Shown: positions 1 through 64,000 of the stretch, piece by piece | Layout: each line of letters opens with the position of its first letter | Position numbering within the stretch: position 1 is the stretch's first letter | Source of the DNA: a gamma proteobacterium symbiont of Stewartia floridana | Lineage (GTDB): Bacteria; Pseudomonadota; Gammaproteobacteria; Chromatiales; Chromatiaceae | Direction of reading: 5' to 3' | DNA length: 64,000 nucleotides | NCBI GenBank assembly: GCA_003676145.1 | Contig: NAUB01000020.1 | Coordinates: 186,001 to 250,000 of the forward strand | Notes under the pieces: model-generated | Told to the model about the DNA's origin: nothing | Database searches by the model: none | Seen by the model: only the letters and a program-made list of their open reading frames with translations | Made by a program: the position numbers and the translations under genes

Positions 1-726
1 CACACTGCTTCCCACCAGAATCATATCGGAAAGAAACAGAGGAGTATTTTGATCCGTAGGATCATCGATCTGAATCTCTATCCCACCGGATGTGACCGTC
101 TCGGGTAAACTTTGATCAACCAGAAAACCGAACGCCACCGGGTTGGCCACCGACAAAGTGGATGATCGGCTCACCTCGTGGGAGTAGAAGGCATCACCAT
201 TGGCAAAGTCGATCTGATTGGCGGTTGAAAGCCTGAAGCTGCTATTGGCATCAAACACCGCTCCATCCTGAATCATTATGCCATTCGGATTGATCAGCCA
301 TAACACCGCACTGGTTGGCAATTGACTGCCATTCAACTGTTGACGAACCGCAACACTTCCCTGGATCTGAGTCGATGTATTACCTGATACACGCCCAATG
401 ATGTTCTGCACCCCATTTGTGCTGTGAGAAAAGGTTGCCGATTCGCCACTATTGACATTCAGGGTCTGAAAACTCTGAAACAGGTTGTTACCGCTGAGCT
501 GCCCATCCGCCTCAGAGATTTCAAAATCACCTGAACGGGTGGTACCGGATGCCACAGAACCTATGCTGCCATCAAACACCACTTCCGCATGACTTGCCGT
601 GATGTAAAAGAGAGAGCAGAGTAAAGCAATCCGGGAACATTTATGAATGCGCACTGGATCGATCCAATCAGTCACATGAAATAGAGTAACATCTGGATCT
701 GCTTGTATTGAATGCAAACGGCTCAT
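1..726 (-). CDS. Two-partner-secretion exoprotein, N-terminal part (filamentous haemagglutinin-type TPS domain), cut by window edge
   Basis: This is the first 242 codons of a reading frame that stays open to base 1, so the C-terminal part is missing. The ATG overlaps the stop of the CHAT gene (ATGA), so the two are translationally coupled. About 45 residues with a hydrophobic stretch (RIALLCSLFYITASHA) look like an extended signal peptide. They are followed by a beta-helix-like region with the NPNGI motif typical of the haemagglutinin N-terminal (TPS) domain. In this family the domain guides Sec-exported adhesins or toxins through a cognate TpsB/FhaC outer-membrane pore. No TpsB gene is visible in the window; it may lie beyond base 1. 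The passenger function cannot be judged. Confidence 0.82.
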   Translation of the reverse strand, partial: MSRLHSIQADPDVTLFHVTDWIDPVRIHKCSRIALLCSLFYITASHAEVVFDGSIGSVASGTTRSGDFEISEADGQLSGNNLFQSFQTLNVNSGESATFSHSTNGVQNIIGRVSGNTSTQIQGSVAVRQQLNGSQLPTSAVLWLINPNGIMIQDGAVFDANSSFRLSTANQIDFANGDAFYSHEVSRSSTLSVANPVAFGFLVDQSLPETVTSGGIEIQIDDPTDQNTPLFLSDMILVGSSV

Positions 727-2711
727 TGCCACTCTCCAATGATAAGGAACGGGGCCCAGTTGCTGGGGTGACTGAACTCATCCTGAGCAATCAACTTTTT
801 TTGAGCCTGCTGCAAACTGCCAGCCTTGGATGTGCGCTCAGCTGCGGCCAGGTTTGTGTAGAAGTTTGAGATCAGCTGCTTGGTCGCTTCATCATCAACC
901 TCCCAGAGAGAAGCAACCGCGCTGCTCGCTCCGGACTTGATTGCAACACCGGCCAGACCCAGTGCAGCCCGATCATCCCCTGCAGCGGATTCACAGGCGC
1001 TCAACACCAGCAGATCCAGAGTGCGATGACCCGCCTGACGACTGACAAGCGCATTACCCAGCTCATCGATTTGCAGACGACCATCATAAGTCAATAGAAA
1101 CGAGTCCGCATAACTGCCTCGGAACTGGCCATGGGTTGCCAGGTGGACAATCGAGTAATCTCCAACGATCAGCTCTTCCGTCAATGCATCCTTGGTGAAC
1201 TGTTGATCTTTCAATACCCGCGAGGACATGAGTTGTTCGATATTCGACAACTCCCCACTGACACTTGGCAGAGGACTGAAACCCTGTACCGCCTCACTCA
1301 GTCCACCCGCAAATACCACAGGTTGTTGCGCCGATTCCAGGGATGATGCCACCAGATTCAGGCCAGGAGCTGTGGCAAGCGCGTAACGCTCGATCAAGTA
1401 TTGATCCCCATCATGAAGGGCAGAAAACGGAATTGTCCGCATCGGACCATCAGGAATCACCACCAGCGTCTCCACCTGCTGTGCCATGAGGATCTCTTCA
1501 ATCGGAGCGATCAGCCAGGTATAAAGTTTTTGCGCCAAATGCAGATAGTCACGGGTTGCCGTATCAACCTGTATGTTCAATCGAAAATCCCGAACTGCAG
1601 CGAGTATCTCCAAACGGCTTACAGGCACACTGACTTGTGTCAGCTTTCCTTTCACAGTCGCGATCAACTCAAGCCGGTCGTTCAGTAGAATGGGATATAG
1701 GATTGCGCTACCGCTCTCCACATCATTCAGGCTGGTGCTGTTTTGCACCACACACTGATCCTGAAAATAGTCGATCACTTCTGCCGCCTTGACCGACTCC
1801 ATCAGCTGTTGAACCTGCTTCAACCGGGCTTGTCGTTCAGCGCTGTCCGCCGGCTCAGATTGTTGCAGCAGCAGATCCGCATATTGATAGTAGAATGGAC
1901 TGATGATCTGCTTAAAGCTGTCCGGCTTGCTCTCCAAAACCCGGCGCTGTTGATTCAGGTGGTTTGCAGCGCGAGCATAAGCTGCGACCGCCTTTTCTGT
2001 TTCTCCAAGATTGGCCAGATTGCGAGCCAGCTGCCACTCCCAACGATAGAGTGGAGACATATTCGGTGATTGCTCGGCTTCAGCAATGGCCAGTCGGGTC
2101 AGTTGCAGAGACTCCTCATGTCGAGACTCATCTTCGTATAACGCCCCTTTATAACCATAGATCCAGGATAACATTGCAGGATCACGACCAGCCAAGTTCT
2201 GCTCTGCCAGCGTCAATTGCTCTAGTGCCTTCAATCGAAGGCGAGCCGGTTCAGCCAAATCATTGACCAGTCCCCGGTAGAGGTCGGCAATCGCCAGTCG
2301 AAGCTCCGTCGCTGCCTCACTCTGCTGATTGAGTAGCTCTGATGTTTTAGCGAGTTGTGCCAAAGCCTGTTTGTTTCTGCCAGCCTCCAGCATGGCGCGG
2401 ACAGCATTCAATCGATAACGGGAGGCTTCCATTGAATCAGCGCCAGCTGCAATTTCTGCAGCCTCAAGAAAATGACCGATTGCAATATCCAGCTGCTGCT
2501 TTTTTTGTGCTTGCAGGCCCTGATTATTGAGTCGTGCTGCTTTGCTATGGGGGGAGCTCTCTATCGCTGCAGAGCTTCCTGTCTCAAATTCACCCTGACG
2601 ATCGCTCAGCCTATCCTGGGAAATCGATAAGGGCAGATAGAGGAGTAGCGCACAGAGCAGAGCGCAACTCATGTGATTTTTGTTTATTGTAAGCGCGCTG
2701 GCTATAGGCAT
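723..2711 (-). CDS. CHAT-domain (caspase-like) protein with TPR repeats
   Basis: A 662-residue protein. The N-terminus has a long signal-like segment (hydrophobic core about residues 14-31), residues 55-300 are alpha-helical TPR-like repeats, and residues 350-662 form a CHAT domain. The caspase-type dyad is visible: His527 in HLATHGQF and Cys573 in LVLSACESA, followed by the usual GLAGVAIKSGA and SLWEVDDE segments. The family (CHAT, caspase HetF associated with TPRs) comprises cysteine proteases or pseudo-proteases; both catalytic residues are present, so activity is expected. AAAGGAAG lies just upstream of the ATG and supports this start. The stop overlaps the start of a two-partner-secretion exoprotein, so the protease probably acts on or with it in the periplasm or at the cell surface. 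That role is inferred. Confidence 0.85.
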   Translation of the reverse strand: MPIASALTINKNHMSCALLCALLLYLPLSISQDRLSDRQGEFETGSSAAIESSPHSKAARLNNQGLQAQKKQQLDIAIGHFLEAAEIAAGADSMEASRYRLNAVRAMLEAGRNKQALAQLAKTSELLNQQSEAATELRLAIADLYRGLVNDLAEPARLRLKALEQLTLAEQNLAGRDPAMLSWIYGYKGALYEDESRHEESLQLTRLAIAEAEQSPNMSPLYRWEWQLARNLANLGETEKAVAAYARAANHLNQQRRVLESKPDSFKQIISPFYYQYADLLLQQSEPADSAERQARLKQVQQLMESVKAAEVIDYFQDQCVVQNSTSLNDVESGSAILYPILLNDRLELIATVKGKLTQVSVPVSRLEILAAVRDFRLNIQVDTATRDYLHLAQKLYTWLIAPIEEILMAQQVETLVVIPDGPMRTIPFSALHDGDQYLIERYALATAPGLNLVASSLESAQQPVVFAGGLSEAVQGFSPLPSVSGELSNIEQLMSSRVLKDQQFTKDALTEELIVGDYSIVHLATHGQFRGSYADSFLLTYDGRLQIDELGNALVSRQAGHRTLDLLVLSACESAAGDDRAALGLAGVAIKSGASSAVASLWEVDDEATKQLISNFYTNLAAAERTSKAGSLQQAQKKLIAQDEFSHPSNWAPFLIIGEWQ

Positions 2712-3284
2712 CTTTGGCTTCCTTTAATGAACGCCGGTTATGTTATCTACCGTAACGCCATTCAAAATATTGAGTCAAGGATCTATGCAATCAAGTTTCA
2801 GGCCAACTATCGGTTAACCCCTGATGACCTGCCTTCAAGCTTGACCTTGCACTCTTTCAGAGCATCAGGAAATAGTTTTTGTCTGTAAAACCTAAACTAA
2901 AAAGCGCTAGATATGGCAACTTCTCAACTCCTCATGAGATTGAGTCATTACCGGTTCCGGTCATCAACACCTGATCTGTTTAACCATGAAAATTTTGTGA
3001 CTTGAGATAGAACCCTATGAGCCGGGAAGAGTTACCACGAATAGAGAGAGAAGGACTTTCACAAAACATCTAAAATCTGAGCCTGTTTTAACAGCCAACA
3101 ACTCACTGTGAGATAGCCGGGATATCCGATCAGGCCATACCGCTCTTGATCGACCGACACAAATCAACCTAACGCTGTCACACTACTGCAAACCACTCTG
3201 GATCAAATCACCAAAGGCAGCCACTCCTAGCAGTACAAGGAAGAAAATACGCAGTGAAGTGAATTTAATTCCCTCACTCGAACT

Positions 3285-3299
3285 AAACAAAAATGTTTG
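3285..3299. promoter_or_regulatory. AAACA/TGTTT palindrome-like site, candidate upstream activator site
   Basis: The sequence AAACAAAAATGTTTG lies about 132 bases upstream of the promoter-like block at 3418. It matches 14 of 15 bases with the minus-strand sequence at 17211-17225, which lies about 139 bases upstream of the block at 17350. Its distance and imperfect symmetry fit an enhancer site for a sigma-54 activator. The AT-rich context makes chance similarity possible. Confidence 0.3.
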
Positions 3300-3417
3300 C
3301 CTGAAAGAAACATACGCTTTGTTTTACTGAACCAATCAATAGAAACTCCAAATTCAAATAAAACATTATTTAATTTAATCAGAGACTTACCAACCCCATG
3401 CGTAAAGACACTCTGAT

Positions 3418-3464
3418 TGGCACAGATCCTGATAAACAGATAACAAGTGAACCATTAAGAATCA
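3418..3464 (+). promoter_or_regulatory. Shared promoter-like block, copy 1 (sigma-54-like)
   Basis: TGGCACAGATCCTGAT resembles a -24/-12 promoter, but the -12 GC is replaced by GA. Thirty-one bases after its start comes GAACC-ATTAA-GAATC. The same layout (TGGCAY, ATYCTG, then GATTC-N5-GAATC) occurs at 17350 and 19902 with offsets differing by only 1-2 bases. It would drive the OmpA-kinase operon with a leader of roughly 200 bases. Confidence 0.4.
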
Positions 3465-3653
3465 ACGACAGAGAGACAGATGCAAAGATTGAGCACCAGA
3501 TTATTAATCGGAACCGCTTTCAACGGCCCAGCTGGAACCACCCCGGATGGTATCCACCCTGGCTGCACAGGCATTTCGACGACAAATACGTATAATGCAA
3601 AAGATTTCAAAGCTTATACTCAGACTAGAAAAGCGAATCAAGGCAGGTGAGTT

Positions 3654-4574
3654 ATGAGAGCCAAATCCAATTCCCCCTCAATTGTGGGCACTCTATGTCT
3701 GGGTCTGCTTATGTTTATACCACCGGAAGCCACTCAAGCGAGCTGTCCTGAGGGCAATCGCTATCTGGATCTGGCTAAAAAATCGGGCAGCCAGCAGGAT
3801 TTTTCTCAAGCGGTCACCTGGCTTGAACGTTCAGTTGAATCCTGTGATTCCTATGATGCCTGGCACCTGATGGGTATGGCACAACAGAAACAGCGAAATC
3901 TTAAGGAAGCGTTGAATGCCTACTCCCAAGCGGCTGAGTTGGCACCGAACGACCAAAGTGCAGCGATCTCCATAGCCCGCTATGGGCAGACACTGGCGCT
4001 CAATGGGCAACGCTATGAAGCATTGACGATGCTCGAACGCGCTATGGATATGCATCCCAATCCTCCATCATGGATTCAAAACACCGCCAAACAGATCGAT
4101 CTGAATATTGTTGACCAACCCATCTCAAGGGAGTCGATCAAACGCAGCCTCTCCACTCAGGAGTTCGGCCTGCTCGCCAGCGTTCGCTCAAAAACCAAAG
4201 GCGGGTCAAAATCAGATACCGCTTCCAGCCGAATCCGTATACCAATCAATTTTGAGTATGACAGCATCAATCTGGATGAACTGACACAGAAGAATCTTGC
4301 CCAGCTGGGCGCTGTACTGTCCGAAGACAAATATCATGACAGGACATTTACCCTGATTGGTCATACAGACGTACGCGGCACAACCCAGTACAATCACAAT
4401 CTCTCTGAATCCCGCGCTGAGGCTATCGAACAGGAACTGGTGGAGAACTTCCCCGGATTAAAAGGCAGATTGAAGATCAAAGGTGCAGGAGAATCCTCAC
4501 CCAAATATAAGGGTCAGAAGATCAGCGAGGATGAACACCGTTTGAACCGTCGCTTGGAAGTATTCATAAACTAA
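3654..4574 (+). CDS. TPR-OmpA family envelope protein
   Basis: A 306-residue protein. An N-terminal signal peptide ends near ATQAS at about residue 30. Residues 35-150 form TPR-like helical repeats. Residues 195-306 are an OmpA-type peptidoglycan-binding domain with GHTDVRG (Asp239), the Arg of SESRAEAI (Arg254) and a terminal NRRLEVFI. It should sit in the periplasm or outer membrane, hold on to peptidoglycan and present a protein-binding TPR surface. AGGCAGGTGAG precedes the ATG. Only four bases separate it from the kinase gene, so they form one operon and the protein may scaffold or sense for the kinase (inference). Confidence 0.85.
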   Translation: MRAKSNSPSIVGTLCLGLLMFIPPEATQASCPEGNRYLDLAKKSGSQQDFSQAVTWLERSVESCDSYDAWHLMGMAQQKQRNLKEALNAYSQAAELAPNDQSAAISIARYGQTLALNGQRYEALTMLERAMDMHPNPPSWIQNTAKQIDLNIVDQPISRESIKRSLSTQEFGLLASVRSKTKGGSKSDTASSRIRIPINFEYDSINLDELTQKNLAQLGAVLSEDKYHDRTFTLIGHTDVRGTTQYNHNLSESRAEAIEQELVENFPGLKGRLKIKGAGESSPKYKGQKISEDEHRLNRRLEVFIN

Positions 4575-4578
4575 AAAG

Positions 4579-6483
4579 ATGGATGATCTACCAGAACTCG
4601 AAGGTTACCGCATCATTGAGCGTATCGGTGAAGGTGGTATGGCCACTGTATATCAGGCTGTACAAGATGGGCTTGAACGTCAGGTTGCATTAAAGTTTCT
4701 TGCCCCGCATCTGGCAAAGGATGAGCAGTTCGCACAACGTTTTCTCAGGGAAGCCCGCATCGTCGGCCAACTATCCCATGCGCACATAGTCCCGGTCTAT
4801 GAAGTCGGTGAAAAAGAGGGCCACTACTATCTCTCCATGGAGTGGCTGAGTGGAGGTGATCTCCATAGCATGATCCGTGGTGGATTATCGGAAACACAAA
4901 AGCAAACCATTCTGACTCAGATCACCCAGGCCCTGCGTTATGCACACAGACAGGGTTTTGTCCACCGGGATATCAAACCCGACAATATTCTGTTCCGTGA
5001 TAGTGAAACAGCGGTTGTCACGGATTTTGGTATCGCCCGGGAGCTTTCCAAACAGACAGGATCGGTTGAGCAGACCTCCGTCGAATCAGTGATCGGCTCG
5101 CCAAGATACATGAGTCCGGAACAGACACGATGCGAACCCCTGGACGCACGCACGGATCTATACAGCCTCGGCGTTATCGCTTGGTTGATGCTAACTGGAG
5201 ACTTTCCTCATAAAGGCAAAACTTTGACCGATATTGCAATCGATCGGCATAACAACCCCAACCCACTGCTCCCCACACACCTGGCCAGATGGCAACCACT
5301 GTGCGATGGATTACTGGCATACCGGAAGGAGGATCGTTTCGCCGATTGTGATGCGGTACTGCAAGCACTGGAACAGCTTTTTAACGGCGCCACCAAACAT
5401 GCTGACAAGATAAATCATCAGGATAATCGAACTGCGGTATTTACCCCACTGGAGGAGGAAATTTCAGGAGGGCAGACCACCGTATATAACATTGATGACT
5501 CAACCCATACAGGGGAAAACAAAAAAAAGTATTCGGTAACACTCATCTTAAGCCTGGTCAGTCTGCTGACAGCAGCCGGTTCGTTCATCTTGTGGAACCA
5601 ATTCTCACAGCAAACGCCGCAAATCGCAGCAGAGATACCTTCCCAAGGCCCTCAAGCAACAGACATAGCAGCAACCAGATCTCAGCAACTCACCAAAGAC
5701 TCGGCACCTCAACAACCGACACCCCCCCAACCCGAGCAGAAAATGGAACTCAGCGCCTCGATTGAGGTGAAGCAACCAGTCACTGAAGAATCCGAGCGTG
5801 AAGACATCGAACCAGTCAAAAACAATCAGTTAAACACCCCTTCATCCGGGGAGTATTTCGCCTTTCGAGATACCATCAAACAAAACACGGCCGAGGCAGC
5901 AGAGAGCTTTCTGGTAGCCTATCCCAACAGTATTTTGTCTGAAATTATCAGGGTGTATGTCTTACAACAGACTGAACGCGTAGCAAAACTGGAAGAGAGC
6001 GCAAAGGCAGGAGGCGTTGAAGCTCAACTGGTACTAAGTGAGCTTTCCACAACAGGATGGGGCATGAACAAGGACCAGGTACGTGCCAAAGAGTACGCCG
6101 AATCTGCCGCACAACTGGACCAGCCTTTCACCAACTATCACCTGGCAGCCCTGCTGTTAGCTCAGAGCTCTCCCGACTCTCCGGTTGACGGCCGTATTAC
6201 CCGGTTACTTGAAGAATCCGCTGATGCCGGTTTTTTTCTTGCTCAGACCCTATTGGGTAATCTGCTATTTACCGGGCGCATCGAGGTAACAGAGAGTGAA
6301 CAGAAGGGCTTGGCCCGCTATCAACAAGCAGCAGCCCAAGGTGACCGAAACGCACTATTCAACCTCGGACTGATCTATGACTCAGGCTTAGGCAATACCC
6401 CTCAGGATCAGCAACAGGCTGAGGTCTATTTCAAACAAGCTGCAGCACTGGGCCATCCACAGGCCTCAGACTATATTCCTTAG
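4579..6483 (+). CDS. Membrane Ser/Thr protein kinase with periplasmic Sel1-like repeats
   Basis: A 634-residue protein. Residues 8-265 are a Hanks-type kinase with GEGGMATVY (glycine loop 17-25), Lys39 in VALKF, HRDIKPDN (Asp131), DFG (Asp149) and SPRYMSPEQ; all catalytic residues are present. A Pro/Gln-rich linker surrounds a single membrane span at about 319-340. Residues 480-634 carry Sel1-like repeats that would face the periplasm. This is the PknB layout with a Sel1 sensor instead of PASTA domains. The most obvious partner is the double-FHA protein at 13038, since FHA domains bind phosphothreonine; the ABC exporter or the sigma-54 activator could also be substrates. Neither link has been shown. 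Confidence 0.9.
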   Translation: MDDLPELEGYRIIERIGEGGMATVYQAVQDGLERQVALKFLAPHLAKDEQFAQRFLREARIVGQLSHAHIVPVYEVGEKEGHYYLSMEWLSGGDLHSMIRGGLSETQKQTILTQITQALRYAHRQGFVHRDIKPDNILFRDSETAVVTDFGIARELSKQTGSVEQTSVESVIGSPRYMSPEQTRCEPLDARTDLYSLGVIAWLMLTGDFPHKGKTLTDIAIDRHNNPNPLLPTHLARWQPLCDGLLAYRKEDRFADCDAVLQALEQLFNGATKHADKINHQDNRTAVFTPLEEEISGGQTTVYNIDDSTHTGENKKKYSVTLILSLVSLLTAAGSFILWNQFSQQTPQIAAEIPSQGPQATDIAATRSQQLTKDSAPQQPTPPQPEQKMELSASIEVKQPVTEESEREDIEPVKNNQLNTPSSGEYFAFRDTIKQNTAEAAESFLVAYPNSILSEIIRVYVLQQTERVAKLEESAKAGGVEAQLVLSELSTTGWGMNKDQVRAKEYAESAAQLDQPFTNYHLAALLLAQSSPDSPVDGRITRLLEESADAGFFLAQTLLGNLLFTGRIEVTESEQKGLARYQQAAAQGDRNALFNLGLIYDSGLGNTPQDQQQAEVYFKQAAALGHPQASDYIP

Positions 6484-6534
6484 CTATTCACGCTGAATGT
6501 TCTGTTACTGCAGGAGGTTCACAGCCAGTAGAGT

Positions 6535-7797
6535 TTAAGGTTTAAAGGATTTCGACTTGATTCCATGTTTTTTCAGCAAAGTCTGCAGGTAGGATCGATT
6601 GATATCAAGCTCCTTTGCAAGATTCACGACACTGCCTTGAGTGCGCATAAGACCCTGCCTCAAGAACTCCTTCTCTGCTTCATTGCCAGCAATTTTCTTG
6701 ACTTGATTCAGCGGCATGGTGCCATCGATTTCACTCACAGCTTGAGCCGGCTGCTCATCATGGTCCTGTAGAACAACCGATGGTAGATGTTGTATATCAG
6801 CGACATCATCAGCAAGGCAGGAGATTCTGTAGATCAGATTCCTCATCTCTCTGATATTACCCGGGTAGTGATAATCATCAAGGAACTGTGATAATCCCTT
6901 GCTGATCCTGATTGGCTCCCGTTTCAGGTTTTCCGCTGCTTCTCGTGCAAAAAAGTCGTACAGAAGAGGAATCTCATCTTTGCGCTCCCTTAATGGAGGC
7001 AGCGTCGCATGAATCACCCCGAGACGATAATAGAGATCCTCCCTGAAGGTGCCGTCACGGGCCATTTGAGCCAAATCCCGGTTTGTTGCGGCGACCACCC
7101 GCACATCGACCGAAACAACCTGATCGGATCCGACACGCTGTAACTCCCTTGACTGAAGCACCCTTAACAGTTTCACCTGACCGACCAGTGGCAGCTCGCC
7201 GACTTCGTCGAGGAAGATAGTGCCTCCATCCGCACTTTCAAAGTGCCCCTTACGATCAGCCGTTGCACCGGTAAATGCACCCTTCTTATGGCCAAACAGT
7301 TCCGACTCGATCAAGTTTTCCGGTATCGCGCCACAGTTAATGGAGATGAAAGGCTGATCGCTACGCAATCCATTGGCATGGATAACCTTTGCAAACAGCT
7401 CTTTACCTGTACCACTCTCACCTTCGATGAGTATTGGAAGATCAGTCGGTGCGGCTCTTCTGACAATTTCCAGGGCGGTCAGTAATCCAGGACTCTCACC
7501 AAGCACACCCTGAAAACCAAGCTCAGCATAATTGCTCTGCTGCTTTCTCTTGCTGGTCGATTTTTTTGCCACTGACTCCTGGGAGTCGTCCGCATCTTTA
7601 GACTCATCCAGCTGTTTCGATCTCGACAACAACAATATTTTGCTGCGCAAAGATTTAAGTTCGTCCAGTATCTGAGTAACACCCTCCTGATCAAGGCTCT
7701 TACTCAAGCGTAAGCGAGAGCGTAGGATCTCTATTCTCTCTATCACTTCGCCATACTGCGGCAGTTCCTGCTGTTTACTGAATTTAAATGGTTTCAT
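6535..7797 (-). CDS. Sigma-54-dependent activator without receiver domain
   Basis: A 420-residue protein. Residues 1-90 are a charged, probably coiled-coil N-terminus rather than a receiver or GAF domain. An AAA+ domain follows with Walker A GESGTGKE (125-132), the sigma-54 contact loop GAFTGA (173-178) and Walker [11 protein letters not shown] Fis-type helix-turn-helix lies at about 380-415. It should therefore remodel RpoN holoenzyme at promoters with distant upstream sites. It is the last gene of the export operon and overlaps the ABC gene by 4 bases. With no phosphoacceptor domain, control may come through the N-terminus, perhaps via the kinase/FHA proteins. Likely targets are the shared promoter blocks at 3418, 17350 and 19902 (inference). 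Confidence 0.9.
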
Positions 7798-10700
7798 TGG
7801 TCTGAGGTGATTTGCTTGTTAACTAATTGTTGGTACATGCCGCCCTTTTGCAAAAGGGATTCATGCGTACCCTGCTCGACAATGGAGCCGTTATAGAGTA
7901 CTAGAATCTGGTCCGCTTTCATGACCGTGCTTAAGCGATGCGCGATAACCAATGTGGTACGACCTTCAAGAATCCCATCCATGTTGCTCAACACGTTACC
8001 TTCGGATTGCGCATCCAGAGAGGAGGTGGCTTCATCAAGGATGAGTACTTTCGGGTTTTTATAGAGTGCTCTGGCAATACAGATTCGCTGCACCTGTCCG
8101 CCGGAGAGTCCTACACCCCGCTCACCGACTCTCTGTTGATAGCCCATCGGCATGGCACTGATGAAGTCATGAGCATCGGCCAGTTGTGCTACCTCGATGA
8201 TTCGTCTGCGATCGGGGTCGTCGTCTCCTACAGCAATATTCTCTTCAATCGTCCCCTGAAAGAGCATGTTCGACTGCATAACATAACCAACCTGAGCACG
8301 AAAACACTGCTTCTCAACGGTTTGAAGGTCGTAGCCATCGACCAGAATACGGCCTTCGTTTATCGGATAGAAACCCATCAACAGTTTGGCCAAGGTGGAT
8401 TTACCAGAGCCACTAAGTCCTACCAGGGCCACCATCTGTCCGGCAGGAATATCCAGGCTGATATTCTGCAGAATGTATGGCTCGTTGGCCTCACCATAGC
8501 GAAAGTAGACATTTTCCAGTTGAAAATGACCCTCAAGGTCAGGGATTACAACCTGATTGTTCAGGTCCGCCGGTGACTGTTCAGGTTCCACATCGAGAAC
8601 ATCACCCAACCTTTCCATTGCCACCAGTGATGAGTGAAATTCATCCCATACTCCCACAAGCGCCATCAACGGCCCCATCACACTGGCTGCCAGCATATTG
8701 AATGCAATCAGCTGACCGATCGAGAGATCCTGCTCCATCACCATGCTGGCCCCGAAGAAAAGCACTGCAACGGTACCACCGATATTCAACAACTGACTGA
8801 CCAGTCCAATTCGCTCCTGGAAGCCCGCTGCTTCGTACTGGACGTTTAACGCCTTGATATAACGGTTTTCCCATTTCAACCTGACAGGCCGTTCGATGCC
8901 CATTCCCTTCACAGATTCAGCCTGACTCAAGGCCTCCATCAGAACAGATTCCGCGTCTGTCGATGTTTCAAATACCTTGCGGCTGTAATCCTTCATCTTT
9001 GGTGTGATCAACACCACCACGATCACTAATGGGACAATGAATGCCATCAGTATCAGGGTAAGCTGCACACTGTACAAAAGCATTACGGTCAGATAGACCA
9101 CAACCATCATGGCGTTCAACAAGGTGCCTGATACCTGCGAAGTCATGAACTCGCGGATCGTCTGATTTTCCTGAAACCTGGCGATGATATCCCCGGTGCG
9201 CCGACTGGAGAAAAATGACATCGGCAGCGCCAGGGTATGGGCAAAAAACCCTGACATCATGGCAAAATCGATGCTTCGGGTCATAAAATTGGAGAGAAAA
9301 CTTCGCACCAGCGTCGATACCTGAGCAAACACCTGGCTCATCACCAAGGCGATGATTAGCGCGTATAACAGATTGAAATTTTCGTGCACCACCACACGAT
9401 CAAGAACATTTTGCGTTATCACCGGCGGTATCAGTCCGAGTAGCTGTATGACCAGTGCTGCAATAAAAATATGGATCAGGGTACGCCGATGGGGTGTTAC
9501 ATAACCAAAAAATCGTTTCCAGGGTGATTCTCCACTCTCCTCTTGCCACTTCAGCTCCCCAGGCGTCAGTGTCAGACAGGTCCCTGTCCAACCCCGATTG
9601 AACTCCTCATGGGTCAATTTGCGAAAACCCGGTCCAGGATCTGCCACCCACACATGCTCTTTCGAATAACCGTATACAACCACAAAGTGGTAGCCTTCCC
9701 AGTGAGCAATAAACGGCAGAGACAACTCTTCCAATCCAGTCAGGGTGGTCTGCACCCCTCTGGCATGAAATCCCAGAGACTCTGCAACCTGCGCCACCCG
9801 CTCAAGATTAGCCCCTTGTTGATCGACACCGATCAGATCACGTAATTTGCCTAATGACAGCGGTAAACCGTGCTGCTTGCAAATCATGGTGAGACAGGCA
9901 GCGCTACAATCCATCTCCTCAGCCTGTTGTACCAGAGGAAAGCGCTTGATTACCTTTTCGTTCGACTTTGCTTCGGTTTCCAAGTCGAGATTTGTTTTCT
10001 GCTGATTGATCCCTCGCACCCGTTGCTGACGTACCAACTCCCGGTCAAGAAAAGAGATCCGTTCTTCGATCACAGCTCGTAACTTGGGATTCTTATCGAG
10101 GATGGTACGCACCGTACCTTCAGGAATCACAAACAGGGTAACATCACTCAGCGCGACTGCCTTGGCCATCTGTGATTGACGAAGCAGGCAGGCTTTTTCA
10201 CCGAATATCTCCCCAACACCAAGATTCGCCAAGGTATACACCGCATCATCCGAATCAGTGACCTGAAGTGAAACCTTACCCTGTCGAATCACATACAGAC
10301 GCCGGTCATCGCGACTCTCCTGCTCAAGGATGGTTGCGCCTTTGGCCAGATTCTTGATACCGACACTGGCAACCAAATCAGCTATCTCTTCTGCAGAGAC
10401 ACGACCTCGAAGATCAAACAACTGACTCACCAGGCCACCCAGCGCGCCTATTGCCGCCATACTGGCCATAAAGTCTCTGGCTTTGGGATTGGATTCCAGA
10501 ACCGGTTTAAACGACTCCCTGGAGAACCAGACAGCCGTACCAGCACCGGATCCACGAATGGTGAATTCACTCTTTACTGAACGTAAAGCCCCGATCTCTC
10601 CAAATACCGCGCCAGCTTTTCGCGTATCGACACTGACTTCCTTATCACCACTATCCTCTAAAAGACGCACGCGTCCGGATAGCAGCAAACAGAGGCCTGG

Positions 10701-10868
10701 AATCTCATCACCTGAGCTCAGCAGGTTGTCACCGAGTTTGAATTTCTGCAGTTTGGCGCTGTCAGCCAACTGAACTCGTTGCTGCTCACTCAGTGCTGAA
10801 AGAAATGGACTTTCAGCCATCAATTCAAGCAGAGACTCAGTAGATTGAGCTTTATCGTTCACTGTCAC
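7794..10868 (-). CDS. ABC exporter with two cyclic-nucleotide-binding domains and C39 peptidase
   Basis: About 1024-1038 residues. Numbered from the upstream GTG at 10910, two CRP-type cNMP-binding domains lie at about 35-155 and 175-290. A C39 peptidase lies at 322-450 with an intact triad (Cys335 in EEMDCSAAC, His408 in GYHFVVVYG, Asp424 in VADPGPG) and Gln329 for the oxyanion hole. Then come the ABC membrane domain and an ATPase with GLSGSGKST, LSGGQVQR and ILDEATSS. C39 exporters cut leader peptides after a double glycine during export. The start is uncertain: GTG at 10910 overlaps the previous gene by 43 bases, while GTG at 10868 overlaps its stop by one base (TAGTG), which I prefer. It forms a type I machine with the HlyD and NodT-like neighbours. 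No double-glycine substrate is evident nearby. Confidence 0.92.
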   Translation of the reverse strand: MTVNDKAQSTESLLELMAESPFLSALSEQQRVQLADSAKLQKFKLGDNLLSSGDEIPGLCLLLSGRVRLLEDSGDKEVSVDTRKAGAVFGEIGALRSVKSEFTIRGSGAGTAVWFSRESFKPVLESNPKARDFMASMAAIGALGGLVSQLFDLRGRVSAEEIADLVASVGIKNLAKGATILEQESRDDRRLYVIRQGKVSLQVTDSDDAVYTLANLGVGEIFGEKACLLRQSQMAKAVALSDVTLFVIPEGTVRTILDKNPKLRAVIEERISFLDRELVRQQRVRGINQQKTNLDLETEAKSNEKVIKRFPLVQQAEEMDCSAACLTMICKQHGLPLSLGKLRDLIGVDQQGANLERVAQVAESLGFHARGVQTTLTGLEELSLPFIAHWEGYHFVVVYGYSKEHVWVADPGPGFRKLTHEEFNRGWTGTCLTLTPGELKWQEESGESPWKRFFGYVTPHRRTLIHIFIAALVIQLLGLIPPVITQNVLDRVVVHENFNLLYALIIALVMSQVFAQVSTLVRSFLSNFMTRSIDFAMMSGFFAHTLALPMSFFSSRRTGDIIARFQENQTIREFMTSQVSGTLLNAMMVVVYLTVMLLYSVQLTLILMAFIVPLVIVVVLITPKMKDYSRKVFETSTDAESVLMEALSQAESVKGMGIERPVRLKWENRYIKALNVQYEAAGFQERIGLVSQLLNIGGTVAVLFFGASMVMEQDLSIGQLIAFNMLAASVMGPLMALVGVWDEFHSSLVAMERLGDVLDVEPEQSPADLNNQVVIPDLEGHFQLENVYFRYGEANEPYILQNISLDIPAGQMVALVGLSGSGKSTLAKLLMGFYPINEGRILVDGYDLQTVEKQCFRAQVGYVMQSNMLFQGTIEENIAVGDDDPDRRRIIEVAQLADAHDFISAMPMGYQQRVGERGVGLSGGQVQRICIARALYKNPKVLILDEATSSLDAQSEGNVLSNMDGILEGRTTLVIAHRLSTVMKADQILVLYNGSIVEQGTHESLLQKGGMYQQLVNKQITSDQ

Positions 10869-11614
10869 TATACCTGCACTTGTAAAACGTTGGCCTGGTC
10901 TTGAATCCACTGCTCATAAAGCTGCTTTTGAATGAGTTCCCGGATTAAATCTGACAGCTCTGCTGGCTCCTTACGGGTAACAAGAAAGATCTCAAAATGA
11001 TCCTCCATCGATGCCTCGAAAGGTCCCAATGGTTCTCCAATTTCCGCATTGAAGATCTGCGCCTCAAGCTCCGCATCCAACTCCCCCCGATAAACCATAC
11101 CGATCGCGCCGCCCTGTTGCGCCGAATCGGCCACGGAATACTCGCGTGCCAGATTGTCAAATGTCTCATCACCGTCCTCAAGCAAAGAGACGATTTCATT
11201 TGCCTGAGGTTCACCTTCCACTACCAGATGACTGACTTCAACAGAGTCGTATTTCGGAGAGTTGAGTGTGAAATAGGATTCAACAGAATCAGTCGATTGA
11301 ACCTGGTCACGCATCTTTCTTGCCAACAGGTTATCTTCCAGAAACGCCTCGAAGACATCCAGCGTTGCTCCAGCATCATCCAGAAACTCATTGGTATCAC
11401 TGGCGCGATGCAAACCGAATGCACGACGACTTTCATCAGCGGCAGCCTGCAACTCATCTGCCGACGCTTGCATGCCGGATTTGCGTGCCGCGCAGGCAGC
11501 CATTTTTTCTTTGATGTAGTCCTCGATAACCTGATTGAAGCGTCCGGAAAGCTTCAGCCAGATGACAAAATCATCACTGCTTAGGCTTTGCCCATCTATT
11601 TTTACGATATCCAT
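10868..11614 (-). CDS. Parvulin-type peptidyl-prolyl isomerase, no signal peptide
   Basis: A 248-residue protein with a helical N-terminus resembling the SurA/PrsA chaperone region (about 10-115) and a rotamase domain at about 122-218 (VEVSHLVV, YSVADSAQQGGAIG, GPFEASMEDHFEIFLV). Unlike SurA and PrsA it begins directly with MDIVKIDGQS and has no signal peptide or membrane span, so it should be cytosolic. GAGGAAC stands before the ATG. It lies between the HlyD adaptor and the ABC exporter, which suggests it holds or folds the export substrate before secretion. The family assignment is firm; the role as an export chaperone is inferred from position. Confidence 0.85.
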   Translation of the reverse strand: MDIVKIDGQSLSSDDFVIWLKLSGRFNQVIEDYIKEKMAACAARKSGMQASADELQAAADESRRAFGLHRASDTNEFLDDAGATLDVFEAFLEDNLLARKMRDQVQSTDSVESYFTLNSPKYDSVEVSHLVVEGEPQANEIVSLLEDGDETFDNLAREYSVADSAQQGGAIGMVYRGELDAELEAQIFNAEIGEPLGPFEASMEDHFEIFLVTRKEPAELSDLIRELIQKQLYEQWIQDQANVLQVQV

Positions 11615-11657
11615 TATTGTTCCTCATTTCTTTGCGGTTTCTTTTTCATGGTAAAAA

Positions 11658-13034
11658 TCAGTTACTGACTCCACGCAATGGATCAAGAGCAAGATCGATA
11701 AAGCGCCTCTCACGCACCACCATTTCAGCCAAAGCCCCCATACCATAGGTCAGCGCTATCTCTCCTTGCGGGGTGTTAATGGTCTCCCGGGACAGTTTTA
11801 CGCGACCAAGATAGGCCGGTATTTCGTTGGCTTTTACCTGGGTGGCGGTTGGCGAAATATATTCGAGGGTACCGGCAACCGATCCGTAATTTCGATAGGG
11901 AAAGGCATTGAACTTAAGTTTTACCGGCAACCCTGTTTTAAGGAAACCGCGATCCTTTTCCGCGATTTTAATCCGTACGATTCGCTCGGCATCGACCGGC
12001 GCGATACTGATCAACGGTCGGCTTGCCTCTACTTTCTCGCCCAACTGAGTGCTCGAAACCTCGGTCACGACACCGGAAACGGGAGCATATAACTTCAGAT
12101 AGTTATCTTCATCGAAGTTGTCGAAGCTGAGCCTCTCAGCAGCACTCGCTGCCAGTTCAGCGCTACGTAGCTTGAAATTCAGTTTTGCTGACTCTTCCTC
12201 AATTTTTTGTACCGCTGTGGCGTACTGGACTCCAAGCTCGGCCACCTCCTGGCGCAGTGAAGAGAATTCAGAGTCCGCTTGGCTGATTGCCTGACTTACC
12301 TCATACTCAAGACCGGCCAGCCTTGCCTGTACGGAACGGCTTTTTGCCTTTGCATCCAGCAACGCCTCCTGCTTTTGTCGCACTTGATTCCTTGAAACCC
12401 CGCCGCCACCGGCTGAAGCAAACAGACGCTCATATTTCTCAGACTCAAGTCGCGCTGTTTTTTCAGCACGAACCGCCTGTTCAAGTTGAGCACGAGACTC
12501 TTCCAAGCGAGCTCTTTGCGCTTCTGTTACTTGTGAAAGACCTGCCGCCTCACGGCGTTTGAACTCCCGACGCTTTGCATCCAACTGTACCTTCAAGGCA
12601 TCTGATTTCTCCTGCAATAGCACCCGCTTTTGAGGAAACAACTCAACCTCACTGCGCACCTGTGCCAACTTGAGTCTTGCCTCCTGCGCTCTACTGGCCG
12701 CCTCCACTGCACCTCTTGCATTGATTCGGGCAATGATGTCACCCGCCTCTACTGGCGCACCGGTTTCCACATAGATACCACGCAACTCCCCATCCACTGG
12801 CGGATATACACGTCGAAGATCCTGTTTTGGCTGCAATGTGCCAGTTGCTGTCACAATCACATCGGCCTTGGCAAAGAAAGCCCAGATCAATGCGCATACA
12901 ATCAGTGCCAGAATCGTCAGGTTGACAGCAAAAAGCAGTTTTGCAGGTTTACCCAGCAGCACCTCGATTCCATCACGCTGATGATCATAGAGCGAGCTTT
13001 TGAATGAGGGTAAAGTACTATTATTCTTAGACAC
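11658..13034 (-). CDS. HlyD-family periplasmic adaptor of the type I exporter
   Basis: A 458-residue protein. There is a short cytosolic tail, one membrane span at 33-55, a lipoyl-like half motif (VYPPVDGELRGIYVETGAPV), a long coiled coil at about 110-300, the second lipoyl half (LYAPVSGVVTEV) and a beta-barrel domain. This is the membrane-fusion protein that bridges the ABC pump at 7794 and the outer-membrane channel at 15380. The start is a GTG at 13034 preceded by GGAGGAG, which lies inside the end of the FHA gene; the gap between the two frames is three bases, so they are probably translationally coupled. Confidence 0.92.
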   Translation of the reverse strand: MSKNNSTLPSFKSSLYDHQRDGIEVLLGKPAKLLFAVNLTILALIVCALIWAFFAKADVIVTATGTLQPKQDLRRVYPPVDGELRGIYVETGAPVEAGDIIARINARGAVEAASRAQEARLKLAQVRSEVELFPQKRVLLQEKSDALKVQLDAKRREFKRREAAGLSQVTEAQRARLEESRAQLEQAVRAEKTARLESEKYERLFASAGGGGVSRNQVRQKQEALLDAKAKSRSVQARLAGLEYEVSQAISQADSEFSSLRQEVAELGVQYATAVQKIEEESAKLNFKLRSAELAASAAERLSFDNFDEDNYLKLYAPVSGVVTEVSSTQLGEKVEASRPLISIAPVDAERIVRIKIAEKDRGFLKTGLPVKLKFNAFPYRNYGSVAGTLEYISPTATQVKANEIPAYLGRVKLSRETINTPQGEIALTYGMGALAEMVVRERRFIDLALDPLRGVSN

Positions 13035-13037
13035 AGT

Positions 13038-15383
13038 TCACTCCTCCGGAACAGGTATCAAGGCTAGCTTGGCATTGACAACGGCGGGCTCGAGCACGCT
13101 GGTCAGCCGGTCAAGGGCAAGGCGCTGCCGGATCGCTTCTTCTGAAATGTCTTTATAAAGCGAATCCGCTTGAGCCTGCACTTCATCATCAAGAAAGAAA
13201 CCCAACTCTCTGGCATTTTCCGCCCTGTGCATGGCAGTCTGAAGATGCTCTGCCTTTTTTCGAAAACGTGAGGTGACACGGGGCTCAAGCCTCATACTGC
13301 TGTCTATACCGCCCCGATCCGCCTGATAGCTTTGCCAGGCTACTTGAGCTTGCTGTAAACGCTCTGTGGCCAGTGACTTGATTTCTGATTCAAGCGGTTG
13401 TAAACGCTCGGAGACCTGCTGCCTGAGCCACTTGTCCTTACCAGCATCCAGACTCAAATAGAGCGCACTCAACCTGTTCGCATACTGCGTCGAATCCAAA
13501 TCTACTGCGTCACTGCTGTTCAGTACCTCGAACTCTTGCAAATGGCTTCGCCACTGGCCGAACAACTCATCCGCAGATAATCCCCAGGGTCCAGCTGCAA
13601 GGCGTTCCATTTCTGACAGTGCCGGTTGAATCTCACCCCTGGCCCAATTATCACTCGCTATTGAAAAACGCTCAGCCATCACGTGAGCGTCCTCAAGGTG
13701 GGTAAACTGTCGATTTGCAGCGTCTTGAAAAAGTGGCGTTTTAAATGACAACTCAGTTCGAAGCTCAGCAAATGCTCGTAAATTTTTTTCGTTTAGTGCT
13801 GAAGACACGCTGCGAAATAGTCGCAGGTCTCCTAATAATTCGTCAGCCCCTTTGATCCCTGGATAGCGCTTAGAAAAATCCTGAACGGTTTCTTCCAGCC
13901 CGGATAATTCATCTGATAGCAAAGCTTGTTTCACCTCACCTTTCAGATTCTCGATGACCGGCAGATAGGTATTTGCTTGATTCTTCATCATACGAAGTAT
14001 TGACAGAGCCTCATGGTATACTGGTTTCAAGTCAGGATAATTCTCAATCACACTTCGCAAAACCGGTGATTGCTGGCTTGCCGGTTTGGCTGAACTTTCA
14101 AGCAGACCAGACAACTTCTTTTCATCCACAAACAGGCTGGTTTGTTTGAAATCACGGGTTGCCTGGCGAAATTCTGCCGCTTCTGTCACCCATAACAGGG
14201 TACCGGCCCATTCAGGTTTATCCCCCTCGCCCAACTGTTGTTGCAACGCATTAATCAGTTGGCTGGCCTGGGAAAAATTCTGCTTCTGATAGGCAGACAA
14301 CCATTCAGGTATGACGGAATCCATCATCGCCTGCTGCATGGCTTGGCGCACATCAACATGCTGCGGATTCTCCGATAGGAACGCCTGAGCCAACAACATC
14401 GCCTGTTTGGATTGACCTTCAGCCAATAGCGACTGAATCTGTTTCGGTCGATCATCCTGATTAAAGAGGTAGACAACAACAAACACACAGACCATCAACA
14501 GTGTCGCAGCTACAGCTTTTTGGAGCTTGGTAAGTTGACTTAAATTTAACCCTGGCATCAGTTGCTTGTCTTGCTGATGTTGCTCTTCCTGCACGATGTC
14601 TGATGCGATGTTTTCCGACTCTGCTTGCACATCGCCCGGACTGGATTCACAGTAGATATCAAGAAACGAATCGGCTTTGGAGACCAGAATGGTTCCCTGG
14701 GGAAGACTACTGGTTTTGCTTACCGGCAATAGCTCAAAACGAAAACTGACACCATCCTGACCAAAGGCTATGGTATCTCCCGATTGCAGAGATCGGGTTG
14801 AACCTCGTTCTCTTTCACCGTTCACCCAGGTTCCGTTGGTACTGCTCAGGTCCTCGATCAAGATCTTTTCACCATCTCGGCTTAGCTGAGCATGACGTCT
14901 CGATAAAAAGCTGAAAGCATAAGGCTGCTTTTCAGCCCAGGCGGCAAGCGCCGGCTGCTCCTTCCCTATCAGAAAGGGCAACTGTTGAATTGAGACAGGG
15001 TCAAGGTCGTAATGAGTATCACTCGGTGTCAGTAGAAGGTTGACCTCAGTTTCTGCCAAACCTGGCCTGAAGTCAGTTGCTTCAATACCAATCTTGTAGG
15101 CCAGGTCAACACCAAAGATCAGAATGTCACCGTCCGCCAACTCAACCGGACTGGTTCCTAAAGCATCTCCGTTAAGCGTCGTACCCTGATCACTACCGAG
15201 TTCGACTACATAGATCGTCTCTTGGTCCTGAAAGATCCGGGCATGGCGCTCAGAGAGTTGCTGCCGGTAGTTTTCAGGCAGATCGCGAAACTCTGCCTCG
15301 TTTGATCCGATCGGCAGCAGCACATCGTTGACTACGATACTGGCCAGGCGTTTCTCGGTGAGCGCTTTCAGAGTTACCTTCAT
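13038..15383 (-). CDS. Membrane protein with two FHA domains and a long helical C-terminus
   Basis: A 781-residue protein. FHA domain 1 is at about 20-100 (SERHARIF, GTTLNG). FHA domain 2 is at about 135-218 (SRRHAQLS, DLSSTNGTWVNG) and has the better-preserved phosphothreonine-binding loops. A single membrane span lies at about 289-307. The remaining 470 residues are Gln/Leu/Ala-rich helix, probably TPR-like or coiled coil, and would be periplasmic. Phosphothreonine read-out in the cytosol joined to a periplasmic arm suggests a gate or assembly platform that links the Ser/Thr kinase to the exporter. It lies between the outer-membrane channel and adaptor genes and overlaps the former by 4 bases. 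No family with known function was recognised for the C-terminus. Confidence 0.85.
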   Translation of the reverse strand: MKVTLKALTEKRLASIVVNDVLLPIGSNEAEFRDLPENYRQQLSERHARIFQDQETIYVVELGSDQGTTLNGDALGTSPVELADGDILIFGVDLAYKIGIEATDFRPGLAETEVNLLLTPSDTHYDLDPVSIQQLPFLIGKEQPALAAWAEKQPYAFSFLSRRHAQLSRDGEKILIEDLSSTNGTWVNGERERGSTRSLQSGDTIAFGQDGVSFRFELLPVSKTSSLPQGTILVSKADSFLDIYCESSPGDVQAESENIASDIVQEEQHQQDKQLMPGLNLSQLTKLQKAVAATLLMVCVFVVVYLFNQDDRPKQIQSLLAEGQSKQAMLLAQAFLSENPQHVDVRQAMQQAMMDSVIPEWLSAYQKQNFSQASQLINALQQQLGEGDKPEWAGTLLWVTEAAEFRQATRDFKQTSLFVDEKKLSGLLESSAKPASQQSPVLRSVIENYPDLKPVYHEALSILRMMKNQANTYLPVIENLKGEVKQALLSDELSGLEETVQDFSKRYPGIKGADELLGDLRLFRSVSSALNEKNLRAFAELRTELSFKTPLFQDAANRQFTHLEDAHVMAERFSIASDNWARGEIQPALSEMERLAAGPWGLSADELFGQWRSHLQEFEVLNSSDAVDLDSTQYANRLSALYLSLDAGKDKWLRQQVSERLQPLESEIKSLATERLQQAQVAWQSYQADRGGIDSSMRLEPRVTSRFRKKAEHLQTAMHRAENARELGFFLDDEVQAQADSLYKDISEEAIRQRLALDRLTSVLEPAVVNAKLALIPVPEE

Positions 15384-16819
15384 TGCACCGACTCCTCATT
15401 CCAGCCACCGCCCATGGCTTTATACAGGGTCAAGGTTTCTGAAAGAATCTGTTGGCGATTATTCAATAAAGTCTGTCTCACACTAAGCAATCTGCGTTCC
15501 GACTCAAAAACTTCCAACTGAGTGGCGATTCCCTCCCGCATTTGAGCAGCAACCTGCAGCTGCACATCACTCAGATGCTGCTCTTCACTGAACAACTCCT
15601 GCCGTTGAGCGCGGCGTGCCGATAGATTGACCAGCGCATCTTCAACTTCCTGAAACGCGATCAGCACGGTTTTTCGATACTTAGCCTCTTCCGTTTTTTT
15701 GCTCGCTTCGTTGCGCTTGATGCGAGCCTCGGTATCGGGATTGAAAATGGGAAAGTTGATGTTCGGCGTCAGACCAAAGGTGAACGTCTTTAAAAAGGTA
15801 TTCAGCGCCGCACTGGCCAGGGAAGAGCCACTCTGAGCATTCGTGGTCAGACTGATTGAAGGGAGTTTTGCGAGCTTCGCCTGCCCCACCAGCTGATGCG
15901 CCTCCAAAACCCGGTATTCTGCCGCCAGAATATCCGGCCGACGCCGCAGCAACTGGGAGGGCAAACCGGCAGGAATCGGCATATCGGCGATCTTGAATGA
16001 ATCATCCGGTTTAGGTACTTGCAGATTACCCGCCGGTTGACCCAGCAGGGTGGCTAAAGCATTTTCAGTAATTTTTCTTTCACGCTGCAGATCGATCAAT
16101 GTTCGCTTGAGCGAGTTAAGCTCTGCTTGCTGACGCAAGACCTCTTTACTGGAGACCAAACCCTCTCTGTTCTGGCTTTTGTAGATCGCCAGTATCTGAT
16201 CCGCACTGCTCAATGAGGCCTGCTGGATATCGATCTGTGCATCAAATTGACGGATCAGAAAATAGCTGGAGGCAACCTGGGTGGCAGTATTCAGATAGAC
16301 AGCCCGCCAATCCGCTTGCGACGCTCGATAGGCCGACTGCTTGGCCTCAACCCCCTTCTGCAGCTTGCCCCAGATATCCAATTCCCAGTTCAGTTTGGTA
16401 TTCAAAGAGTACTGACTGTTGGTCTCATAATCATTGCTCACGGGATTTCGTGAGTAGCTGACCGGTGTGGTGAGGCCGGAAGAGAGTGAAGGCAGGGTGC
16501 GGGCTTCCACCTCACCGATCGCCGCACCGGCTTGATTCAGCCTGGCCATGGCAATCGCCAGATCCGAGTTCTCCCGTATCGCCAGCTCAATCAACTGATT
16601 CAGATAGGGATCCTCAAAACCTTTCCACCATTGAGGATCGATAGCATCAGTTGCAGCATCCGCGGAATCCGCGACCCAGCCCGCTTTATCCGGTGTGGTG
16701 GGTTTGACGTAAGGGGTTTCAGAGAGAGTCTCGCACCCACTCAGATAGATCAAACCGCAAACCAGGACAGATTTGATGACCTTGTTATTGTTCGTCGTTA
16801 TGGCTGTAACTATCGACAT
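15380..16819 (-). CDS. NodT/TolC-family outer-membrane efflux lipoprotein
   Basis: A 479-residue protein. It has a lipoprotein signal (GLIYLSGC, Cys29) followed by the duplicated OEP domain of the NodT family, including SYFLIRQFDAQI, LLRRRPDILAAEYRVLEAHQLVGQA and a coiled-coil C-terminal repeat. It would be lipidated in the outer membrane and form the trimeric exit duct. GGGAAG precedes the ATG. It is the first gene of the minus-strand operon running to 6535. NodT-type ducts more often serve RND pumps, so its use with a C39 ABC exporter is notable but is strongly implied by the shared operon. Confidence 0.9.
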   Translation of the reverse strand: MSIVTAITTNNNKVIKSVLVCGLIYLSGCETLSETPYVKPTTPDKAGWVADSADAATDAIDPQWWKGFEDPYLNQLIELAIRENSDLAIAMARLNQAGAAIGEVEARTLPSLSSGLTTPVSYSRNPVSNDYETNSQYSLNTKLNWELDIWGKLQKGVEAKQSAYRASQADWRAVYLNTATQVASSYFLIRQFDAQIDIQQASLSSADQILAIYKSQNREGLVSSKEVLRQQAELNSLKRTLIDLQRERKITENALATLLGQPAGNLQVPKPDDSFKIADMPIPAGLPSQLLRRRPDILAAEYRVLEAHQLVGQAKLAKLPSISLTTNAQSGSSLASAALNTFLKTFTFGLTPNINFPIFNPDTEARIKRNEASKKTEEAKYRKTVLIAFQEVEDALVNLSARRAQRQELFSEEQHLSDVQLQVAAQMREGIATQLEVFESERRLLSVRQTLLNNRQQILSETLTLYKAMGGGWNEESVQ

Positions 16820-17210
16820 CTATCGCTTCCCGTAACTGAAGTCCGCTAGTTTCGCATCTGCCTCGACACAGAAGGTTGAGACAATACTGCTTAGTTCGCC
16901 AACAACAATCAAGTTTCGGGCCAAGTCTTACAATAAGCTGATTTTGTTAGACTTAAGAGTAATTCATCGATGATCAATAAAGATCCTACAATGAAGAAGT
17001 TACATTTGTACAACTTATTTAGTTACATAAACAAAAACAAACATACACAGGGTTAACGGAGTGTAAAAAATACCGACAGATACAACACCATCGCCTCACC
17101 TCCCCCCTCACAACAGCAATCACCAGCACAGCATGACGAGAGATCCGCCCGGTTCACTACCGCGGGGAACCGCTTACAAACATCAAGAGAAACCCATATA
17201 GCCTGCGCGC

Positions 17211-17225
17211 ACAAACACTTTTGTT
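17211..17225. promoter_or_regulatory. CAAACACTTTTGTTT site, candidate upstream activator site
   Basis: Its reverse complement, AAACAAAAGTGTTTG, matches the site at 3285-3299 in 14 of 15 bases. Both sites lie roughly 130-140 bases upstream of a TGGCAY promoter block. The position fits an enhancer for the sigma-54 activator encoded at 6535. The low-complexity surroundings weaken the case. Confidence 0.3.
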
Positions 17226-17349
17226 TTTTATTTCAAAACTTTTAGCAAACATACCTCATCTATTCCGCTCCAAACACAACAGAAAAAAACTGGTTTTTCC
17301 CCTTACCATTCAATTCCTTAACCTTTTTTCTCCAGAGCCACAAAGAACC

Positions 17350-17397
17350 TGGCATGGATTCTGAAGTAATCAACTGAAACCGATTCCGAACGAATCG
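17350..17397 (+). promoter_or_regulatory. Shared promoter-like block, copy 2 (sigma-54-like)
   Basis: TGGCATGGATTCTGAA is followed at +31 by CGATTCCGAACGAATCG, a perfect GATTC-N5-GAATC inverted repeat. It lies 86 bases ahead of the Sel1 gene. The sequence and spacing match those of the blocks at 3418 and 19902. The -12 part lacks the usual GC of RpoN promoters. Confidence 0.45.
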
Positions 17398-17435
17398 ATT
17401 GATACAACTTTTAAATCAGACTGAGGAAACAGATC

Positions 17436-18320
17436 ATGTTGAAAGCCAAAAAAACCATTAAATGGGTCTCATTGACCCTGGGAGGCCTGGTGCTGGTTAT
17501 TCTGGCGATAGGCGTCACCGCCAATATCGTTTCACCCCCGAGCGGTTACTCTTCCCAGACCACCTCTTTGGTGCGAGGCATCAAAATCGTCAGTGAGGTG
17601 CATCAGGATAAAATGCCTACTGTCACCTTAACCGGAGCGACAATCACAGACGCTCCGTTGCAAGAGGTTCAATCAATGGCTGAAAGCGGCAACAGGGAAG
17701 CTCAAATGATCTTGGGTGCACTCTACTGGCAGGGGATCGGCGTATCGATCAACGGCATCAACTTCGTACCCACGGACCTCTCAAGATCTCTTCATTGGTA
17801 TCAAAAAGCCGCACAGCAAGGCACCCCGGAAGCCCACTATTACATTGGCCGAGCCTTTGAGATGGGAGAAGGCGTCTCAGAAGACAAACGGGTGGCACGG
17901 AGTTGGTATGAAAAAGGCGCTCGCCTCAACCATGCCCCATCGATCAGCAAAATCGGTTACTTCATTAACAAAGGCATCGGCGGCTTGAAAGCGAATCCCG
18001 TGGAATCCGCCAACTGGTTTCGTAGAGCGGCGGAAATGGGCGATGCAATTGCCCAAGCGAATTACGGCGTGATGCTCTACCACGGCATCGGCGTTCATCA
18101 GAACCTGGAACAGGCTGTCGTCTGGATTCGCCGTTCAGCCGAACAAGGCGAAGCCCATGGCCAATTCCTGCTGGGCAATGCCTACGAGCATGGTGAAGGC
18201 GTAGAGAAAAGTATGGAACAAGCCATCTCCTGGTATACAGAAGCGGAGAACAGTGGCTCAGCACAAGCGGAAAAGAGATTGGCTGAACTGAACGACCAGA
18301 CCCTGGCAAGCGCAAACTGA
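17436..18320 (+). CDS. Membrane-anchored Sel1-like repeat protein
   Basis: A 294-residue protein. Residues 11-30 form an uncleaved signal anchor, and residues 70-285 consist of Sel1-like repeats (EAQMILGALYWQGIGV, EAHYYIGRAFEMGEGV, AQANYGVMLYHGIGV, HGQFLLGNAYEHGEGV). The repeats should face the periplasm and bind proteins. GAGGAAACAGATC precedes the ATG. The type of repeat is shared with the C-terminus of the kinase at 4579, and the gene follows the shared promoter block, so it probably belongs to the same regulon. Its binding partner is unknown. Confidence 0.85.
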   Translation: MLKAKKTIKWVSLTLGGLVLVILAIGVTANIVSPPSGYSSQTTSLVRGIKIVSEVHQDKMPTVTLTGATITDAPLQEVQSMAESGNREAQMILGALYWQGIGVSINGINFVPTDLSRSLHWYQKAAQQGTPEAHYYIGRAFEMGEGVSEDKRVARSWYEKGARLNHAPSISKIGYFINKGIGGLKANPVESANWFRRAAEMGDAIAQANYGVMLYHGIGVHQNLEQAVVWIRRSAEQGEAHGQFLLGNAYEHGEGVEKSMEQAISWYTEAENSGSAQAEKRLAELNDQTLASAN

Positions 18321-18334
18321 ACAAACCCCATATT

Positions 18335-18376
18335 GAAGCGGAGAGGCTCTACTCACCAGGCGAGTCTCTCCACTTC
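18335..18376. terminator. Stem-loop after the Sel1 gene
   Basis: GAAGCGGAGAGGCTC pairs with GAGTCTCTCCACTTC around a 12-base loop with two internal mismatches. No T run follows, so it may be a processing or attenuation structure rather than a full terminator before the Cys-rich genes. Confidence 0.45.
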
Positions 18377-18421
18377 AAAGCAAACGTCATTTCAGATTTT
18401 GTAACTTAAAGGTAACCACAG

Positions 18422-18847
18422 ATGAACAAGACCACTCACACGATCAGCCTCATCACTTTACTAGTCATGATACTGCTGCCCAGTTCGGTAGTTGCCGAAC
18501 AGTCGCTCAACGAACAACAAATAAACGACCTCGAGATATCAGGCAAATACCGCGAACTCCTCCTCGGGGGTGACGTTAAGGCCACCTGGGAGAAAAGCTG
18601 CCTGGTCAGTGGGTGTGGAGGGCGCGGTTGCAAACTCACTATCAAAACCGCGGTAATTGAAGATCGCATCTATGTGGACGGCGATATCGGAAGCTGTGAC
18701 TCCTACGGTTATTGCTCCATGTGCATCAAGAGCTCAACATCAACCACCCTAAAAGACCTGCCACGCAAAAAATACAAGATATACACAAGCCAATTCAGTG
18801 ATCGCGTCTTCTTTACAATAGTTCCAACAGAGCCGAAGAGCCAATAG
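18422..18847 (+). CDS. Secreted Cys-rich protein of unknown family, paralogue 1
   Basis: A 141-residue protein with a clear Sec signal peptide (cut near SVVAEQS). The mature part has six conserved cysteines in two clusters, CLVSGCGGRGCK and SCDSYGYCSMC, plus the words DLEISGKYREL and AVIEDRIYVDG. All of these recur in the next gene. The odd local pattern of three cysteines before the strand and three after it suggests three disulphides or a metal site outside the cytosol. AAAGGT lies in front of the ATG. I do not recognise the family. Its Sec signal argues against it being the C39 exporter's substrate. Confidence 0.75.
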   Translation: MNKTTHTISLITLLVMILLPSSVVAEQSLNEQQINDLEISGKYRELLLGGDVKATWEKSCLVSGCGGRGCKLTIKTAVIEDRIYVDGDIGSCDSYGYCSMCIKSSTSTTLKDLPRKKYKIYTSQFSDRVFFTIVPTEPKSQ

Positions 18848-18950
18848 AGGCCACTTCAACCGACAGCAAACCAATCAGGCTTTTGAGATCACTCTCAGCT
18901 AACGGATCAATCTCAATTTGAGCCTTTATAGCATCAATCGGAAAGCTTAA

Positions 18951-19433
18951 ATGAATAAATACGCAAATACGCCCATCAAACTCCTTTCCACTTTCATATT
19001 GAGCCTGTTCGCAGCTTTGACAAACGCTGAACTGACACTCAGCGAAGAGCAGATGAAAGAAATCGAGATATCAGGCAAGCACCAGGAGCTGATTGTCGAT
19101 GGCGCTGTAGAGATCATCTGGAATGAGCGCTGCCTAGTCAGTGGCTGCCGGGGACAAGGCTGCAAGTTGCATATCGAGACCGCCGTGATACAAGACCGTA
19201 TCTACATAGACGGCTCAGTCGGCCGATGCGAACACTCGGGACAGTGCGCTGCTTGCATACCCAGCCAGACCACTAAAACTCTAAGCAATCTACCTCAGGG
19301 CGAATATCAGGTATTTACCTCCACAACCAGGGATCCATTCAATTTCACCCGACTGCCGAATAACCTGCCAGAGATCAGCAGCAAGCCAAACAATATCCAT
19401 CAACCAAGCCCTGCACATGGGTCGGGGTACTGA
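18951..19433 (+). CDS. Secreted Cys-rich protein of unknown family, paralogue 2
   Basis: A 160-residue protein with a signal peptide ending near LTNAELT. It is collinear with the previous gene: EIEISGKHQEL, CLVSGCRGQGCK, AVIQDRIYIDG, GRCEHSGQCAACI, and Asn-Leu-Pro before the last strand, with the same six cysteines. The C-terminus adds a short Pro/Asn/Ser tail. The pair arose by tandem duplication and has diverged considerably outside the cysteines. About 100 bases separate them and I saw no terminator between, so they may be cotranscribed. Function unknown. Confidence 0.75.
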   Translation: MNKYANTPIKLLSTFILSLFAALTNAELTLSEEQMKEIEISGKHQELIVDGAVEIIWNERCLVSGCRGQGCKLHIETAVIQDRIYIDGSVGRCEHSGQCAACIPSQTTKTLSNLPQGEYQVFTSTTRDPFNFTRLPNNLPEISSKPNNIHQPSPAHGSGY

Positions 19434-19977
19434 ATTAGCGCCTTGGCTATTTTTCTTTGACAGTTACTCCCTGCCCCCTGCTGATGAGCCATGACAGAGT
19501 GTTTTCACGCCTCATTGATATGGCTGGAGCAAAAACAAGATGTCGCTTAGCAACCATGGTATCGGACAAGCATCGTGGACCGACACTTAAACCCTCAACC
19601 GAGCGAAGCCAAAACGGCCCACTCCCTGCACAACAATGCCGACCGGAAGCCACAGAATCCTACTCGCACATCAAGCTGTATGCGCGATACGCAGCGATTC
19701 CTTTAAAACCGCAGCCGCCGAAGACAACGATCGCGGAACAATCCTATTTTTTTGTTTTTATTTACATTACTAATTAGTTGCCTAATACAAATCTATCCAA
19801 GAGATGTTATCAGCTGAAAAACCCGGAAAGAAAGACAAAACCCATAATATTTCTTTAATTATCATATTGTTATAAATTTTTTTGCTCACAACGAGCAAAG
19901 CTGGCACGCATCCTGTAATAGCTATACCAACGATTCAAAACGAATCATTGATCAACCTAAAAAAGGATACCGAAACC
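19434..19977. other. Intergenic region ahead of the secreted 338-residue protein
   Basis: The first half (to about 19740) has ordinary composition and holds only weak open frames. The second half (19745-19900) is very AT-rich. It holds the promoter block at 19902. I see no gene or RNA that I can support. Confidence 0.55.
19902..19947 (+). promoter_or_regulatory. Shared promoter-like block, copy 3 (sigma-54-like)
   Basis: TGGCACGCATCCTGTA is followed at +29 by CGATTCAAAACGAATCA. The GATTC-N5-GAATC repeat sits at nearly the same place as in the block at 17350. TGGCACG is a perfect -24 element, but the -12 is CTGT instead of TTGC. It is 76 bases ahead of the ATG of the secreted protein. Confidence 0.45.
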
Positions 19978-20994
19978 ATGAAACACCTGACTACCGCACT
20001 GTTACCTCTGCTCATGATCTCTTCCTATGCCAGTCATGCTCAGAACCTTAAAACCGTCCCCCTTCAGGAGAACGGCACAACCACGGCTTACGTCTCAGTA
20101 CCCGCTGATGTCCGTTGCAACGTGCAGATTCCTGACGCACCCACCGCATTCTGCGCCGGCAGTGGCAACCGTATCTACCACCTCACTGCAGCATTCCTGC
20201 AGCACCCGGTGGATCCACAACAGTATTTCAACCAGTTGGTACAACAACTCAGCGCCGAGGCCCCAGAAGCGAAGATCGTAAATCAGTACCGAGTACCCGA
20301 AATCACCCAGCATATGGCAAACCGTGACACCCAACTGGTCTACAAAAACGGACAGCAGGTTGTGACCTACGCGATTGATATCATTGACGCGGAGACCAAT
20401 GAAAAGAGCTCTGCGGCCTTCGTCATCAGCTCTCTGCCGAACAACGGTGCGCCGGTAACCAATGTGGACATCATCGGCTTTACCGCACCCATGTCAGGCT
20501 CATCCGACTTCAGCGGTGTACGCAGTGAAATGATCCGTTTTGCCCGCTCCTATCGATTCGATCGCAGCTGGGTACAGGCCGCCAATGCGCAGCACATTCA
20601 ATTTCTCAATAACCAGACTGCAAAAAACAACGCATTCACAGCCCGACAGAATCAGATTCATCAGTCAAATATGAATGCACTGGATCAGAGCTTCAACAGC
20701 TACATGGAGAGAAGCGCAGCGTCCGACCGAGCTCACAGCAGCTACATGAACAACAGCTACGCATCCGACAGTTCGCACAGCTCTTACATCGACTCCATTC
20801 ATGAAAGAGAGCAGATGGTAGACGCCTCGACCGGCACCCGTTACGAGGTTGAAGGTTACTATGACTACAACTACGTAAACCCCAATGATTCAAGCATGTA
20901 CATTCAATCCAACGATCACATGTACAACCCTAACGTAAATCTGAATCAGGGCGAAAACTACAACCTGCTACAGCCTTACAACGGCAACTACTAG
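19978..20994 (+). CDS. Secreted Ser/Tyr/Asn-rich protein of unknown function
   Basis: The start at 19978 is preferred because AAAAAAGGA precedes it and a signal peptide follows at once (MKHLTTALLPLLMISSYASHA); the frame is open upstream to 19882 but lacks these signals. The 338-residue product has a globular part (about 22-195, two cysteines) and then a low-complexity tail with imperfect repeats of the type SYM..S.ASD..HSSY. It ends in a Tyr/Asn-rich stretch (GYYDYNYVNPND, LLQPYNGNY). Such tails occur in surface and matrix proteins. It has its own promoter block and terminator, so it is a single-gene unit and probably a major product of the regulon. Family not recognised. Confidence 0.75.
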   Translation: MKHLTTALLPLLMISSYASHAQNLKTVPLQENGTTTAYVSVPADVRCNVQIPDAPTAFCAGSGNRIYHLTAAFLQHPVDPQQYFNQLVQQLSAEAPEAKIVNQYRVPEITQHMANRDTQLVYKNGQQVVTYAIDIIDAETNEKSSAAFVISSLPNNGAPVTNVDIIGFTAPMSGSSDFSGVRSEMIRFARSYRFDRSWVQAANAQHIQFLNNQTAKNNAFTARQNQIHQSNMNALDQSFNSYMERSAASDRAHSSYMNNSYASDSSHSSYIDSIHEREQMVDASTGTRYEVEGYYDYNYVNPNDSSMYIQSNDHMYNPNVNLNQGENYNLLQPYNGNY

Positions 20995-21031
20995 AGCGAC
21001 AACAGAAGATCCTGTTGGAACTCCATCAACG

Positions 21032-21075
21032 GACACCGCGATCGGGAGACCACTCTTGACCGCGGTGTCTTTTTT
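21032..21075 (+). terminator. Rho-independent terminator
   Basis: GACACCGCG (21032-21040) pairs perfectly with CGCGGTGTC (21061-21069) and is followed by six T. It ends the transcript of the secreted protein gene at 19978. Confidence 0.85.
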
Positions 21076-21298
21076 AATGCCATTTTATCGTGCTAGGATT
21101 CTGATGAGATTTCGACACAAGGACAATCGAAGGCATGGATCACCCGCTTCACTCACCCTTCAGACCAACTTTCCATTGTTCAGCGTATTTCGAGCATGTT
21201 AACCGTCACTCATAAAGTGTGACAGATAACAGAAGACTCTTGAGCAATAAAATGCACATCAACAACACACGAAATGAGAAATAAATGCAGGAGTTATT

Positions 21299-21613
21299 AT
21301 GTTAGTTACCAATATCGAGATTCTGCCTGACAAACGGATTATGGAACATCTGGGCCTGGTCCAGGGCAGCTCCGTACGCGCCAAGCATGTAGGACGGGAT
21401 ATCATGGCCGGCCTGAAAAATATTTTTGGTGGTGAGCTGAAAGGTTATACAGAGCTTCTCCAGGAGTCCCGCGCCGAGGCCATGGAGCGTATGATCGAGC
21501 AGGCGGAAGCCGTCGGCGCCAATGCGGTTCTGAATGTACGTTTTTCCACATCCAGTGTTGCCGCTGGGGCTGCGGAACTTTTTGCCTACGGAACCGCTGT
21601 CGTGCTGGAGTGA
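21299..21613 (+). CDS. UPF0145/YbjQ-family heavy-metal-binding-like protein
   Basis: A 104-residue cytosolic protein matching the small UPF0145 (YbjQ) family almost end to end: VQGSSVRAKHVGRDIMAGLKNIFGG, EAMERMIEQAEAVGANAVLNVRF and a C-terminal AYGTAVVLE. Members form pentameric alpha/beta rings; their function is unproven. CAGGAG precedes the ATG. The next gene encodes the same fold with a membrane anchor and is followed by an M48 protease, so the three make an operon. Confidence 0.85.
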   Translation: MLVTNIEILPDKRIMEHLGLVQGSSVRAKHVGRDIMAGLKNIFGGELKGYTELLQESRAEAMERMIEQAEAVGANAVLNVRFSTSSVAAGAAELFAYGTAVVLE

Positions 21614-21617
21614 TCAC

Positions 21618-22067
21618 ATGATCGATCTGATAATACTGGTTACCCTGCTGGCATTGGGTTATGGCTTCGGCAGTTACGCTGAAAGCAGACACTATAAATC
21701 CATTATCGCCAGAGAGAATAGACTACGTCATATTCCGGCGGTCACCTCCAGATTCCCCCCGATGAACAATAACAGCAGAGATGCTGAACTGGTCAGTGGC
21801 AGTGTGGTGATCTCGGTGGACTATTTCAAACGCTTCATTGCCGCACTGAGAAACCTGGTAGGCGGCCGGGTCACCTCCTATGAGAGCCTGGTTGATCGCG
21901 CCAGACGGGAAGCCATACTGCGCATGAAGGCGCAGGCCGAACAGCTCAATGCCGACATTGTCTTCAATGTAAAACTGGAGACCTCCAGCATTCATAAGGG
22001 AAGAGGCAACAGCATCGGTTCTGTCGAAGTCCTGGCCTACGGCACCGCTTTAAAGACACAACAGTAA
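21618..22067 (+). CDS. Membrane-anchored UPF0145-like protein
   Basis: The ATG at 21618 lies four bases after the previous stop; the product is 149 residues. An N-terminal membrane span (MIDLIILVTLLALGYGFG) is followed by a UPF0145-like domain at about 50-148: SGSVVISVDYFKRFIAALRNLVGG, REAILRMKAQAEQLNADIVFNVKLETSS, AYGTAL. It is a diverged paralogue of the preceding gene with an added anchor. The pair may form mixed rings at the membrane. Function unknown. Confidence 0.8.
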   Translation: MIDLIILVTLLALGYGFGSYAESRHYKSIIARENRLRHIPAVTSRFPPMNNNSRDAELVSGSVVISVDYFKRFIAALRNLVGGRVTSYESLVDRARREAILRMKAQAEQLNADIVFNVKLETSSIHKGRGNSIGSVEVLAYGTALKTQQ

Positions 22068-22075
22068 CCACCCTC

Positions 22076-22936
22076 ATGAAATACAGCAATCCGCAGATTC
22101 CCGAAGGGATCAACACCAGCAAGCAGCATCCGCTGAAAGAGTTCTTGATGCTCACATCCGGGGTGCTTGTGCTGATTGTCGCAGCGGTGCTTTTGTTGGG
22201 ATTTTTCGCTGACAAACTGGCCCACCACATCCCCTTTGAGGTGGAGTTGAAGATCGTTTCCCAGGAGTTGCTGGATGCGCCGGAACCGGGCCCCATGCAG
22301 AGCTATCTTGAAGGATTAACCGAGCGGATAGTCAGTGCTCAGGGGCTATCAGAAGAGATGCCGATCACCGTGCACTATGTGGATGACGACACGGTCAATG
22401 CCTTCGCCACACTGGGTGGCCACATCTATATGTTTCGCGGTCTGCTGGAAAAACTGCCGAATGAAAACGCCCTGGCAATGGTGCTCGCCCATGAGATCGC
22501 CCATGTCAAACATCGTCACCCGATCCGCAGCCTTGGGCGCGGTATTACCATCGGACTGGCCCTCTCCATGGTCAGCGGCACGCTGGGTGACATGATGGCC
22601 AATCAGATCGTCAGCAATACAGGCATGGTCACCTCGTTGACCTTCAGTCGGGATCAGGAGCGCGAGTCCGACAAGACCGCACTGGAGACTCTGATGGTGC
22701 TCTACGGCAATGTGGTCGGTGCCGATCAGCTGTTCGTGGTGCTGCAGAACGCTGAAGGGAGGATGAAAGTACCGGAATTTTTCAGCACCCACCCTCTGTC
22801 GGAAAAGCGCATTCAACATATCCATGCATTTGGCAGAGAGCTTTCCAATTCGACAACCACGCAGCAGGCCACACCGCTTCCGCTGGACTTTCCCAACTGG
22901 CTGAGCCTGGAGACCACTGAAAAAGAGCACGAATAA
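22076..22936 (+). CDS. M48-family membrane zinc metalloprotease
   Basis: A 286-residue protein with one membrane span at about 25-44 and an M48 peptidase domain. The zinc motif HEIAH gives His139, Glu140 and His143, and a downstream RDQERESDKTA supplies the glutamate ligand. It is of the Ste24/HtpX/BepA type but has only one obvious span and no TPR region, so the catalytic part probably faces the periplasm. Eight bases separate it from the UPF0145-like gene. The operon suggests that the UPF0145 proteins regulate or feed the protease, as HflKC-type partners do for other proteases; this is speculation. Confidence 0.88.
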   Translation: MKYSNPQIPEGINTSKQHPLKEFLMLTSGVLVLIVAAVLLLGFFADKLAHHIPFEVELKIVSQELLDAPEPGPMQSYLEGLTERIVSAQGLSEEMPITVHYVDDDTVNAFATLGGHIYMFRGLLEKLPNENALAMVLAHEIAHVKHRHPIRSLGRGITIGLALSMVSGTLGDMMANQIVSNTGMVTSLTFSRDQERESDKTALETLMVLYGNVVGADQLFVVLQNAEGRMKVPEFFSTHPLSEKRIQHIHAFGRELSNSTTTQQATPLPLDFPNWLSLETTEKEHE

Positions 22937-22949
22937 TTCACCTTAACGC

Positions 22950-22974
22950 CCCTCTCCCACAAGGGGAGAGGGGA
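22950..22974. repeat. Perfect hairpin after the M48 operon
   Basis: CCCCTCTCCC pairs with GGGAGAGGGG over a five-base loop. There is no T run, so this is a REP-like palindrome that may stop or stabilise the M48 transcript. Confidence 0.6.
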
Positions 22975-23017
22975 GCTATATGACCAAACAATTCGCCACA
23001 CTGATGCTTTCAAGAGT

Positions 23018-23040
23018 GTAGGGCGGGGCCATGCCCCACC
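23018..23040. repeat. Dispersed repeat with GGGGC/GCCCC hairpin
   Basis: The sequence GTAGGGCGGGGCCATGCCCC resembles GTAGGGTGCGGCTTGCCGCA at 44638. Both have the frame GTAGGG, a short palindrome, then CCACC or GCACC. This indicates a small dispersed repeat family. Confidence 0.5.
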
Positions 23041-23152
23041 TAACAGGATTTGAGTAAGGACCATACAGGTCCGTTGCATATTGCCTCGATAAGATTATGA
23101 ACCTTTGATTGGCAGTTACTGCCTCGGCTTACACCCCTCAAAATCAGCTACC

Positions 23153-25957
23153 TCACAAAACATCCCTGACCAGACGTACATAGTTATACATGCGCGTGGC
23201 ATCCCCCTGTGGACTGTTACCAAAGTAATAGCCATCGGTGACATAGGTATAAGCACTGAAGTCACCATCTTTCTGATCACTGCGCTGGGCTCCGGCACCG
23301 TGAACATCGAGCCAGCTGCTGTTCATATACCCCATCGCCCGGCCAAAACAGAGATAGACAGCTGAGCTTCCTGACCCATCCTGACGGATATGGGTGGTAC
23401 CGCTCCAGAACCAGGGGTAGTCTTCATTCCCATCTTCATTGGTGATCTGGGTTGTGTTGAAGATCGGATTGATGGCTGCACTGGCCGTAACACTGGGCGC
23501 CCGGCTGTAGTCGAGAATACTCTGCATCTCTTTGGCATTCGGCAGACGCCAATCACTGTAGCCCAGGTAGGCCTCACTGTTCTTCTGTTGTACCCAGGCC
23601 AGGGCATCCGCCCAAAGCATGCCGCTGCCACTGTCGTCCTGGGCCCACATCAGATTGGTCGCCCGGTCGGTCACCGTAGCATCCCCATTGTCGTTGAAAT
23701 CGTTGACTCCATACTCTGTGTTACCGCGAACGAAGAGAGCAAAATTACTCTTCACCACCGGGCCAGCCGTTGGATAGCCCTTGATACGTCCATCAGCGAG
23801 ATTGAGTCCGAAGGCGGCGGATTGGTTACCGAAGACGTAGTCCACATAGGCATTGTCTGACCAGTACTGGGCATCGATGACCCGTTCACCAGCTGCCGTG
23901 TCCCCGTAGGCGAAATCAAAGTAGTCTGTATCGATAAACGGCGTGAGATTACTGGTATCGTCACTCATCGGGTCGGTGCCGTTGAAGTTCATCAACGAAT
24001 AGAGCTCTTTAATGGTGGGCAACCGCCAGTCGCTAAAGCCACCGTAGTTGATGCCATTCAAACTATCCGGATAGCTCTGCGCTTCGGAGAAGGTGAGCTT
24101 ATCGTCCGAGTCGATATCGTTATCGGCGTTGAGATCGCCGCTGCGAGTCCAGGTCAGCCCGGTGACATTGTCATAAACGGTAAGCCCGTCGTCACTGAGG
24201 GTATAACTCGGCTGATTACCATTGAACTGCGCATCCTGACCATAGAATGTCTCATGCGAAGCCGGGGTGGAGATTTCCGAACTGTTGTCGAAGAAAAGCT
24301 GTTGACCGGTATCGACTATGGGGTAGCCGGAAACTGAAGCGCTTTCACTATCAGTATGAACGGTAACCGTAGCGGTATCGTTACCAGTTGCCCCTGAATC
24401 ATCGGTGACCAGTAATCCGACGGTAAAATTGCCACTCTCATTTGCCGGAAAATCGGCTGTATATCCGCTTGCGTCATCGTAAAGACCGTCATTATCGAGA
24501 TCCCAGGCATAGCTGACAATGGTGCCGTCCGCGTCACTTGAGGCGGAGCCGTCCAGCGCAATCAGCGTACCCGGATCCCCGCTGTAGGGCCCACCTGCAT
24601 CCGCGGTCGGGGCCTGGTTGGATGTCTCATCATCCAACGCGGTACCGTCAAATCCGGAGTAACTGGCAAGATATCGCTCAACACGGAAGACCGAACCCGT
24701 ATCCGTATACTCCCAAACCGTCTCCCCCGCCTCGGTGACCTCGAAGAAGTGGGCGCTTGGCCCATCACAGATCAATGTATTGCCATTCGACAGGCGTTGT
24801 TGACCGGAGATATTGCGGGCATAGAAATCGGTCGGATTTTCCGCTGTATAGCCCCAGGTCAGTCCACTCGGCCCATAGGCGGCACCTGATGCCAGGGTAT
24901 AACTGTTATCCGCTTCCAGGGGCGGGGTGATTTCATCGATGGAGGAGTAGTTGCCCTCAGGACGGCCTCCCCCATTATTGAAAATGATGATGTTGCCCGC
25001 ACCGGGATAACCCGCTTCGATCCACTCCCCATCGTGGGGCACGAACAGCATCTGCTCATCGGCGGTGCCCGCATCGTACGCCTGGGGGTTACCCCATCGA
25101 TAGAGCAGATCCCCACCCTTACCGCTGTTGCCACCGCTATGACCGGCCGCCTCTGCTGTGGTAGTGGAGTGATCGATGACCCAGATCTCACTGAAGTTAT
25201 GTACCGTCAGGAGGATCTGATCCAACTCCGCGTTGTAGTCCACCGCATTGATATGGGTCCAGTCTGCAGAACTGTTGATGGCAAAATTCAGATCGATCAA
25301 CTCCGGGTGATCGGCAACCACGCCGTAGTTGCTCTTGCTCGCATCGTAGTCTTGTATCAGGTGGTCCCAGATATGCCACTGCCAGACAATCGTGCCGCCG
25401 TCGCTGCCGCTCGGTTCGACTTCAATGATACTGTCGGGCCACAATGCCCCTTCTGACAGGAGTGCCGGATCTCGCCCTGCCTGCAGAGCCTGAGCCTCGC
25501 TCTTATACTGCCAGGCGATCATCAGCAGATTGCCGTTGGGCAGCATCTCCACATCGTGATGCTGCAGGTGGGTTGTACTTGAATAGGTATACTCCCAGGT
25601 GACGTTCCCGTTCCAGTCGATTGTCTGCACGATACCGCCAGCACCCCCAGCATTGAAACTGCTGTTGGCCAGATTACCGGTGTGCAGCAGCGAGCCGTCT
25701 TTCAGCAGATAGATCGCGTTCCCCGGTCGATAGTCACTGGCCCAGCTATGCACAGCATTACCGTCGTTATCCATCAGATAGGTGGTGGTTGAGTCGAGCC
25801 TGGCGTAGAGGGTGTAACCCTGCTGGGAACTGCCCTCAACGGTTGTATCAGCGGCACTCTCCCCGGATGAGGAACCCCCTCCACCACAGCCGGCGAGCAG
25901 GGTGATCAACAGAGCAAGGATGAAGGTTGCTTTACTGGATTGCATGAGCGGTTTCAT
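23153..25957 (-). CDS. Lipoprotein: arylsulfotransferase-like propeller + PKD + two DUF1566 domains
   Basis: A 934-residue protein. The lipobox is TLLAGC (Cys24), followed by a Gly/Ser linker. Residues 45-440 look like an arylsulfate sulfotransferase (ASST) beta-propeller (YLMDNDGNAVHSW, IVQTIDWNGNVTWEYTYSS, LQHHDVEMLPNGNLLMIAW, TLICDGPSAHFFEVTEAGE). Residues 448-535 are a PKD domain (ADAGGPYSGDPGTLIALDGS). Two DUF1566 modules follow (FSDWRLPTIKELYSL, YSDWRLPNAKEMQSIL). Bacterial ASST moves sulfate between phenols in the periplasm; here the histidine in HLQHHDVEML is a candidate active residue. It is probably at the outer membrane or surface. The combination is unusual. Its final module resembles the protein at 30157. 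The start could also be the ATG four codons later. Confidence 0.75.
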   Translation of the reverse strand: MKPLMQSSKATFILALLITLLAGCGGGGSSSGESAADTTVEGSSQQGYTLYARLDSTTTYLMDNDGNAVHSWASDYRPGNAIYLLKDGSLLHTGNLANSSFNAGGAGGIVQTIDWNGNVTWEYTYSSTTHLQHHDVEMLPNGNLLMIAWQYKSEAQALQAGRDPALLSEGALWPDSIIEVEPSGSDGGTIVWQWHIWDHLIQDYDASKSNYGVVADHPELIDLNFAINSSADWTHINAVDYNAELDQILLTVHNFSEIWVIDHSTTTAEAAGHSGGNSGKGGDLLYRWGNPQAYDAGTADEQMLFVPHDGEWIEAGYPGAGNIIIFNNGGGRPEGNYSSIDEITPPLEADNSYTLASGAAYGPSGLTWGYTAENPTDFYARNISGQQRLSNGNTLICDGPSAHFFEVTEAGETVWEYTDTGSVFRVERYLASYSGFDGTALDDETSNQAPTADAGGPYSGDPGTLIALDGSASSDADGTIVSYAWDLDNDGLYDDASGYTADFPANESGNFTVGLLVTDDSGATGNDTATVTVHTDSESASVSGYPIVDTGQQLFFDNSSEISTPASHETFYGQDAQFNGNQPSYTLSDDGLTVYDNVTGLTWTRSGDLNADNDIDSDDKLTFSEAQSYPDSLNGINYGGFSDWRLPTIKELYSLMNFNGTDPMSDDTSNLTPFIDTDYFDFAYGDTAAGERVIDAQYWSDNAYVDYVFGNQSAAFGLNLADGRIKGYPTAGPVVKSNFALFVRGNTEYGVNDFNDNGDATVTDRATNLMWAQDDSGSGMLWADALAWVQQKNSEAYLGYSDWRLPNAKEMQSILDYSRAPSVTASAAINPIFNTTQITNEDGNEDYPWFWSGTTHIRQDGSGSSAVYLCFGRAMGYMNSSWLDVHGAGAQRSDQKDGDFSAYTYVTDGYYFGNSPQGDATRMYNYVRLVRDVL

Positions 25958-26014
25958 GGTGTCTGTAAACCGGTTTACAACTGAAGTTGTCCGCTTGTCT
26001 GGCTTTCAAGGCGA

Positions 26015-26902
26015 TCAATCATGTTCGGCGACAACCCGATTCCTGCCACTTAGCTTGGCCCGATAAAGCGCATCATCGGCACGCTTGAAGAGCGTCTCAT
26101 CCCTGTCGGCGCCATACAGGGTTGCAATACCGCAAGAGGCGGTCAGATTGAAATCGAGCGCATTGAGACAGCAGCCACTTTGCCGAATGACCTGGCAGAT
26201 CTTCTCTGCCAGAACCCGTGCACCTTCGGCATCGCAATCCGGCAGCAGCGCGACAAACTCTTCACCACCGTAACGGGCGGTAAAATCGCTCTCCCGCAGA
26301 TGGGATTGAATCACCTGGGCGACACAGCGGATCACGTCGTCACCAAAAGGGTGCCCATAGTTGTCGTTGATCTTTTTGAAATGATCGATATCCCAGACCG
26401 CCAGGGAGAGCGGTGAACCAGTGCGTTCGCTTCGCGCGACTTCAGACTTCAAGCGAGCCGCAAAGGCGCGCCGGTTTGGGATTGCGGTCAGCGGATCGAT
26501 CTGTGCAAGTCGGCGCTCCACCTCCAGCTGCTGTTGCAACACCTCGACCTGGCGCTCAAGTTCTTCAACCCGGTTTTGCAATCTCTGTTCAGGTTTTGCT
26601 GAAAGCAGAGCACTGTCGGGAGATTGATCGGACTGAAACGCCTGAGCCTCATCTTTCACCAGTCTGAGGTTGTTTTTTTTCAGCCGATTAGAATCGGCCG
26701 ATCCCTTGAATTCTGTTCCATCTGTTGATCGATTCATTTGTAAGCCGTTGGTTTGCATGTTTCTGACTCTGTGTTGATATGCCATCCTTGAGAGTAAGAA
26801 TATGCCGACAAATGTGAGGAACTGTGGCGCGAATAAGGAGATATTGTGAAGAATGGTTTGAGCGGTCGCATCCCGTGCGGATGCATACCAGAATAGAGGC
26901 AT
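26015..26902 (-). CDS. Diguanylate cyclase (GGDEF), membrane-anchored
   Basis: From the ATG at 26902 the product has 295 residues; an upstream non-ATG start at 26971 is possible. A hydrophobic segment near the N-terminus (FLTFVGIFLLS) suggests one membrane span. A coiled coil follows, then a GGDEF domain with the active motif GGEEF and, five residues upstream, RESD, the RxxD product-inhibition site. It should make cyclic di-GMP and be feedback-controlled. The ATG faces that of the histidine kinase at 26901 within a single CATG, so the two genes overlap head to head and their promoters must lie inside each other. No strong ribosome-binding site fits the start. Confidence 0.88.
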   Translation of the reverse strand: MPLFWYASARDATAQTILHNISLFAPQFLTFVGIFLLSRMAYQHRVRNMQTNGLQMNRSTDGTEFKGSADSNRLKKNNLRLVKDEAQAFQSDQSPDSALLSAKPEQRLQNRVEELERQVEVLQQQLEVERRLAQIDPLTAIPNRRAFAARLKSEVARSERTGSPLSLAVWDIDHFKKINDNYGHPFGDDVIRCVAQVIQSHLRESDFTARYGGEEFVALLPDCDAEGARVLAEKICQVIRQSGCCLNALDFNLTASCGIATLYGADRDETLFKRADDALYRAKLSGRNRVVAEHD

Positions 26903-28337
26903 GAAGTTTAATATCACCGGCAAACTCGTCGCGGTTCTATCGCTTACCAGTGTCCTGCTCGTCGCCGCCATGGCGACGGCGATCTACTGGAGTTTTCAGA
27001 AAGGTTTCATCAGCTATCTGACGGAACTGGAACTGGAGCGACTCGATCAAACGGTAGCCGACCTGAGCGCCACCTACCGGGTCACCGGTTCCTGGGATTT
27101 CCTGCGTGGCAATCATGAAGCCTGGATGGAGTATCTGCCGATCGCCAGAGTGGCGCAGCCGCCAATCCCGCCGCTGAACCGACGACCTGCAACAGCACCA
27201 TCCGGACAACCCTTTGCCCCTCCTCTGGCGCCCCAGGATCACACCGGCCTGAGCACCCGACTGCGACTGCTGGATGGCAACAAGCACAACATCATCGGCC
27301 CACCCGGCGAGAGGGGTGAAGCCCTGCTACGACCCATTCAGCTGGATCAGCGCACTGTTGGCTGGTTGAGCCTGAGCCCTCTGCCGGTCCCGGAAAGTGA
27401 TCTTGACCGGCGTTTTCGCGACCAGCAACTTGAGGCGATCTACCCGATTGCCGGAGGAGCCCTGCTGCTGGCGCTGATGATCGGCATCCCCCTGGGGCGT
27501 CATCTGCTGAAGCCGGTGAAGGCGATCGCTGAGGGGGCCCATGCCCTGACCCGGGGGAACTTCGACATCCGTCTCGAACCTCAAAGCCGTGATGAACTGG
27601 GCCGGCTGGTGAATGATTTCAACACCCTGGCGAAGGTGCTCGAGCGCAATGAACAGTTACGCCGTCAAAGCATGGCCGATGTCTCCCACGAACTGCGCAC
27701 ACCCCTGTCGATCCTTCGCGGTGACATCGAAGCGATTCAGGACGGGGTTCGCCCTCTGGATCAAAAACAGATGGCCAGACTGCACAATACCGTGATGGTG
27801 CTCAGCCGCCTGGTCAACGACCTGTATGATCTGGCCCTGGTGGATGCGGGCGCCCTGACCTATCAGAAGTCGATCATCGATCTTTCCGAGATCATTCAGG
27901 AGGCCTCTGACGCGGCCGAGGGTGAATTTGCTAACAAGCAGATCCTGCTCTCAACCAAGGTTGACGAAGGGCTGGCAGTTTTCGGCGATGAACGACGCCT
28001 CCGGCAGGTCATCGACAATCTGTTGAAGAACAGCCTGCGCTATACTGACAGCGGTGGTGAATGCCGACTCACCGCACACCGAAAGGGAGAGCGGATCTTC
28101 ATCAACCTGGAGGATTCAGCCCCCAGTGTGAGCCAGCATGAACTGCCCAGACTGTTTGAGCGCTTCTACCGGGTGGAGGCGTCCCGTAACCGCAGCCGTG
28201 GCGGCGCCGGACTCGGCCTTGCCATCTGCAAAACCATTGTCAGTGCCCATGAGGGTGAAATCATTGCCCAGGCCTCACGTCTGGGTGGAGTACGCATGCA
28301 TATCAACCTTCCGGCTGAGAACCCGATCGATGAGTGA
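26901..28337 (+). CDS. Envelope-stress-type sensor histidine kinase (BaeS-like)
   Basis: A 478-residue protein. Membrane spans lie at about 9-30 and 181-200 and bracket a periplasmic domain rich in Pro. HAMP (200-253) is followed by HisKA with His263 in [13 protein letters not shown] and a HATPase domain with [10 protein letters not shown], then [18 protein letters not shown] is close to the ATG. It overlaps the response regulator by eight bases (ATGAGTGA), so the pair is translationally coupled. BaeS-like kinases respond to envelope damage and induce efflux pumps; that similarity is by architecture, and the stimulus here is unknown. Confidence 0.88.
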
Positions 28338-29016
28338 GCCAAGTCGTATCCTGATCGTTGAAGACGAACCTGCCCTGGCGAACCTGCTGGAAGACTATCT
28401 GAGGGCGGCCGGCTTTCGCACCGACGCGATGAGAGAGGGTATCGGGGTGGTGGAAGCCGTGCGCGACAATCCACCCGACCTGATACTGCTCGACCTGATG
28501 TTACCGGGTAAGGACGGCCTGGAGATCTGCCGGGAGATCCGGGCATTCTCCGACCTGCCGATCGTCATGGTGACCGCCCGGGTCGAGGAGATCGACCGGT
28601 TGCTCGGCCTTGAACTGGGAGCCGATGACTATATCTGCAAACCCTACAGCCCGAGGGAGGTGGTATTGCGGGTTAAAGCGATTCTGCGGCGCTTGCAACC
28701 AGTGAAAGAGCAGGCAGAGAGCGTGGCCGGCCTTGCGCTCGATGAGAGCCGTTTTTCCGCCAGCTACCGGGGTGTCACCCTGGAACTGACGCCGGTTGAG
28801 TTCCGCCTGCTCAAGACCTTCACGGATCAGCCAGGCCGGGTCTACTCGCGCACCCAGTTGATGGATCACCTCTACACCGATCAGCGGGTGGTCAGCGATC
28901 GCACCGTCGACACCCACGTCAAGAATCTGCGTAAAAAACTCAATGCGGTCAGCCCCGAGGAAGAGATCATCCGCTCCATCTACGGAATCGGCTACAAACT
29001 CGAACTGGCTTTGTGA
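28330..29016 (+). CDS. OmpR/BaeR-type response regulator
   Basis: The start ATG at 28330 lies within the end of the kinase gene; the frame is open further upstream, but this start gives a standard 228-residue regulator. The receiver has Asp55 in [10 protein letters not shown], Thr82 and Lys104 in ICKPYSP. A winged-helix DNA-binding domain occupies about 130-228 ([33 protein letters not shown]). It is the partner of the kinase encoded just before. The stop codon's last base is the first base of the 38-bp inverted repeat that bounds the toxin-antitoxin module. Confidence 0.92.
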
Positions 29017-29053
29017 TTTTTAAGTCCGCAAATGAACGCGAATAAACGCAAAT
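29016..29053. repeat. Left arm of perfect 38-bp inverted repeat
   Basis: The arm begins ATTTTTAAGTCCGCAAATGA and ends GCGAATAAACGCAAAT. Its exact reverse complement is at 30119-30156. The pair bounds a 1.1-kb segment that carries the toxin-antitoxin genes. Shorter relatives occur at 44515, 45549 and 62997. Confidence 0.85.
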
Positions 29054-29146
29054 TGTAACTTTCCCAATCGGTATTATTTCTTCGTTGCCGCACTTTTGAA
29101 AAACAGATTGTGGGTCAGCACTCAATAGAGTGGACCACTACGCAAT

Positions 29147-29167
29147 TGTACGGAAATACGCTGTACA
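29147..29167. promoter_or_regulatory. Candidate operator upstream of antitoxin
   Basis: TGTAC and GTACA form an inverted repeat with an 11-base spacer, about 85 bases before the antitoxin ATG. Ribbon-helix-helix antitoxins of this type bind such sites to repress their own operon. The assignment rests only on symmetry and position. Confidence 0.35.
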
Positions 29168-29250
29168 TTTTCTTTAATGAGTGCTAGTGTGCCAGATATG
29201 ACCAATCCGGCTACTAAGTCACCGGATAAGCACTGAGAGAGACGGCGAAA

Positions 29251-29520
29251 ATGGCCACATCACGCATTGATATGCGCATTGACGATGAGATCAAGGCAGC
29301 GGCAGAGAAGGCGGCAGCGCTATCAGGCACGAAGAGTCTGACTGAGTATATCGTTCGTCTGATTGAAAAAGATGCTCAGCGAGTGATCAGTGAGTATGAA
29401 TCCATAGCGGTCAAAGACGACATTTTCGACCGCTTTATGAACGCTTGTGAAGCAGCTGAAGAACCAAATCGAAAGCTACGTGAGGCAAAGGATTATGCAA
29501 AAGAGCGCGGTATCAGGTGA
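29251..29520 (+). CDS. DUF1778 ribbon-helix-helix antitoxin (TacA/AtaR type)
   Basis: An 89-residue protein. The N-terminal ribbon-helix-helix (SRIDMRIDDEIKAAAEKAA ... SLTEYIVRLI) binds DNA and the C-terminal region wraps the toxin. It is of typical family length. The last four bases overlap the GNAT gene (ATGA). In the characterised TacAT and AtaRT systems the complex represses its own promoter and the antitoxin blocks the acetyltransferase active site; the same is expected here. Confidence 0.9.
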   Translation: MATSRIDMRIDDEIKAAAEKAAALSGTKSLTEYIVRLIEKDAQRVISEYESIAVKDDIFDRFMNACEAAEEPNRKLREAKDYAKERGIR

Positions 29521-30044
29521 AACCTAAATCACGATTTGTAGAGCTTGATAAAACACGACATGAGCGCACTTCCTTCGACTGTGGCATAAATTTGTTGAAC
29601 GAATTTATCCGGCGCTCAGCCGCTCGCCACAGAGCGGCCGGGGTTAGCAAAACGATGGTCTTGCCCGCCAATGCAGTCGAAGGTGAAAAAGCGGCCATTT
29701 GCGCTTATTACACCCTCTCCCATACTCAAATCGAGCGGCAGACACTGCCCCCCACATTAGTCAAAAAGCTTCCCCGATATCCTGTGCCAGTATTGCTTTT
29801 GGCACAGCTGGCCGTGCATAAAGAGTCTCAAGGAGAGGGGCTTGGCAAGGTGACACTGATCAGGGCGCTTCGACATTGTCTTGAAATCAACGTACATCTA
29901 CCATCTTACGCGGTGATCGTGGATGCATTGACTGAAGAAGTACAAAGTTTCTATGAGCAATATGGATTTCAGGTGTTGGACCGGCACAACAGCCATATCC
30001 GGCTCTTCCTACCCATGAAAACCGTGGAAAAGCTGTTTTCCTAG
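29517..30044 (+). CDS. GNAT acetyltransferase toxin (TacT/AtaT type)
   Basis: A 175-residue GNAT protein. The acetyl-CoA loop is QGEGLG (105-110), VLLLAQLAV is the preceding beta strand, and FYEQYGFQ contains the conserved Tyr149 used by TacT-like toxins. This family acetylates the amino group of charged tRNAs and stops translation. It is paired with the DUF1778 antitoxin by a four-base overlap. All expected motifs are intact, so the module is probably active. Confidence 0.9.
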   Translation: MKPKSRFVELDKTRHERTSFDCGINLLNEFIRRSAARHRAAGVSKTMVLPANAVEGEKAAICAYYTLSHTQIERQTLPPTLVKKLPRYPVPVLLLAQLAVHKESQGEGLGKVTLIRALRHCLEINVHLPSYAVIVDALTEEVQSFYEQYGFQVLDRHNSHIRLFLPMKTVEKLFS

Positions 30045-30118
30045 GGCCTGTTAACACTAATATAAGGCGCACAGGGACATCTCCGAGCATCTGGCAATCA
30101 CGCCAATACCGATTTTAT

Positions 30119-30156
30119 ATTTGCGTTTATTCGCGTTCATTTGCGGACTTAAAAAT
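30119..30156. repeat. Right arm of perfect 38-bp inverted repeat
   Basis: It is the exact reverse complement of 29016-29053. The next base, 30157, is the final base of the stop codon of the DUF1566 gene on the other strand. Each arm therefore touches a stop codon. Confidence 0.85.
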
Positions 30157-31578
30157 TCAATCAACATCCCGCACACAACGGGCATAGTTGAAGATCCGGG
30201 TTTCATCCCGCTGCCCTCCCCTTGCCCGCCAGCGGGCCGGGTTGCCGGTTTTTGGATCGCTGCGCTGCGCCCCGGCGCCATGCACATCCTCACCCTCCAC
30301 CGAGGTACAGGGGCCGAAACAGATGTAACTGGCCATGGCGGGATTCTCCCCATGGGTGGTGGATGACCAGAACCAGCCCGCCTTATCCTGTTGCCGGAAG
30401 CGCTTTGGATCGATCGCCGGCTCGCTGTAGCGGTAGTCGACCAGGGTCTGCAGTTCTTTGATATTCGGCAATCGCCAATCCTGATAACCGGCCATTTCCA
30501 GGCCTTCACAGTAGGCCAACGCCTGGGACCAGTCCCGGGGTTGCCCATCATCGCTCGCTTGCCACATCAACTCCATCGCCGCATCGGTCACCGTTCCGTT
30601 GCGGTTGTCCTGCAACAGATTGTCGCCCCAGGGCTCTCCGCTGACACAACGGTAGAAGAGGCGGGTATGCCCCTGCCCTGGGGCCGCCTTGATCCGGCCA
30701 TCGAGAAAGTTGAAGAAGAAGTAGTGGGTGGTGTCCGGATTGAGTGCGATCTCACCCACATACGCCGTCGACGACCAGGTCTGCCCCATCATGGATACAT
30801 TGTGGGTGTCACGATAGGGGTCATTCCTCAGCACTTCCGGCCCCGGCTCAGCAAACTCAAAAAAGCGCTCATCGATATAGCGCTGCCGTCCCTCCGGATG
30901 ACGCCAATGCGATATGGAAAACAGCTCGGTTATGCTGGGAAGACGCCAATCCCCGCTACCTGCCAGTTCGAGACGACTGCAGGCTGACTGTGCATCCAGA
31001 TAGCTGAGACGCTGTGCGTTATGGGCCTGCTGCCAACGCAAGCCCGTCACCAGGTCGGAGACCGTACCATCACGATTGTCCCGATAGGCAAGCCTGGTGC
31101 TGTAGTGACCGTCCTGCCCCCTGAATCGCTGTTGGGTATCTTTACAGGCCACTCTCTGACGATTATTGAAGCAGCCGAACTGTCCAGTGTCAGGCACCTT
31201 GGCTCGGGCAGCCAAAGCCTTGTCGGCTGGCCGCGATGGCGAGGGCTGTTCCGGCTCGACCTCTATCACCATCGGCTCAACCCTTCGCCTTGGCTCATCT
31301 GCTTGAGGCTGTCTCGCTCCAGCGGGTGGCGGGCCCAATCCACGTCGGTCAGGGACGCAGACGAGACCTTCAGGAACGTTTCGGCAGCGGCCTTCAACGG
31401 CACCATGGGGCGCCCGGAAGGCGCAGGCTGAACCCGGCCGCTGGTCGTCGCAGGCCTCGATCGCTTCAACCGGCGGGCCACCTGCGGGAGGTCGCCTGCC
31501 ATCCTGCCGAAACTGTGCTTCCACAGCGGATGCAGAAACAACAGTCGAGAGTACAAAACCAATCCACAGCGTCTTCAT
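30157..31578 (-). CDS. Secreted DUF1566 (Lcl-type) protein
   Basis: The start at 31578 is chosen because GAGG lies six bases before it and a signal peptide follows (MKTLWIGFVLSTVVSASAVEA); an upstream start at 31602 is less likely. The 473-residue product has a Pro/Arg-rich N-terminal third and two DUF1566 modules with the signature GDWRLPSITELFSI and QDWRLPNIKELQTL, ending in CVRDVD. DUF1566 is related to C-type-lectin-like formylglycine-enzyme folds and is common in secreted adhesin-like proteins. It is paralogous to the C-terminal half of the lipoprotein at 23153. Binding partner unknown. Confidence 0.8.
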   Translation of the reverse strand: MKTLWIGFVLSTVVSASAVEAQFRQDGRRPPAGGPPVEAIEACDDQRPGSACAFRAPHGAVEGRCRNVPEGLVCVPDRRGLGPPPAGARQPQADEPRRRVEPMVIEVEPEQPSPSRPADKALAARAKVPDTGQFGCFNNRQRVACKDTQQRFRGQDGHYSTRLAYRDNRDGTVSDLVTGLRWQQAHNAQRLSYLDAQSACSRLELAGSGDWRLPSITELFSISHWRHPEGRQRYIDERFFEFAEPGPEVLRNDPYRDTHNVSMMGQTWSSTAYVGEIALNPDTTHYFFFNFLDGRIKAAPGQGHTRLFYRCVSGEPWGDNLLQDNRNGTVTDAAMELMWQASDDGQPRDWSQALAYCEGLEMAGYQDWRLPNIKELQTLVDYRYSEPAIDPKRFRQQDKAGWFWSSTTHGENPAMASYICFGPCTSVEGEDVHGAGAQRSDPKTGNPARWRARGGQRDETRIFNYARCVRDVD

Positions 31579-31856
31579 GCTACACCTCAGGGCTTTAACC
31601 ATTCTCTAGTGGGCCTCTGGTGGATAAGTCTACTCATCGAATTAGGAGAGAATATGGAGAAAGCGGTCATTTAATGTGAAACGGAATACCCGCTTTGCAC
31701 ACTTGAATAGGGCATCTGCGAGCAATGACCCAGCTGGCAAATCGGCAATTTCAAAGCAGAGCCTGTTTAGCCCCTTAAGCAACAATCACTCTTGCCACCA
31801 ATCGGGCGCTGATTTTCAACAGGTTGCAGCCCAACGCATCCGCAATAGATCGATAT

Positions 31857-33227
31857 TCAGCGCTTATCCTTGAACTCAATCTCCAATGACTTGAGCTTGC
31901 GATAGAGATGAGTCCGCTCCATGCCCACCTCTTTCGCCATGCGTGAGATATTGCCCTCGTGCTGCTTGAGCTGATACTCCAGGTAGACCTTTTCAAACTC
32001 CTCTCTGGCCTGGCGCAGGGGCTGATCCAGAGAGACAGGGGATTCCGGACCGACCAGCGAGCCGCCCAGCTCCGGAGCACCCATCGACGACTCTACCTCC
32101 TCCTGGGAGATCTCGCTGCCGGCACCCAGGATCAACAACCGCTGCACCAGGTTTTTCAGCTCCCGCACATTGCCATGCCAGGGGTGGTTGCGCAGGGTGT
32201 TCTGGGCGCCCACGTTGAAGTGACGATAGGGCAGCTTCTCATGGGTGACATACCAGTCCACGTAGAAGTTGAGCAGCTCAGGAACATCCTCCGCATGCTC
32301 CCGCAGCGGTGGCACATGCAGGGGCACCACATTCAGATGATAGAAGAGATCCTCGCGGAAAGTGTCATCCTGCACCGCCTCTTCCAGGTTGTGCTGGGTG
32401 GCGGCGATGATGCGCACGTCGATACTTACCGGCTCGCTGCCACCGACCCGCATGAAGCGTCCGGTGTCGAGAGCGCCTACCAGTTGCGACTGGGCCTCCA
32501 GATCCATGTCTGCCACTTCATCGAGAAACAGGGTACCGCCCACCGCCTGCTCCAGCCGACCGTAGTGGATACGTCCATCCTCTTCGCTGCCGAACAGCTC
32601 CTGGGCGGCATTGCCCTTGACGATGGCGCTGACATTGACCTCCACGAAGGGGCGGTCGCGACGCAGGCTTTGCGAGTGCAGATAGCGCGCCAGGGTCTCC
32701 CGGCCACTGCCCGGCTCGCCGGTCACCAGCACCCAGGTATCGTGTTGGGCGATGCGTTTCACCTGCTCTCTGAGACGCTGCATCACGGTACTTCTGCCAG
32801 TCGGTTCATGCACCGCATGCACATGCTTGCGCAGCCCGACGTTCTCCTGTTTGAGCTGCTCAGCCTCCAAGGCCCGTTCCACGGTGAGCAGCAGTTTGGC
32901 CAGCGAGAGCGGCTTCTCAAGAAAGTCATAGGCGCCGAGCCGGGTCGCTTCCACCGCCGTCTCCACCGTGCCGTGGCCCGACATCATGATCACCGGACAG
33001 GGCAGTCCGTCATCCTCACCCCACTCTTTGAGCAGTGTGATGCCATCCATATCCGGCATCCAGATATCGAGCAATATCAACTCCGGGCGGCGTTCCCGCA
33101 GTGCCTGTCGCGCACTCTTGCCGTCTTCCGCCATGGAAACCTCATAGGACTCATCCTGCAGAATCTCTTTGACAAGATTGCGAATGTCCGGCTCATCATC
33201 CACCACAAGGATGTAGGCCTTACTCAT
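31857..33227 (-). CDS. ntrX: NtrX-like response regulator with degenerate AAA+ domain
   Basis: A 456-residue protein. The receiver (1-120) has Asp11, Asp12, Asp54 and Lys105 and is intact. The AAA+ domain has Walker A GEPGSGRE (170-177), in which the usual Lys is Arg176, and the sigma-54 contact loop GAFTGA is missing: after QELFG comes SEEDGRIHYGRLEQA. Walker B LFLDEV is kept. A Fis-type helix-turn-helix ends the protein (ISRMAKEVGMERTHLYRKL). It therefore probably binds DNA and responds to NtrY but may not drive RpoN in the usual way. It is downstream of ntrY, separated by 87 bases. Confidence 0.85.
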   Translation of the reverse strand: MSKAYILVVDDEPDIRNLVKEILQDESYEVSMAEDGKSARQALRERRPELILLDIWMPDMDGITLLKEWGEDDGLPCPVIMMSGHGTVETAVEATRLGAYDFLEKPLSLAKLLLTVERALEAEQLKQENVGLRKHVHAVHEPTGRSTVMQRLREQVKRIAQHDTWVLVTGEPGSGRETLARYLHSQSLRRDRPFVEVNVSAIVKGNAAQELFGSEEDGRIHYGRLEQAVGGTLFLDEVADMDLEAQSQLVGALDTGRFMRVGGSEPVSIDVRIIAATQHNLEEAVQDDTFREDLFYHLNVVPLHVPPLREHAEDVPELLNFYVDWYVTHEKLPYRHFNVGAQNTLRNHPWHGNVRELKNLVQRLLILGAGSEISQEEVESSMGAPELGGSLVGPESPVSLDQPLRQAREEFEKVYLEYQLKQHEGNISRMAKEVGMERTHLYRKLKSLEIEFKDKR

Positions 33228-33314
33228 ACTCGACTCTCCTCAGTGTGCCTCGTTATCGATTTTGTGACATGCAGAGCCATCCGCGTTGCTCGTCGTTCAT
33301 TTGCAACTACCAAA

Positions 33315-35540
33315 CTACTCTCCTCGCACCTTGATTGGCGCATTTTCAGCCGCAACAGGATCAATTGGATTGGTCTCACCAGGCCCGGGATCCACCAACA
33401 TCGGCAACTGCATCACCAGGCAGGCACCTTTATCGCAATTCTCTGCCCAGATGATACCGCCATGCTCCTCAACAATCTTCTTGACGATGGCCAACCCCAG
33501 CCCGGTACCCTTCTGCTTGGTTGTAACATAGGGTTCGAACAGCTGCTGCATCATCTCCTGGGGTATACCAGGACCGTTATCCTGCACCCGCAACTCATAG
33601 TTGGGATGTTCATCGCGCTTCACCACTTTTGAGATCAGACTCACCTCAGCATCCGGCACACCTTCCAGTGCCTCGACCGCATTCTTCAGCAGATTATGCA
33701 CCACTTGCCTGATACGCAACGGATCGGCTTCCACACGCGCCTGCTCGGCACTCATCTCCACATCAAACTTGATCCCCTGATTACCCCGATAGAGATCAAA
33801 CACCTCGCTAACCAGATGCTCCAACTCTACCGGCTTGGCGGCCATCTGCGGCGGCTTGGCGTACTCCGAGAAGTCATTCACCATGCTCTTCATCGCTTCG
33901 ACCTGCTGCACAATGGTGTGGGTGGCCCGATCCAGCACCTGGGCATCCTGCTCCGGCATACTCTTGAGGTACTTGTGTCTCAATCGCTCGGCTGAAAGCT
34001 GTATCGGGGTCAGGGGATTTTTGATTTCATGGGCAAGACGTCTGGCCACCTCACCCCAGGCTGCATCGCGCTGGGCACGGATCAACGCAGTAACATCATC
34101 GAACAACACAATGTGGCCGATTCGGCCATTCGGCTGGGCAAACGGCGTGGTCCGGCAGATCAATACTTTCCGTCCCTCACCACCGAACAGGGTCAACTCA
34201 CCCCGCCACTCTTTCTCCATCTCACCCAAGGGCGCCTCGAGTCCATCGGCAAACTGCCTCAGGATAGGGGAGTCCTGGCCAATGTTGCCGATCGATTCGC
34301 CGGCCACCTGATTCATGTTGACCCCGAGAATCTTGCCGGCCGCCGGGTTGGCGGTACGCAGTTTGCGCTGCGCGTCGAAAGTCAAAACACCGGATGAGAG
34401 TCGCGCCAGCACGGTCTCGAGATAGGCCCGCTGTCCCTCCACCTCTCGCTGACTTCGATCCGCCTGATCCCGCGCCTGACGGATTCGCCGGGTCATCGCG
34501 TTGAAGGAGGCGACCAGAAAGGCCAGCTCATCCGCGCGCCTGGGAACCGGCAGCTGGCGATCGTAATCCCCGCCGGCGACCGCCTTGGTACCGGCCGCGA
34601 TATTGGCAATCGGCGCCACCAGACGCCGGGCGGAGAAGAAGGCGGCCCAGACCGCCGACAGTACCGCGAAGATCAACACCAGGGAGAGGGTCAGGGAGAA
34701 ATTCCGTTTCAGTGACTGACGCAGAAAGGAGAGCTCCTTATAACGGTTGTATGCCAACTCCAGCTTCTCCGAGAGCACACTGACCCGCTCCGATGCCGGA
34801 TAGAGCCCCTGGATGATCAGCGGCCTGCCCAGTGGATCGGCGACTGCCACCCGGATCATCAGTTCATCCTTGTCCCGCGCCAGACCCACATAGCTGTTAC
34901 CTTCCCGCAGACGCTGCATGATGTAGTCGTCCGGCTTGGCTGGCACCAGCTCATCCGCCACCGCATTGGAGTAGGCGATGATCTGCCCGCCGGGATCGCT
35001 CAGGGACAGCTCCAGCGCACCGGACTGCTGACGCAGCCGCGCAATGGTCAGGGAGAGCGCCGACTCTGAGGTATCGGCAATACTCAACAGCTGCTGTTCG
35101 GTATATTTCAGCCAGACCCTCTGATTCAGTGCCAGCGAGGCCTGACCCAATTCCCGGGCATCCTCCATCGCCTGGTCGATCTGCACATCGAACCAGCTGT
35201 CGATGCCCCCTTGCAGAAAGCTGAAGGAGTAGTAGTAGACCACGCCGACCGGCGTCAACGCGATCAGGGTGAAGATCACCACCATCCGCAGGGTAAGCCG
35301 GGAGCCTGCACTGTGCCGAAGATACTGGCGAATCAAGCGGATCGAGTTGTAGGTGATCAACACGAACAGCACAAACATGCCGGCCAGGTTGAAGATCAAC
35401 AGCGGTACGAAATAGCGACTCAGCTCGGCAGAGTTCTGTACGGCACTGCTCATCAGATGCAGACTGACCAGCAGCAGGATCAGCAGCAGGCCGACTGAGA
35501 GTCCGCCCAGACGTAAACGACTCAGGGTTGAAGGGGCCAT
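33315..35540 (-). CDS. ntrY: NtrY-like sensor histidine kinase
   Basis: A 741-residue protein from the ATG at 35540 (three codons more from 35549; GGATGG favours the shorter form). There are three or four N-terminal membrane spans, a large periplasmic region, HAMP, PAS (about 380-480), HisKA with the His in AHEIKNPLTPIQL (507 in the longer form) and a HATPase domain with GTGLGLAIVKKIV. NtrY/NtrX control nitrogen and, in other proteobacteria, redox or envelope responses. The start overlaps the DUF4390 gene, so translation of the pair is coupled. Confidence 0.9.
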   Translation of the reverse strand: MAPSTLSRLRLGGLSVGLLLILLLVSLHLMSSAVQNSAELSRYFVPLLIFNLAGMFVLFVLITYNSIRLIRQYLRHSAGSRLTLRMVVIFTLIALTPVGVVYYYSFSFLQGGIDSWFDVQIDQAMEDARELGQASLALNQRVWLKYTEQQLLSIADTSESALSLTIARLRQQSGALELSLSDPGGQIIAYSNAVADELVPAKPDDYIMQRLREGNSYVGLARDKDELMIRVAVADPLGRPLIIQGLYPASERVSVLSEKLELAYNRYKELSFLRQSLKRNFSLTLSLVLIFAVLSAVWAAFFSARRLVAPIANIAAGTKAVAGGDYDRQLPVPRRADELAFLVASFNAMTRRIRQARDQADRSQREVEGQRAYLETVLARLSSGVLTFDAQRKLRTANPAAGKILGVNMNQVAGESIGNIGQDSPILRQFADGLEAPLGEMEKEWRGELTLFGGEGRKVLICRTTPFAQPNGRIGHIVLFDDVTALIRAQRDAAWGEVARRLAHEIKNPLTPIQLSAERLRHKYLKSMPEQDAQVLDRATHTIVQQVEAMKSMVNDFSEYAKPPQMAAKPVELEHLVSEVFDLYRGNQGIKFDVEMSAEQARVEADPLRIRQVVHNLLKNAVEALEGVPDAEVSLISKVVKRDEHPNYELRVQDNGPGIPQEMMQQLFEPYVTTKQKGTGLGLAIVKKIVEEHGGIIWAENCDKGACLVMQLPMLVDPGPGETNPIDPVAAENAPIKVRGE

Positions 35541-36070
35541 TGGGACCATCCGGTTGTTAGTTTCCAGCCACCGCCAAGATAGGCCAATGGCTGCAGCGGT
35601 AACGGCAGGGAGTCGATATCCAGATCGGCCCGCAGGCGCAGCAGATAGTCCTCACCGGGAATCAGCTGCACCAGGCGCACCAGTGGCAGATTGTTGATCT
35701 CCCCAAGCGCATACAGCGCCGCCTCCTGGGTGACAAAGTTCTGTTCCTCGCCGGACTGCATATCCACCACCCGATAGAGTTCGGTCAGGGCATGGTAGCG
35801 AATCTGAAACCACAGGGTCTGGGCGTACGGGCTGGGCTCCCAGAACCCCCGCCAGACCTTATCCACCACCAGCTGTACCTTCAGGGTCAGCGGCACACCA
35901 TTACTCAAGGCCTGATGCGCCTTATCACTCAAGGCATAGTCGATACGCGCATTCAGCCGATAGCCGTTATCCACTTTATTGATCTGCACCTCCTGGACCG
36001 AAAAACTGGCGCCGTTCGCCTCGGTGAACCCGATCAATAGCATCAGCAGTAGGAGCGTTGTGCGTATCAT
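35522..36070 (-). CDS. DUF4390 periplasmic protein
   Basis: A 182-residue protein with a signal peptide (MIRTTLLLLMLLIGFTEANGA) and a beta-rich domain of the DUF4390 family (VDNGYRLNARIDYALSDKAHQAL, GVPLTLKVQLVV, LWFQIRYHAL). The family usually lies between rsmB and ntrY in gammaproteobacteria, exactly as here, and its function is unknown. Its ATG overlaps the rsmB stop and its end overlaps the ntrY start. Position suggests a periplasmic accessory to the NtrY sensor. Confidence 0.88.
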   Translation of the reverse strand: MIRTTLLLLMLLIGFTEANGASFSVQEVQINKVDNGYRLNARIDYALSDKAHQALSNGVPLTLKVQLVVDKVWRGFWEPSPYAQTLWFQIRYHALTELYRVVDMQSGEEQNFVTQEAALYALGEINNLPLVRLVQLIPGEDYLLRLRADLDIDSLPLPLQPLAYLGGGWKLTTGWSQWPLQP

Positions 36071-37392
36071 TGCGGCTGTTTTACCAAAGCTGCATAGAAA
36101 AACCCATCCATGCCATTCTCCCCCGGCAGGATCTGTCGCCCCACTTCGCAGGCTTCACCCCACTCGAGTGGCAGCGGTGGGGCCTGGGCATCGGGCTGTT
36201 CAGCAAGAAAACGGCTCAACTGACGATGATTCTCATCGGCCAGGATCGAACAGGTGACGTAGAGCATCCGGCCACCCACCTTCAACAGGGGCCAGACCGC
36301 TCGAAGGATCTCTCCCTGCAGCGTCACCAGGGCGGGGATGTCCGACGCTCTGCGCAGTTGTTTGATATCCGGGTGTCGACGAATCACACCGGTAGCTGAA
36401 CAGGGCACATCCAGCAGAATCCGATCATATTGCCGCTCGGCCCAGCCACCCTGAGGTTGCGATGCATCACCCACCACCACGTCCGCCTGCAGATCGAGTC
36501 GGGCCAGATTCTCCGTCACCCGCTGCAACCGCTCGGCACTCTGATCGAGCGCCGTCAACCGCACGGTCGGCTGCCGCTCCAGGATATGGCAGCTCTTGCC
36601 ACCCGGTGCGGCACAGGCATCCAGCACCTGCTGGCCGGGCTGAAGATCCAGCAATTGCGCCGCCAGTTGGGCCGCACCATCCTGAACCGACACCCAGCCC
36701 TGCTCGAATCCGGGTAACCGGGTAACATCCAAAGGCTGTTCCAGGCTCAGCCCCGAATCCACATGGGGAATGGTAACCGCAGCGATCTCCGCCTCCTGCA
36801 GGATCCGTTGATAATCTGCCAGACTCTTTTTCGCCAGATTGACCCGCAGACTCATCGGAGCCCGTTGATTCAGCGCCCTGACCCGCGATTGCCACTCATC
36901 CGGCCACTGGCGTTGCAGTGTCTCGAGTAGCCAGCGGGGCATGTCATAGGCCACCTCAGGTTGCTCTAAGATCGCTTTCAGCAGACTCTCCTGCTGACGC
37001 TGAAAGTTACGCAATACCCCGTTGATCAGGCCCACCGCCCATTTTTTTCCCAACGCTTTGGCGGCGCCGGCCGTCTCATGCACCGCCGCATGATCCGCCA
37101 CCCTCATATGGAGGAGTTGATAGAGCCCGATCAGGATCAATGCAACCACATCCCGGTCCCGGCTCTTCAGGGGTTTGCTGAGCAGACGCCGGCTCAGGGC
37201 GTCGAGCTGCATGAAATTGCGCATCACCCCATAGGCCATCTCCTGAACCAGGCCACTGTCCCTGGGATCAGCCGTGTCTGCCAGGTATTTGGGTAGCGAT
37301 TCAGACAGGGAGTGCCCAGCGAGCACATCCTGAATCACCCGGGCCGATAGGGACCTGGGGTTGGTGATTGACGGTCGCTTGCGACCCCCCAT
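36067..37392 (-). CDS. rsmB: 16S rRNA m5C967 methyltransferase
   Basis: A 441-residue protein from the ATG at 37392, which overlaps the fmt stop (TGATG). An N-terminal NusB-like helical domain (1-140) is followed by the Rossmann methyltransferase domain with DACAAPGGKS for S-adenosylmethionine, DVPCSATGV (Cys331) and YVTCSI (Cys381, the catalytic nucleophile position). It methylates cytosine 967 of 16S rRNA. Gene order fmt-rsmB is standard. Confidence 0.95.
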   Translation of the reverse strand: MGGRKRPSITNPRSLSARVIQDVLAGHSLSESLPKYLADTADPRDSGLVQEMAYGVMRNFMQLDALSRRLLSKPLKSRDRDVVALILIGLYQLLHMRVADHAAVHETAGAAKALGKKWAVGLINGVLRNFQRQQESLLKAILEQPEVAYDMPRWLLETLQRQWPDEWQSRVRALNQRAPMSLRVNLAKKSLADYQRILQEAEIAAVTIPHVDSGLSLEQPLDVTRLPGFEQGWVSVQDGAAQLAAQLLDLQPGQQVLDACAAPGGKSCHILERQPTVRLTALDQSAERLQRVTENLARLDLQADVVVGDASQPQGGWAERQYDRILLDVPCSATGVIRRHPDIKQLRRASDIPALVTLQGEILRAVWPLLKVGGRMLYVTCSILADENHRQLSRFLAEQPDAQAPPLPLEWGEACEVGRQILPGENGMDGFFYAALVKQPQ

Positions 37393-38330
37393 CAAGTCAG
37401 CACCACACCATCCATGTTGTGGGCATTGAGAAAGTCTCCTGCCGACATCGCCCGTTTACCGGGCATCTGCAGCTGGCTGATACGCAGCACCCCTTCCCCG
37501 GTCGCCACATCAAAGCCCGTTTTGGCGGTTGCCACCACCTGTCCGGGCGAGGCGGATCCATCCGCATTGACAACTTCGCTGTTCCAGACCCTCATCACCT
37601 TGTCACCATACAGGCAGTGGGCTACCGGCCAGGGGTTGAAGGCGCGAACCTGACGATCGATCTGCACAGCCGACTGAGACCAGTCGATCCTGGCCTCCTC
37701 CTTATCGAGCTTGCTGGCATAGTTTGCCTGGGAGTCATCCTGGGGTATGGCTTCCACACTACCTTCACTCAGACCGGGCAGAACCTCGATCAGCGCTGCC
37801 GAGCCCAGTTCAGCCAGCCGGTCATGCAGCGAACCACCCGTCTCTTTGGCATCGATTGGTGTGCTGCGGATACTCAGCATCGGACCGGTATCCAGTCCGG
37901 CCTCCATCTGCATGATGGTCACGCCGGACGTCTCATCACCGGCCAGTATGGCGCGCTGGATGGGAGCCGCACCCCGCCAGCGTGGCAGCAGTGAAGCGTG
38001 GATGTTGATACAACCCAGCCTGGGAGTGTCCAGTACAGCCTGAGGCAGCAGCAGGCCATAAGCCACCACCACCATCAGATCGGCCTGGTGCTGCGCCAGG
38101 ATCTGCTGCGCTTGCGGATCCTTCAGGGTTTTCGGCTGAAAGACCTCCAGATCGTGCTCCACAGCAAGCTGTTTGACCGGACTGAACTGCACCTTTCTAC
38201 CGCGTCCCGCCGGGCGGTCCGGCTGGGTGTACACCGCAACAACATGATGCTCGGTTGTGAGCAGAGCCTGCAGCGCCGAGGCCGCGAAATCCGGGGTACC
38301 GGCGAATATTATTTTTAGAGGCTGAGCCAT
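37392..38330 (-). CDS. fmt: Methionyl-tRNA formyltransferase
   Basis: A 312-residue protein of full family length. The catalytic trio is visible: Asn109 and His111 in INIHASLLPRWRGAAPIQ, and Asp147 in GLDTG. The N-terminal Rossmann part begins KIIFAGTPDFAA and the C-terminal domain binds tRNA. It formylates the initiator Met-tRNA with 10-formyl-tetrahydrofolate. It follows def in the same direction by about 105 bases and overlaps rsmB. Confidence 0.96.
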   Translation of the reverse strand: MAQPLKIIFAGTPDFAASALQALLTTEHHVVAVYTQPDRPAGRGRKVQFSPVKQLAVEHDLEVFQPKTLKDPQAQQILAQHQADLMVVVAYGLLLPQAVLDTPRLGCINIHASLLPRWRGAAPIQRAILAGDETSGVTIMQMEAGLDTGPMLSIRSTPIDAKETGGSLHDRLAELGSAALIEVLPGLSEGSVEAIPQDDSQANYASKLDKEEARIDWSQSAVQIDRQVRAFNPWPVAHCLYGDKVMRVWNSEVVNADGSASPGQVVATAKTGFDVATGEGVLRISQLQMPGKRAMSAGDFLNAHNMDGVVLT

Positions 38331-38435
38331 GGATTGGATTCCAAAATAGTCCTTAGCGGTTGTTTTTTAACAAGTTTGGGATGCGGGTCTCAGACAGATC
38401 CCGGATCACCGATGAAGATTGTTTCAGGGTCGGCT

Positions 38436-38969
38436 TCAGATCACCTCGCGGGCACCCGCTGTGGAACTGGTCTGCTGTCGGCTCTCCTTCTCCAGCTTTT
38501 TACGGATACGCTGACGTTTCAGGCTGGAGAGATAGTCGACAAACAACTTACCATCCAGGTGGTCCAGCTCATGCTGAACACAGACAGCCAGCAAGCCTTC
38601 GGCTTCCTCTTCAAAAGGAACCCCATCCCGGTCCAGGGCTTTGAAGCGGATCTTATCCGCCCGGCTCACCGTTTCGAAAATACCGGGCACAGAGAGGCAC
38701 CCCTCCTCCATCTGTTCAATCCCATCTCTCTCTATGATCTCGGGATTGATCAGGCAGAGCGGCTCGTTCTTCTCTTCCGAAAGATCGATTACCACCACCC
38801 TTTTCGCCACATTGACCTGGGTTGCGGCCAACCCGATACCCGGCGCCTGATACATTGTCTCAAGCATATCGTCAACCAGCCGACGTATAGAGTCGTCGAC
38901 CTGAGCCACTGGTTTGGCTTTGTTACGTAGCCTGGGATCGGGAAAATGAAGTATGTCGAGAATCGCCAT
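38436..38969 (-). CDS. def: Peptide deformylase
   Basis: A 177-residue protein. The ATG at 38969 ([14 protein letters not shown]) is preferred over one four codons upstream because it has a better spaced GGAT and fits the family start. The metal site is complete: motif 1 GIGLAATQ (45-52), motif 2 EGCLS (Cys91) and motif 3 QHELDH (His133, Glu134, His137). It removes the formyl group added by Fmt's product. It is divergent from the lysM-dprA genes. Confidence 0.96.
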
Positions 38970-39160
38970 TGGTTTATCCAAAATCTATAGTACAAATGCA
39001 AGAAATTGCGCTAACATAATGATCATACTGGAAACTGGTGTACTGTCCCATAGGGTTTCAACCGCTGAAACGAAGACAGTAGTGGCAGTAGCAGGGGAGT
39101 TCCCCAGCCTCTACCCTCACCAAATCGAAGCGTTTCCGTATCGTACCCAAGGGAATAGTC

Positions 39161-40195
39161 ATGTCACATTTTAACAACAAACTCATCGGAGTCATCAGCG
39201 GCTTGCTGCTCTCCTTCGCTTCGCTGGCCGCTGACCACGTGGCGCTCAACCCAACCCACCCGGAACGCTATACCGTCGTCAAGGGCGATACTTTGTGGGA
39301 TATCTCCTCGATGTTTCTGCGTGACCCCTGGTTATGGCCGGAGGTGTGGTACGTCAATCCCCAGGTTGAAAACCCTCATCTGATCTATCCTGGCGATGAG
39401 TTGGTGCTGACTTATCTGGACGGTCGGCCGATTTTGAAGCTGGATCGCAAAGGCAAGCTCTCGCCGAGAGTTCGGGCCACACCGCTTGATCAGGCGATCC
39501 CGACCATTCCCATCGATGCCATCGCTCCGTTTCTGACCCGTCCCTATGTGGTCGATGAGGATCAGCTGGAAAAAGCCCCCTACATCGTCCACTTTCTGGA
39601 TGACCACATCGTGGGTGGTGCCGGCATCAGCTACTACGCCCGCAGCATCATGGAAGAGCAGCCGAATCAATACGCCATCGTTAGACCTGAAAAGCCCTAC
39701 AAAGATCCGGACACCGGCGATATCCTTGGCTATGAGGCCGTCTATGTAGGCACCTCCGAACTGCAACGCACCGGTGACCCGGCCAAACTGCTGATTACCA
39801 CATCGGATCAGGAAGCGATCATCGGCGACCGGCTGCTCAAAGTCATGCAACAGGAGCCACTGATCGATTTTCAGCCGAGAGTGCCGGATATGCCGATCGA
39901 AGGCCGGATCATCTCCGTACTCAATGGTGTCTCCCAAATCGGCCAATACAACGTAGTGGTCCTCAACAAAGGCAGCAATGCGGGACTGGAAGCCGGCCAT
40001 GTGCTGGAGATTCTGCAAGGCGGTGATGAGATCCGCGACATCGTCATTGGTCGCGGCGAAAAGGTCAAACTACCCCTGGAAAAGGCGGGTCACCTGATGG
40101 TTTTCCGCGCCTTCGAGAGAGTCAGCTTCGCACTGGTTATGAATGCCACCAAACCGCTGCACGTTCTTGATTGGGTACGCCCACCTGAAAATTGA
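39161..40195 (+). CDS. LysM peptidoglycan-binding protein
   Basis: A 344-residue protein. A signal peptide (cut near SLAADH) precedes a LysM domain at about 37-85 (YTVVKGDTLWDISSMFLRDPWLWPE). The remaining 250 residues have beta-rich repeats of the family found beside dprA in gammaproteobacteria. It should be periplasmic and bind glycan strands. It is divergent from def, which is the usual arrangement. Confidence 0.9.
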   Translation: MSHFNNKLIGVISGLLLSFASLAADHVALNPTHPERYTVVKGDTLWDISSMFLRDPWLWPEVWYVNPQVENPHLIYPGDELVLTYLDGRPILKLDRKGKLSPRVRATPLDQAIPTIPIDAIAPFLTRPYVVDEDQLEKAPYIVHFLDDHIVGGAGISYYARSIMEEQPNQYAIVRPEKPYKDPDTGDILGYEAVYVGTSELQRTGDPAKLLITTSDQEAIIGDRLLKVMQQEPLIDFQPRVPDMPIEGRIISVLNGVSQIGQYNVVVLNKGSNAGLEAGHVLEILQGGDEIRDIVIGRGEKVKLPLEKAGHLMVFRAFERVSFALVMNATKPLHVLDWVRPPEN

Positions 40196-40204
40196 TCGAT
40201 TGGT

Positions 40205-40233
40205 CTGCCGGCGCACCGATCCTGCGCCGGCAG
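40205..40233. terminator. Perfect 10-bp hairpin after the LysM gene
   Basis: CTGCCGGCGC pairs with GCGCCGGCAG around nine bases, ten bases after the LysM stop codon. It lacks a T run, so it may slow or process the transcript before dprA rather than end it. Confidence 0.55.
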
Positions 40234-40261
40234 CTTAACCTTCAAGAGGATCTGAGGCATC

Positions 40262-41419
40262 ATGGACGATATGCCACCAACCACACCCGATAAGCTGGAT
40301 GCCTGGCTCCAGGTCACCCACACCCCTGGCATCGGCAATCGCTATTTCAAACGGCTCATCGAACGATTTCAGACAGCCGAGGCCATTCTATCGGCCAGCC
40401 CTGATGAGCTTGCCTCCCTGTCGATACCGCAAAGCGCCATCGAACAGCTGCGCAATCACGACCCGCATCGCATCGAACCCACCCTGGAATGGCTGGACCA
40501 ACCGGGCCATCAGGCGGTGACTCTGAACGATTCAGATTACCCGCCCCTGCTCAGAGAGATCGACGACCCACCGGCGATCCTCTATCTGATCGGCAAGCGG
40601 GAGCTGCTGATCCAACCCCAGCTTGCCGTCGTCGGCAGCCGTAACCCCACCCCGTCCGGACGGGAAAATGCCAGGGAATTTGCCCGTTTTCTGGCCGGCT
40701 CAGGTCTCACCATCTGTAGCGGCCTGGCCCTGGGTATCGATAGCGAGGCACATCAGGGCGCCATCTCGGCGGGTCACACCCTTGCCGTGATGGGTACCGG
40801 ACCGGATCGTATCTACCCGGCCAAGAACCGGGAGCTGGCTCATCAGATCGCATCCAAGCATCTGCTGATCACGGAATTCCCACCGGGAACCCCCGCCAAA
40901 GCGGAGAATTTCCCAAGGCGCAACCGCATCATCAGCGGCCTCTCGCTCGGTGTTCTGGTGGTGGAAGCAACACTGCAGAGCGGCTCGCTGATCACCGCCC
41001 GGCTCGCCGCTGAGCAGGGAAGAGAGGTCTTCGCCATCCCGGGATCGATTCACAACCCACAATCGAAAGGCTGCCATGCCCTGATCCGCCAGGGTGCAAA
41101 ACTGGTGGAGTCGGCTCAGGACATCGGTATCGAACTGGGCCCACTGACCGGTCTGCTGGTAGCGCCAACAGACGAGAGCCAAGCTGCCGCACCGCAATCA
41201 CAACGGCAAAACGATCCGGATTACCTGCGCTTGGAGGAGGCGTTGGGCTACGAGCCGGTCTCAGTTGATGAATTAATCACCCGAACCGGTTTGACCCCGG
41301 AGGCAGTTTCGTCCATGCTGCTCTTGCTCGAGCTCGAAGGTCATGTATCATCGGCGCCCGGCGGCTACTACAGTCGCGTATTAACTGCATCCCGTCCGAG
41401 CGGGAGAGAGAGCAAATGA
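40262..41419 (+). CDS. dprA: DNA-processing protein DprA
   Basis: A 385-residue protein. There is a helical SAM-like N-terminus (1-110), a Rossmann DprA core (about 120-290) with VVGSRNPTPSG, SGLALGIDSEAHQGA, FPRRNRIISGLS and SGSLITARLA, and a C-terminal winged helix (about 315-385) with ITRTGLTPEAVSSMLLLLELEG. It loads RecA on incoming single strands in natural transformation. GAGG precedes the ATG. It overlaps smg by four bases. Confidence 0.95.
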   Translation: MDDMPPTTPDKLDAWLQVTHTPGIGNRYFKRLIERFQTAEAILSASPDELASLSIPQSAIEQLRNHDPHRIEPTLEWLDQPGHQAVTLNDSDYPPLLREIDDPPAILYLIGKRELLIQPQLAVVGSRNPTPSGRENAREFARFLAGSGLTICSGLALGIDSEAHQGAISAGHTLAVMGTGPDRIYPAKNRELAHQIASKHLLITEFPPGTPAKAENFPRRNRIISGLSLGVLVVEATLQSGSLITARLAAEQGREVFAIPGSIHNPQSKGCHALIRQGAKLVESAQDIGIELGPLTGLLVAPTDESQAAAPQSQRQNDPDYLRLEEALGYEPVSVDELITRTGLTPEAVSSMLLLLELEGHVSSAPGGYYSRVLTASRPSGRESK

Positions 41420-41892
41420 ACGAAAACGTGGTCGACATTCTGATCTACCTCTATGAAAACTACATGGATGGTGAACATGCACCGCCAACGGATCAACATG
41501 AACTGCGGGATGAACTGATTCAGGCGGGCTTTCCTTCAACAGAAATCAGCAAGGCATTCGACTGGCTGGATGAGCTGGCGGAAAACGCCCAGGACCAGCA
41601 GCACGATACCCGCCAATCCCACTCTCTGCGAATCTTCACCGAAGAGGAGACGACCCGCCTGGATGTGGATTCACGTGGTCTGTTGATGTTTCTGGAACAG
41701 AACGAGATTCTCACCCTGGCAGCCCGCGAGCTGGTTATCGACCGGGCCCTGGCCCTGGACACCGCAGTCATCACGGAAGAGGAGTTGAAATGGATCATTC
41801 TACTGGTACTGATGAATCAACCTGGCCAGGAGGCCGCCTTTGCGCGCATGGAAGACATGGTCTATAACGAAGCACCGGTTTTTCTGCACTAA
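41416..41892 (+). CDS. smg: Smg family protein (DUF494)
   Basis: A 158-residue acidic protein that begins MNENVVDILIYLYENYM, the hallmark of the Smg/DUF494 family, and keeps RIFTEEETTRLD and GLLMFLEQNEIL. It is nearly always placed between dprA and topA. Its molecular role is unknown. The four-base overlap with dprA indicates coupled translation. Confidence 0.93.
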   Translation: MNENVVDILIYLYENYMDGEHAPPTDQHELRDELIQAGFPSTEISKAFDWLDELAENAQDQQHDTRQSHSLRIFTEEETTRLDVDSRGLLMFLEQNEILTLAARELVIDRALALDTAVITEEELKWIILLVLMNQPGQEAAFARMEDMVYNEAPVFLH

Positions 41893-42131
41893 GCCGTATT
41901 GATTGCGGGTTTTGTGAACACAATTCAGACTGGCCATGCCGGTTTCAGGACAACCGGCAGGGTCAAATCCCCCTCATAGATTTTTATCGGATGACACTCC
42001 ATTGAAAGGGAATTTCACAACATCCAAGACCACATTTTGACTGCGGTTTAAAATAAAAAAACTTGATTTCTTCAACGCGGGACGGTTCACTGTGCCGCAT
42101 TTTTCAGTTGAAACCGACACGAAATACCCTA

Positions 42132-44408
42132 ATGAACCTGGTAATTGTTGAGTCGCCGGCAAAGGCGAAAACCATCAAAAAATACCTCGGAGGTAACTTT
42201 GAGGTACTGGCCTCCTATGGCCATGTTCGTGACCTGATACCCAAAGAGGGCGCGGTTGATCCAGATAAGGATTTCGCCATGAAGTATCAGGTCATCGAGC
42301 GAAACGACCGCCATGTGCAGGCGATTACCAAGGCTTTGAAAAAATCTGAAGCGCTCTATCTGGCCACCGATCCGGACCGGGAGGGTGAGGCCATCTCCTG
42401 GCATCTGTCGGAACTGCTCAGAGAGCGTGGCAAGCTGAAAAACAAGCCGGTCTATCGGGTGGTGTTCAACGAAATCACCAAAAAAGCGGTGAACGATGCG
42501 ATTGCCAATCCGCGCGACCTCTCCCACGATCTGGTGGATGCCCAGCAGGCTCGGCGTGCTCTCGACTACCTGGTCGGTTTCAATCTCTCCCCCCTATTGT
42601 GGAAGAAGGTAAGACGAGGTCTCTCGGCTGGCCGGGTACAGAGTCCGGCACTGCGCATGATCGTGGAGAGGGAGCTGGAGATCGAGGCGTTCAAGGCCGA
42701 GGAGTTCTGGACCATAGAAGCGGACACCGAGAAGAAGAGTCAGACCTTCTCTGCCCGCCTGACCCACTTCCAGGGTGAAAAACTGGAGAAGTTCAGTATC
42801 ACCGATGAAGCCTCCGCCAAGGCAGCAGAAGAGAAACTGCTGAAAGATGGCGAACAGGGGCTGCTTGTCGTCAAGGTTGAGAAGAAGCAACGCAAGCGTA
42901 ATCCCGCGCCCCCCTTCACCACGTCAACCCTGCAGCAGGAAGCGGCACGCAAACTGGGTTTCACCGCACAGCGCACCATGCGTACCGCCCAGCAGCTGTA
43001 TGAAGGTGTGGATGTGGGCCAGGGCACGGTCGGTCTGATTACCTATATGCGAACCGACTCGGTGCACCTGGCGGATGAGGCGACGGCTGAGATCCGCGAA
43101 CTGATCACACAACGTTATGGTGCCGACCAGCTGCCTCCCCAGGTACGCCAGTTCAAAACCAAAGCGAAGAATGCCCAGGAGGCCCATGAGGCGATTCGAC
43201 CGACCTCTGTGAGCCAGGTGCCGGATGAGATCAAAAGCCATCTGACCAAGGATCAGGCGAAGCTCTATGAGTTGATCTGGAAACGCTCGGTCGCCTGCCA
43301 GATGATTCACGCCACCATTCACACCGTGGCGGTCGATCTGCAGTGCGGCAGCGGCAACCTGTTCCGCGCCAACGGTTCGGTGATCGCCAAACCGGGTTTC
43401 ATTGCCGTCTACCAGGAGGGTCTGGATGATGGCGCCAAAAGCGACAGCGACGAAAAACTGCTGCCGGCCCTGGAGGAGGGGGAGACCCTGCCGCTGAATG
43501 CGATCCGGCCGGAACAGCATTTCACCGAGCCACCACCACGCTACAGTGAAGCCAGCCTGGTAAAGGCGCTGGAGGAGTACGGTATCGGCCGCCCCTCCAC
43601 CTACGCCTCGATCATCTCCACGCTGCAGGACCGGGAGTATGTGGTACTGGAGAAGAAGCGCTTCCAGCCCACCGATGTGGGTCGGGTGGTGAACAAATTT
43701 CTCACCGAATACTTCACCCGCTACGTGGACTACGGCTTCACCGCCAACCTGGAGGACGAGCTCGATGCTGTCTCCCGCGGCGAAGAGGAGTGGGTACCCC
43801 TGCTGAGTAAGTTCTGGGGACCTTTCAAGGATCGTATCGATCATACCCAGGAGAACGTCAAACGCAGCGACGTTACCCATGAGGCGCTGGATGAGGCCTG
43901 CCCGAAATGCGGCGAACAGCTCTCGATCCGGCTCGGCCGCCACGGGCGCTTCATTGGCTGTAACAACTACCCGACCTGCGACTACACCCGGGACCTGAAT
44001 GCGGACAGCAGTGAAAAAGAGGAACCGGAAGTGGTCGAGGGGCGCAAATGCCCTGAGTGCGGCTCGGATCTGGTGATCAAACGGGGCCGCTACGGTAAAT
44101 TTATCGGCTGCTCCAGCTACCCCAAGTGCCGCTTCATCGAACCCCTGGAGAAACCGGAAGATACCGGCGTAACCTGTCCGAAGTGTAACAAGGGCAAGCT
44201 GCTGAAGCGTAAATCCCGTCGCGGCAAGATCTTCTACTCCTGCTCGACCTATCCCGATTGCGACTATGCGATCTGGAATGAGCCGATTGCGGAACCCTGC
44301 CCGAATTGCGGCTGGCCGGTACTGACCATCAAAACCACCAAGCGCAAAGGCAGTGAAAAAGTCTGTCCCCAGAAAGAGTGTTCCTTCTGCGAACCCTATG
44401 AAGGGTGA
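42132..44408 (+). CDS. topA: DNA topoisomerase I
   Basis: The start at 42132 (MNLVIVESPAKAKTIKKYL) matches the family N-terminus; the frame stays open 23 codons upstream. The 758-residue protein has a Toprim domain with DPDREGE (80-86), the nicking Tyr305 in GLITYMRTDS and the GLSAGRVQSPALR core. Three C4 zinc modules follow (CPKCGEQLSIRLGRHGRFIGC, CPECGSDLV, CPKCNKGKLL) and a final Cys-rich end. It relaxes negative supercoils. It is shorter than the 865-residue E. coli enzyme, mainly in the C-terminal region. Confidence 0.96.
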   Translation: MNLVIVESPAKAKTIKKYLGGNFEVLASYGHVRDLIPKEGAVDPDKDFAMKYQVIERNDRHVQAITKALKKSEALYLATDPDREGEAISWHLSELLRERGKLKNKPVYRVVFNEITKKAVNDAIANPRDLSHDLVDAQQARRALDYLVGFNLSPLLWKKVRRGLSAGRVQSPALRMIVERELEIEAFKAEEFWTIEADTEKKSQTFSARLTHFQGEKLEKFSITDEASAKAAEEKLLKDGEQGLLVVKVEKKQRKRNPAPPFTTSTLQQEAARKLGFTAQRTMRTAQQLYEGVDVGQGTVGLITYMRTDSVHLADEATAEIRELITQRYGADQLPPQVRQFKTKAKNAQEAHEAIRPTSVSQVPDEIKSHLTKDQAKLYELIWKRSVACQMIHATIHTVAVDLQCGSGNLFRANGSVIAKPGFIAVYQEGLDDGAKSDSDEKLLPALEEGETLPLNAIRPEQHFTEPPPRYSEASLVKALEEYGIGRPSTYASIISTLQDREYVVLEKKRFQPTDVGRVVNKFLTEYFTRYVDYGFTANLEDELDAVSRGEEEWVPLLSKFWGPFKDRIDHTQENVKRSDVTHEALDEACPKCGEQLSIRLGRHGRFIGCNNYPTCDYTRDLNADSSEKEEPEVVEGRKCPECGSDLVIKRGRYGKFIGCSSYPKCRFIEPLEKPEDTGVTCPKCNKGKLLKRKSRRGKIFYSCSTYPDCDYAIWNEPIAEPCPNCGWPVLTIKTTKRKGSEKVCPQKECSFCEPYEG

Positions 44409-44459
44409 TAAGCTCAGCGGATATCTTGGCCCGGTAGCTCAGACAATATCTTTGTCGTC

Positions 44460-44479
44460 ATTCCGGCGAATGCCGGAAT
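44460..44479. repeat. REP-like palindrome after topA
   Basis: ATTCCGGC and GCCGGAAT pair perfectly around GAAT. The surrounding GTCATTCCGGCGAATGCCGG is a form of extragenic palindrome common in proteobacteria. Confidence 0.7.
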
Positions 44480-44514
44480 CTATCACTGCTGTCTGGAAGT
44501 AAGAGTCGAAAATC

Positions 44515-44544
44515 AGTCCGCTAATGAACGCGAATAACGCAAAT
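44515..44544. repeat. Single copy of the CCGCAAATGAACGCG repeat
   Basis: AGTCCGCTAATGAACGCGAA and the following TAACGCAAAT differ from the 38-bp arm at 29016 by one substitution and one deletion. No inverted partner was found nearby. Confidence 0.7.
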
Positions 44545-44637
44545 GACCCTGCTGTGTCAGATAGCTCTGGTGGCATTGATTCGAGCCATGAGCGGGCACG
44601 AATCACCGCTCTCCCTCAGGAGGTTGTCGCAAAAGGC

Positions 44638-44660
44638 GTAGGGTGCGGCTTGCCGCACCG
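44638..44660. repeat. Dispersed repeat with GGTGCGGC/GCCGCACC hairpin
   Basis: An eight-base perfect stem with a TT loop inside GTAGGG...CCG. It is a relative of the repeat at 23018. Confidence 0.5.
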
Positions 44661-44844
44661 TTAGGGTCAGATAAAAATGCAGGAAATTACATTCATTAGT
44701 CCCAAAAGCCCAACTGAAATGATCCACGTCTTGCTTTTACAACACCCTCCTCAGGGAGAGGGAGCAAAGTGAGACAGCAGAGGGCATTCCGGGATGTCGA
44801 CTTAATCAGCCCTCTCTTTGCCCCACCAGGCTCTCCACCCTATC

Positions 44845-45432
44845 TCACAACACCGATTGGTGAATCTGCTCGATGATAGCTGCCGCTTCCTGCATATGCT
44901 CAAAAGTGTGGCTACCCCCCTCGAAGCAGTGCATCGTCACCCTGTCGCCATACACCTCTTGGGCAAGCCGGTAGTCGATCAACTCATCCCCCTTGTCGAC
45001 CAATACCGTGGTCGGTATCGCCAACGCTTCGGCCGGGGTGTGATAGCGACGGGTGTCGGAGACCATTCTTGAGGAGAGATAATAGCCCCTGCCCAAAGCT
45101 TCATTGAGTTGCCAGCCCACCACCTGTTGCAGCAGCTGCCAGGGTTGCAGCGCGGGATTGATCATCACCAGGTGGTGAAAACCAAGACGCTGCGCCAGCC
45201 AGGCCCCATAGAAGCCACCCATGGAGCTGCCGACAAGCAGTCGCGGCTCATCAGGCCGGCCACGCTCCGTCAACAACCGATTCAGCTCATCGCTCAGCCG
45301 GGCAACCGCCAGATCGGCGCTATGGGCCGGGTAGGTGGGGCTGATCACATCGATCCCGGGCAGCGCTTGACGCAGGTAAGCCGCCTTGCCGGAACTACCG
45401 GCGCTGTTCAAACCATGAAGATAGACAATCAT
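44845..45432 (-). CDS. YqiA/UPF0227-like alpha/beta-hydrolase
   Basis: A 195-residue protein. It starts MIVYLHGLNSAGSSGKA, typical of the YqiA/YcfP esterases. The nucleophile elbow is GSSMGG (Ser70), the acid is probably in VLVDKGDEL (Asp145 or Asp148), and the histidine is His174 in GGSHTF. It should be a small cytosolic esterase acting on short acyl esters; the natural substrate is unknown. It is transcribed towards topA and not linked to it. Confidence 0.85.
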   Translation of the reverse strand: MIVYLHGLNSAGSSGKAAYLRQALPGIDVISPTYPAHSADLAVARLSDELNRLLTERGRPDEPRLLVGSSMGGFYGAWLAQRLGFHHLVMINPALQPWQLLQQVVGWQLNEALGRGYYLSSRMVSDTRRYHTPAEALAIPTTVLVDKGDELIDYRLAQEVYGDRVTMHCFEGGSHTFEHMQEAAAIIEQIHQSVL

Positions 45433-45548
45433 TCACTCACTCTACAACCACCATCCCTGAAGTGTAAATTGAACCGTTAAAATCGAGCATGCACCTGCCT
45501 TCAGAGAAGGTTTTAAATTGGGATCTCCGCAAAAAAAGCCCTAAGAGG

Positions 45549-45645
45549 ATTAACCGCAAATGAACGCCAATCTCCGCAAACTGCCGCAAATTTTGCGACT
45601 TTAGTGGCGTAGGTTCGCGGTAATTGGCGTTCATTTGCGGTTAAT
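45549..45645. repeat. Inverted pair of the CCGCAAATGAACGC repeat
   Basis: The 23-base arm beginning ATTAACCGCAAATGAACGCC (45549-45571) has an exact inverted copy at 45623-45645. The spacer holds a further CCGCAAA unit. It lies between the esterase start and the cobalamin riboswitch and could form a long hairpin. Confidence 0.8.
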
Positions 45646-45779
45646 CTCTTATATTGACCCAACTTCTCCCACAAAAGCCGGACGAAACTGCCATATCGCT
45701 CCGAACAGACCTACAGACGGCCTCAAGACGCTGATTCACTTGACCTGACTGGATCAGGTCTGTAGTTTCCTCAGCCTGC

Positions 45780-45977
45780 TGAAGGTGCCTGCCCGACAGG
45801 GCGGCTCAACCTCAGGTGGGTACAACCACCCGAGGGGAAACGGGAAGCAGGTGTAAAACCTGCGCTGCCCCCGCAACGGTAAGTAGAGTGTGACATCGCA
45901 ACAGCCACTGTGCAGAGCGCATGGGAAGGCGCCGATGTCCGGTGATACCACCAATCTGCAAGCCCGGATACCGGCCT
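45780..45977 (+). promoter_or_regulatory. Cobalamin riboswitch
   Basis: The expected parts appear in order: GGTGCC near 45784, GGGGAAACGGGAAGCAGGTG, CTGCCCCCGCAACGGTAA, GCCACTG...GGGAAGGC and the B12 box AAGCCCGGATACCGGCC ending at 45976. It precedes the corrinoid receptor gene by about 155 bases. A hairpin GTGTACCA/TGGTACAC (45986-46012) just after it may belong to the expression platform. Bound cobalamin should lower expression of the uptake operon. Confidence 0.93.
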
Positions 45978-46131
45978 AAGCATACGTGTACCAAATCCAT
46001 GATGTGGTACACCAGCCGGTGTTGCGGAGGGCGACCGAGGAGATCAGCGCGAGTTCCTGTCAACTGTTTCTCTGCAGACACCACACCCCATTCAATGTAG
46101 TCGACGCGGGTGTGCGTCTACGGGAGAAACA

Positions 46132-48093
46132 ATGTATCAGCAGTTAAGAACCTTGTGGGTGGCGCCATTGCTACTCACCCCAATCTACAGTCCCTCAAGC
46201 CAAGCGGATACGCAACTGGCGCCCTTGATGGTCAGTGCAACCCGCAGCGAACAGGTCAACCCCCTGATTCCGGCAAGCATCCAGGTCATCGACCGCCAAC
46301 AGATCGAGCGCAGCGCCGCCAACAACCTGCTGCAGCTGCTCAACGGCCAGAGCGGCATACAGATCTCCAGCCTGGTGGGCGATGGCAGTCAGGCGGTTGT
46401 GGATATGCGCGGCTTCGGCCCCACGGCCGGGGCGAACACCCTGATCCTTGTTGATGGACGCAGGTTGAATAATTCCGGGGATCGGGCCAATCCCGATCTC
46501 AACAGCATCGATTTGAGGCGGGTGGAACGCATCGAGATCGTGCAGGGCAGTGCCGGCACCCTGTTCGGCAACCAGGCGGTAGGGGGCATGATCAACATCA
46601 TCACCCGGGTCCCGGAAAAACTCTCCGGACAGGTCAGCGCCGGTGTCGGCAGCGACCACCATACCAACCTGCATTTGGGAATCGGTAATCAGTTGGATAA
46701 CGGCCTCTCCTATAATCTGTCAGCCCAGCAGAAGAAGAGTGACAACTACCGGGAGCAGAACGAGATCGAACGCACCGACCTCAACCTGCGGGCCGACTAC
46801 CGTCACCGGCTTGGTAAGCTGTTCTTGGAACAGCAGTGGATCGACGATGAGCAGGAGAATCCCGGATCCCTTTTCGCCGAGGAACTCGCTGCCGACCGGC
46901 GCCAGTCCGCTGCTCCCTACGACGGAGACTACTCAAACACTGAATCGAGCGTCAGCCGGCTCGGTGTGTCGCAGGATCTGAACGATCAATGGTCGCTCGA
47001 GGGTGAACTGACCTACCGCAAGAATGAGCGGGAGTTTCAGAACAGCTTCCGCACCTTTCCCGGCTCTCCAGCCACTCAGGATCGAACGGTGAAGAGCTTC
47101 AATCCCCGCCTGATCGGCAGTCTCTCCCTGCCAACCGGTGATGCGCTGATCACCGCCGGCGCCGACCTGGAGCGGACCGACTACGAACTTCGCACCAGCT
47201 TTGGTCCGCAGATCCTCGACCAATCGATCGATGCCATCTATCTACAACTGCTTGCGCCGGTCAATGAAGAGACGACGCTCACCCTGGGATATCGCCACGC
47301 CCGAGTGGACAATCAGATCGAGACCGGTAGCGGCAGCGACCGGCTGGACGATCGGGTCGATGCCGCTTCGGCCGGCCTCAACTACACCCCGAACAAGCAG
47401 TTGCGTCTGTTCCTCAGAGCAGATGAGAACTACCGTTTTGCCACTGTCGATGAGCATACCAATGTGGTCTTCGGTCAGCCGGTGGGTATCGACAACCAGA
47501 CTGGACGCTCCTACGAGAGCGGTATCGAGTGGCAGCAGGGCCAACTGACAACCCAGCTGCTGGTCTATCGCCTCGACCTGGAACAGGAGATCAGCTTCGA
47601 CGCCTCGGGCTTCGTCAACACCAATCTGGAGGAGACCCGCCGCCGAGGTGCCAGCCTGGAAGCGCAGTGGCAGGTGACAGAACAGCTCAGCCTGGATGGC
47701 AGCCTGAGCTACACCGATCCGGAAATCACCGATGGCCCCTTCAAGGGCAATCGGATACCGATGGTCGCCAGTCGTAGTGCAAAACTGGCCGGTCACTGGC
47801 AGTTCACCAGTGCATGGAATCTCTTCATGGAGGGTGTCTTCAGCAGCGAAAGGGTGGTCAGCGGCGATTTCAACAACACGCTGGAGACGCTTCCCGGTTA
47901 TGGTGTACTCAATACGGGCAGCCATTTCCGCACCGGCCCCTGGCATGCTAGCCTGCGTATCGATAACCTGTTGGACAAGCAGTATGCCAACTCAGCAGCC
48001 GCCGGTTTTGACAGCACATTCACCCAGAGAGTGGGCTACTTCCCGGCTCCGGAGCGCAATTTTTGGATGACCGTGAACTATCTGATCGAGTGA
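46132..48093 (+). CDS. btuB: BtuB-like TonB-dependent corrinoid receptor
   Basis: A 653-residue protein with a signal peptide ending near SPSSQA, a TonB box-like LAPLMVSAT, a plug domain (INPLIPASIQVIDRQQI, LLNGQSGIQISSL, VDMRGFGPTAGANTLILVDGRRLN, VERIEIVQGSAGTLFGNQAVGGMINIITR) and a 22-strand barrel. It imports a corrinoid across the outer membrane using TonB energy. The substrate is inferred from the B12 riboswitch upstream and the uptake genes behind it. The btuF-like gene follows after three bases. Confidence 0.88.
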   Translation: MYQQLRTLWVAPLLLTPIYSPSSQADTQLAPLMVSATRSEQVNPLIPASIQVIDRQQIERSAANNLLQLLNGQSGIQISSLVGDGSQAVVDMRGFGPTAGANTLILVDGRRLNNSGDRANPDLNSIDLRRVERIEIVQGSAGTLFGNQAVGGMINIITRVPEKLSGQVSAGVGSDHHTNLHLGIGNQLDNGLSYNLSAQQKKSDNYREQNEIERTDLNLRADYRHRLGKLFLEQQWIDDEQENPGSLFAEELAADRRQSAAPYDGDYSNTESSVSRLGVSQDLNDQWSLEGELTYRKNEREFQNSFRTFPGSPATQDRTVKSFNPRLIGSLSLPTGDALITAGADLERTDYELRTSFGPQILDQSIDAIYLQLLAPVNEETTLTLGYRHARVDNQIETGSGSDRLDDRVDAASAGLNYTPNKQLRLFLRADENYRFATVDEHTNVVFGQPVGIDNQTGRSYESGIEWQQGQLTTQLLVYRLDLEQEISFDASGFVNTNLEETRRRGASLEAQWQVTEQLSLDGSLSYTDPEITDGPFKGNRIPMVASRSAKLAGHWQFTSAWNLFMEGVFSSERVVSGDFNNTLETLPGYGVLNTGSHFRTGPWHASLRIDNLLDKQYANSAAAGFDSTFTQRVGYFPAPERNFWMTVNYLIE

Positions 48094-48096
48094 ATC

Positions 48097-48924
48097 ATGG
48101 GGGTTAAGAGACTCACCACGCTGCTGCTGGGGCTGTTCAGCCTGGCAATCGACGCGGCACCACCCCAGCGGGTGGTCTCTCTTAACCTCTGCAGCGATCA
48201 ACTGCTGTTGATGCTGGCCTCACCTGAACAGGTGGCGTCGGTGAGTCATCTGGCGGTCGAGCCGAGCAGCTCCTTTGTCGCCCGCCAGGCGGCGGCATAC
48301 CCACTCAACCATGCCCGGCTGGAAGAGATCATCCTGCTCCAGCCTGACCTGGTGATCACCGTTCCCTACACCAATCCGAGACTGGTCTCCACGCTGCATC
48401 AGCTCGGTTTCGAGACCTATCAGCTGGCATTGGGCAGTCGTTTGTCAGAGATCAGATCCGAGATCGCCGGACTGGCTGAGCGACTGGGCCAGCAGGCCAG
48501 GGGAGCGGCGATCATTGAAACCATCCGGCAACGGATCGGGGTTGAAGCTCAACAGGCCCCGTCGGATCGGCCCAGCGCCCTCTTCTATCAACCCAGGGGA
48601 TACACCTCCGCCGCCGGCACACTGCAGGATGAGGCGATGCGCCTCGCGGGCTGGCGCAATCCCGCCACCGAGGCTGGGCTCAGCGGCTATGTTGCCGCGC
48701 CGCTTGAACAGGTGATCGAATGGCAACCGGAGCTGTTGATCACCTCAACCTATGGGGAGCCTGGCGCCTCACGCGCCGAACAGCTGGTCCACCACCCGGC
48801 GCTGAAAAGCATCATGAAAGAGCGCCCCAGCCTGGAGATTCCCTATAAGTACTGGATCTGTCCCGGCCCGATGCTGGCGGAAGCTGTCACCCTGTTGCGT
48901 AACGCCCACCAAGAGGTTCCTTGA
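48097..48924 (+). CDS. btuF: Corrinoid ABC transporter substrate-binding protein
   Basis: A 275-residue periplasmic binding protein of the helical-backbone (FecB/BtuF) class. It has a signal peptide, then RVVSLNLCSDQLLLMLASPEQVASVSHLA and ARLEEIILLQPDLVITV, followed by a long helix and a second lobe with EWQPELLITS. Operon position after the cobalamin receptor makes a corrinoid the likely ligand. The stop codon overlaps the permease start. Confidence 0.87.
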   Translation: MGVKRLTTLLLGLFSLAIDAAPPQRVVSLNLCSDQLLLMLASPEQVASVSHLAVEPSSSFVARQAAAYPLNHARLEEIILLQPDLVITVPYTNPRLVSTLHQLGFETYQLALGSRLSEIRSEIAGLAERLGQQARGAAIIETIRQRIGVEAQQAPSDRPSALFYQPRGYTSAAGTLQDEAMRLAGWRNPATEAGLSGYVAAPLEQVIEWQPELLITSTYGEPGASRAEQLVHHPALKSIMKERPSLEIPYKYWICPGPMLAEAVTLLRNAHQEVP

Positions 48925-49922
48925 TGGTCAACCTCCAACAACGGCGCCTGATCCTGATACTCTGCCTGATGCTGGCCTGCGCAGCTCTGCTGTCACTACT
49001 CACCGGCAGTACCAGTCTGCCCCTCTATGCAGCGCTGCAACAGAGCTTCTCGGATGTGGACGGCGTGTATGGGATCATCCTGACCGAGCTTCGCATACCC
49101 AGAACCCTGGTGGCCATGGTCGCCGGCGCCTCTTTGGGTCTCAGCGGTGCGGTGATGCAGTCCCTGCTGCGCAATCCCCTGGCCAGCCCGGGCCTGGTGG
49201 GCAGCGCCAGCGGCGCGGCGTTGGGGGCAGTCACCGCCCTCTATTTCGGGCTCAGCGCGAGTTTCAGTCTGGCCCTGCCACTGGGTGGCATTGGCGGCGC
49301 ACTGCTCGCCACCCTGACTGCCTACCTGCTGGCCGGCCGGGAAGCAGGCCCTCTGACCCTGATTCTCGCCGGGGTGGCAGTCAATGCCTTTGCCCTGGCC
49401 ATGGTCTCACTGCTGCTTAACCTGGCGCCCAGCCCCTATGCGGTGCAGGAGATTGCGCTCTGGATGCTGGGTTCACTGGCCAACATCAGCCGCAATGAGC
49501 TCTGGGTGATGCTGCCGGGCACCCTGATCGGCTGGTTGCTGGTGTGGCGTCGGGGCCATGATCTGGACCTGCTCACCCTGGGAGAGGAGACCGCCGGTTC
49601 CATGGGGGTGGCGCTGGAAAAACTGCGCTGGCGGTTGTTCATCGCCATCGGCCTGATTGTCGGCTCAGCAATATCGGTTACCGGCTCGATCGGCTTCATC
49701 GGCCTGATGATCCCCCATATCCTGAGACCGCTGGTCGGTCACCAACCCAGCCGACTGCTGATTCCCAGTGCCCTGGGAGGCGCCCTGTTGCTGCTGCTGG
49801 CAGACATCGGGGTGCGCACCATACCACTGGACACGGAGATCAAAGTGGGCGTCATCACCTCGCTGCTGGGCGCACCGTTCTTTCTCTGGCTGATTCTCAA
49901 GCAGCGCAGGAGCGGATCATGA
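48924..49922 (+). CDS. btuC: FecCD/BtuC-family ABC permease
   Basis: A 332-residue inner-membrane protein with about ten spans and the family words LRIPRTLVAMVAGASLGLSGAVMQSLLRNPLASPGLVGSASGAALGA (read in parts), TLGEETAGSMGV and GSIGFIGLMIPHILRPLVGHQ, where the last includes the ATPase coupling helix. The ATG at 48924 overlaps the btuF stop (TGATG) and has AGAGG upstream. It moves the corrinoid from the binding protein into the cytosol. Confidence 0.92.
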   Translation: MVNLQQRRLILILCLMLACAALLSLLTGSTSLPLYAALQQSFSDVDGVYGIILTELRIPRTLVAMVAGASLGLSGAVMQSLLRNPLASPGLVGSASGAALGAVTALYFGLSASFSLALPLGGIGGALLATLTAYLLAGREAGPLTLILAGVAVNAFALAMVSLLLNLAPSPYAVQEIALWMLGSLANISRNELWVMLPGTLIGWLLVWRRGHDLDLLTLGEETAGSMGVALEKLRWRLFIAIGLIVGSAISVTGSIGFIGLMIPHILRPLVGHQPSRLLIPSALGGALLLLLADIGVRTIPLDTEIKVGVITSLLGAPFFLWLILKQRRSGS

Positions 49923-50716
49923 GTCATCTGATCGGCAGAGGCCTCGGCTTCAAGAGAGAGGGTCGGTCGATTCTGCAACAGATCGATCTGCACATCGAAG
50001 CGGGCGAGATGCTCGGTCTGATCGGTCCCAACGGGGCCGGCAAGAGCTCCCTGTTGCGCCTGCTGGCCGGTGTTAGTGCAGCAGACACAGGCACACTGAC
50101 ACTGGCCGGCAAACCGGTCAGTCAGCTCACGCCCAAGTCCCGTGCGCAACAGATCGCCTACCTGCCGCAGCTGACCGAGATCGCCTGGCCGATGAGCGTG
50201 GAGCGCTTGGTCTCACTGGGACGTCTGCCCCACCTGGAGGATTGGCAACAGGCCACCCCGGAGGATGAAGCGGCGATCGAAAAAGTCATCCACCAGACCG
50301 ATCTGACAGCCTTCAGGAACCGTCCCTACAACACCCTTTCCGGTGGCGAACAGGCAAGAGTCCAGCTGGCCCGGGCCCTGGTGACCGAAGCGGACATCCT
50401 GCTCGCGGATGAGCCGGTATCCGCACTCGATCCAGCCCACCAACTCGATGTGATGGCACTGCTGCAGGCCTATGTACAGGCGGGCCACGGGGTAATCATC
50501 GTGCTGCACGACCTGGCCCTGGCCGCCCACTACTGCAACAGACTGCAGCTACTCCACCAGGGCAGAACCCTGGCCGAGGGTCAGGCCGAACAAGTGCTCA
50601 CGGACCACCATCTTGAGGCTGCCTACGGGATCGCGATCAATCCGCCCGCAGCGCAATCCGGACATGGCTTCGCACTACCCTGGCGGCGCATTGAAGCCGA
50701 TGAAAAAGAATCCTAG
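49919..50716 (+). CDS. btuD: Corrinoid ABC transporter ATPase
   Basis: A 265-residue ATPase with Walker A GPNGAGKSS (36-44), signature LSGGEQARVQLARAL (140-154), Walker B ILLADEP with Glu165, and the switch His in VLHDLALAAHYC. It overlaps the permease by four bases and closes the uptake operon. FecE/BtuD-like proteins also serve haem or siderophores; the riboswitch decides for corrinoids here. Confidence 0.92.
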   Translation: MSHLIGRGLGFKREGRSILQQIDLHIEAGEMLGLIGPNGAGKSSLLRLLAGVSAADTGTLTLAGKPVSQLTPKSRAQQIAYLPQLTEIAWPMSVERLVSLGRLPHLEDWQQATPEDEAAIEKVIHQTDLTAFRNRPYNTLSGGEQARVQLARALVTEADILLADEPVSALDPAHQLDVMALLQAYVQAGHGVIIVLHDLALAAHYCNRLQLLHQGRTLAEGQAEQVLTDHHLEAAYGIAINPPAAQSGHGFALPWRRIEADEKES

Positions 50717-50800
50717 GGCAGCTTAGAGTGGATTGACAAATTCCCAGTCAGACTCAATGCTTGCGGAGTAAGTCAGTGTAATAAAACCAAGGGACTGATC

Positions 50801-51538
50801 ATGTTACAACTGCTGCATCTACCCCTCTTCGTACCCACATTCATTGCCATATTGATAAGGCCTCTGAAGTTTTTCCGCAACTATCATCAACTGGTCATCA
50901 GCCGGGAGACCTCGTTCTGGGATATCAATGCAGAGCGTGACGATGATCCCTATCTGAGTCCGGTGAAATTTTCCGCCCTGGCGATTCTGCTCGGCAACCT
51001 GATCTTTCCACTGATACTGCAACTTGGGGTCGAGGTCGGTGCGGTCAGCCCCCACTACGCCGCTTTTGCAGACTGGGCTGAAAAGGAGGGACACCTGAAC
51101 CCCTTCAGCCCGACCGGTATCGGGATCATCGATGACCTGATCCGTGAGGTCATTGTACTGGCGATGTTTTACGCGCTTGGTCATCTGATTGCGCTACTCT
51201 CGGCAAAGCGCATAGCGGCCCGGTTTGCCGCCGGCTACTACTTCTACTGGAGCGCCTGGGGCTTACTCGGATCACTGGTCTCATTTGTGTTGATCATAAT
51301 CAGCCTGATCGTGCCGCTTTATGGGACAGGGTTGCCACAGATACTCGAGACTCTGATCAGCATAGCCAGCCTGTTGATGTTCTTTCTCTTCCCCATACTC
51401 TTCTGGCCCAGGTTCATCGAGATAAGCCGTTTGCGCTGCGCAATGGCACTGATTGGCGGCCTGCTCATCTGGATCGCTCTGATCGCCATGCTTGCTCCGA
51501 TGATCGTCGACATGCCCGATTTTGCTACCATCCACTGA
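50801..51538 (+). CDS. Inner-membrane protein of unknown function (Yip1-like layout)
   Basis: A 245-residue protein with about five hydrophobic segments (near 5-20, 60-78, 115-135, 150-180, 190-240) and an amphipathic loop RPLKFFRNYHQLVISRETSFWDINAERDDD (read in parts). The layout resembles Yip1/DUF-type small membrane proteins. AAGGGA stands eight bases before the ATG. It has no clear link to the corrinoid operon, which ends 84 bases before. I do not recognise a specific family. Confidence 0.65.
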   Translation: MLQLLHLPLFVPTFIAILIRPLKFFRNYHQLVISRETSFWDINAERDDDPYLSPVKFSALAILLGNLIFPLILQLGVEVGAVSPHYAAFADWAEKEGHLNPFSPTGIGIIDDLIREVIVLAMFYALGHLIALLSAKRIAARFAAGYYFYWSAWGLLGSLVSFVLIIISLIVPLYGTGLPQILETLISIASLLMFFLFPILFWPRFIEISRLRCAMALIGGLLIWIALIAMLAPMIVDMPDFATIH

Positions 51539-51717
51539 TCTTTCTTTTCTGCGCGAGGATAGGGATTCCTCAATCGCATCTTGACGACTCACAGGTGTGG
51601 TTGGAGAATCCGGATATTGCCAGTCTCGAAAGCTAAAAAAAGGTACACAGGGATATGTGTGCACGATTGCCGCAACGCCAGAGATGCGCTGCGAATAATA
51701 ACAAGGAGGTCTTATCC

Positions 51718-52131
51718 ATGCAGATCAAAGTCAGCTGTTATGCCCTGATCACAATTGCCGCACTATCCATTACGACGCTTCAATCCCATGCCCGAAACTG
51801 CATCAAAGGCAAGCCCTGCGGTAATGGCTGTATCGCCAAGCAGAAAACCTGCCGGATCGATAATCCGGCCATCGTAAAGCCCAGCAGTCAAACCAACAGA
51901 TCGGTGATCAGACGAACGGTCTTAAGGCTGCCGAAGGTATATCAGATCGTTACTGAAGAGGCCTATGCCAGAGAGGCACCGGACTCTGCGGTCTCAACAG
52001 GCTACTATAAGCAGGGACAGAGAGTTTTTGTCTACAAAACCTCACACGGATGGGCGCGCATCTCCAATATGCAACCCGAGGAGTGGCTGGAACTGGATAA
52101 GTTGCAGCCAGTCGATGGCAAAGCCGACTAG
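51718..52131 (+). CDS. Secreted SH3b-domain protein with Cys motif
   Basis: The start at 51718 has a near-perfect AAGGAGGT before it and a signal peptide after it (cut near LQSHARN). The 137-residue product has NCIKGKPCGNGCIAKQKTC, a four-Cys motif seen in small secreted proteins, a linker, and a bacterial SH3 domain (residues 75-137: YAREAPDSAVSTGYYKQGQRVFVYKTSHGWARI). It should sit in the periplasm and may bind peptidoglycan. The gene behind it begins eight bases later. Confidence 0.8.
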   Translation: MQIKVSCYALITIAALSITTLQSHARNCIKGKPCGNGCIAKQKTCRIDNPAIVKPSSQTNRSVIRRTVLRLPKVYQIVTEEAYAREAPDSAVSTGYYKQGQRVFVYKTSHGWARISNMQPEEWLELDKLQPVDGKAD

Positions 52132-52139
52132 GCCCTATT

Positions 52140-52634
52140 ATGCAAAGCAACTATCGATACGCCACTGCTAAGCCAACTCACTACCAGGCGATCATCTCCC
52201 TGATCAAAAGCCCGCAGGAGCTGTTCCTGATCTATCCCGCAGCAGACTGGCCCTTCGACATAAAACAATTGGAAAAACTGGCCACAGAGCGAAGTGACCT
52301 GACCGTGGTACTGGATGGTGATCTGGTCATCGGTTTTGCCGATCTCTACAGCAACCTTTCGGGCAGCAAGAGGTTCGTCGGAAATGTTGTCGTTTCCCAA
52401 GACTACCGGGGCAAGGGAATCGGCAGAGCGTTGGTGCGTTACATGTGTGATCGGGTATTCGAGCGCTATGCCAATGAAGTCCATATCACGGTTTTCAACC
52501 ACAATCTTCCGGCATTGACCCTGTATGCATCAATGGGTTTCAAACCGTATGATATGGAGTTACGCAAGATGCCTTCTGGTGGACGGGCGATGGCGATCCA
52601 TATGCAGCTCAACCGAAGAGGCTGGCAAAGCTAA
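52140..52634 (+). CDS. GNAT-family N-acetyltransferase
   Basis: A 164-residue protein with the GNAT core: VVLDGDLVIGFADLYSN (strands 2-3), VGNVVVSQDYRGKGIGRALVRYM (strand 4 and acetyl-CoA loop QDYRGKGIG) and NLPALTLYASMGFKPYD. There is no antitoxin next to it, so it is an ordinary metabolic or protein acetyltransferase rather than a toxin. Substrate unknown. It is close behind the SH3b gene and probably cotranscribed with it. Confidence 0.85.
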   Translation: MQSNYRYATAKPTHYQAIISLIKSPQELFLIYPAADWPFDIKQLEKLATERSDLTVVLDGDLVIGFADLYSNLSGSKRFVGNVVVSQDYRGKGIGRALVRYMCDRVFERYANEVHITVFNHNLPALTLYASMGFKPYDMELRKMPSGGRAMAIHMQLNRRGWQS

Positions 52635-52817
52635 CCCAACAGTTGAATAGAGGCAATCCAGGTAACGATCGTCAAAAATATGCAACAAGAGATGGAACAG
52701 CAGTCAGCCTGGATAAGACTCACCCATCCGGCCTGCACCGGACAAATCGGATTCACCGCCAACCTGCTGCTCGGCTGGCGGTGGCCCCTGCTCGAAGCAA
52801 ACAGGGGCTCTTTAAGA

Positions 52818-55800
52818 TCAATCCTCACCCCGGATGAATGAAACCCGATTACGCATCGCTGCATAGTAGACCACCGGAATGACCACCAGCGTCAACACGG
52901 TGGAGACGAACAGACCGAAGATCAACGACACCGCCAATCCACTGAAGATCGGATCATCCAGAATGAAGAATCCTCCGGCCATGGCGGCCACCGCCGTCAG
53001 CGCGATGGGTTTGGCTCGAACCGCCGCTGAGTTGACCACTGCCTGCTCCAACTCCATACCCTCACGCACCTGCTGATTGACGAAATCCACCAACAGGATC
53101 GAGTTTCGGACAATGATACCGGCCAGCGCGATCATGCCGATCATCGAGGTGGCGGTGAACTGGGCGCCCAGCAAGGCATGCCCCGGCATGATGCCGATCA
53201 CCGTCAATGGAATCGGCGCCATGATCACCAGCGGCACCAGATAGGAGCGAAACTGAGCCACCACCAACAGATAGATCATCAACAGACCCACGGAGTAGGC
53301 GATTCCCATGTCGCGGAATGTCTCATAGGTGATCTGCCACTCCCCGTCCCACTTCAGACTGTAGGCGTAGGGATTCTCCGGTTGCTGCAGAAACCACTGC
53401 TCGATCTTACCCTGCTTCAACTGGCCGGAGATGTCGAACAGACCATACAGGGGGCTGTCCGTCTCACCCGCCATATCGCCGGTGACATAGACAACCGGCA
53501 GCAGGTCCTTATGCTGAATCGAGTACTCCCTGACCCGGGGAATAACCTGCACAATTTCCGATAGCGGCACCATCTCACCGCTCTGGGAGCGAACCCTGAG
53601 GGCCAGCACCTGATCGAGATCCGCCTTGTCCGCCTCGGCATATTCGATACGGATCGGCACAGCGTATTTCAGATTCTCTCCATGCAGATAGCTGGCATCC
53701 TCACCACTCAACACGGTGGAGAGGGCTTCGGCTACCGTGCTCTGAGCCACTCCCAGCCGGGAGGCCTTGGCCCGATCGACCCGTACCACAAACTTCGCAG
53801 ATGGATACTCCACACTGTCATCCACATCGATGATGTCCGGTGTGTTCTCGAATACCTGGCGTATCTCCCAGGCTGCCTCGGTCTGACCCTCATAGTTGAG
53901 GCCATAGACTTCAGCCACCAGTGGTGCCATCACCGGCGGCCCCGGCGGTACTTCCACCACCTTCACATTGCCGTTGTACTCCTTGGCGATGGCCTGCAAA
54001 GGCCCCCTAACTGCCAGTGCGATCTCGTGGCTCTTGCGATCCCGGTGCTGCTTATCCACCAGATTGACCTGGATGTCACCAAGATGCGCCCCTTCACGCA
54101 GATAGTATTGACGCACCAGACCGTTGAAACCGATCGGTGAGGCGGTACCGGAGTAGACCTGGTAGTCGGTCACCTCCGCGATGTCACTCAGATAGTCACC
54201 CAGTTCATCCAGCACCCGGGTGGTCTGCTCAAGGCTGGTTCCCTCCGGCATATCGAGCACCACCTGGAACTCGGACTTGTTGTCGAAGGGCAGCATCTTC
54301 AACACCACAGACTTGGTCGCCACCAGCGAGAGGGAGAGCACGATCAGCAACAGGATCGATCCCAACAGCATCCAGCGCATGCGATTGCCCCGGCTACCCG
54401 CCAAAAACGGCGTCATGACGGTGCTGAAAAAGGAACTCAGACCGGAGGACGACTCGCCCTCGGCATGCCCGGCAATCTGCTCGACCCGGCTCGCCAGGAC
54501 CCGATTGGTCAACCAGGGGGTAAAGACAAACGCTACCACCAGCGAGATCAGCATCCCGGTACTGGCATTGATCGGAATCGGGCTCATATAGGGACCCATC
54601 AACCCGGTGACAAAGGCCATCGGCAGCAACGCTGCGATGACTGTAAAGGTCGCCAGGATGGTCGGCCCGCCAACCTCGTCCACCGCCTTTGGAATGGCTT
54701 CCAGCAGATTTTTCGCCCCAAGATGGAGATGCCGGTGAATATTCTCCACCACCACAATGGCATCATCCACCAGTATGCCGATGGAGAAGATCAGTGCAAA
54801 CAGAGAGACCCGGTTGAGCGTAAAGCCCCAGGCCCATGAGGCGAACAGGGTGATCGCCAGGGTCACCACTACCGCAGCGCCGACAATAAAGGCCTCCCGC
54901 CAGCCGATGGCCAACATCACCAGCACCACCACCGAGAGGGTGGCGAAGACCAGCTTGGTGATCAGCTTGTTGGCTTTCGCCTCGGCTGTTTCACCATAGT
55001 TGCGGGTAATGGTCGCCTGCACGCCTTCCGGTATGAACACGCCCTGCAGCTGGTCGAACCGTTTGATCACGGACTTGGCGATATCCACCGCATTGGTGCC
55101 GGGCTTTTTGGCCACCGCAATGGTTACCGCCGGGAACTTGCCCCCATCGGGCAGCCCTTTGATATCACCCTGCGGCCCAACCCCCATCCAGACATATTGA
55201 CTGGGCAGATCGGGCTTATGGGTTACCTGAGCCACATCCTGCAGGTAGATCGCCTTGCCGTCGCGCACTCCCACCACCAGGCTGCCGATCTCATCGGCCG
55301 AGGTGAGAAAAGTCCCCGCCTGAACCAGCAGTTCTCGGTTGTCCGCCGTGACGCTGATGTTGTCCCGGATGTGGTTACCCGATTGCAGTGCCCGGCGAAG
55401 ATCGGTCAGATCGATGCCATGCCCCGCCAGGGACTGGGGATCCAACACCACATGCACTACCCGGTCCGGTGTACCGATCGTGTAGATGTCCCGGGTTCCG
55501 GGAACCCGTTTCAACTCCGATTCGATGGCATGCGCCACCTGACTCAGCTCATAGGCGCCCACATCCGGATCTTCAGACCAGAGGGTGGCGGTGACAATCG
55601 GCACATCGTCGATGCCTTTCGGCTTGATGATCGGCTGCCCGACACCCAGCCCCTGGGGCAGCCAGTCCTGATTCGCGTAGACCTTGCTGAACAGGCGAAC
55701 GATGGCGTCCTCCCGGTCCTCACCCACCAGATACTGCACCGTCAAAACAGCCATACCGGGCCTGGAGGTGGAGTAGACATGTTTGATGCCATCGATCTCC

Positions 55801-56033
55801 GATAACACCTGCTCCGCCGGGGTGGCAACCAGATGTTCGATCTCGGTGGCGGTGGCGCCGGGAAAGGGGATGAAGATATTGGCAAAGGTGACATTGATCT
55901 GCGGCTCCTCCTCACGGGGAGTGATCAATACCGCGAAGAGGCCGAGCAACAGACCTACCAGTGCCAGCAAGGGAGTGATTTCAGTGACCAGAAACTGCTT
56001 GGCCACAGCACCTGAGATACCCAGCCTACTCAT
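52818..56033 (-). CDS. RND-family efflux permease
   Basis: A 1071-residue inner-membrane protein with the twelve-span RND plan and two large periplasmic loops. The proton-relay acids of TM4 are visible (Asp423-Asp424 in GILVDDAIVVVENI). Motifs FPGATATEIEHLVATPAEQVL and IKPKGIDDVPIVTATL resemble the multidrug/metal-like clade common in sulfur oxidisers; VEVPPGPPVMAPLVAEVYG is another hallmark of that clade. Export substrate unknown. It lies four bases behind its adaptor gene. No outer-membrane duct gene accompanies them. Confidence 0.9.
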   Translation of the reverse strand: MSRLGISGAVAKQFLVTEITPLLALVGLLLGLFAVLITPREEEPQINVTFANIFIPFPGATATEIEHLVATPAEQVLSEIDGIKHVYSTSRPGMAVLTVQYLVGEDREDAIVRLFSKVYANQDWLPQGLGVGQPIIKPKGIDDVPIVTATLWSEDPDVGAYELSQVAHAIESELKRVPGTRDIYTIGTPDRVVHVVLDPQSLAGHGIDLTDLRRALQSGNHIRDNISVTADNRELLVQAGTFLTSADEIGSLVVGVRDGKAIYLQDVAQVTHKPDLPSQYVWMGVGPQGDIKGLPDGGKFPAVTIAVAKKPGTNAVDIAKSVIKRFDQLQGVFIPEGVQATITRNYGETAEAKANKLITKLVFATLSVVVLVMLAIGWREAFIVGAAVVVTLAITLFASWAWGFTLNRVSLFALIFSIGILVDDAIVVVENIHRHLHLGAKNLLEAIPKAVDEVGGPTILATFTVIAALLPMAFVTGLMGPYMSPIPINASTGMLISLVVAFVFTPWLTNRVLASRVEQIAGHAEGESSSGLSSFFSTVMTPFLAGSRGNRMRWMLLGSILLLIVLSLSLVATKSVVLKMLPFDNKSEFQVVLDMPEGTSLEQTTRVLDELGDYLSDIAEVTDYQVYSGTASPIGFNGLVRQYYLREGAHLGDIQVNLVDKQHRDRKSHEIALAVRGPLQAIAKEYNGNVKVVEVPPGPPVMAPLVAEVYGLNYEGQTEAAWEIRQVFENTPDIIDVDDSVEYPSAKFVVRVDRAKASRLGVAQSTVAEALSTVLSGEDASYLHGENLKYAVPIRIEYAEADKADLDQVLALRVRSQSGEMVPLSEIVQVIPRVREYSIQHKDLLPVVYVTGDMAGETDSPLYGLFDISGQLKQGKIEQWFLQQPENPYAYSLKWDGEWQITYETFRDMGIAYSVGLLMIYLLVVAQFRSYLVPLVIMAPIPLTVIGIMPGHALLGAQFTATSMIGMIALAGIIVRNSILLVDFVNQQVREGMELEQAVVNSAAVRAKPIALTAVAAMAGGFFILDDPIFSGLAVSLIFGLFVSTVLTLVVIPVVYYAAMRNRVSFIRGED

Positions 56034-56037
56034 TGTC

Positions 56038-57075
56038 TCACTCCGCCAGTTGCTGTTTCAGCTCGGTGGCTGCGGCCACCGGATCCAGAATAACCTGCTC
56101 TCCGGCAGAGAGTCCGGCAATCACTGAGAGCGCATCTTCAGAGACCGGATGACCGGCCCGGATATGGCGGAAGTGGACCCGCCCGTCCGAACCCAGCACA
56201 TAGACCGCAGTGACCTCGGAGCGGTAGACCACCGCTTCCCGGGGCACCACCAACTCCTGCTTGACCCCGGTGATGAAGGCGGTTTTGACAAACATACCAG
56301 GGAACAGGTCCTTAACCCCCTCCGGAAGATCGACCCGCACCTGAAAGGTGCTGCTGCTCTGATCGGCAAACGGAAATATCGTCAGTTTCACACCTTCGAT
56401 CGATTCACCGGATGAGAGCAGTACCCGCGCTTTCCCCTGCTGGCGGATCACCGGCACCAGACTCTGCGGCAGATCCACGATTACTCTGAGTTGATCCAAT
56501 GAGGTACCGCTCATCAGCTTCTGACCCGGTGAGGCGATCTCACCCACCTCCACATGACGATGGGTGACGATGCCACTGTAGGGCGCTTTGACACGGGTAT
56601 ATTCGAATTGCTCGGTGGCCTGGGCCAGTCTGGCATCCGCCGCCTCTTTGCGCGCTTTGGCGGATTTCAGTGCCGCCGTTGCCTTATCCAACTGGGACTG
56701 AGAGGCGAGCTTGCGTCCGAACAGATCTTTGGTGCGATTGAAATCGTCCAGCGCCTCCTGGCGACGGGCTTTCGCCTCTTTCAGGTCGGCCCGGGCCTGG
56801 TCCAGACCGGCACGCTGTTCGGTATCCTTCAGCATCACCACCTCCTGGCCCTTCTCCACGTAGTCATCCACATCGAACAGGATCTGCTCCACCTGCCCTC
56901 GGGTCTGGGCGGAGAGGGTGGTCTGGTTGATCGCCTCGACCGTACCATCCAGCCAGAACTCTCTGGCGGTTTCCCGTTTTACCACCGCACCGGTCTCAAG
57001 GGCAGTGGAATCAGCGGGTAGATAGCCCGGAAGCAGCACCAAGCTGAGCAGTAAAGTTGCCAGAGAACGCCTCAT
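56038..57075 (-). CDS. RND periplasmic adaptor (membrane-fusion protein)
   Basis: A 345-residue protein with a signal peptide (MRRSLATLLLSLVLLPGYLPA), lipoyl halves (TLSAQTRGQVEQILFDVDDYVEKGQ and RVKAPYSGIVTHRHVEVGEIASPG, read in parts), a coiled-coil hairpin (about 90-160), beta-barrel and membrane-proximal domains. It links the RND pump behind it to an outer-membrane duct encoded elsewhere. No lipobox is present. It is the first gene of the two-gene operon. Confidence 0.92.
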   Translation of the reverse strand: MRRSLATLLLSLVLLPGYLPADSTALETGAVVKRETAREFWLDGTVEAINQTTLSAQTRGQVEQILFDVDDYVEKGQEVVMLKDTEQRAGLDQARADLKEAKARRQEALDDFNRTKDLFGRKLASQSQLDKATAALKSAKARKEAADARLAQATEQFEYTRVKAPYSGIVTHRHVEVGEIASPGQKLMSGTSLDQLRVIVDLPQSLVPVIRQQGKARVLLSSGESIEGVKLTIFPFADQSSSTFQVRVDLPEGVKDLFPGMFVKTAFITGVKQELVVPREAVVYRSEVTAVYVLGSDGRVHFRHIRAGHPVSEDALSVIAGLSAGEQVILDPVAAATELKQQLAE

Positions 57076-57259
57076 TTAAGGACCCCCATTAGAATATTAG
57101 ATTTTTCTTATATTACTGCTTCCAGCCATTTTTTCAACCGGACAGCTCGATTAATTGTGAAATCAAACACTATTTACGAGGCATCAGGAGAGACGCTTAC
57201 CCTGCGAAATCAGTGCTGTTGGTGAGCCCTCAAATCAGCATCGCCCTCTGTTTTCGGGC

Positions 57260-57826
57260 TTACCAGGGGGTAAACGAGTTCATGAAATCCATCGGCCTGC
57301 CCATCTGGTTGATGTCACGACTCATGAATCCGGTATTGACCGTCATGGTGCGCATAGCCTGATTCATATCCGCAATATTGGCGGTCATCTGTCCGATATT
57401 CTGCTTCATACTGCCCACATCGACTGCCAACACCCCGATGTTGCCATTCATGGTGGCGATGTTCTGCTCCATGCTGTCAACCCGATCCACCAGAACGGTG
57501 ATCTGTTCCGTCATGATTGAGATATTCTGGGAGAGCTGTTCCATGTTGTTTGCCATGGAATCCAGGTGTTCCTCCATGCGGGGATCCACCTGTTCCGTGA
57601 GGACACGCATGTCGGTGGTGACGTTGTAGATCAGATAGAAGCCCGACAACCCCAGAATGCCGACCACCACCAGCATGGGATAGATCATTCGCTCCCATCG
57701 CGACATGCTCTTGTCGAAATTCTTAAAAAAATTGGTCAGCGTGATCTCAAGCTTGACCATCGCTTTCTGTTCAGGCGACAGATTCTTGTATTCGGGGGAG
57801 AAGGTACGGGGATCTTTTTCAAACAT
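57260..57826 (-). CDS. Membrane-anchored coiled-coil protein with MxxNI repeats
   Basis: A 188-residue protein. A cytosolic N-terminus (1-47) precedes one membrane span (about 48-68, MIYPMLVVVGILGLSGFYLIY). A long Met/Asn-rich coiled coil follows, with units such as MEQNIATMNGNI, MKQNIGQMTANI and MNQAMRTMTVNT. The heptads have Met and Ile in core positions and Asn at regular intervals. No catalytic residue is seen. It stands alone between the RND operon and the histidine kinase. I do not recognise the family. Confidence 0.75.
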   Translation of the reverse strand: MFEKDPRTFSPEYKNLSPEQKAMVKLEITLTNFFKNFDKSMSRWERMIYPMLVVVGILGLSGFYLIYNVTTDMRVLTEQVDPRMEEHLDSMANNMEQLSQNISIMTEQITVLVDRVDSMEQNIATMNGNIGVLAVDVGSMKQNIGQMTANIADMNQAMRTMTVNTGFMSRDINQMGRPMDFMNSFTPW

Positions 57827-58159
57827 AGAACTCTTCTGTTTTGTAATCAGGCTCTATCTACCTGATGGCCAAGCAGGCCAGACATCATTATTGTGCAGAC
57901 CAATGCACCATATTAGGTCACGCTACTGACATTATAGGCATTGTAAGATTGCTGTCATTGAGGAATCAAAATATTACTCAAGAAATTGACACACTCAATC
58001 AAAGAAAATAATCATTTGCCTATCCAAAGCCTGATTAACCTTGGCAAGAGGCAGATAGTCTGCCATTTTGGCAGTAAAGTATGGAGCGAACAGAGACGAA
58101 CCGGCTCGGCGGAGAGTAGATCGTATTCAGCCACTGTCGGTGCTTGAAGCGAGCTTTCC
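57827..58159. other. Intergenic region before the coiled-coil gene
   Basis: It carries the promoter region of the leftward coiled-coil gene on one side and the 3' end of the kinase gene on the other. It is moderately AT-rich. I see no gene, repeat or clear terminator. Confidence 0.5.
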
Positions 58160-59956
58160 TCAGCCCACTGATATCTCAGAGTTACTGCTGTCAGTCTGGG
58201 GAGTGCGAGGCAACCGAATCTGGAAGGTTGTGCCTTTACCCACCTCGGATTGAACATCAATGGCGCCACCATGTTGCACCACGATGGTATGGTAGACCAC
58301 ATTCAATCCCTGGCCGATGCCCTTTCCCAGCGCCTTGGTGGTAAAGAATGGATCGAAAATCTTCGATTTCAGATCCTCAGGAATTCCGCCACCGGTATCA
58401 CTGACCTCGATCACCACCCACTCATCCTCCTCAACGGTCCTGATGGTGATCCTGCCCTTCTGCGCCGGCTCTTCATCGCCGGCGGCTGCAGTGATGGCAT
58501 CGACGGCGTTGACGATAACATTCAGCAATGCCTGATTCAGCTCCTGGGGAATGCAGGAGATCGACGGTATTCGGGGATCCAGTTCGGTAACGATCTCAGC
58601 ATGGTATTTCCAGACATTGGTGGAGACATTGAGGGTACTGTCGATCGCCAGATTGATATCGGTCTCCACCTTCTCCTGAGCTTCCGGACCGGCAAACACC
58701 TTCATTGCGGAGACGATGGCAGCGATTTTATCCACCCCTTCCAGCGATTGATTGATCGCCCCGGGGATCTCTTCAAACAGATAATCAGGCTCGGTTTCAG
58801 ACAACTGCTCCTCCAGCTTGGCGATCAAGGCCTGATCGACCTGGCCCTGTTTCGCCGCCTGCAACAGGGCTTTATAGCCACCCGACAGGCTCTGCAGGTC
58901 GCTGCAGGCTTCCTGCAAAAAACGCGTATTGTCCCCAATATACTGAGTCGGCGTATTGATCTCGTGGGCGATGCCGGCAGAGAGCTGACCGACAGCGGCC
59001 ATCTTTTCCGACTGCACCAGCTGTTGTCGGGTCTGATTCAGATCCTCGATCAACAGCGTCTGTCTATGGTTGATCTCCTCCAACTGCCTGGACCACTGCA
59101 ACCGCTCGGTGATGTCATTGAAGAGAATGGTGTAGCCGGAAAACTTATGGCTGACATCGAGCATCTGCTCGATACGGATGTGGTAGGTCTTCTCACCATC
59201 CGGGGTCTGGTAGACCTTCTCAAGATCCAGCTGGCGATTGCCCTCGACCACCATCCGGGCCAGCTCTTGTTGCAACGCCGGAGGATCCAGGTCGGAGCGG
59301 CGTTCCGCATAGTAGCGGCTGCCTGGGGTGTTGGTACCAAGCAGTAGACGCCCTGCAGCATTGTTGTAGTTATCCACCTTGCCGTCTATGTCACACAGAA
59401 TCACCGGCGAGGAGAGGCTTTCGAAGAGCGTCAGATACTTGTTCTTCTCATTGGTAAGATGCAGGTTGCTGTCACTCAGATCTTTGATCTGCGACTCACT
59501 GTCGGCACCGCACCACTCACTGCAATAGGCCAACTCGATCCGGTCGTAGACTCGATTGATCAGCAGTTTGACAGTGGCCGGCTGTTGCAACCCGCCGATC
59601 GCTTCAACCAGGTCGAGATAGGCCTGTCGGTAATACTTCATCAGACCCAGAAACATCGACAGATTGACCCCTCTGGCCCGGTGACGCTGTGCCTCAACCA
59701 CTCCAAACTCTGTGCTGGAGTCCGAGGAAAAATCCTCATCCGGCCCCAGTTCGGGCACCTGATCACTCTGCTCCAGGGTAGCGATTATGGATTGGCTCAA
59801 TCCATCGATGGAGCGCCGCCAGGCCTCTTTGAGCGTGGAAGTGTATTTGGTGTAGTGCTGTCGCTCAGCATACTTGAGGATCAGCTCGATGAGTTTGTCT
59901 TCACTGGAAAGCAGGCATTCTTTAAGTACATCCTTGTCATGTCTCTCGATGCGCAT
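58160..59956 (-). CDS. Soluble PAS histidine kinase
   Basis: A 598-residue protein without membrane spans. Residues 1-150 are an all-helical sensor-like region ending in [11 protein letters not shown] domain lies at about 172-285 ([30 protein letters not shown]), a coiled coil at 285-318, HisKA with His331 in [16 protein letters not shown] and a HATPase at about 470-590 ([32 protein letters not shown]). The TPTQYIGDN class is frequent in hybrid or chemotaxis-like orphan kinases. No response regulator lies beside it. The helical N-terminus might hold haem or another ligand; the two Cys are only suggestive. Confidence 0.9.
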
Positions 59957-60178
59957 GACTAAAATGTCCCCTTTGACAAATCCAAGGTATCACAACAAAG
60001 GTTAGCGGCGGAGTAAGGGGGCACTTGAGAGGAACCGGTCTAGCCGGCGCCATCCAGTGGCATAAAATTCCCGAAATAACCCGGCGACCTGACGCTCCAC
60101 CGATATCAGGCAAACAGAGTCATATCCGCAGGAATAGCGGGAATCGGGTCCCGGGTCTACAGAATCGGAACGGAATTC

Positions 60179-60418
60179 TTATTTTTCTTCCGTCGCAGCC
60201 GCAGCTGACTCTTTGGCGCTGCCCGACTCCGCCGATTCAGCCTGCTCCTGCTGTTTACCCTTTTCGTGGGCTCCCGGCTTGCCCTTGGCCTCTTTGAAAG
60301 AGTCGCTGACTCCCTCGATCACCCCGTTCACAAATCCACCGACGTCGAATGCCACTGAGGAGACTGAATAGAGTGACAAAGGAATGGCTAATAATGTAGT
60401 AAGGAGTAATTTTTTCAT
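60179..60418 (-). CDS. Small secreted protein, Ala/Glu/Lys-rich
   Basis: A 79-residue protein with a good signal peptide (MKKLLLTTLLAIPLSLYSVSSVAF). The mature part has a short GGFVNGVIEGVSDSFKEAKG segment and a charged, repetitive Ala/Glu/Ser/Lys tail. There is no strong ribosome-binding site before the ATG. It is probably a real small envelope protein, but its function cannot be read. Confidence 0.55.
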   Translation of the reverse strand: MKKLLLTTLLAIPLSLYSVSSVAFDVGGFVNGVIEGVSDSFKEAKGKPGAHEKGKQQEQAESAESGSAKESAAAATEEK

Positions 60419-60823
60419 AATAATCGATCGCTGTTTTGGGATTCCGCGCCAGATCCTCTCCGCTGCAAAATCCGATTTCTAGTATCCACCCGGTAAGGAT
60501 CACATCCTTTGATCAGCGCCATAGACTCCGGCCGGCCAACTCCCTGACGATTGAAATTCTCTTACCTGTCGATGGTTGGTGTCAACTCGGCCAGCCTCTG
60601 AATAAGCCATCAGGCTGTCAGCTGGTTTTGCTTTCGCTTGACCTGTTTAGCACCTCTGGTAATGTCTCCTGCAGAGAATAAATAATTTTAGCACCTTGTC
60701 ATATTTCCGAACTGCCATTTGTGCAACGGGATACAACGACCTGGTACTCCCTGGTGTTCGCCGATCTGCAGACAACAGGACCGAACAAACATCAGGTTTT
60801 TAACGCCGAGGTTCACAAGTACC
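60419..60823. other. Divergent intergenic region before ubiD
   Basis: It separates the leftward small secreted protein from ubiD and presumably holds promoters for both. I saw no conserved RNA, strong repeat or further gene. The ubiD frame is open back to 60719 but has no start signals there. Confidence 0.5.
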
Positions 60824-62290
60824 ATGAAGTACAAAGACTTGCGTGATTTCCTTCAACAGCTGGAATCCCGTGGATTACTCAAACGCATCCACAACGAGGT
60901 TGATCCCAATCTTGAAATCACGGAAATCTGCGACCGCACCCTGCGCCGGGGTGGCCCGGCACTGCTGTTCGAGAAGGTTAAAGGCTCTGCCTATCCATTA
61001 CTGGGTAATCTGTTCGGTACAACGGAACGGGTTGCCATGGGCATGGGTGAGGAGCAGGTGGAGGCGTTGCGGGATGTGGGCAGGCTACTCGCCTACCTGA
61101 AAGAACCTGAGCCGCCCAAGGGTATGAAGGATGCCTGGGACAAGCTGCCGGTATTCCGCAAAGTCCTCGACATGGCGCCCAAGGAGCTGCGCAATGCCCC
61201 CTGCCAGGCAGTCTGCCAGGAGGGCGCCGATGTGGACCTCAACCAATTACCGATTCAGACCTGCTGGCCAGAGGATGCGGCGCCACTGATCACCTGGGGC
61301 CTGGTGATCACCCGGGGACCGAACAAGAGCCGCCAGAACCTGGGCATCTACCGCATGCAGCAGCTCGGACCGGATCGCCTGATCATGCGCTGGCTCGCCC
61401 ATCGGGGTGGTGCGCTGGACTATCGGGAGTGGCAGGAGACCAATCCTGGAGAGCCTTTTCCGATCAGTGTCGCTCTGGGCGCCGATCCGGCGACCATTCT
61501 TGCGGCTGTTACTCCGGTGCCTGACACCCTTTCAGAGTACGCCTTCGCCGGACTGCTGCGCGGCAGCCGCACTGAAGTGGTCAAGTCCATCGGCTCCGAT
61601 CTACAGGTCCCCGCATCGGCCGAGTTTGTCCTCGAGGGCCATCTGCACCCCGGCGAAACCGCCGAAGAGGGCCCCTATGGGGACCATACCGGCTACTACA
61701 ACGAGGTGGAGACCTTTCCGGTATTCCGGGTCGATCGAATCACCCGCCGGGAAGCACCCATCTATCACAGCACCTACACCGGTCGGCCACCGGACGAACC
61801 GGCCGTGCTCGGCGTCGCCCTGAATGAGGTCTTCGTACCGATATTGCAGAAGCAGTTCCCGGAGATCGTCGACTTCTACCTGCCGCCCGAAGGCTGCTCC
61901 TACCGGTTGGCGGTTGTGAGCATGAAAAAGCAGTACCCGGGACACGCCAAGCGGGTGATGATGGGCGTCTGGTCGTTTCTGCGTCAATTCATGTATACCA
62001 AATTCGTCATCGTGGTGGATGAGGATGTGAACACCCGGGATTGGCAGGATGTGATCTGGGCCATGACCACCCGCATGGATCCCGTACGGGATACCACCAT
62101 GATCGAAAACACCCCCATCGATTATTTGGATTTTGCCTCGCCGGTATCGGGCCTCGGCTCAAAGATCGGTTTCGACGCCACCAACAAGCTGCCCGGGGAG
62201 ACCAACCGGGAGTGGGGCAAACCGATCGTCATGAGCGACGAGGTCAAACAGCGTGTCGATGAGATTTGGGATCAGCTCGGGATCGACTAA
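60824..62290 (+). CDS. ubiD: 4-hydroxy-3-polyprenylbenzoate decarboxylase
   Basis: The ATG at 60824 ([22 protein letters not shown]) gives a 488-residue protein of normal UbiD length. The central domain keeps the prenyl-FMN/metal motifs [26 protein letters not shown] and [11 protein letters not shown] (282-292), and the C-terminal [16 protein letters not shown] and [13 protein letters not shown] are diagnostic. It removes CO2 from polyprenyl-hydroxybenzoate in ubiquinone synthesis and needs the UbiX flavin, encoded elsewhere. The start has GAGG 12 bases upstream. Confidence 0.95.
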
Positions 62291-62363
62291 ACTACCTTTA
62301 ACCTGGAGCAGTGGGAGTAACCGCCCTCACTAAGAAAAACACCTAGAGGACAGGAAAACAGTA

Positions 62364-62990
62364 ATGCGCACAATCATGTTGATGAACGCCAAAGGGGGTT
62401 GTGGCAAAACCACCATCGCCACCAATCTTGCCACTTGGTATGCCGATGAAGGAAAAAAAGTAGCACTGGCTGACTTTGATCCACAGAAATCGACCATAGA
62501 CTGGCTTGAAGCGAGAAAGGACTACGAGGGGATTCCGGATATCGAAGCCATCGACGCGCTCGCCGGCCCGATCAAACCAGCCAAAGGCACCGACATACTG
62601 ATCATGGATGCACCGGCCGGTGTGCACGGCAAGGCCATCAACAAAATGTTACTGCGGGTCGATACGCTGGTACTGCCGGTATTGCCATCGCCGATCGACA
62701 TGCGCGCCTGCAACCGCTTTCTCACCGAACTGCTGGAGAGCGGCCGGGTCTCCAAGCACCAGACCCGTATCGGCATCGTCGCCAACCGGGTCAAAGAGAA
62801 CACCCGTATCTATCACGACCTGGAGTCCTATCTGGGCCATCTGAAAATACCCTTCATCACCCATTTCCGCGAGAGCCAGAACTACATCCGTTCGGCGGAA
62901 CGGGGACTGGCCCTGTTCGAACTGGCCCCCAGCCAGGTCTACAAGGATGTGATTCTCTGGGATCCGTTGTTCAAGTGGCTGAAGGCCTGA
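62364..62990 (+). CDS. Orphan ParA/MinD-type ATPase
   Basis: A 208-residue protein with the deviant Walker A KGGCGKTT (10-17, signature Lys10), Walker A' LADFDPQKSTIDW and Walker B ILIMDAPAG. Such ATPases position plasmids, chromosome origins, carboxysomes or other cargo by forming gradients on DNA or membrane. There is no ParB or known cargo gene next to it; ubiD ends 73 bases before. Short C-terminus without an amphipathic helix suggests a nucleoid-binding rather than a membrane-binding type. Confidence 0.85.
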   Translation: MRTIMLMNAKGGCGKTTIATNLATWYADEGKKVALADFDPQKSTIDWLEARKDYEGIPDIEAIDALAGPIKPAKGTDILIMDAPAGVHGKAINKMLLRVDTLVLPVLPSPIDMRACNRFLTELLESGRVSKHQTRIGIVANRVKENTRIYHDLESYLGHLKIPFITHFRESQNYIRSAERGLALFELAPSQVYKDVILWDPLFKWLKA

Positions 62991-62996
62991 ATTCTC

Positions 62997-63125
62997 GCCG
63001 CCAATGGACGCGAATCACCGCAAACAGCCGCGAATGTTGATAGTTCAGTCGACTGCCATCTTTTGAAGTTAAGTATGCACAATTAAATTGGCGTTAATTC
63101 GCGGTGATTCGCGTCCATTGGCGGC
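62997..63125. repeat. Inverted pair of the GCCGCCAATGGACGCGAAT repeat
   Basis: The 25-base arm beginning GCCGCCAATGGACGCGAATC (62997-63021) has an exact inverted copy at 63101-63125. It fills almost the whole gap between two convergent genes, starting six bases after one stop codon and ending eight bases from the other. Confidence 0.85.
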
Positions 63126-63132
63126 TGAAAAG

Positions 63133-63996
63133 CTACTCAAAACAGGCCGGCAGTCCCTGTTCCAACTCCGGGTAGCGCAACACCACGCCCAGCTCTTCAA
63201 GCAGTTTGCGATTGCTTAACCGGCGGGACTCCGCCAGATAGGAGAGCATCCCCGGGGAGAGCTGCTGCCTCGCCTCCTGCATGGAGATCTGCGGCGCTCT
63301 AGGCAGCTCAAGATAGTCCGCCACCCGATCGAAATAGCGGGTCATGCTTTCCGGTCGACCATCACAAACATTGAAGATCGCTCCGTCCTGGCCTCTCTCC
63401 ATTGCCGCGGCGGCAATCTCCACCAGATCCAGGGAGTGGATATGGTTGGTAATCGGTGCATCCGCTTCCGCCACCATCGGCAAGCCTTTGCGTAGTCGCT
63501 CAAGCGGTAATTTTCCCGGCCCATAGATGCCGGCGACCCGCAAAATCACCAGAGGTACACCACGCTGCCGACACCAACCCTGCCATTGCTGTTCAGCATC
63601 CAAACGCCGCTTTGCCCGGTCGACAGTCGGGCGTGGCTGCCGGGTCTCATCCACCCACTCCCCCTGACAATCCCCATACACACCGCTGGTGCTCAGATAG
63701 ACCACTTTTTGCGGTGTGTCTGGTTGATCGAGCAGTGCAATCAAGCGGCGAACCCGACCATCCTCAACCCCGCTTGCCGGAGGGGGTGCAAAATAGAAGA
63801 GTGACTCCCCAGCCAATGAAGGGGGCTGCAGCGATCTCCGATCAAGATCCATTTGCAGCGCCCGGATAGCCTGCTGCTTCAATCGTTCGACACTCGCGTC
63901 GCTGGCAACCCAGCCGGTCACGTCGCGCGCTGATTTTTGATAGGCCAACGCCAGTCGAGTACCGATATCGCCACAACCAATGATGGTCACACCCAT
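63133..63996 (-). CDS. Atypical SDR / NAD-dependent epimerase-like protein (YeeZ type)
   Basis: A 287-residue protein with the nucleotide motif IIGCGDIGTRLA (Gly7, Gly9, Gly12), a middle segment VVYLSTSGVYGDCQGEWVDET with the YGDxxG signature of YeeZ/YlbE-like extended SDRs, and LRVAGIYGPG. The usual YxxxK pair is not evident, which is common in this clade. Substrate unknown. The ATG lies four bases from the window end; it fits the family, but an upstream start cannot be excluded. Confidence 0.85.
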   Translation of the reverse strand: MGVTIIGCGDIGTRLALAYQKSARDVTGWVASDASVERLKQQAIRALQMDLDRRSLQPPSLAGESLFYFAPPPASGVEDGRVRRLIALLDQPDTPQKVVYLSTSGVYGDCQGEWVDETRQPRPTVDRAKRRLDAEQQWQGWCRQRGVPLVILRVAGIYGPGKLPLERLRKGLPMVAEADAPITNHIHSLDLVEIAAAAMERGQDGAIFNVCDGRPESMTRYFDRVADYLELPRAPQISMQEARQQLSPGMLSYLAESRRLSNRKLLEELGVVLRYPELEQGLPACFE

Positions 63997-64000
63997 AACC

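Follow-up and report, generated by a model that had tools for sequence, protein, structure and literature searches.

The 64,000-nucleotide stretch analysed here (the window), from a gammaproteobacterial symbiont of Stewartia floridana, carries an export operon that, together with its linked genes, probably specifies an RpoN-controlled type I exporter with a C39 peptidase domain, which would handle double-glycine peptides and be wired to a circuit of kinase, phosphatase and FHA protein. The recurrent gene order, the PP2C gene, the linked kinase, the leader peptides and the RpoN promoters together make this the most likely reading. The gene set, its order and linkage, the catalytic residues, the leader family and the promoter-like sites are established at the level of sequence, and the machine as a whole, which recurs in other genomes and is apparently undescribed, probably serves to process small peptides and carry them out of the cell.

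The export operon and its recurrence

An open-reading-frame check of the window recovered every gene named in an earlier, sequence-only reading at its position (Table 1). That reading had the locus start at 3654; its gene calls hold, but the block reaches further left and takes in the CHAT, TpsA, TpsB and PP2C genes. The tight packing it described for the export genes, with 4-base overlaps and GTG coupling, is borne out both by the junctions and by the recurrence of the same order elsewhere. The OEP and FHA genes overlap by 4 bases, as do the ABC exporter and activator genes; gaps of 3 and 43 bases separate FHA from HlyD and HlyD from parvulin, respectively, and the parvulin and ABC genes overlap by 43 bases with GTG as the start codon.

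By Pfam, the C39, transmembrane and ATPase domains of the exporter lie on a single chain, and the adaptor (HlyD) and the outer-membrane channel (OEP) are both encoded in the export operon. The OEP protein scores 289 bits against NCBIfam outer_NodT, above the cut-off of 210; a lipobox was spotted in it by eye. HlyD reaches 162.6 bits against type_I_hlyD, under the cut-off of 208.65. The top NCBIfam match of the parvulin, whose N-terminus has no hydrophobic stretch by hydropathy, is TIGR04500, a putative peptide maturation protein, at 85.7 bits and under the cut-off of 180. Pfam finds no receiver domain in the activator, and the HTH_8 match of this protein falls under the Pfam cut-off.

The relatives compared are 80 named loci, the best of 270; they come mostly from Paraburkholderia and other betaproteobacteria and for this reason are not independent samples. 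The order OEP, double-FHA, HlyD, parvulin, cNMP-C39-ABC and RpoN activator is kept in 65 of these best 80 loci, and in 61 of the 71 among them with sufficient flank. Such a count argues against chance and sustains the earlier proposal that the FHA protein, exporter and activator are one unit. Parvulin and activator are each present in 79 of the 80, HlyD in 68, and OEP and FHA in 66 each; the last three lie away from the exporter in 11 of the 80, ten of which are of Oxalobacteraceae type. Exporter residues Cys335, His408 and Asp424, which from their positions in the family we take to be the catalytic Cys/His/Asp of C39, are conserved along with the ATPase residues in 81 of 81 sequences, and the GAFTGA motif of the activator is present in 77 of 77. 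A first search of genome contigs with the FHA protein alone as query found no relative.

Table 1. Genes of the window and of its left flank (positions with the prefix L031 lie left of the window).
Feature	Position	Strand	Assignment and remarks
PP2C gene	L031:13351-14082	+	10.5 kb from activator
TpsB	L031:14135-15889	-	
TpsA two-partner-secretion exoprotein gene, 5' part	1..732	-	continues past left edge
TPR-CHAT (caspase-fold) protein	723..2711	-	Pfam CHAT 8e-60; accessory, overlaps TPS gene
TPR-OmpA protein	3654..4574	+	Pfam; accessory of Haliea-type module
Ser/Thr kinase, C-terminal Sel1 repeats	4579..6483	+	Pfam Pkinase 1e-51 and Sel1
RpoN (sigma-54) activator without receiver, GAFTGA, Fis-type HTH	6535..7797	-	Pfam Sigma54_activat 5e-71
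Exporter: two cNMP-binding, C39 peptidase, ABC transmembrane and ATPase domains	7794..10910	-	Pfam
Parvulin-type prolyl isomerase	10868..11614	-	Pfam Rotamase 2e-11
HlyD-type periplasmic adaptor	11658..13034	-	Pfam HlyD_3 3e-20
Double-FHA membrane protein	13038..15383	-	Pfam FHA, two stretches
NodT/OEP lipoprotein, outer-membrane channel	15380..16819	-	Pfam OEP 4e-45; first gene of export operon
Sel1 protein	17436-18320		Pfam Sel1

Leader peptides and RpoN promoters

Small peptides with a new double-glycine leader were found in 60 of the best 80 of 270 loci; a strict leader pattern gives 167 peptides in 60 of 82 loci and none in 20 shuffled loci. These likely substrates, like their RpoN promoters, had been overlooked in the sequence-only reading. 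The genome of the window has one leader peptide, encoded on another contig (G000:C32:173607-173684, leader profile E 8.5e-11) behind an RpoN-type promoter, and this peptide would be the substrate of the window's exporter. Across 210 genomes of the order, a peptide is present in 4 of 5 genomes with the exporter versus 3 of 205 without it (p 2e-6). When G062 is left out because its peptides are part of the leader profile, the counts are 3 of 4 versus 3 of 205 (p 5e-5). The one exporter genome of the five without a peptide at E 1e-5 is G555, where a looser pattern gives a peptide beside the exporter, with an RpoN site; G008, G559 and G561 have peptides and no full-length exporter.

In Massilia the leader matches form arrays of up to 12 per locus, and many of the listed Paraburkholderia loci have two peptide types, one on each side of the operon. 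The peptide adjoining the PP2C gene carries the motif xPWVYGWIxPYV, conserved from Burkholderiaceae and Oxalobacteraceae to Aromatoleum (alignment of 19 out of 37 distinct sequences found), and the mature parts in Haliea and locus L103 are almost identical. Many mature parts appear by eye to be Asn-rich and repetitive. The peptides scanned have no match over the cut-off in Pfam or NCBIfam, and none to Curlin in Pfam; AlphaFold modelled one of the peptide families with low confidence (mean pLDDT 45). A conserved hypothetical protein of 97 residues is encoded close by in 29 loci.

RpoN sites lie upstream of 115 of 174 peptide genes; in the controls the figures are 63 of 940 for random windows and 12 of 188 for reverse strands. 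Most export operons have no such site of their own (10 of 66 OEP genes at a score of at least 13), and the idea that the operon is generally RpoN-driven was dropped on this count. A shared promoter block, proposed from the sequence, was rejected as far as RpoN-type sites go: none in the window scores 13.5 or more, and the first 26 kb hold a single site of at least 13, inside the OEP gene. In the window's genome the exact RpoN pattern has 4 matches and its backward control 2. Pairs resembling CCAAC-N15-GTTGG were found in 24 of 99 upstream regions, versus a shuffle mean of 0.25; we do not rely on them as a candidate activating site, since the examples listed come mostly from related Paraburkholderia and the genome's own peptide shows just a pair of different spacing.

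The proposed phosphorylation circuit and competing readings

A PP2C gene, also overlooked in the sequence-only reading, accompanies the system in 65 of the 70 loci (among the best 80 of 270) that extend at least 4 kb past the activator. In 14 of 15 named genomes, which we chose out of the 80, a Ser/Thr kinase is encoded no more than 25 kb from the system, against a chance expectation of 0.44. Linked kinase, PP2C and FHA protein are all present with the system. The kinase, the TPR-OmpA gene and the Cys-rich genes had been expected to co-occur with the exporter; the kinase does so, in agreement with the claim that it belongs there, but TPR-OmpA and Cys-rich genes have no match in the best 80 of 270 loci. 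The window kinase has one transmembrane helix (320-338 by hydropathy). In the tree it forms a clade with the system-linked kinases of Haliea, G062 and G551 and with a G561 kinase that adjoins peptides (support 99/95). System-linked kinases as a whole do not form a single clade: an unlinked kinase of the window's own genome groups with the ones from Halioglobus and Marinobacterium, and the L106 kinase stands alone.

The FHA protein has one transmembrane helix at about 290-308 (hydropathy), and the helical part past it is presumably periplasmic. Its AlphaFold model has a mean pLDDT of 83 and a pTM of 0.49; in Foldseek the closest solved structures are FHA domains or proteins containing one, and the remainder gives only loose helical-repeat matches. 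Residues were assigned by what we take to be the phosphothreonine-site motif of FHA domains. By this motif, the GR arginine of FHA1 is kept in 61 of 66 family members and is Ser in the window's protein. In FHA2, SRxH and STNG are kept in all 66, and Lys replaces Arg in 65 of 66, including the window's protein. The Ser in place of a phosphate-binding Arg in FHA1, together with the FHA2 Lys, makes phosphothreonine reading uncertain.

In the mechanism that we favour, the operon-encoded RpoN activator would switch on peptide genes with -24/-12 promoters, in this genome the single gene on the other contig. In the cytosol the parvulin would hold or present the precursor, cleavage past Gly-Gly would fall to the C39 domain, and the mature peptide would leave through the ABC-HlyD-OEP conduit. 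The phosphorylation state of some component would depend on the linked kinase, whose outer part would lie in the periplasm, and on the PP2C phosphatase; the double-FHA membrane protein would read this state in order to gate or assemble the exporter. For the cNMP domains, nucleotide sensing of the kind reported for HetC is possible. As a fuller picture we suggest, tentatively, phospho-gated C39 release through the double-FHA protein, with cargo made under the activator of the same operon. This would be a stimulus-coupled 'load and release' of a surface layer or signal in betaproteobacteria and marine gammaproteobacteria, with C14 or CHAT proteins as frequent partners.

The operon might also encode a plain peptide exporter, with a structural FHA protein, a kinase and phosphatase that serve other pathways, and no phospho-gating. 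The missing FHA1 arginine and the FHA2 lysine would suit such a device, as would kinase distances of 18 kb in one and 31 kb in another of the 15 genomes (the latter being the one beyond 25 kb), a kinase within 10 kb of the exporter locus in just 6 of the best 80 of 270 loci, and five further kinases at E 1e-20 in the window's genome. We nevertheless consider it rather unlikely, given the frequency of PP2C, the kinase linkage against chance expectation, the grouping of the window kinase with system-linked ones, and the retention of GR in FHA1 and of SRxH and STNG in FHA2 across the family.

Class II microcins and bacteriocins typically have double-glycine leaders and C39 exporters, and the Massilia arrays would also fit if the exported peptides were microcin-like antibacterials with self-protection, under a regulation that serves competition. 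However, bacteriocins change fast, unlike the xPWVYGWIxPYV peptide and the near-identical Haliea and L103 mature parts, and the peptides scanned match no family over the cut-off, so that a microcin-like role seems unlikely. That the peptides serve as components of a surface or biofilm matrix is possible, though less likely than not. The Asn-rich, repetitive mature parts, the two peptide types flanking the operon, the TPS exoprotein and OmpA-like genes that adjoin the system in Haliea and in the window, and the EbfG1-4/PteB precedent in biofilm (PMC4997328) are consistent with it; the low-confidence model, the missing Curlin match and the different type of the mature part in the window's own genome speak against it.

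Very improbable as cargo or effectors are the Sel1, Cys-rich and Ser/Tyr-rich proteins encoded at 17436-20994, although their genes adjoin the export operon and the Cys-rich protein at 18422 has a Gly-Gly at residues 49-50. Its paralogue is without that Gly-Gly, both Cys-rich N-termini look Sec-like by eye, and the leader model yields no match there. In the best 80 of 270 loci no Cys-rich counterpart was found, no stand-alone Sel1 counterpart (similarity lies only within two C14-Sel1 genes), and for the Ser/Tyr-rich gene just 22- and 27-bit matches in two loci. The claim that these genes belong was accordingly rejected, and they probably lie outside the system. At E 0.1, Pfam gave no match for the two Cys-rich proteins or the 19882 ORF. 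Sec export had been proposed for these products; for the Cys-rich and Ser/Tyr-rich ones it is a by-eye reading, and in a crude hydropathy scan Sel1 and the first Cys-rich protein were flagged and the other two were not.

Known systems and the Haliea-type module

No named system matches in full in the full-text literature and family comparison, as had been proposed. The sequence-only reading missed that the core of the system, a cNMP-C39-ABC exporter with HlyD and a parvulin-type rotamase, is of a kind already known from cyanobacteria; the proteobacterial wiring (FHA, kinase, PP2C and RpoN on a C39 exporter) was not found in the full-text literature searched. Long-type C39 ABC exporters were described in cyanobacterial 'bacteriocin' clusters by Wang et al. 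2011 (PMC3140520). In the available text they share with the present system a C39 exporter extended at its N-terminus by about 300 residues, together with HlyD, a SurA/rotamase protein and double-glycine precursors. That text does not contain the words FHA, sigma or cyclic nucleotide, and its leader consensus differs from the present peptides. The window's exporter has the N-terminal cNMP extension and the HlyD and PpiC neighbours of this long type. On plasmid5 of Nostoc sp. HK-01 a 'cyclic nucleotide-regulated ABC bacteriocin/lantibiotic exporter' is annotated near HlyD and a PpiC isomerase; the annotation of that 16-kb stretch, where several genes are hypothetical, lists neither an FHA protein nor a PP2C, a kinase or an RpoN activator.

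HetC of Nostoc PCC 7120 has the same cNMP, C39 and ABC architecture, is an active cysteine peptidase and binds ppGpp through its N-terminal domain (PMC10986499). According to the accessible part of that paper it differs in that no substrate is assigned to it, no leader peptide gene was found near hetC and no FHA/PP2C/RpoN unit is described. In Synechococcus elongatus the small double-glycine proteins EbfG1-4 are secreted in biofilm via the C39 exporter PteB; there, as far as the available text goes, a secreted inhibitor regulates and no FHA or kinase takes part (PMC4997328). NHLP bacteriocin export (TIGR03794/03796/03797) likewise uses C39-ABC and HlyD for leader peptides. The present operon is without its second ABC gene, and the exporter and HlyD score 575.3 and 56.3 bits, below the 853.3 and 156.2 of TIGR03796 and TIGR03794.

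In type VI secretion, PpkA, PppA and Fha (Ser/Thr kinase, PP2C and FHA protein) are tied to the machine, with RpoN control in some cases. The present locus resembles this in linking a kinase, a PP2C and an FHA protein to machinery for secretion, which here is of type I; no type VI core (Tss) genes were found among the locus-neighbour proteins scanned with Pfam. The type VI threonine phosphorylation pathway is the subject of PMC5995506 and PMC9993120. A PADLOC scan of 10 proteins gave no specific multi-member match, and a known anti-phage defence system was rejected; the matches obtained, to the kinase (33 models, best PD-T4-6), the activator (RtcR-type) and the ABC ATPase (mad3), are read as shared domains.

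Type I exporters are, to our knowledge, usually regarded as ungated. A widespread operon that couples one to a kinase, a phosphatase, a putative phosphate-reading membrane protein and its own RpoN activator offers a new place for studying bacterial control of secretion. It adds a family of probable exported peptides and, since the likely cargo family and its promoters can be named, allows a direct test of phosphorylation gating of type I export in harmless bacteria from soil and sea whose genomes are sequenced. Carriers of the system include Paraburkholderia xenovorans LB400, Cupriavidus necator and Haliea salexigens.

Caspase-domain similarity occurs in 44 of the best 80 of 270 loci; a caspase was rejected as a fixed member, a C14 gene (E 1e-10) being present in 13 of 17 genomes and lying no more than 25 kb from the exporter in just 6. 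CHAT was rejected as an independent caspase partner, since its gene overlaps TpsA and accompanies TpsA/TpsB in both the window's genome and Haliea. TPR-OmpA, once held to be a partner of the system, was recovered only in Haliea salexigens, where its orthologue (54% identical) adjoins the orthologous kinase just past the locus. The Haliea cluster also has a CHAT orthologue (47% identical) and orthologues of the TpsA/TpsB/PP2C region, so that peptides, OmpA, kinase, CHAT, TPS, PP2C and exporter lie within one block in Haliea salexigens.

Gene layout and recurrence of the export operon

The window (G000:C31:186001-250000) comes from a genome of 4.55 Mb and carries a run of six export genes, with which the TPR-OmpA gene and the gene for a Ser/Thr kinase with Sel1 repeats are convergent. 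The exporter of 1038 residues combines two cNMP domains, a C39 peptidase domain, and the ABC membrane and ATPase domains; the FHA membrane protein has two FHA domains, and the RpoN activator is without a receiver domain. In this genome 10.5 kb separate the end of the activator gene from the PP2C phosphatase gene.

Coordinates of features in the window and in related loci (L, extracted loci; other coordinates are window positions)
Feature	Coordinates	Strand	Remarks
Six export genes, tightly packed	16819 down to 6535	minus	OEP/NodT channel, double-FHA protein, HlyD, parvulin, exporter, activator
CHAT	723-2711		left of TPR-OmpA and kinase
TpsA, TpsB, PP2C phosphatase	leftwards from 732		
Cys-rich tandem paralogues	18422-18847, 18951-19433		Sec-like N-termini; adjoin Sel1 protein gene; no Pfam match
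Arylsulfotransferase-like, PKD and two Lcl_C stretches in a single protein	23153-25957	minus	
Strong relative of the preceding protein	L100:2113-4038	minus	near a distant cNMP-C39 exporter
FHA-GAF-HD protein	L219:7973-9928	plus	Noviherbaspirillum; directly before OEP gene
C14 caspase and FGE-sulfatase-like protein	L109:3-1439	minus	like ORFs in 55/80 loci (L103-L182), adjoining export operon and kinase
Conserved protein, ~97 residues	L109:16576-16857	plus	beside LRAT-like gene; betaproteobacteria, 29/80 loci
Four leader peptides (genome G561)	L263:7698-16000		beside kinase, VWA-FHA and C14-Sel1 genes
Second module (G000:C19)	L254:1899-7098		near contig end; C14-Sel1, alpha/beta hydrolase, kinase

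Relatives were collected by a contig search with the cNMP-C39 part of four of them, and the best 80 of 270 were taken as loci. With every ORF that had a match included and a single strand required, the complete six-gene order was present in 65 of these 80 loci, a set dominated by one genus, and in 61 of the 71 where flanking DNA suffices; the ordered export set with FHA protein and receiverless RpoN activator, for which the sequence-only reading had asked, therefore recurs. The activator and the parvulin were each found in 79 of the 80. Eleven of the 15 exceptions (ten of Massilia, Telluria, Herminiimonas, Noviherbaspirillum and Paucimonas, and one MAG) have parvulin, exporter and activator only, with OEP, FHA and HlyD genes not adjacent; three (L106, L122 and L176) end at contig ends, and L113 shows exporter and activator alone at the thresholds used. 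In Noviherbaspirillum autotrophicum (L219) the detached OEP, FHA and HlyD genes are located beside the kinase. The FHA-GAF-HD protein of this locus is likely an HD-GYP-like c-di-GMP phosphodiesterase, and ORFs of similar size in L214 and L224 give weak FHA matches.

A full-length exporter was found in five of the 210 genomes of the window's order, and a phylum sample of 398 genomes gave an exporter match at E 1e-240 in 11, own genome included and two of them partial. More distant cNMP-C39 exporters (34-37% identity) likewise have HlyD, and their surroundings often include FHA, an activator or a parvulin as well as large OEP proteins; Pfam confirmed the FHA in L095 and L099 only. The catalytic Cys is replaced by Asn in two of them, L096 (G202) and L099 (G314). 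Three large OEP proteins follow in succession in L099, as if the cargo were an uncut protein.

Parts of this architecture have precedents. Sections of PMC3140520 describe long cyanobacterial C39 exporters with HlyD, a rotamase protein and double-glycine precursors, and a Nostoc plasmid carries the exporter/HlyD/rotamase trio as in the window. HetC shares the domains of the window exporter, its peptidase is active and its cNMP domain binds ppGpp (passages of PMC10986499), and EbfG and PteB are a double-glycine protein and exporter pair functioning in biofilm (passages of PMC4997328). Among the papers listed by full-text searches of the open literature, none named the combination of FHA, PP2C, kinase and RpoN genes with a C39 exporter; some of the peptide family may already have been published elsewhere.

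Double-glycine peptides and RpoN-type sites

One cluster of small ORFs, the likely cargo of the exporter, has 160 copies in 65 of the best 80 of 270 loci. Gram-negative double-glycine peptides were reportedly treated by Dirix et al. in 2004; here the clustered ORFs begin with a double-glycine leader, which in an alignment of 20 divergent ones has the form MxTLxIxDLxxxxxLDxxAMxAVRGG. The strict leader pattern gave 167 matches in 60 of 82 loci (the 80 and two of G062, an exporter-positive genome of the order) and, in 20 shuffled loci, no match against 54 in their real versions; a slightly looser one matched in 60 of the 80. Scanned members matched no Pfam or NCBIfam model above cut-off. The leader search found no such peptide within the window, and in the window's genome the leader profile has one match (E 8.5e-11; next best E 1.1). 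This match, on contig C32 and unlinked to the exporter on C31, is a protein of 111 residues, of which 26 make up the leader. Across the order, peptides occur in 7 of 210 genomes, namely in 4 of 5 exporter-positive versus 3 of 205 negative genomes (Fisher p 2e-6); two of the 20 profile rows derive from G062, and with this genome left out the values are 3 of 4 versus 3 of 205 (p 5e-5). The exporter-positive exception to the profile, G555, has a peptide beside its exporter by a looser pattern. Conserved mature parts and Asn-rich repeats weakly favor a surface or matrix role over that of a microcin. Exporter-adjacent arrays with 8 to 12 leader-pattern matches and several mature types were seen in Massilia (L174, L118, L150 and L136). 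In the genome of G561, whose four peptides are in the table, a full-length cNMP exporter was not found.

RpoN-type sites were scored with a fixed core GG-N10-GC, a score of at least 12.5 and a position within 300 bases upstream. They precede 115 of 174 peptide genes, at a median distance of 87 bases. As controls, random windows drawn from these loci had a site in 63 of 940 cases and reversed upstream regions in 12 of 188, 13 repeated rows being removed from the peptide count and kept in the controls; at least one site is present in 61 of 62 loci. Upstream of the own peptide gene, the site TGGCACGGTACTCGCA lies 79 bases from the start codon. Exact matches to TGGCACGNNNNTYGCW number four in the own genome, this one included, versus two for the backward pattern; by eye, the genes behind the other three showed no leader peptide. 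In the 65 loci with the full order the activator is the last gene of the operon, and the GAFTGA loop is intact in all 77 activators compared; the simplest reading would therefore be that the operon's own activator regulates the cargo genes. Betaproteobacterial maps place PP2C downstream of the peptide in the same orientation, and the peptide promoter may therefore serve both genes. Dyads resembling CCAAC-N15-GTTGG, a candidate activator binding site, occur upstream of peptide genes (24 of 99 upstream regions, e.g. L126, L134 and L138).

Phosphatase and kinase

PP2C was present in 65 of the 70 loci reaching at least 4 kb past the activator. Because only 6 of 80 loci had a kinase within their 10-kb flanks, whole genomes were searched for the kinase family at E 1e-20; these 17 comprised the own genome, G062 and 15 from the 80, hand-picked for spread and long contigs. 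The exporter has a kinase within 25 kb on its own contig in 14 of these 15, and at 31 kb in the remaining one, versus 0.44 of 15 expected by chance from kinase numbers and genome sizes; linkage was also seen in the own genome and G062. The proposal that the kinase belongs with the export genes is supported by this linkage.

A tree built on 27 kinase domains places the window kinase (99/95) with the linked kinases of Haliea, G062 and G551 and with that of G561, which adjoins peptides. A second clade (100/100) consists of twelve system-near betaproteobacterial kinases and one more own kinase, from contig C19. As the unlinked kinases came from the own genome only, these clades arise partly by construction. 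The C19 kinase adjoins a C14 caspase-Sel1 gene that is the orthologue of the exporter-adjacent one in G062. For Halioglobus and Marinobacterium the linked kinases cluster with an unlinked own kinase, and the kinases of L106 and others have long, unsure branches. From the gene linkage we infer that phosphorylation may gate export. FHA1 of the window protein is without the phosphate-binding arginine kept in most family members.

Accessory neighbors

The sequence-only reading had also counted Sel1, Cys-rich and Ser/Tyr-rich proteins as members, which the 80 loci did not support: no match to the Cys-rich pair occurred among them, Sel1 similarity occurred only within two C14-Sel1 genes, and the Ser/Tyr-rich ORF gave only 22- and 27-bit matches in two Halieaceae loci. 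CHAT and TPR-OmpA likewise had no match there; both recur in Haliea salexigens. In this closest match a single stretch contains the six export genes together with two double-glycine peptides, TPR-OmpA (54% identity to the window protein), kinase (41%), CHAT (47%), TpsA, TpsB (47%) and PP2C (41%). It is the window set in a different order, which suggests that OmpA, CHAT and TPS form a lineage-specific accessory module.

Among the betaproteobacterial C14/FGE-like proteins the caspase part was found in 44 of 80 loci and the FGE part in 28, and some copies may be cut or without the caspase part; DUF4399 (54 of 80) and LRAT-like proteins (46 of 80) are further neighbors. Recurring neighbors in other gammaproteobacteria are C14-Sel1, VWA-FHA and small FHA proteins. 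A family search gave a C14 gene in 13 of 17 genomes; in 6 it lies no more than 25 kb from the exporter, which speaks against the caspase as a fixed member. The position of C14/FGE is held by C14-Sel1 in some gammaproteobacteria and by CHAT in the window and Haliea.
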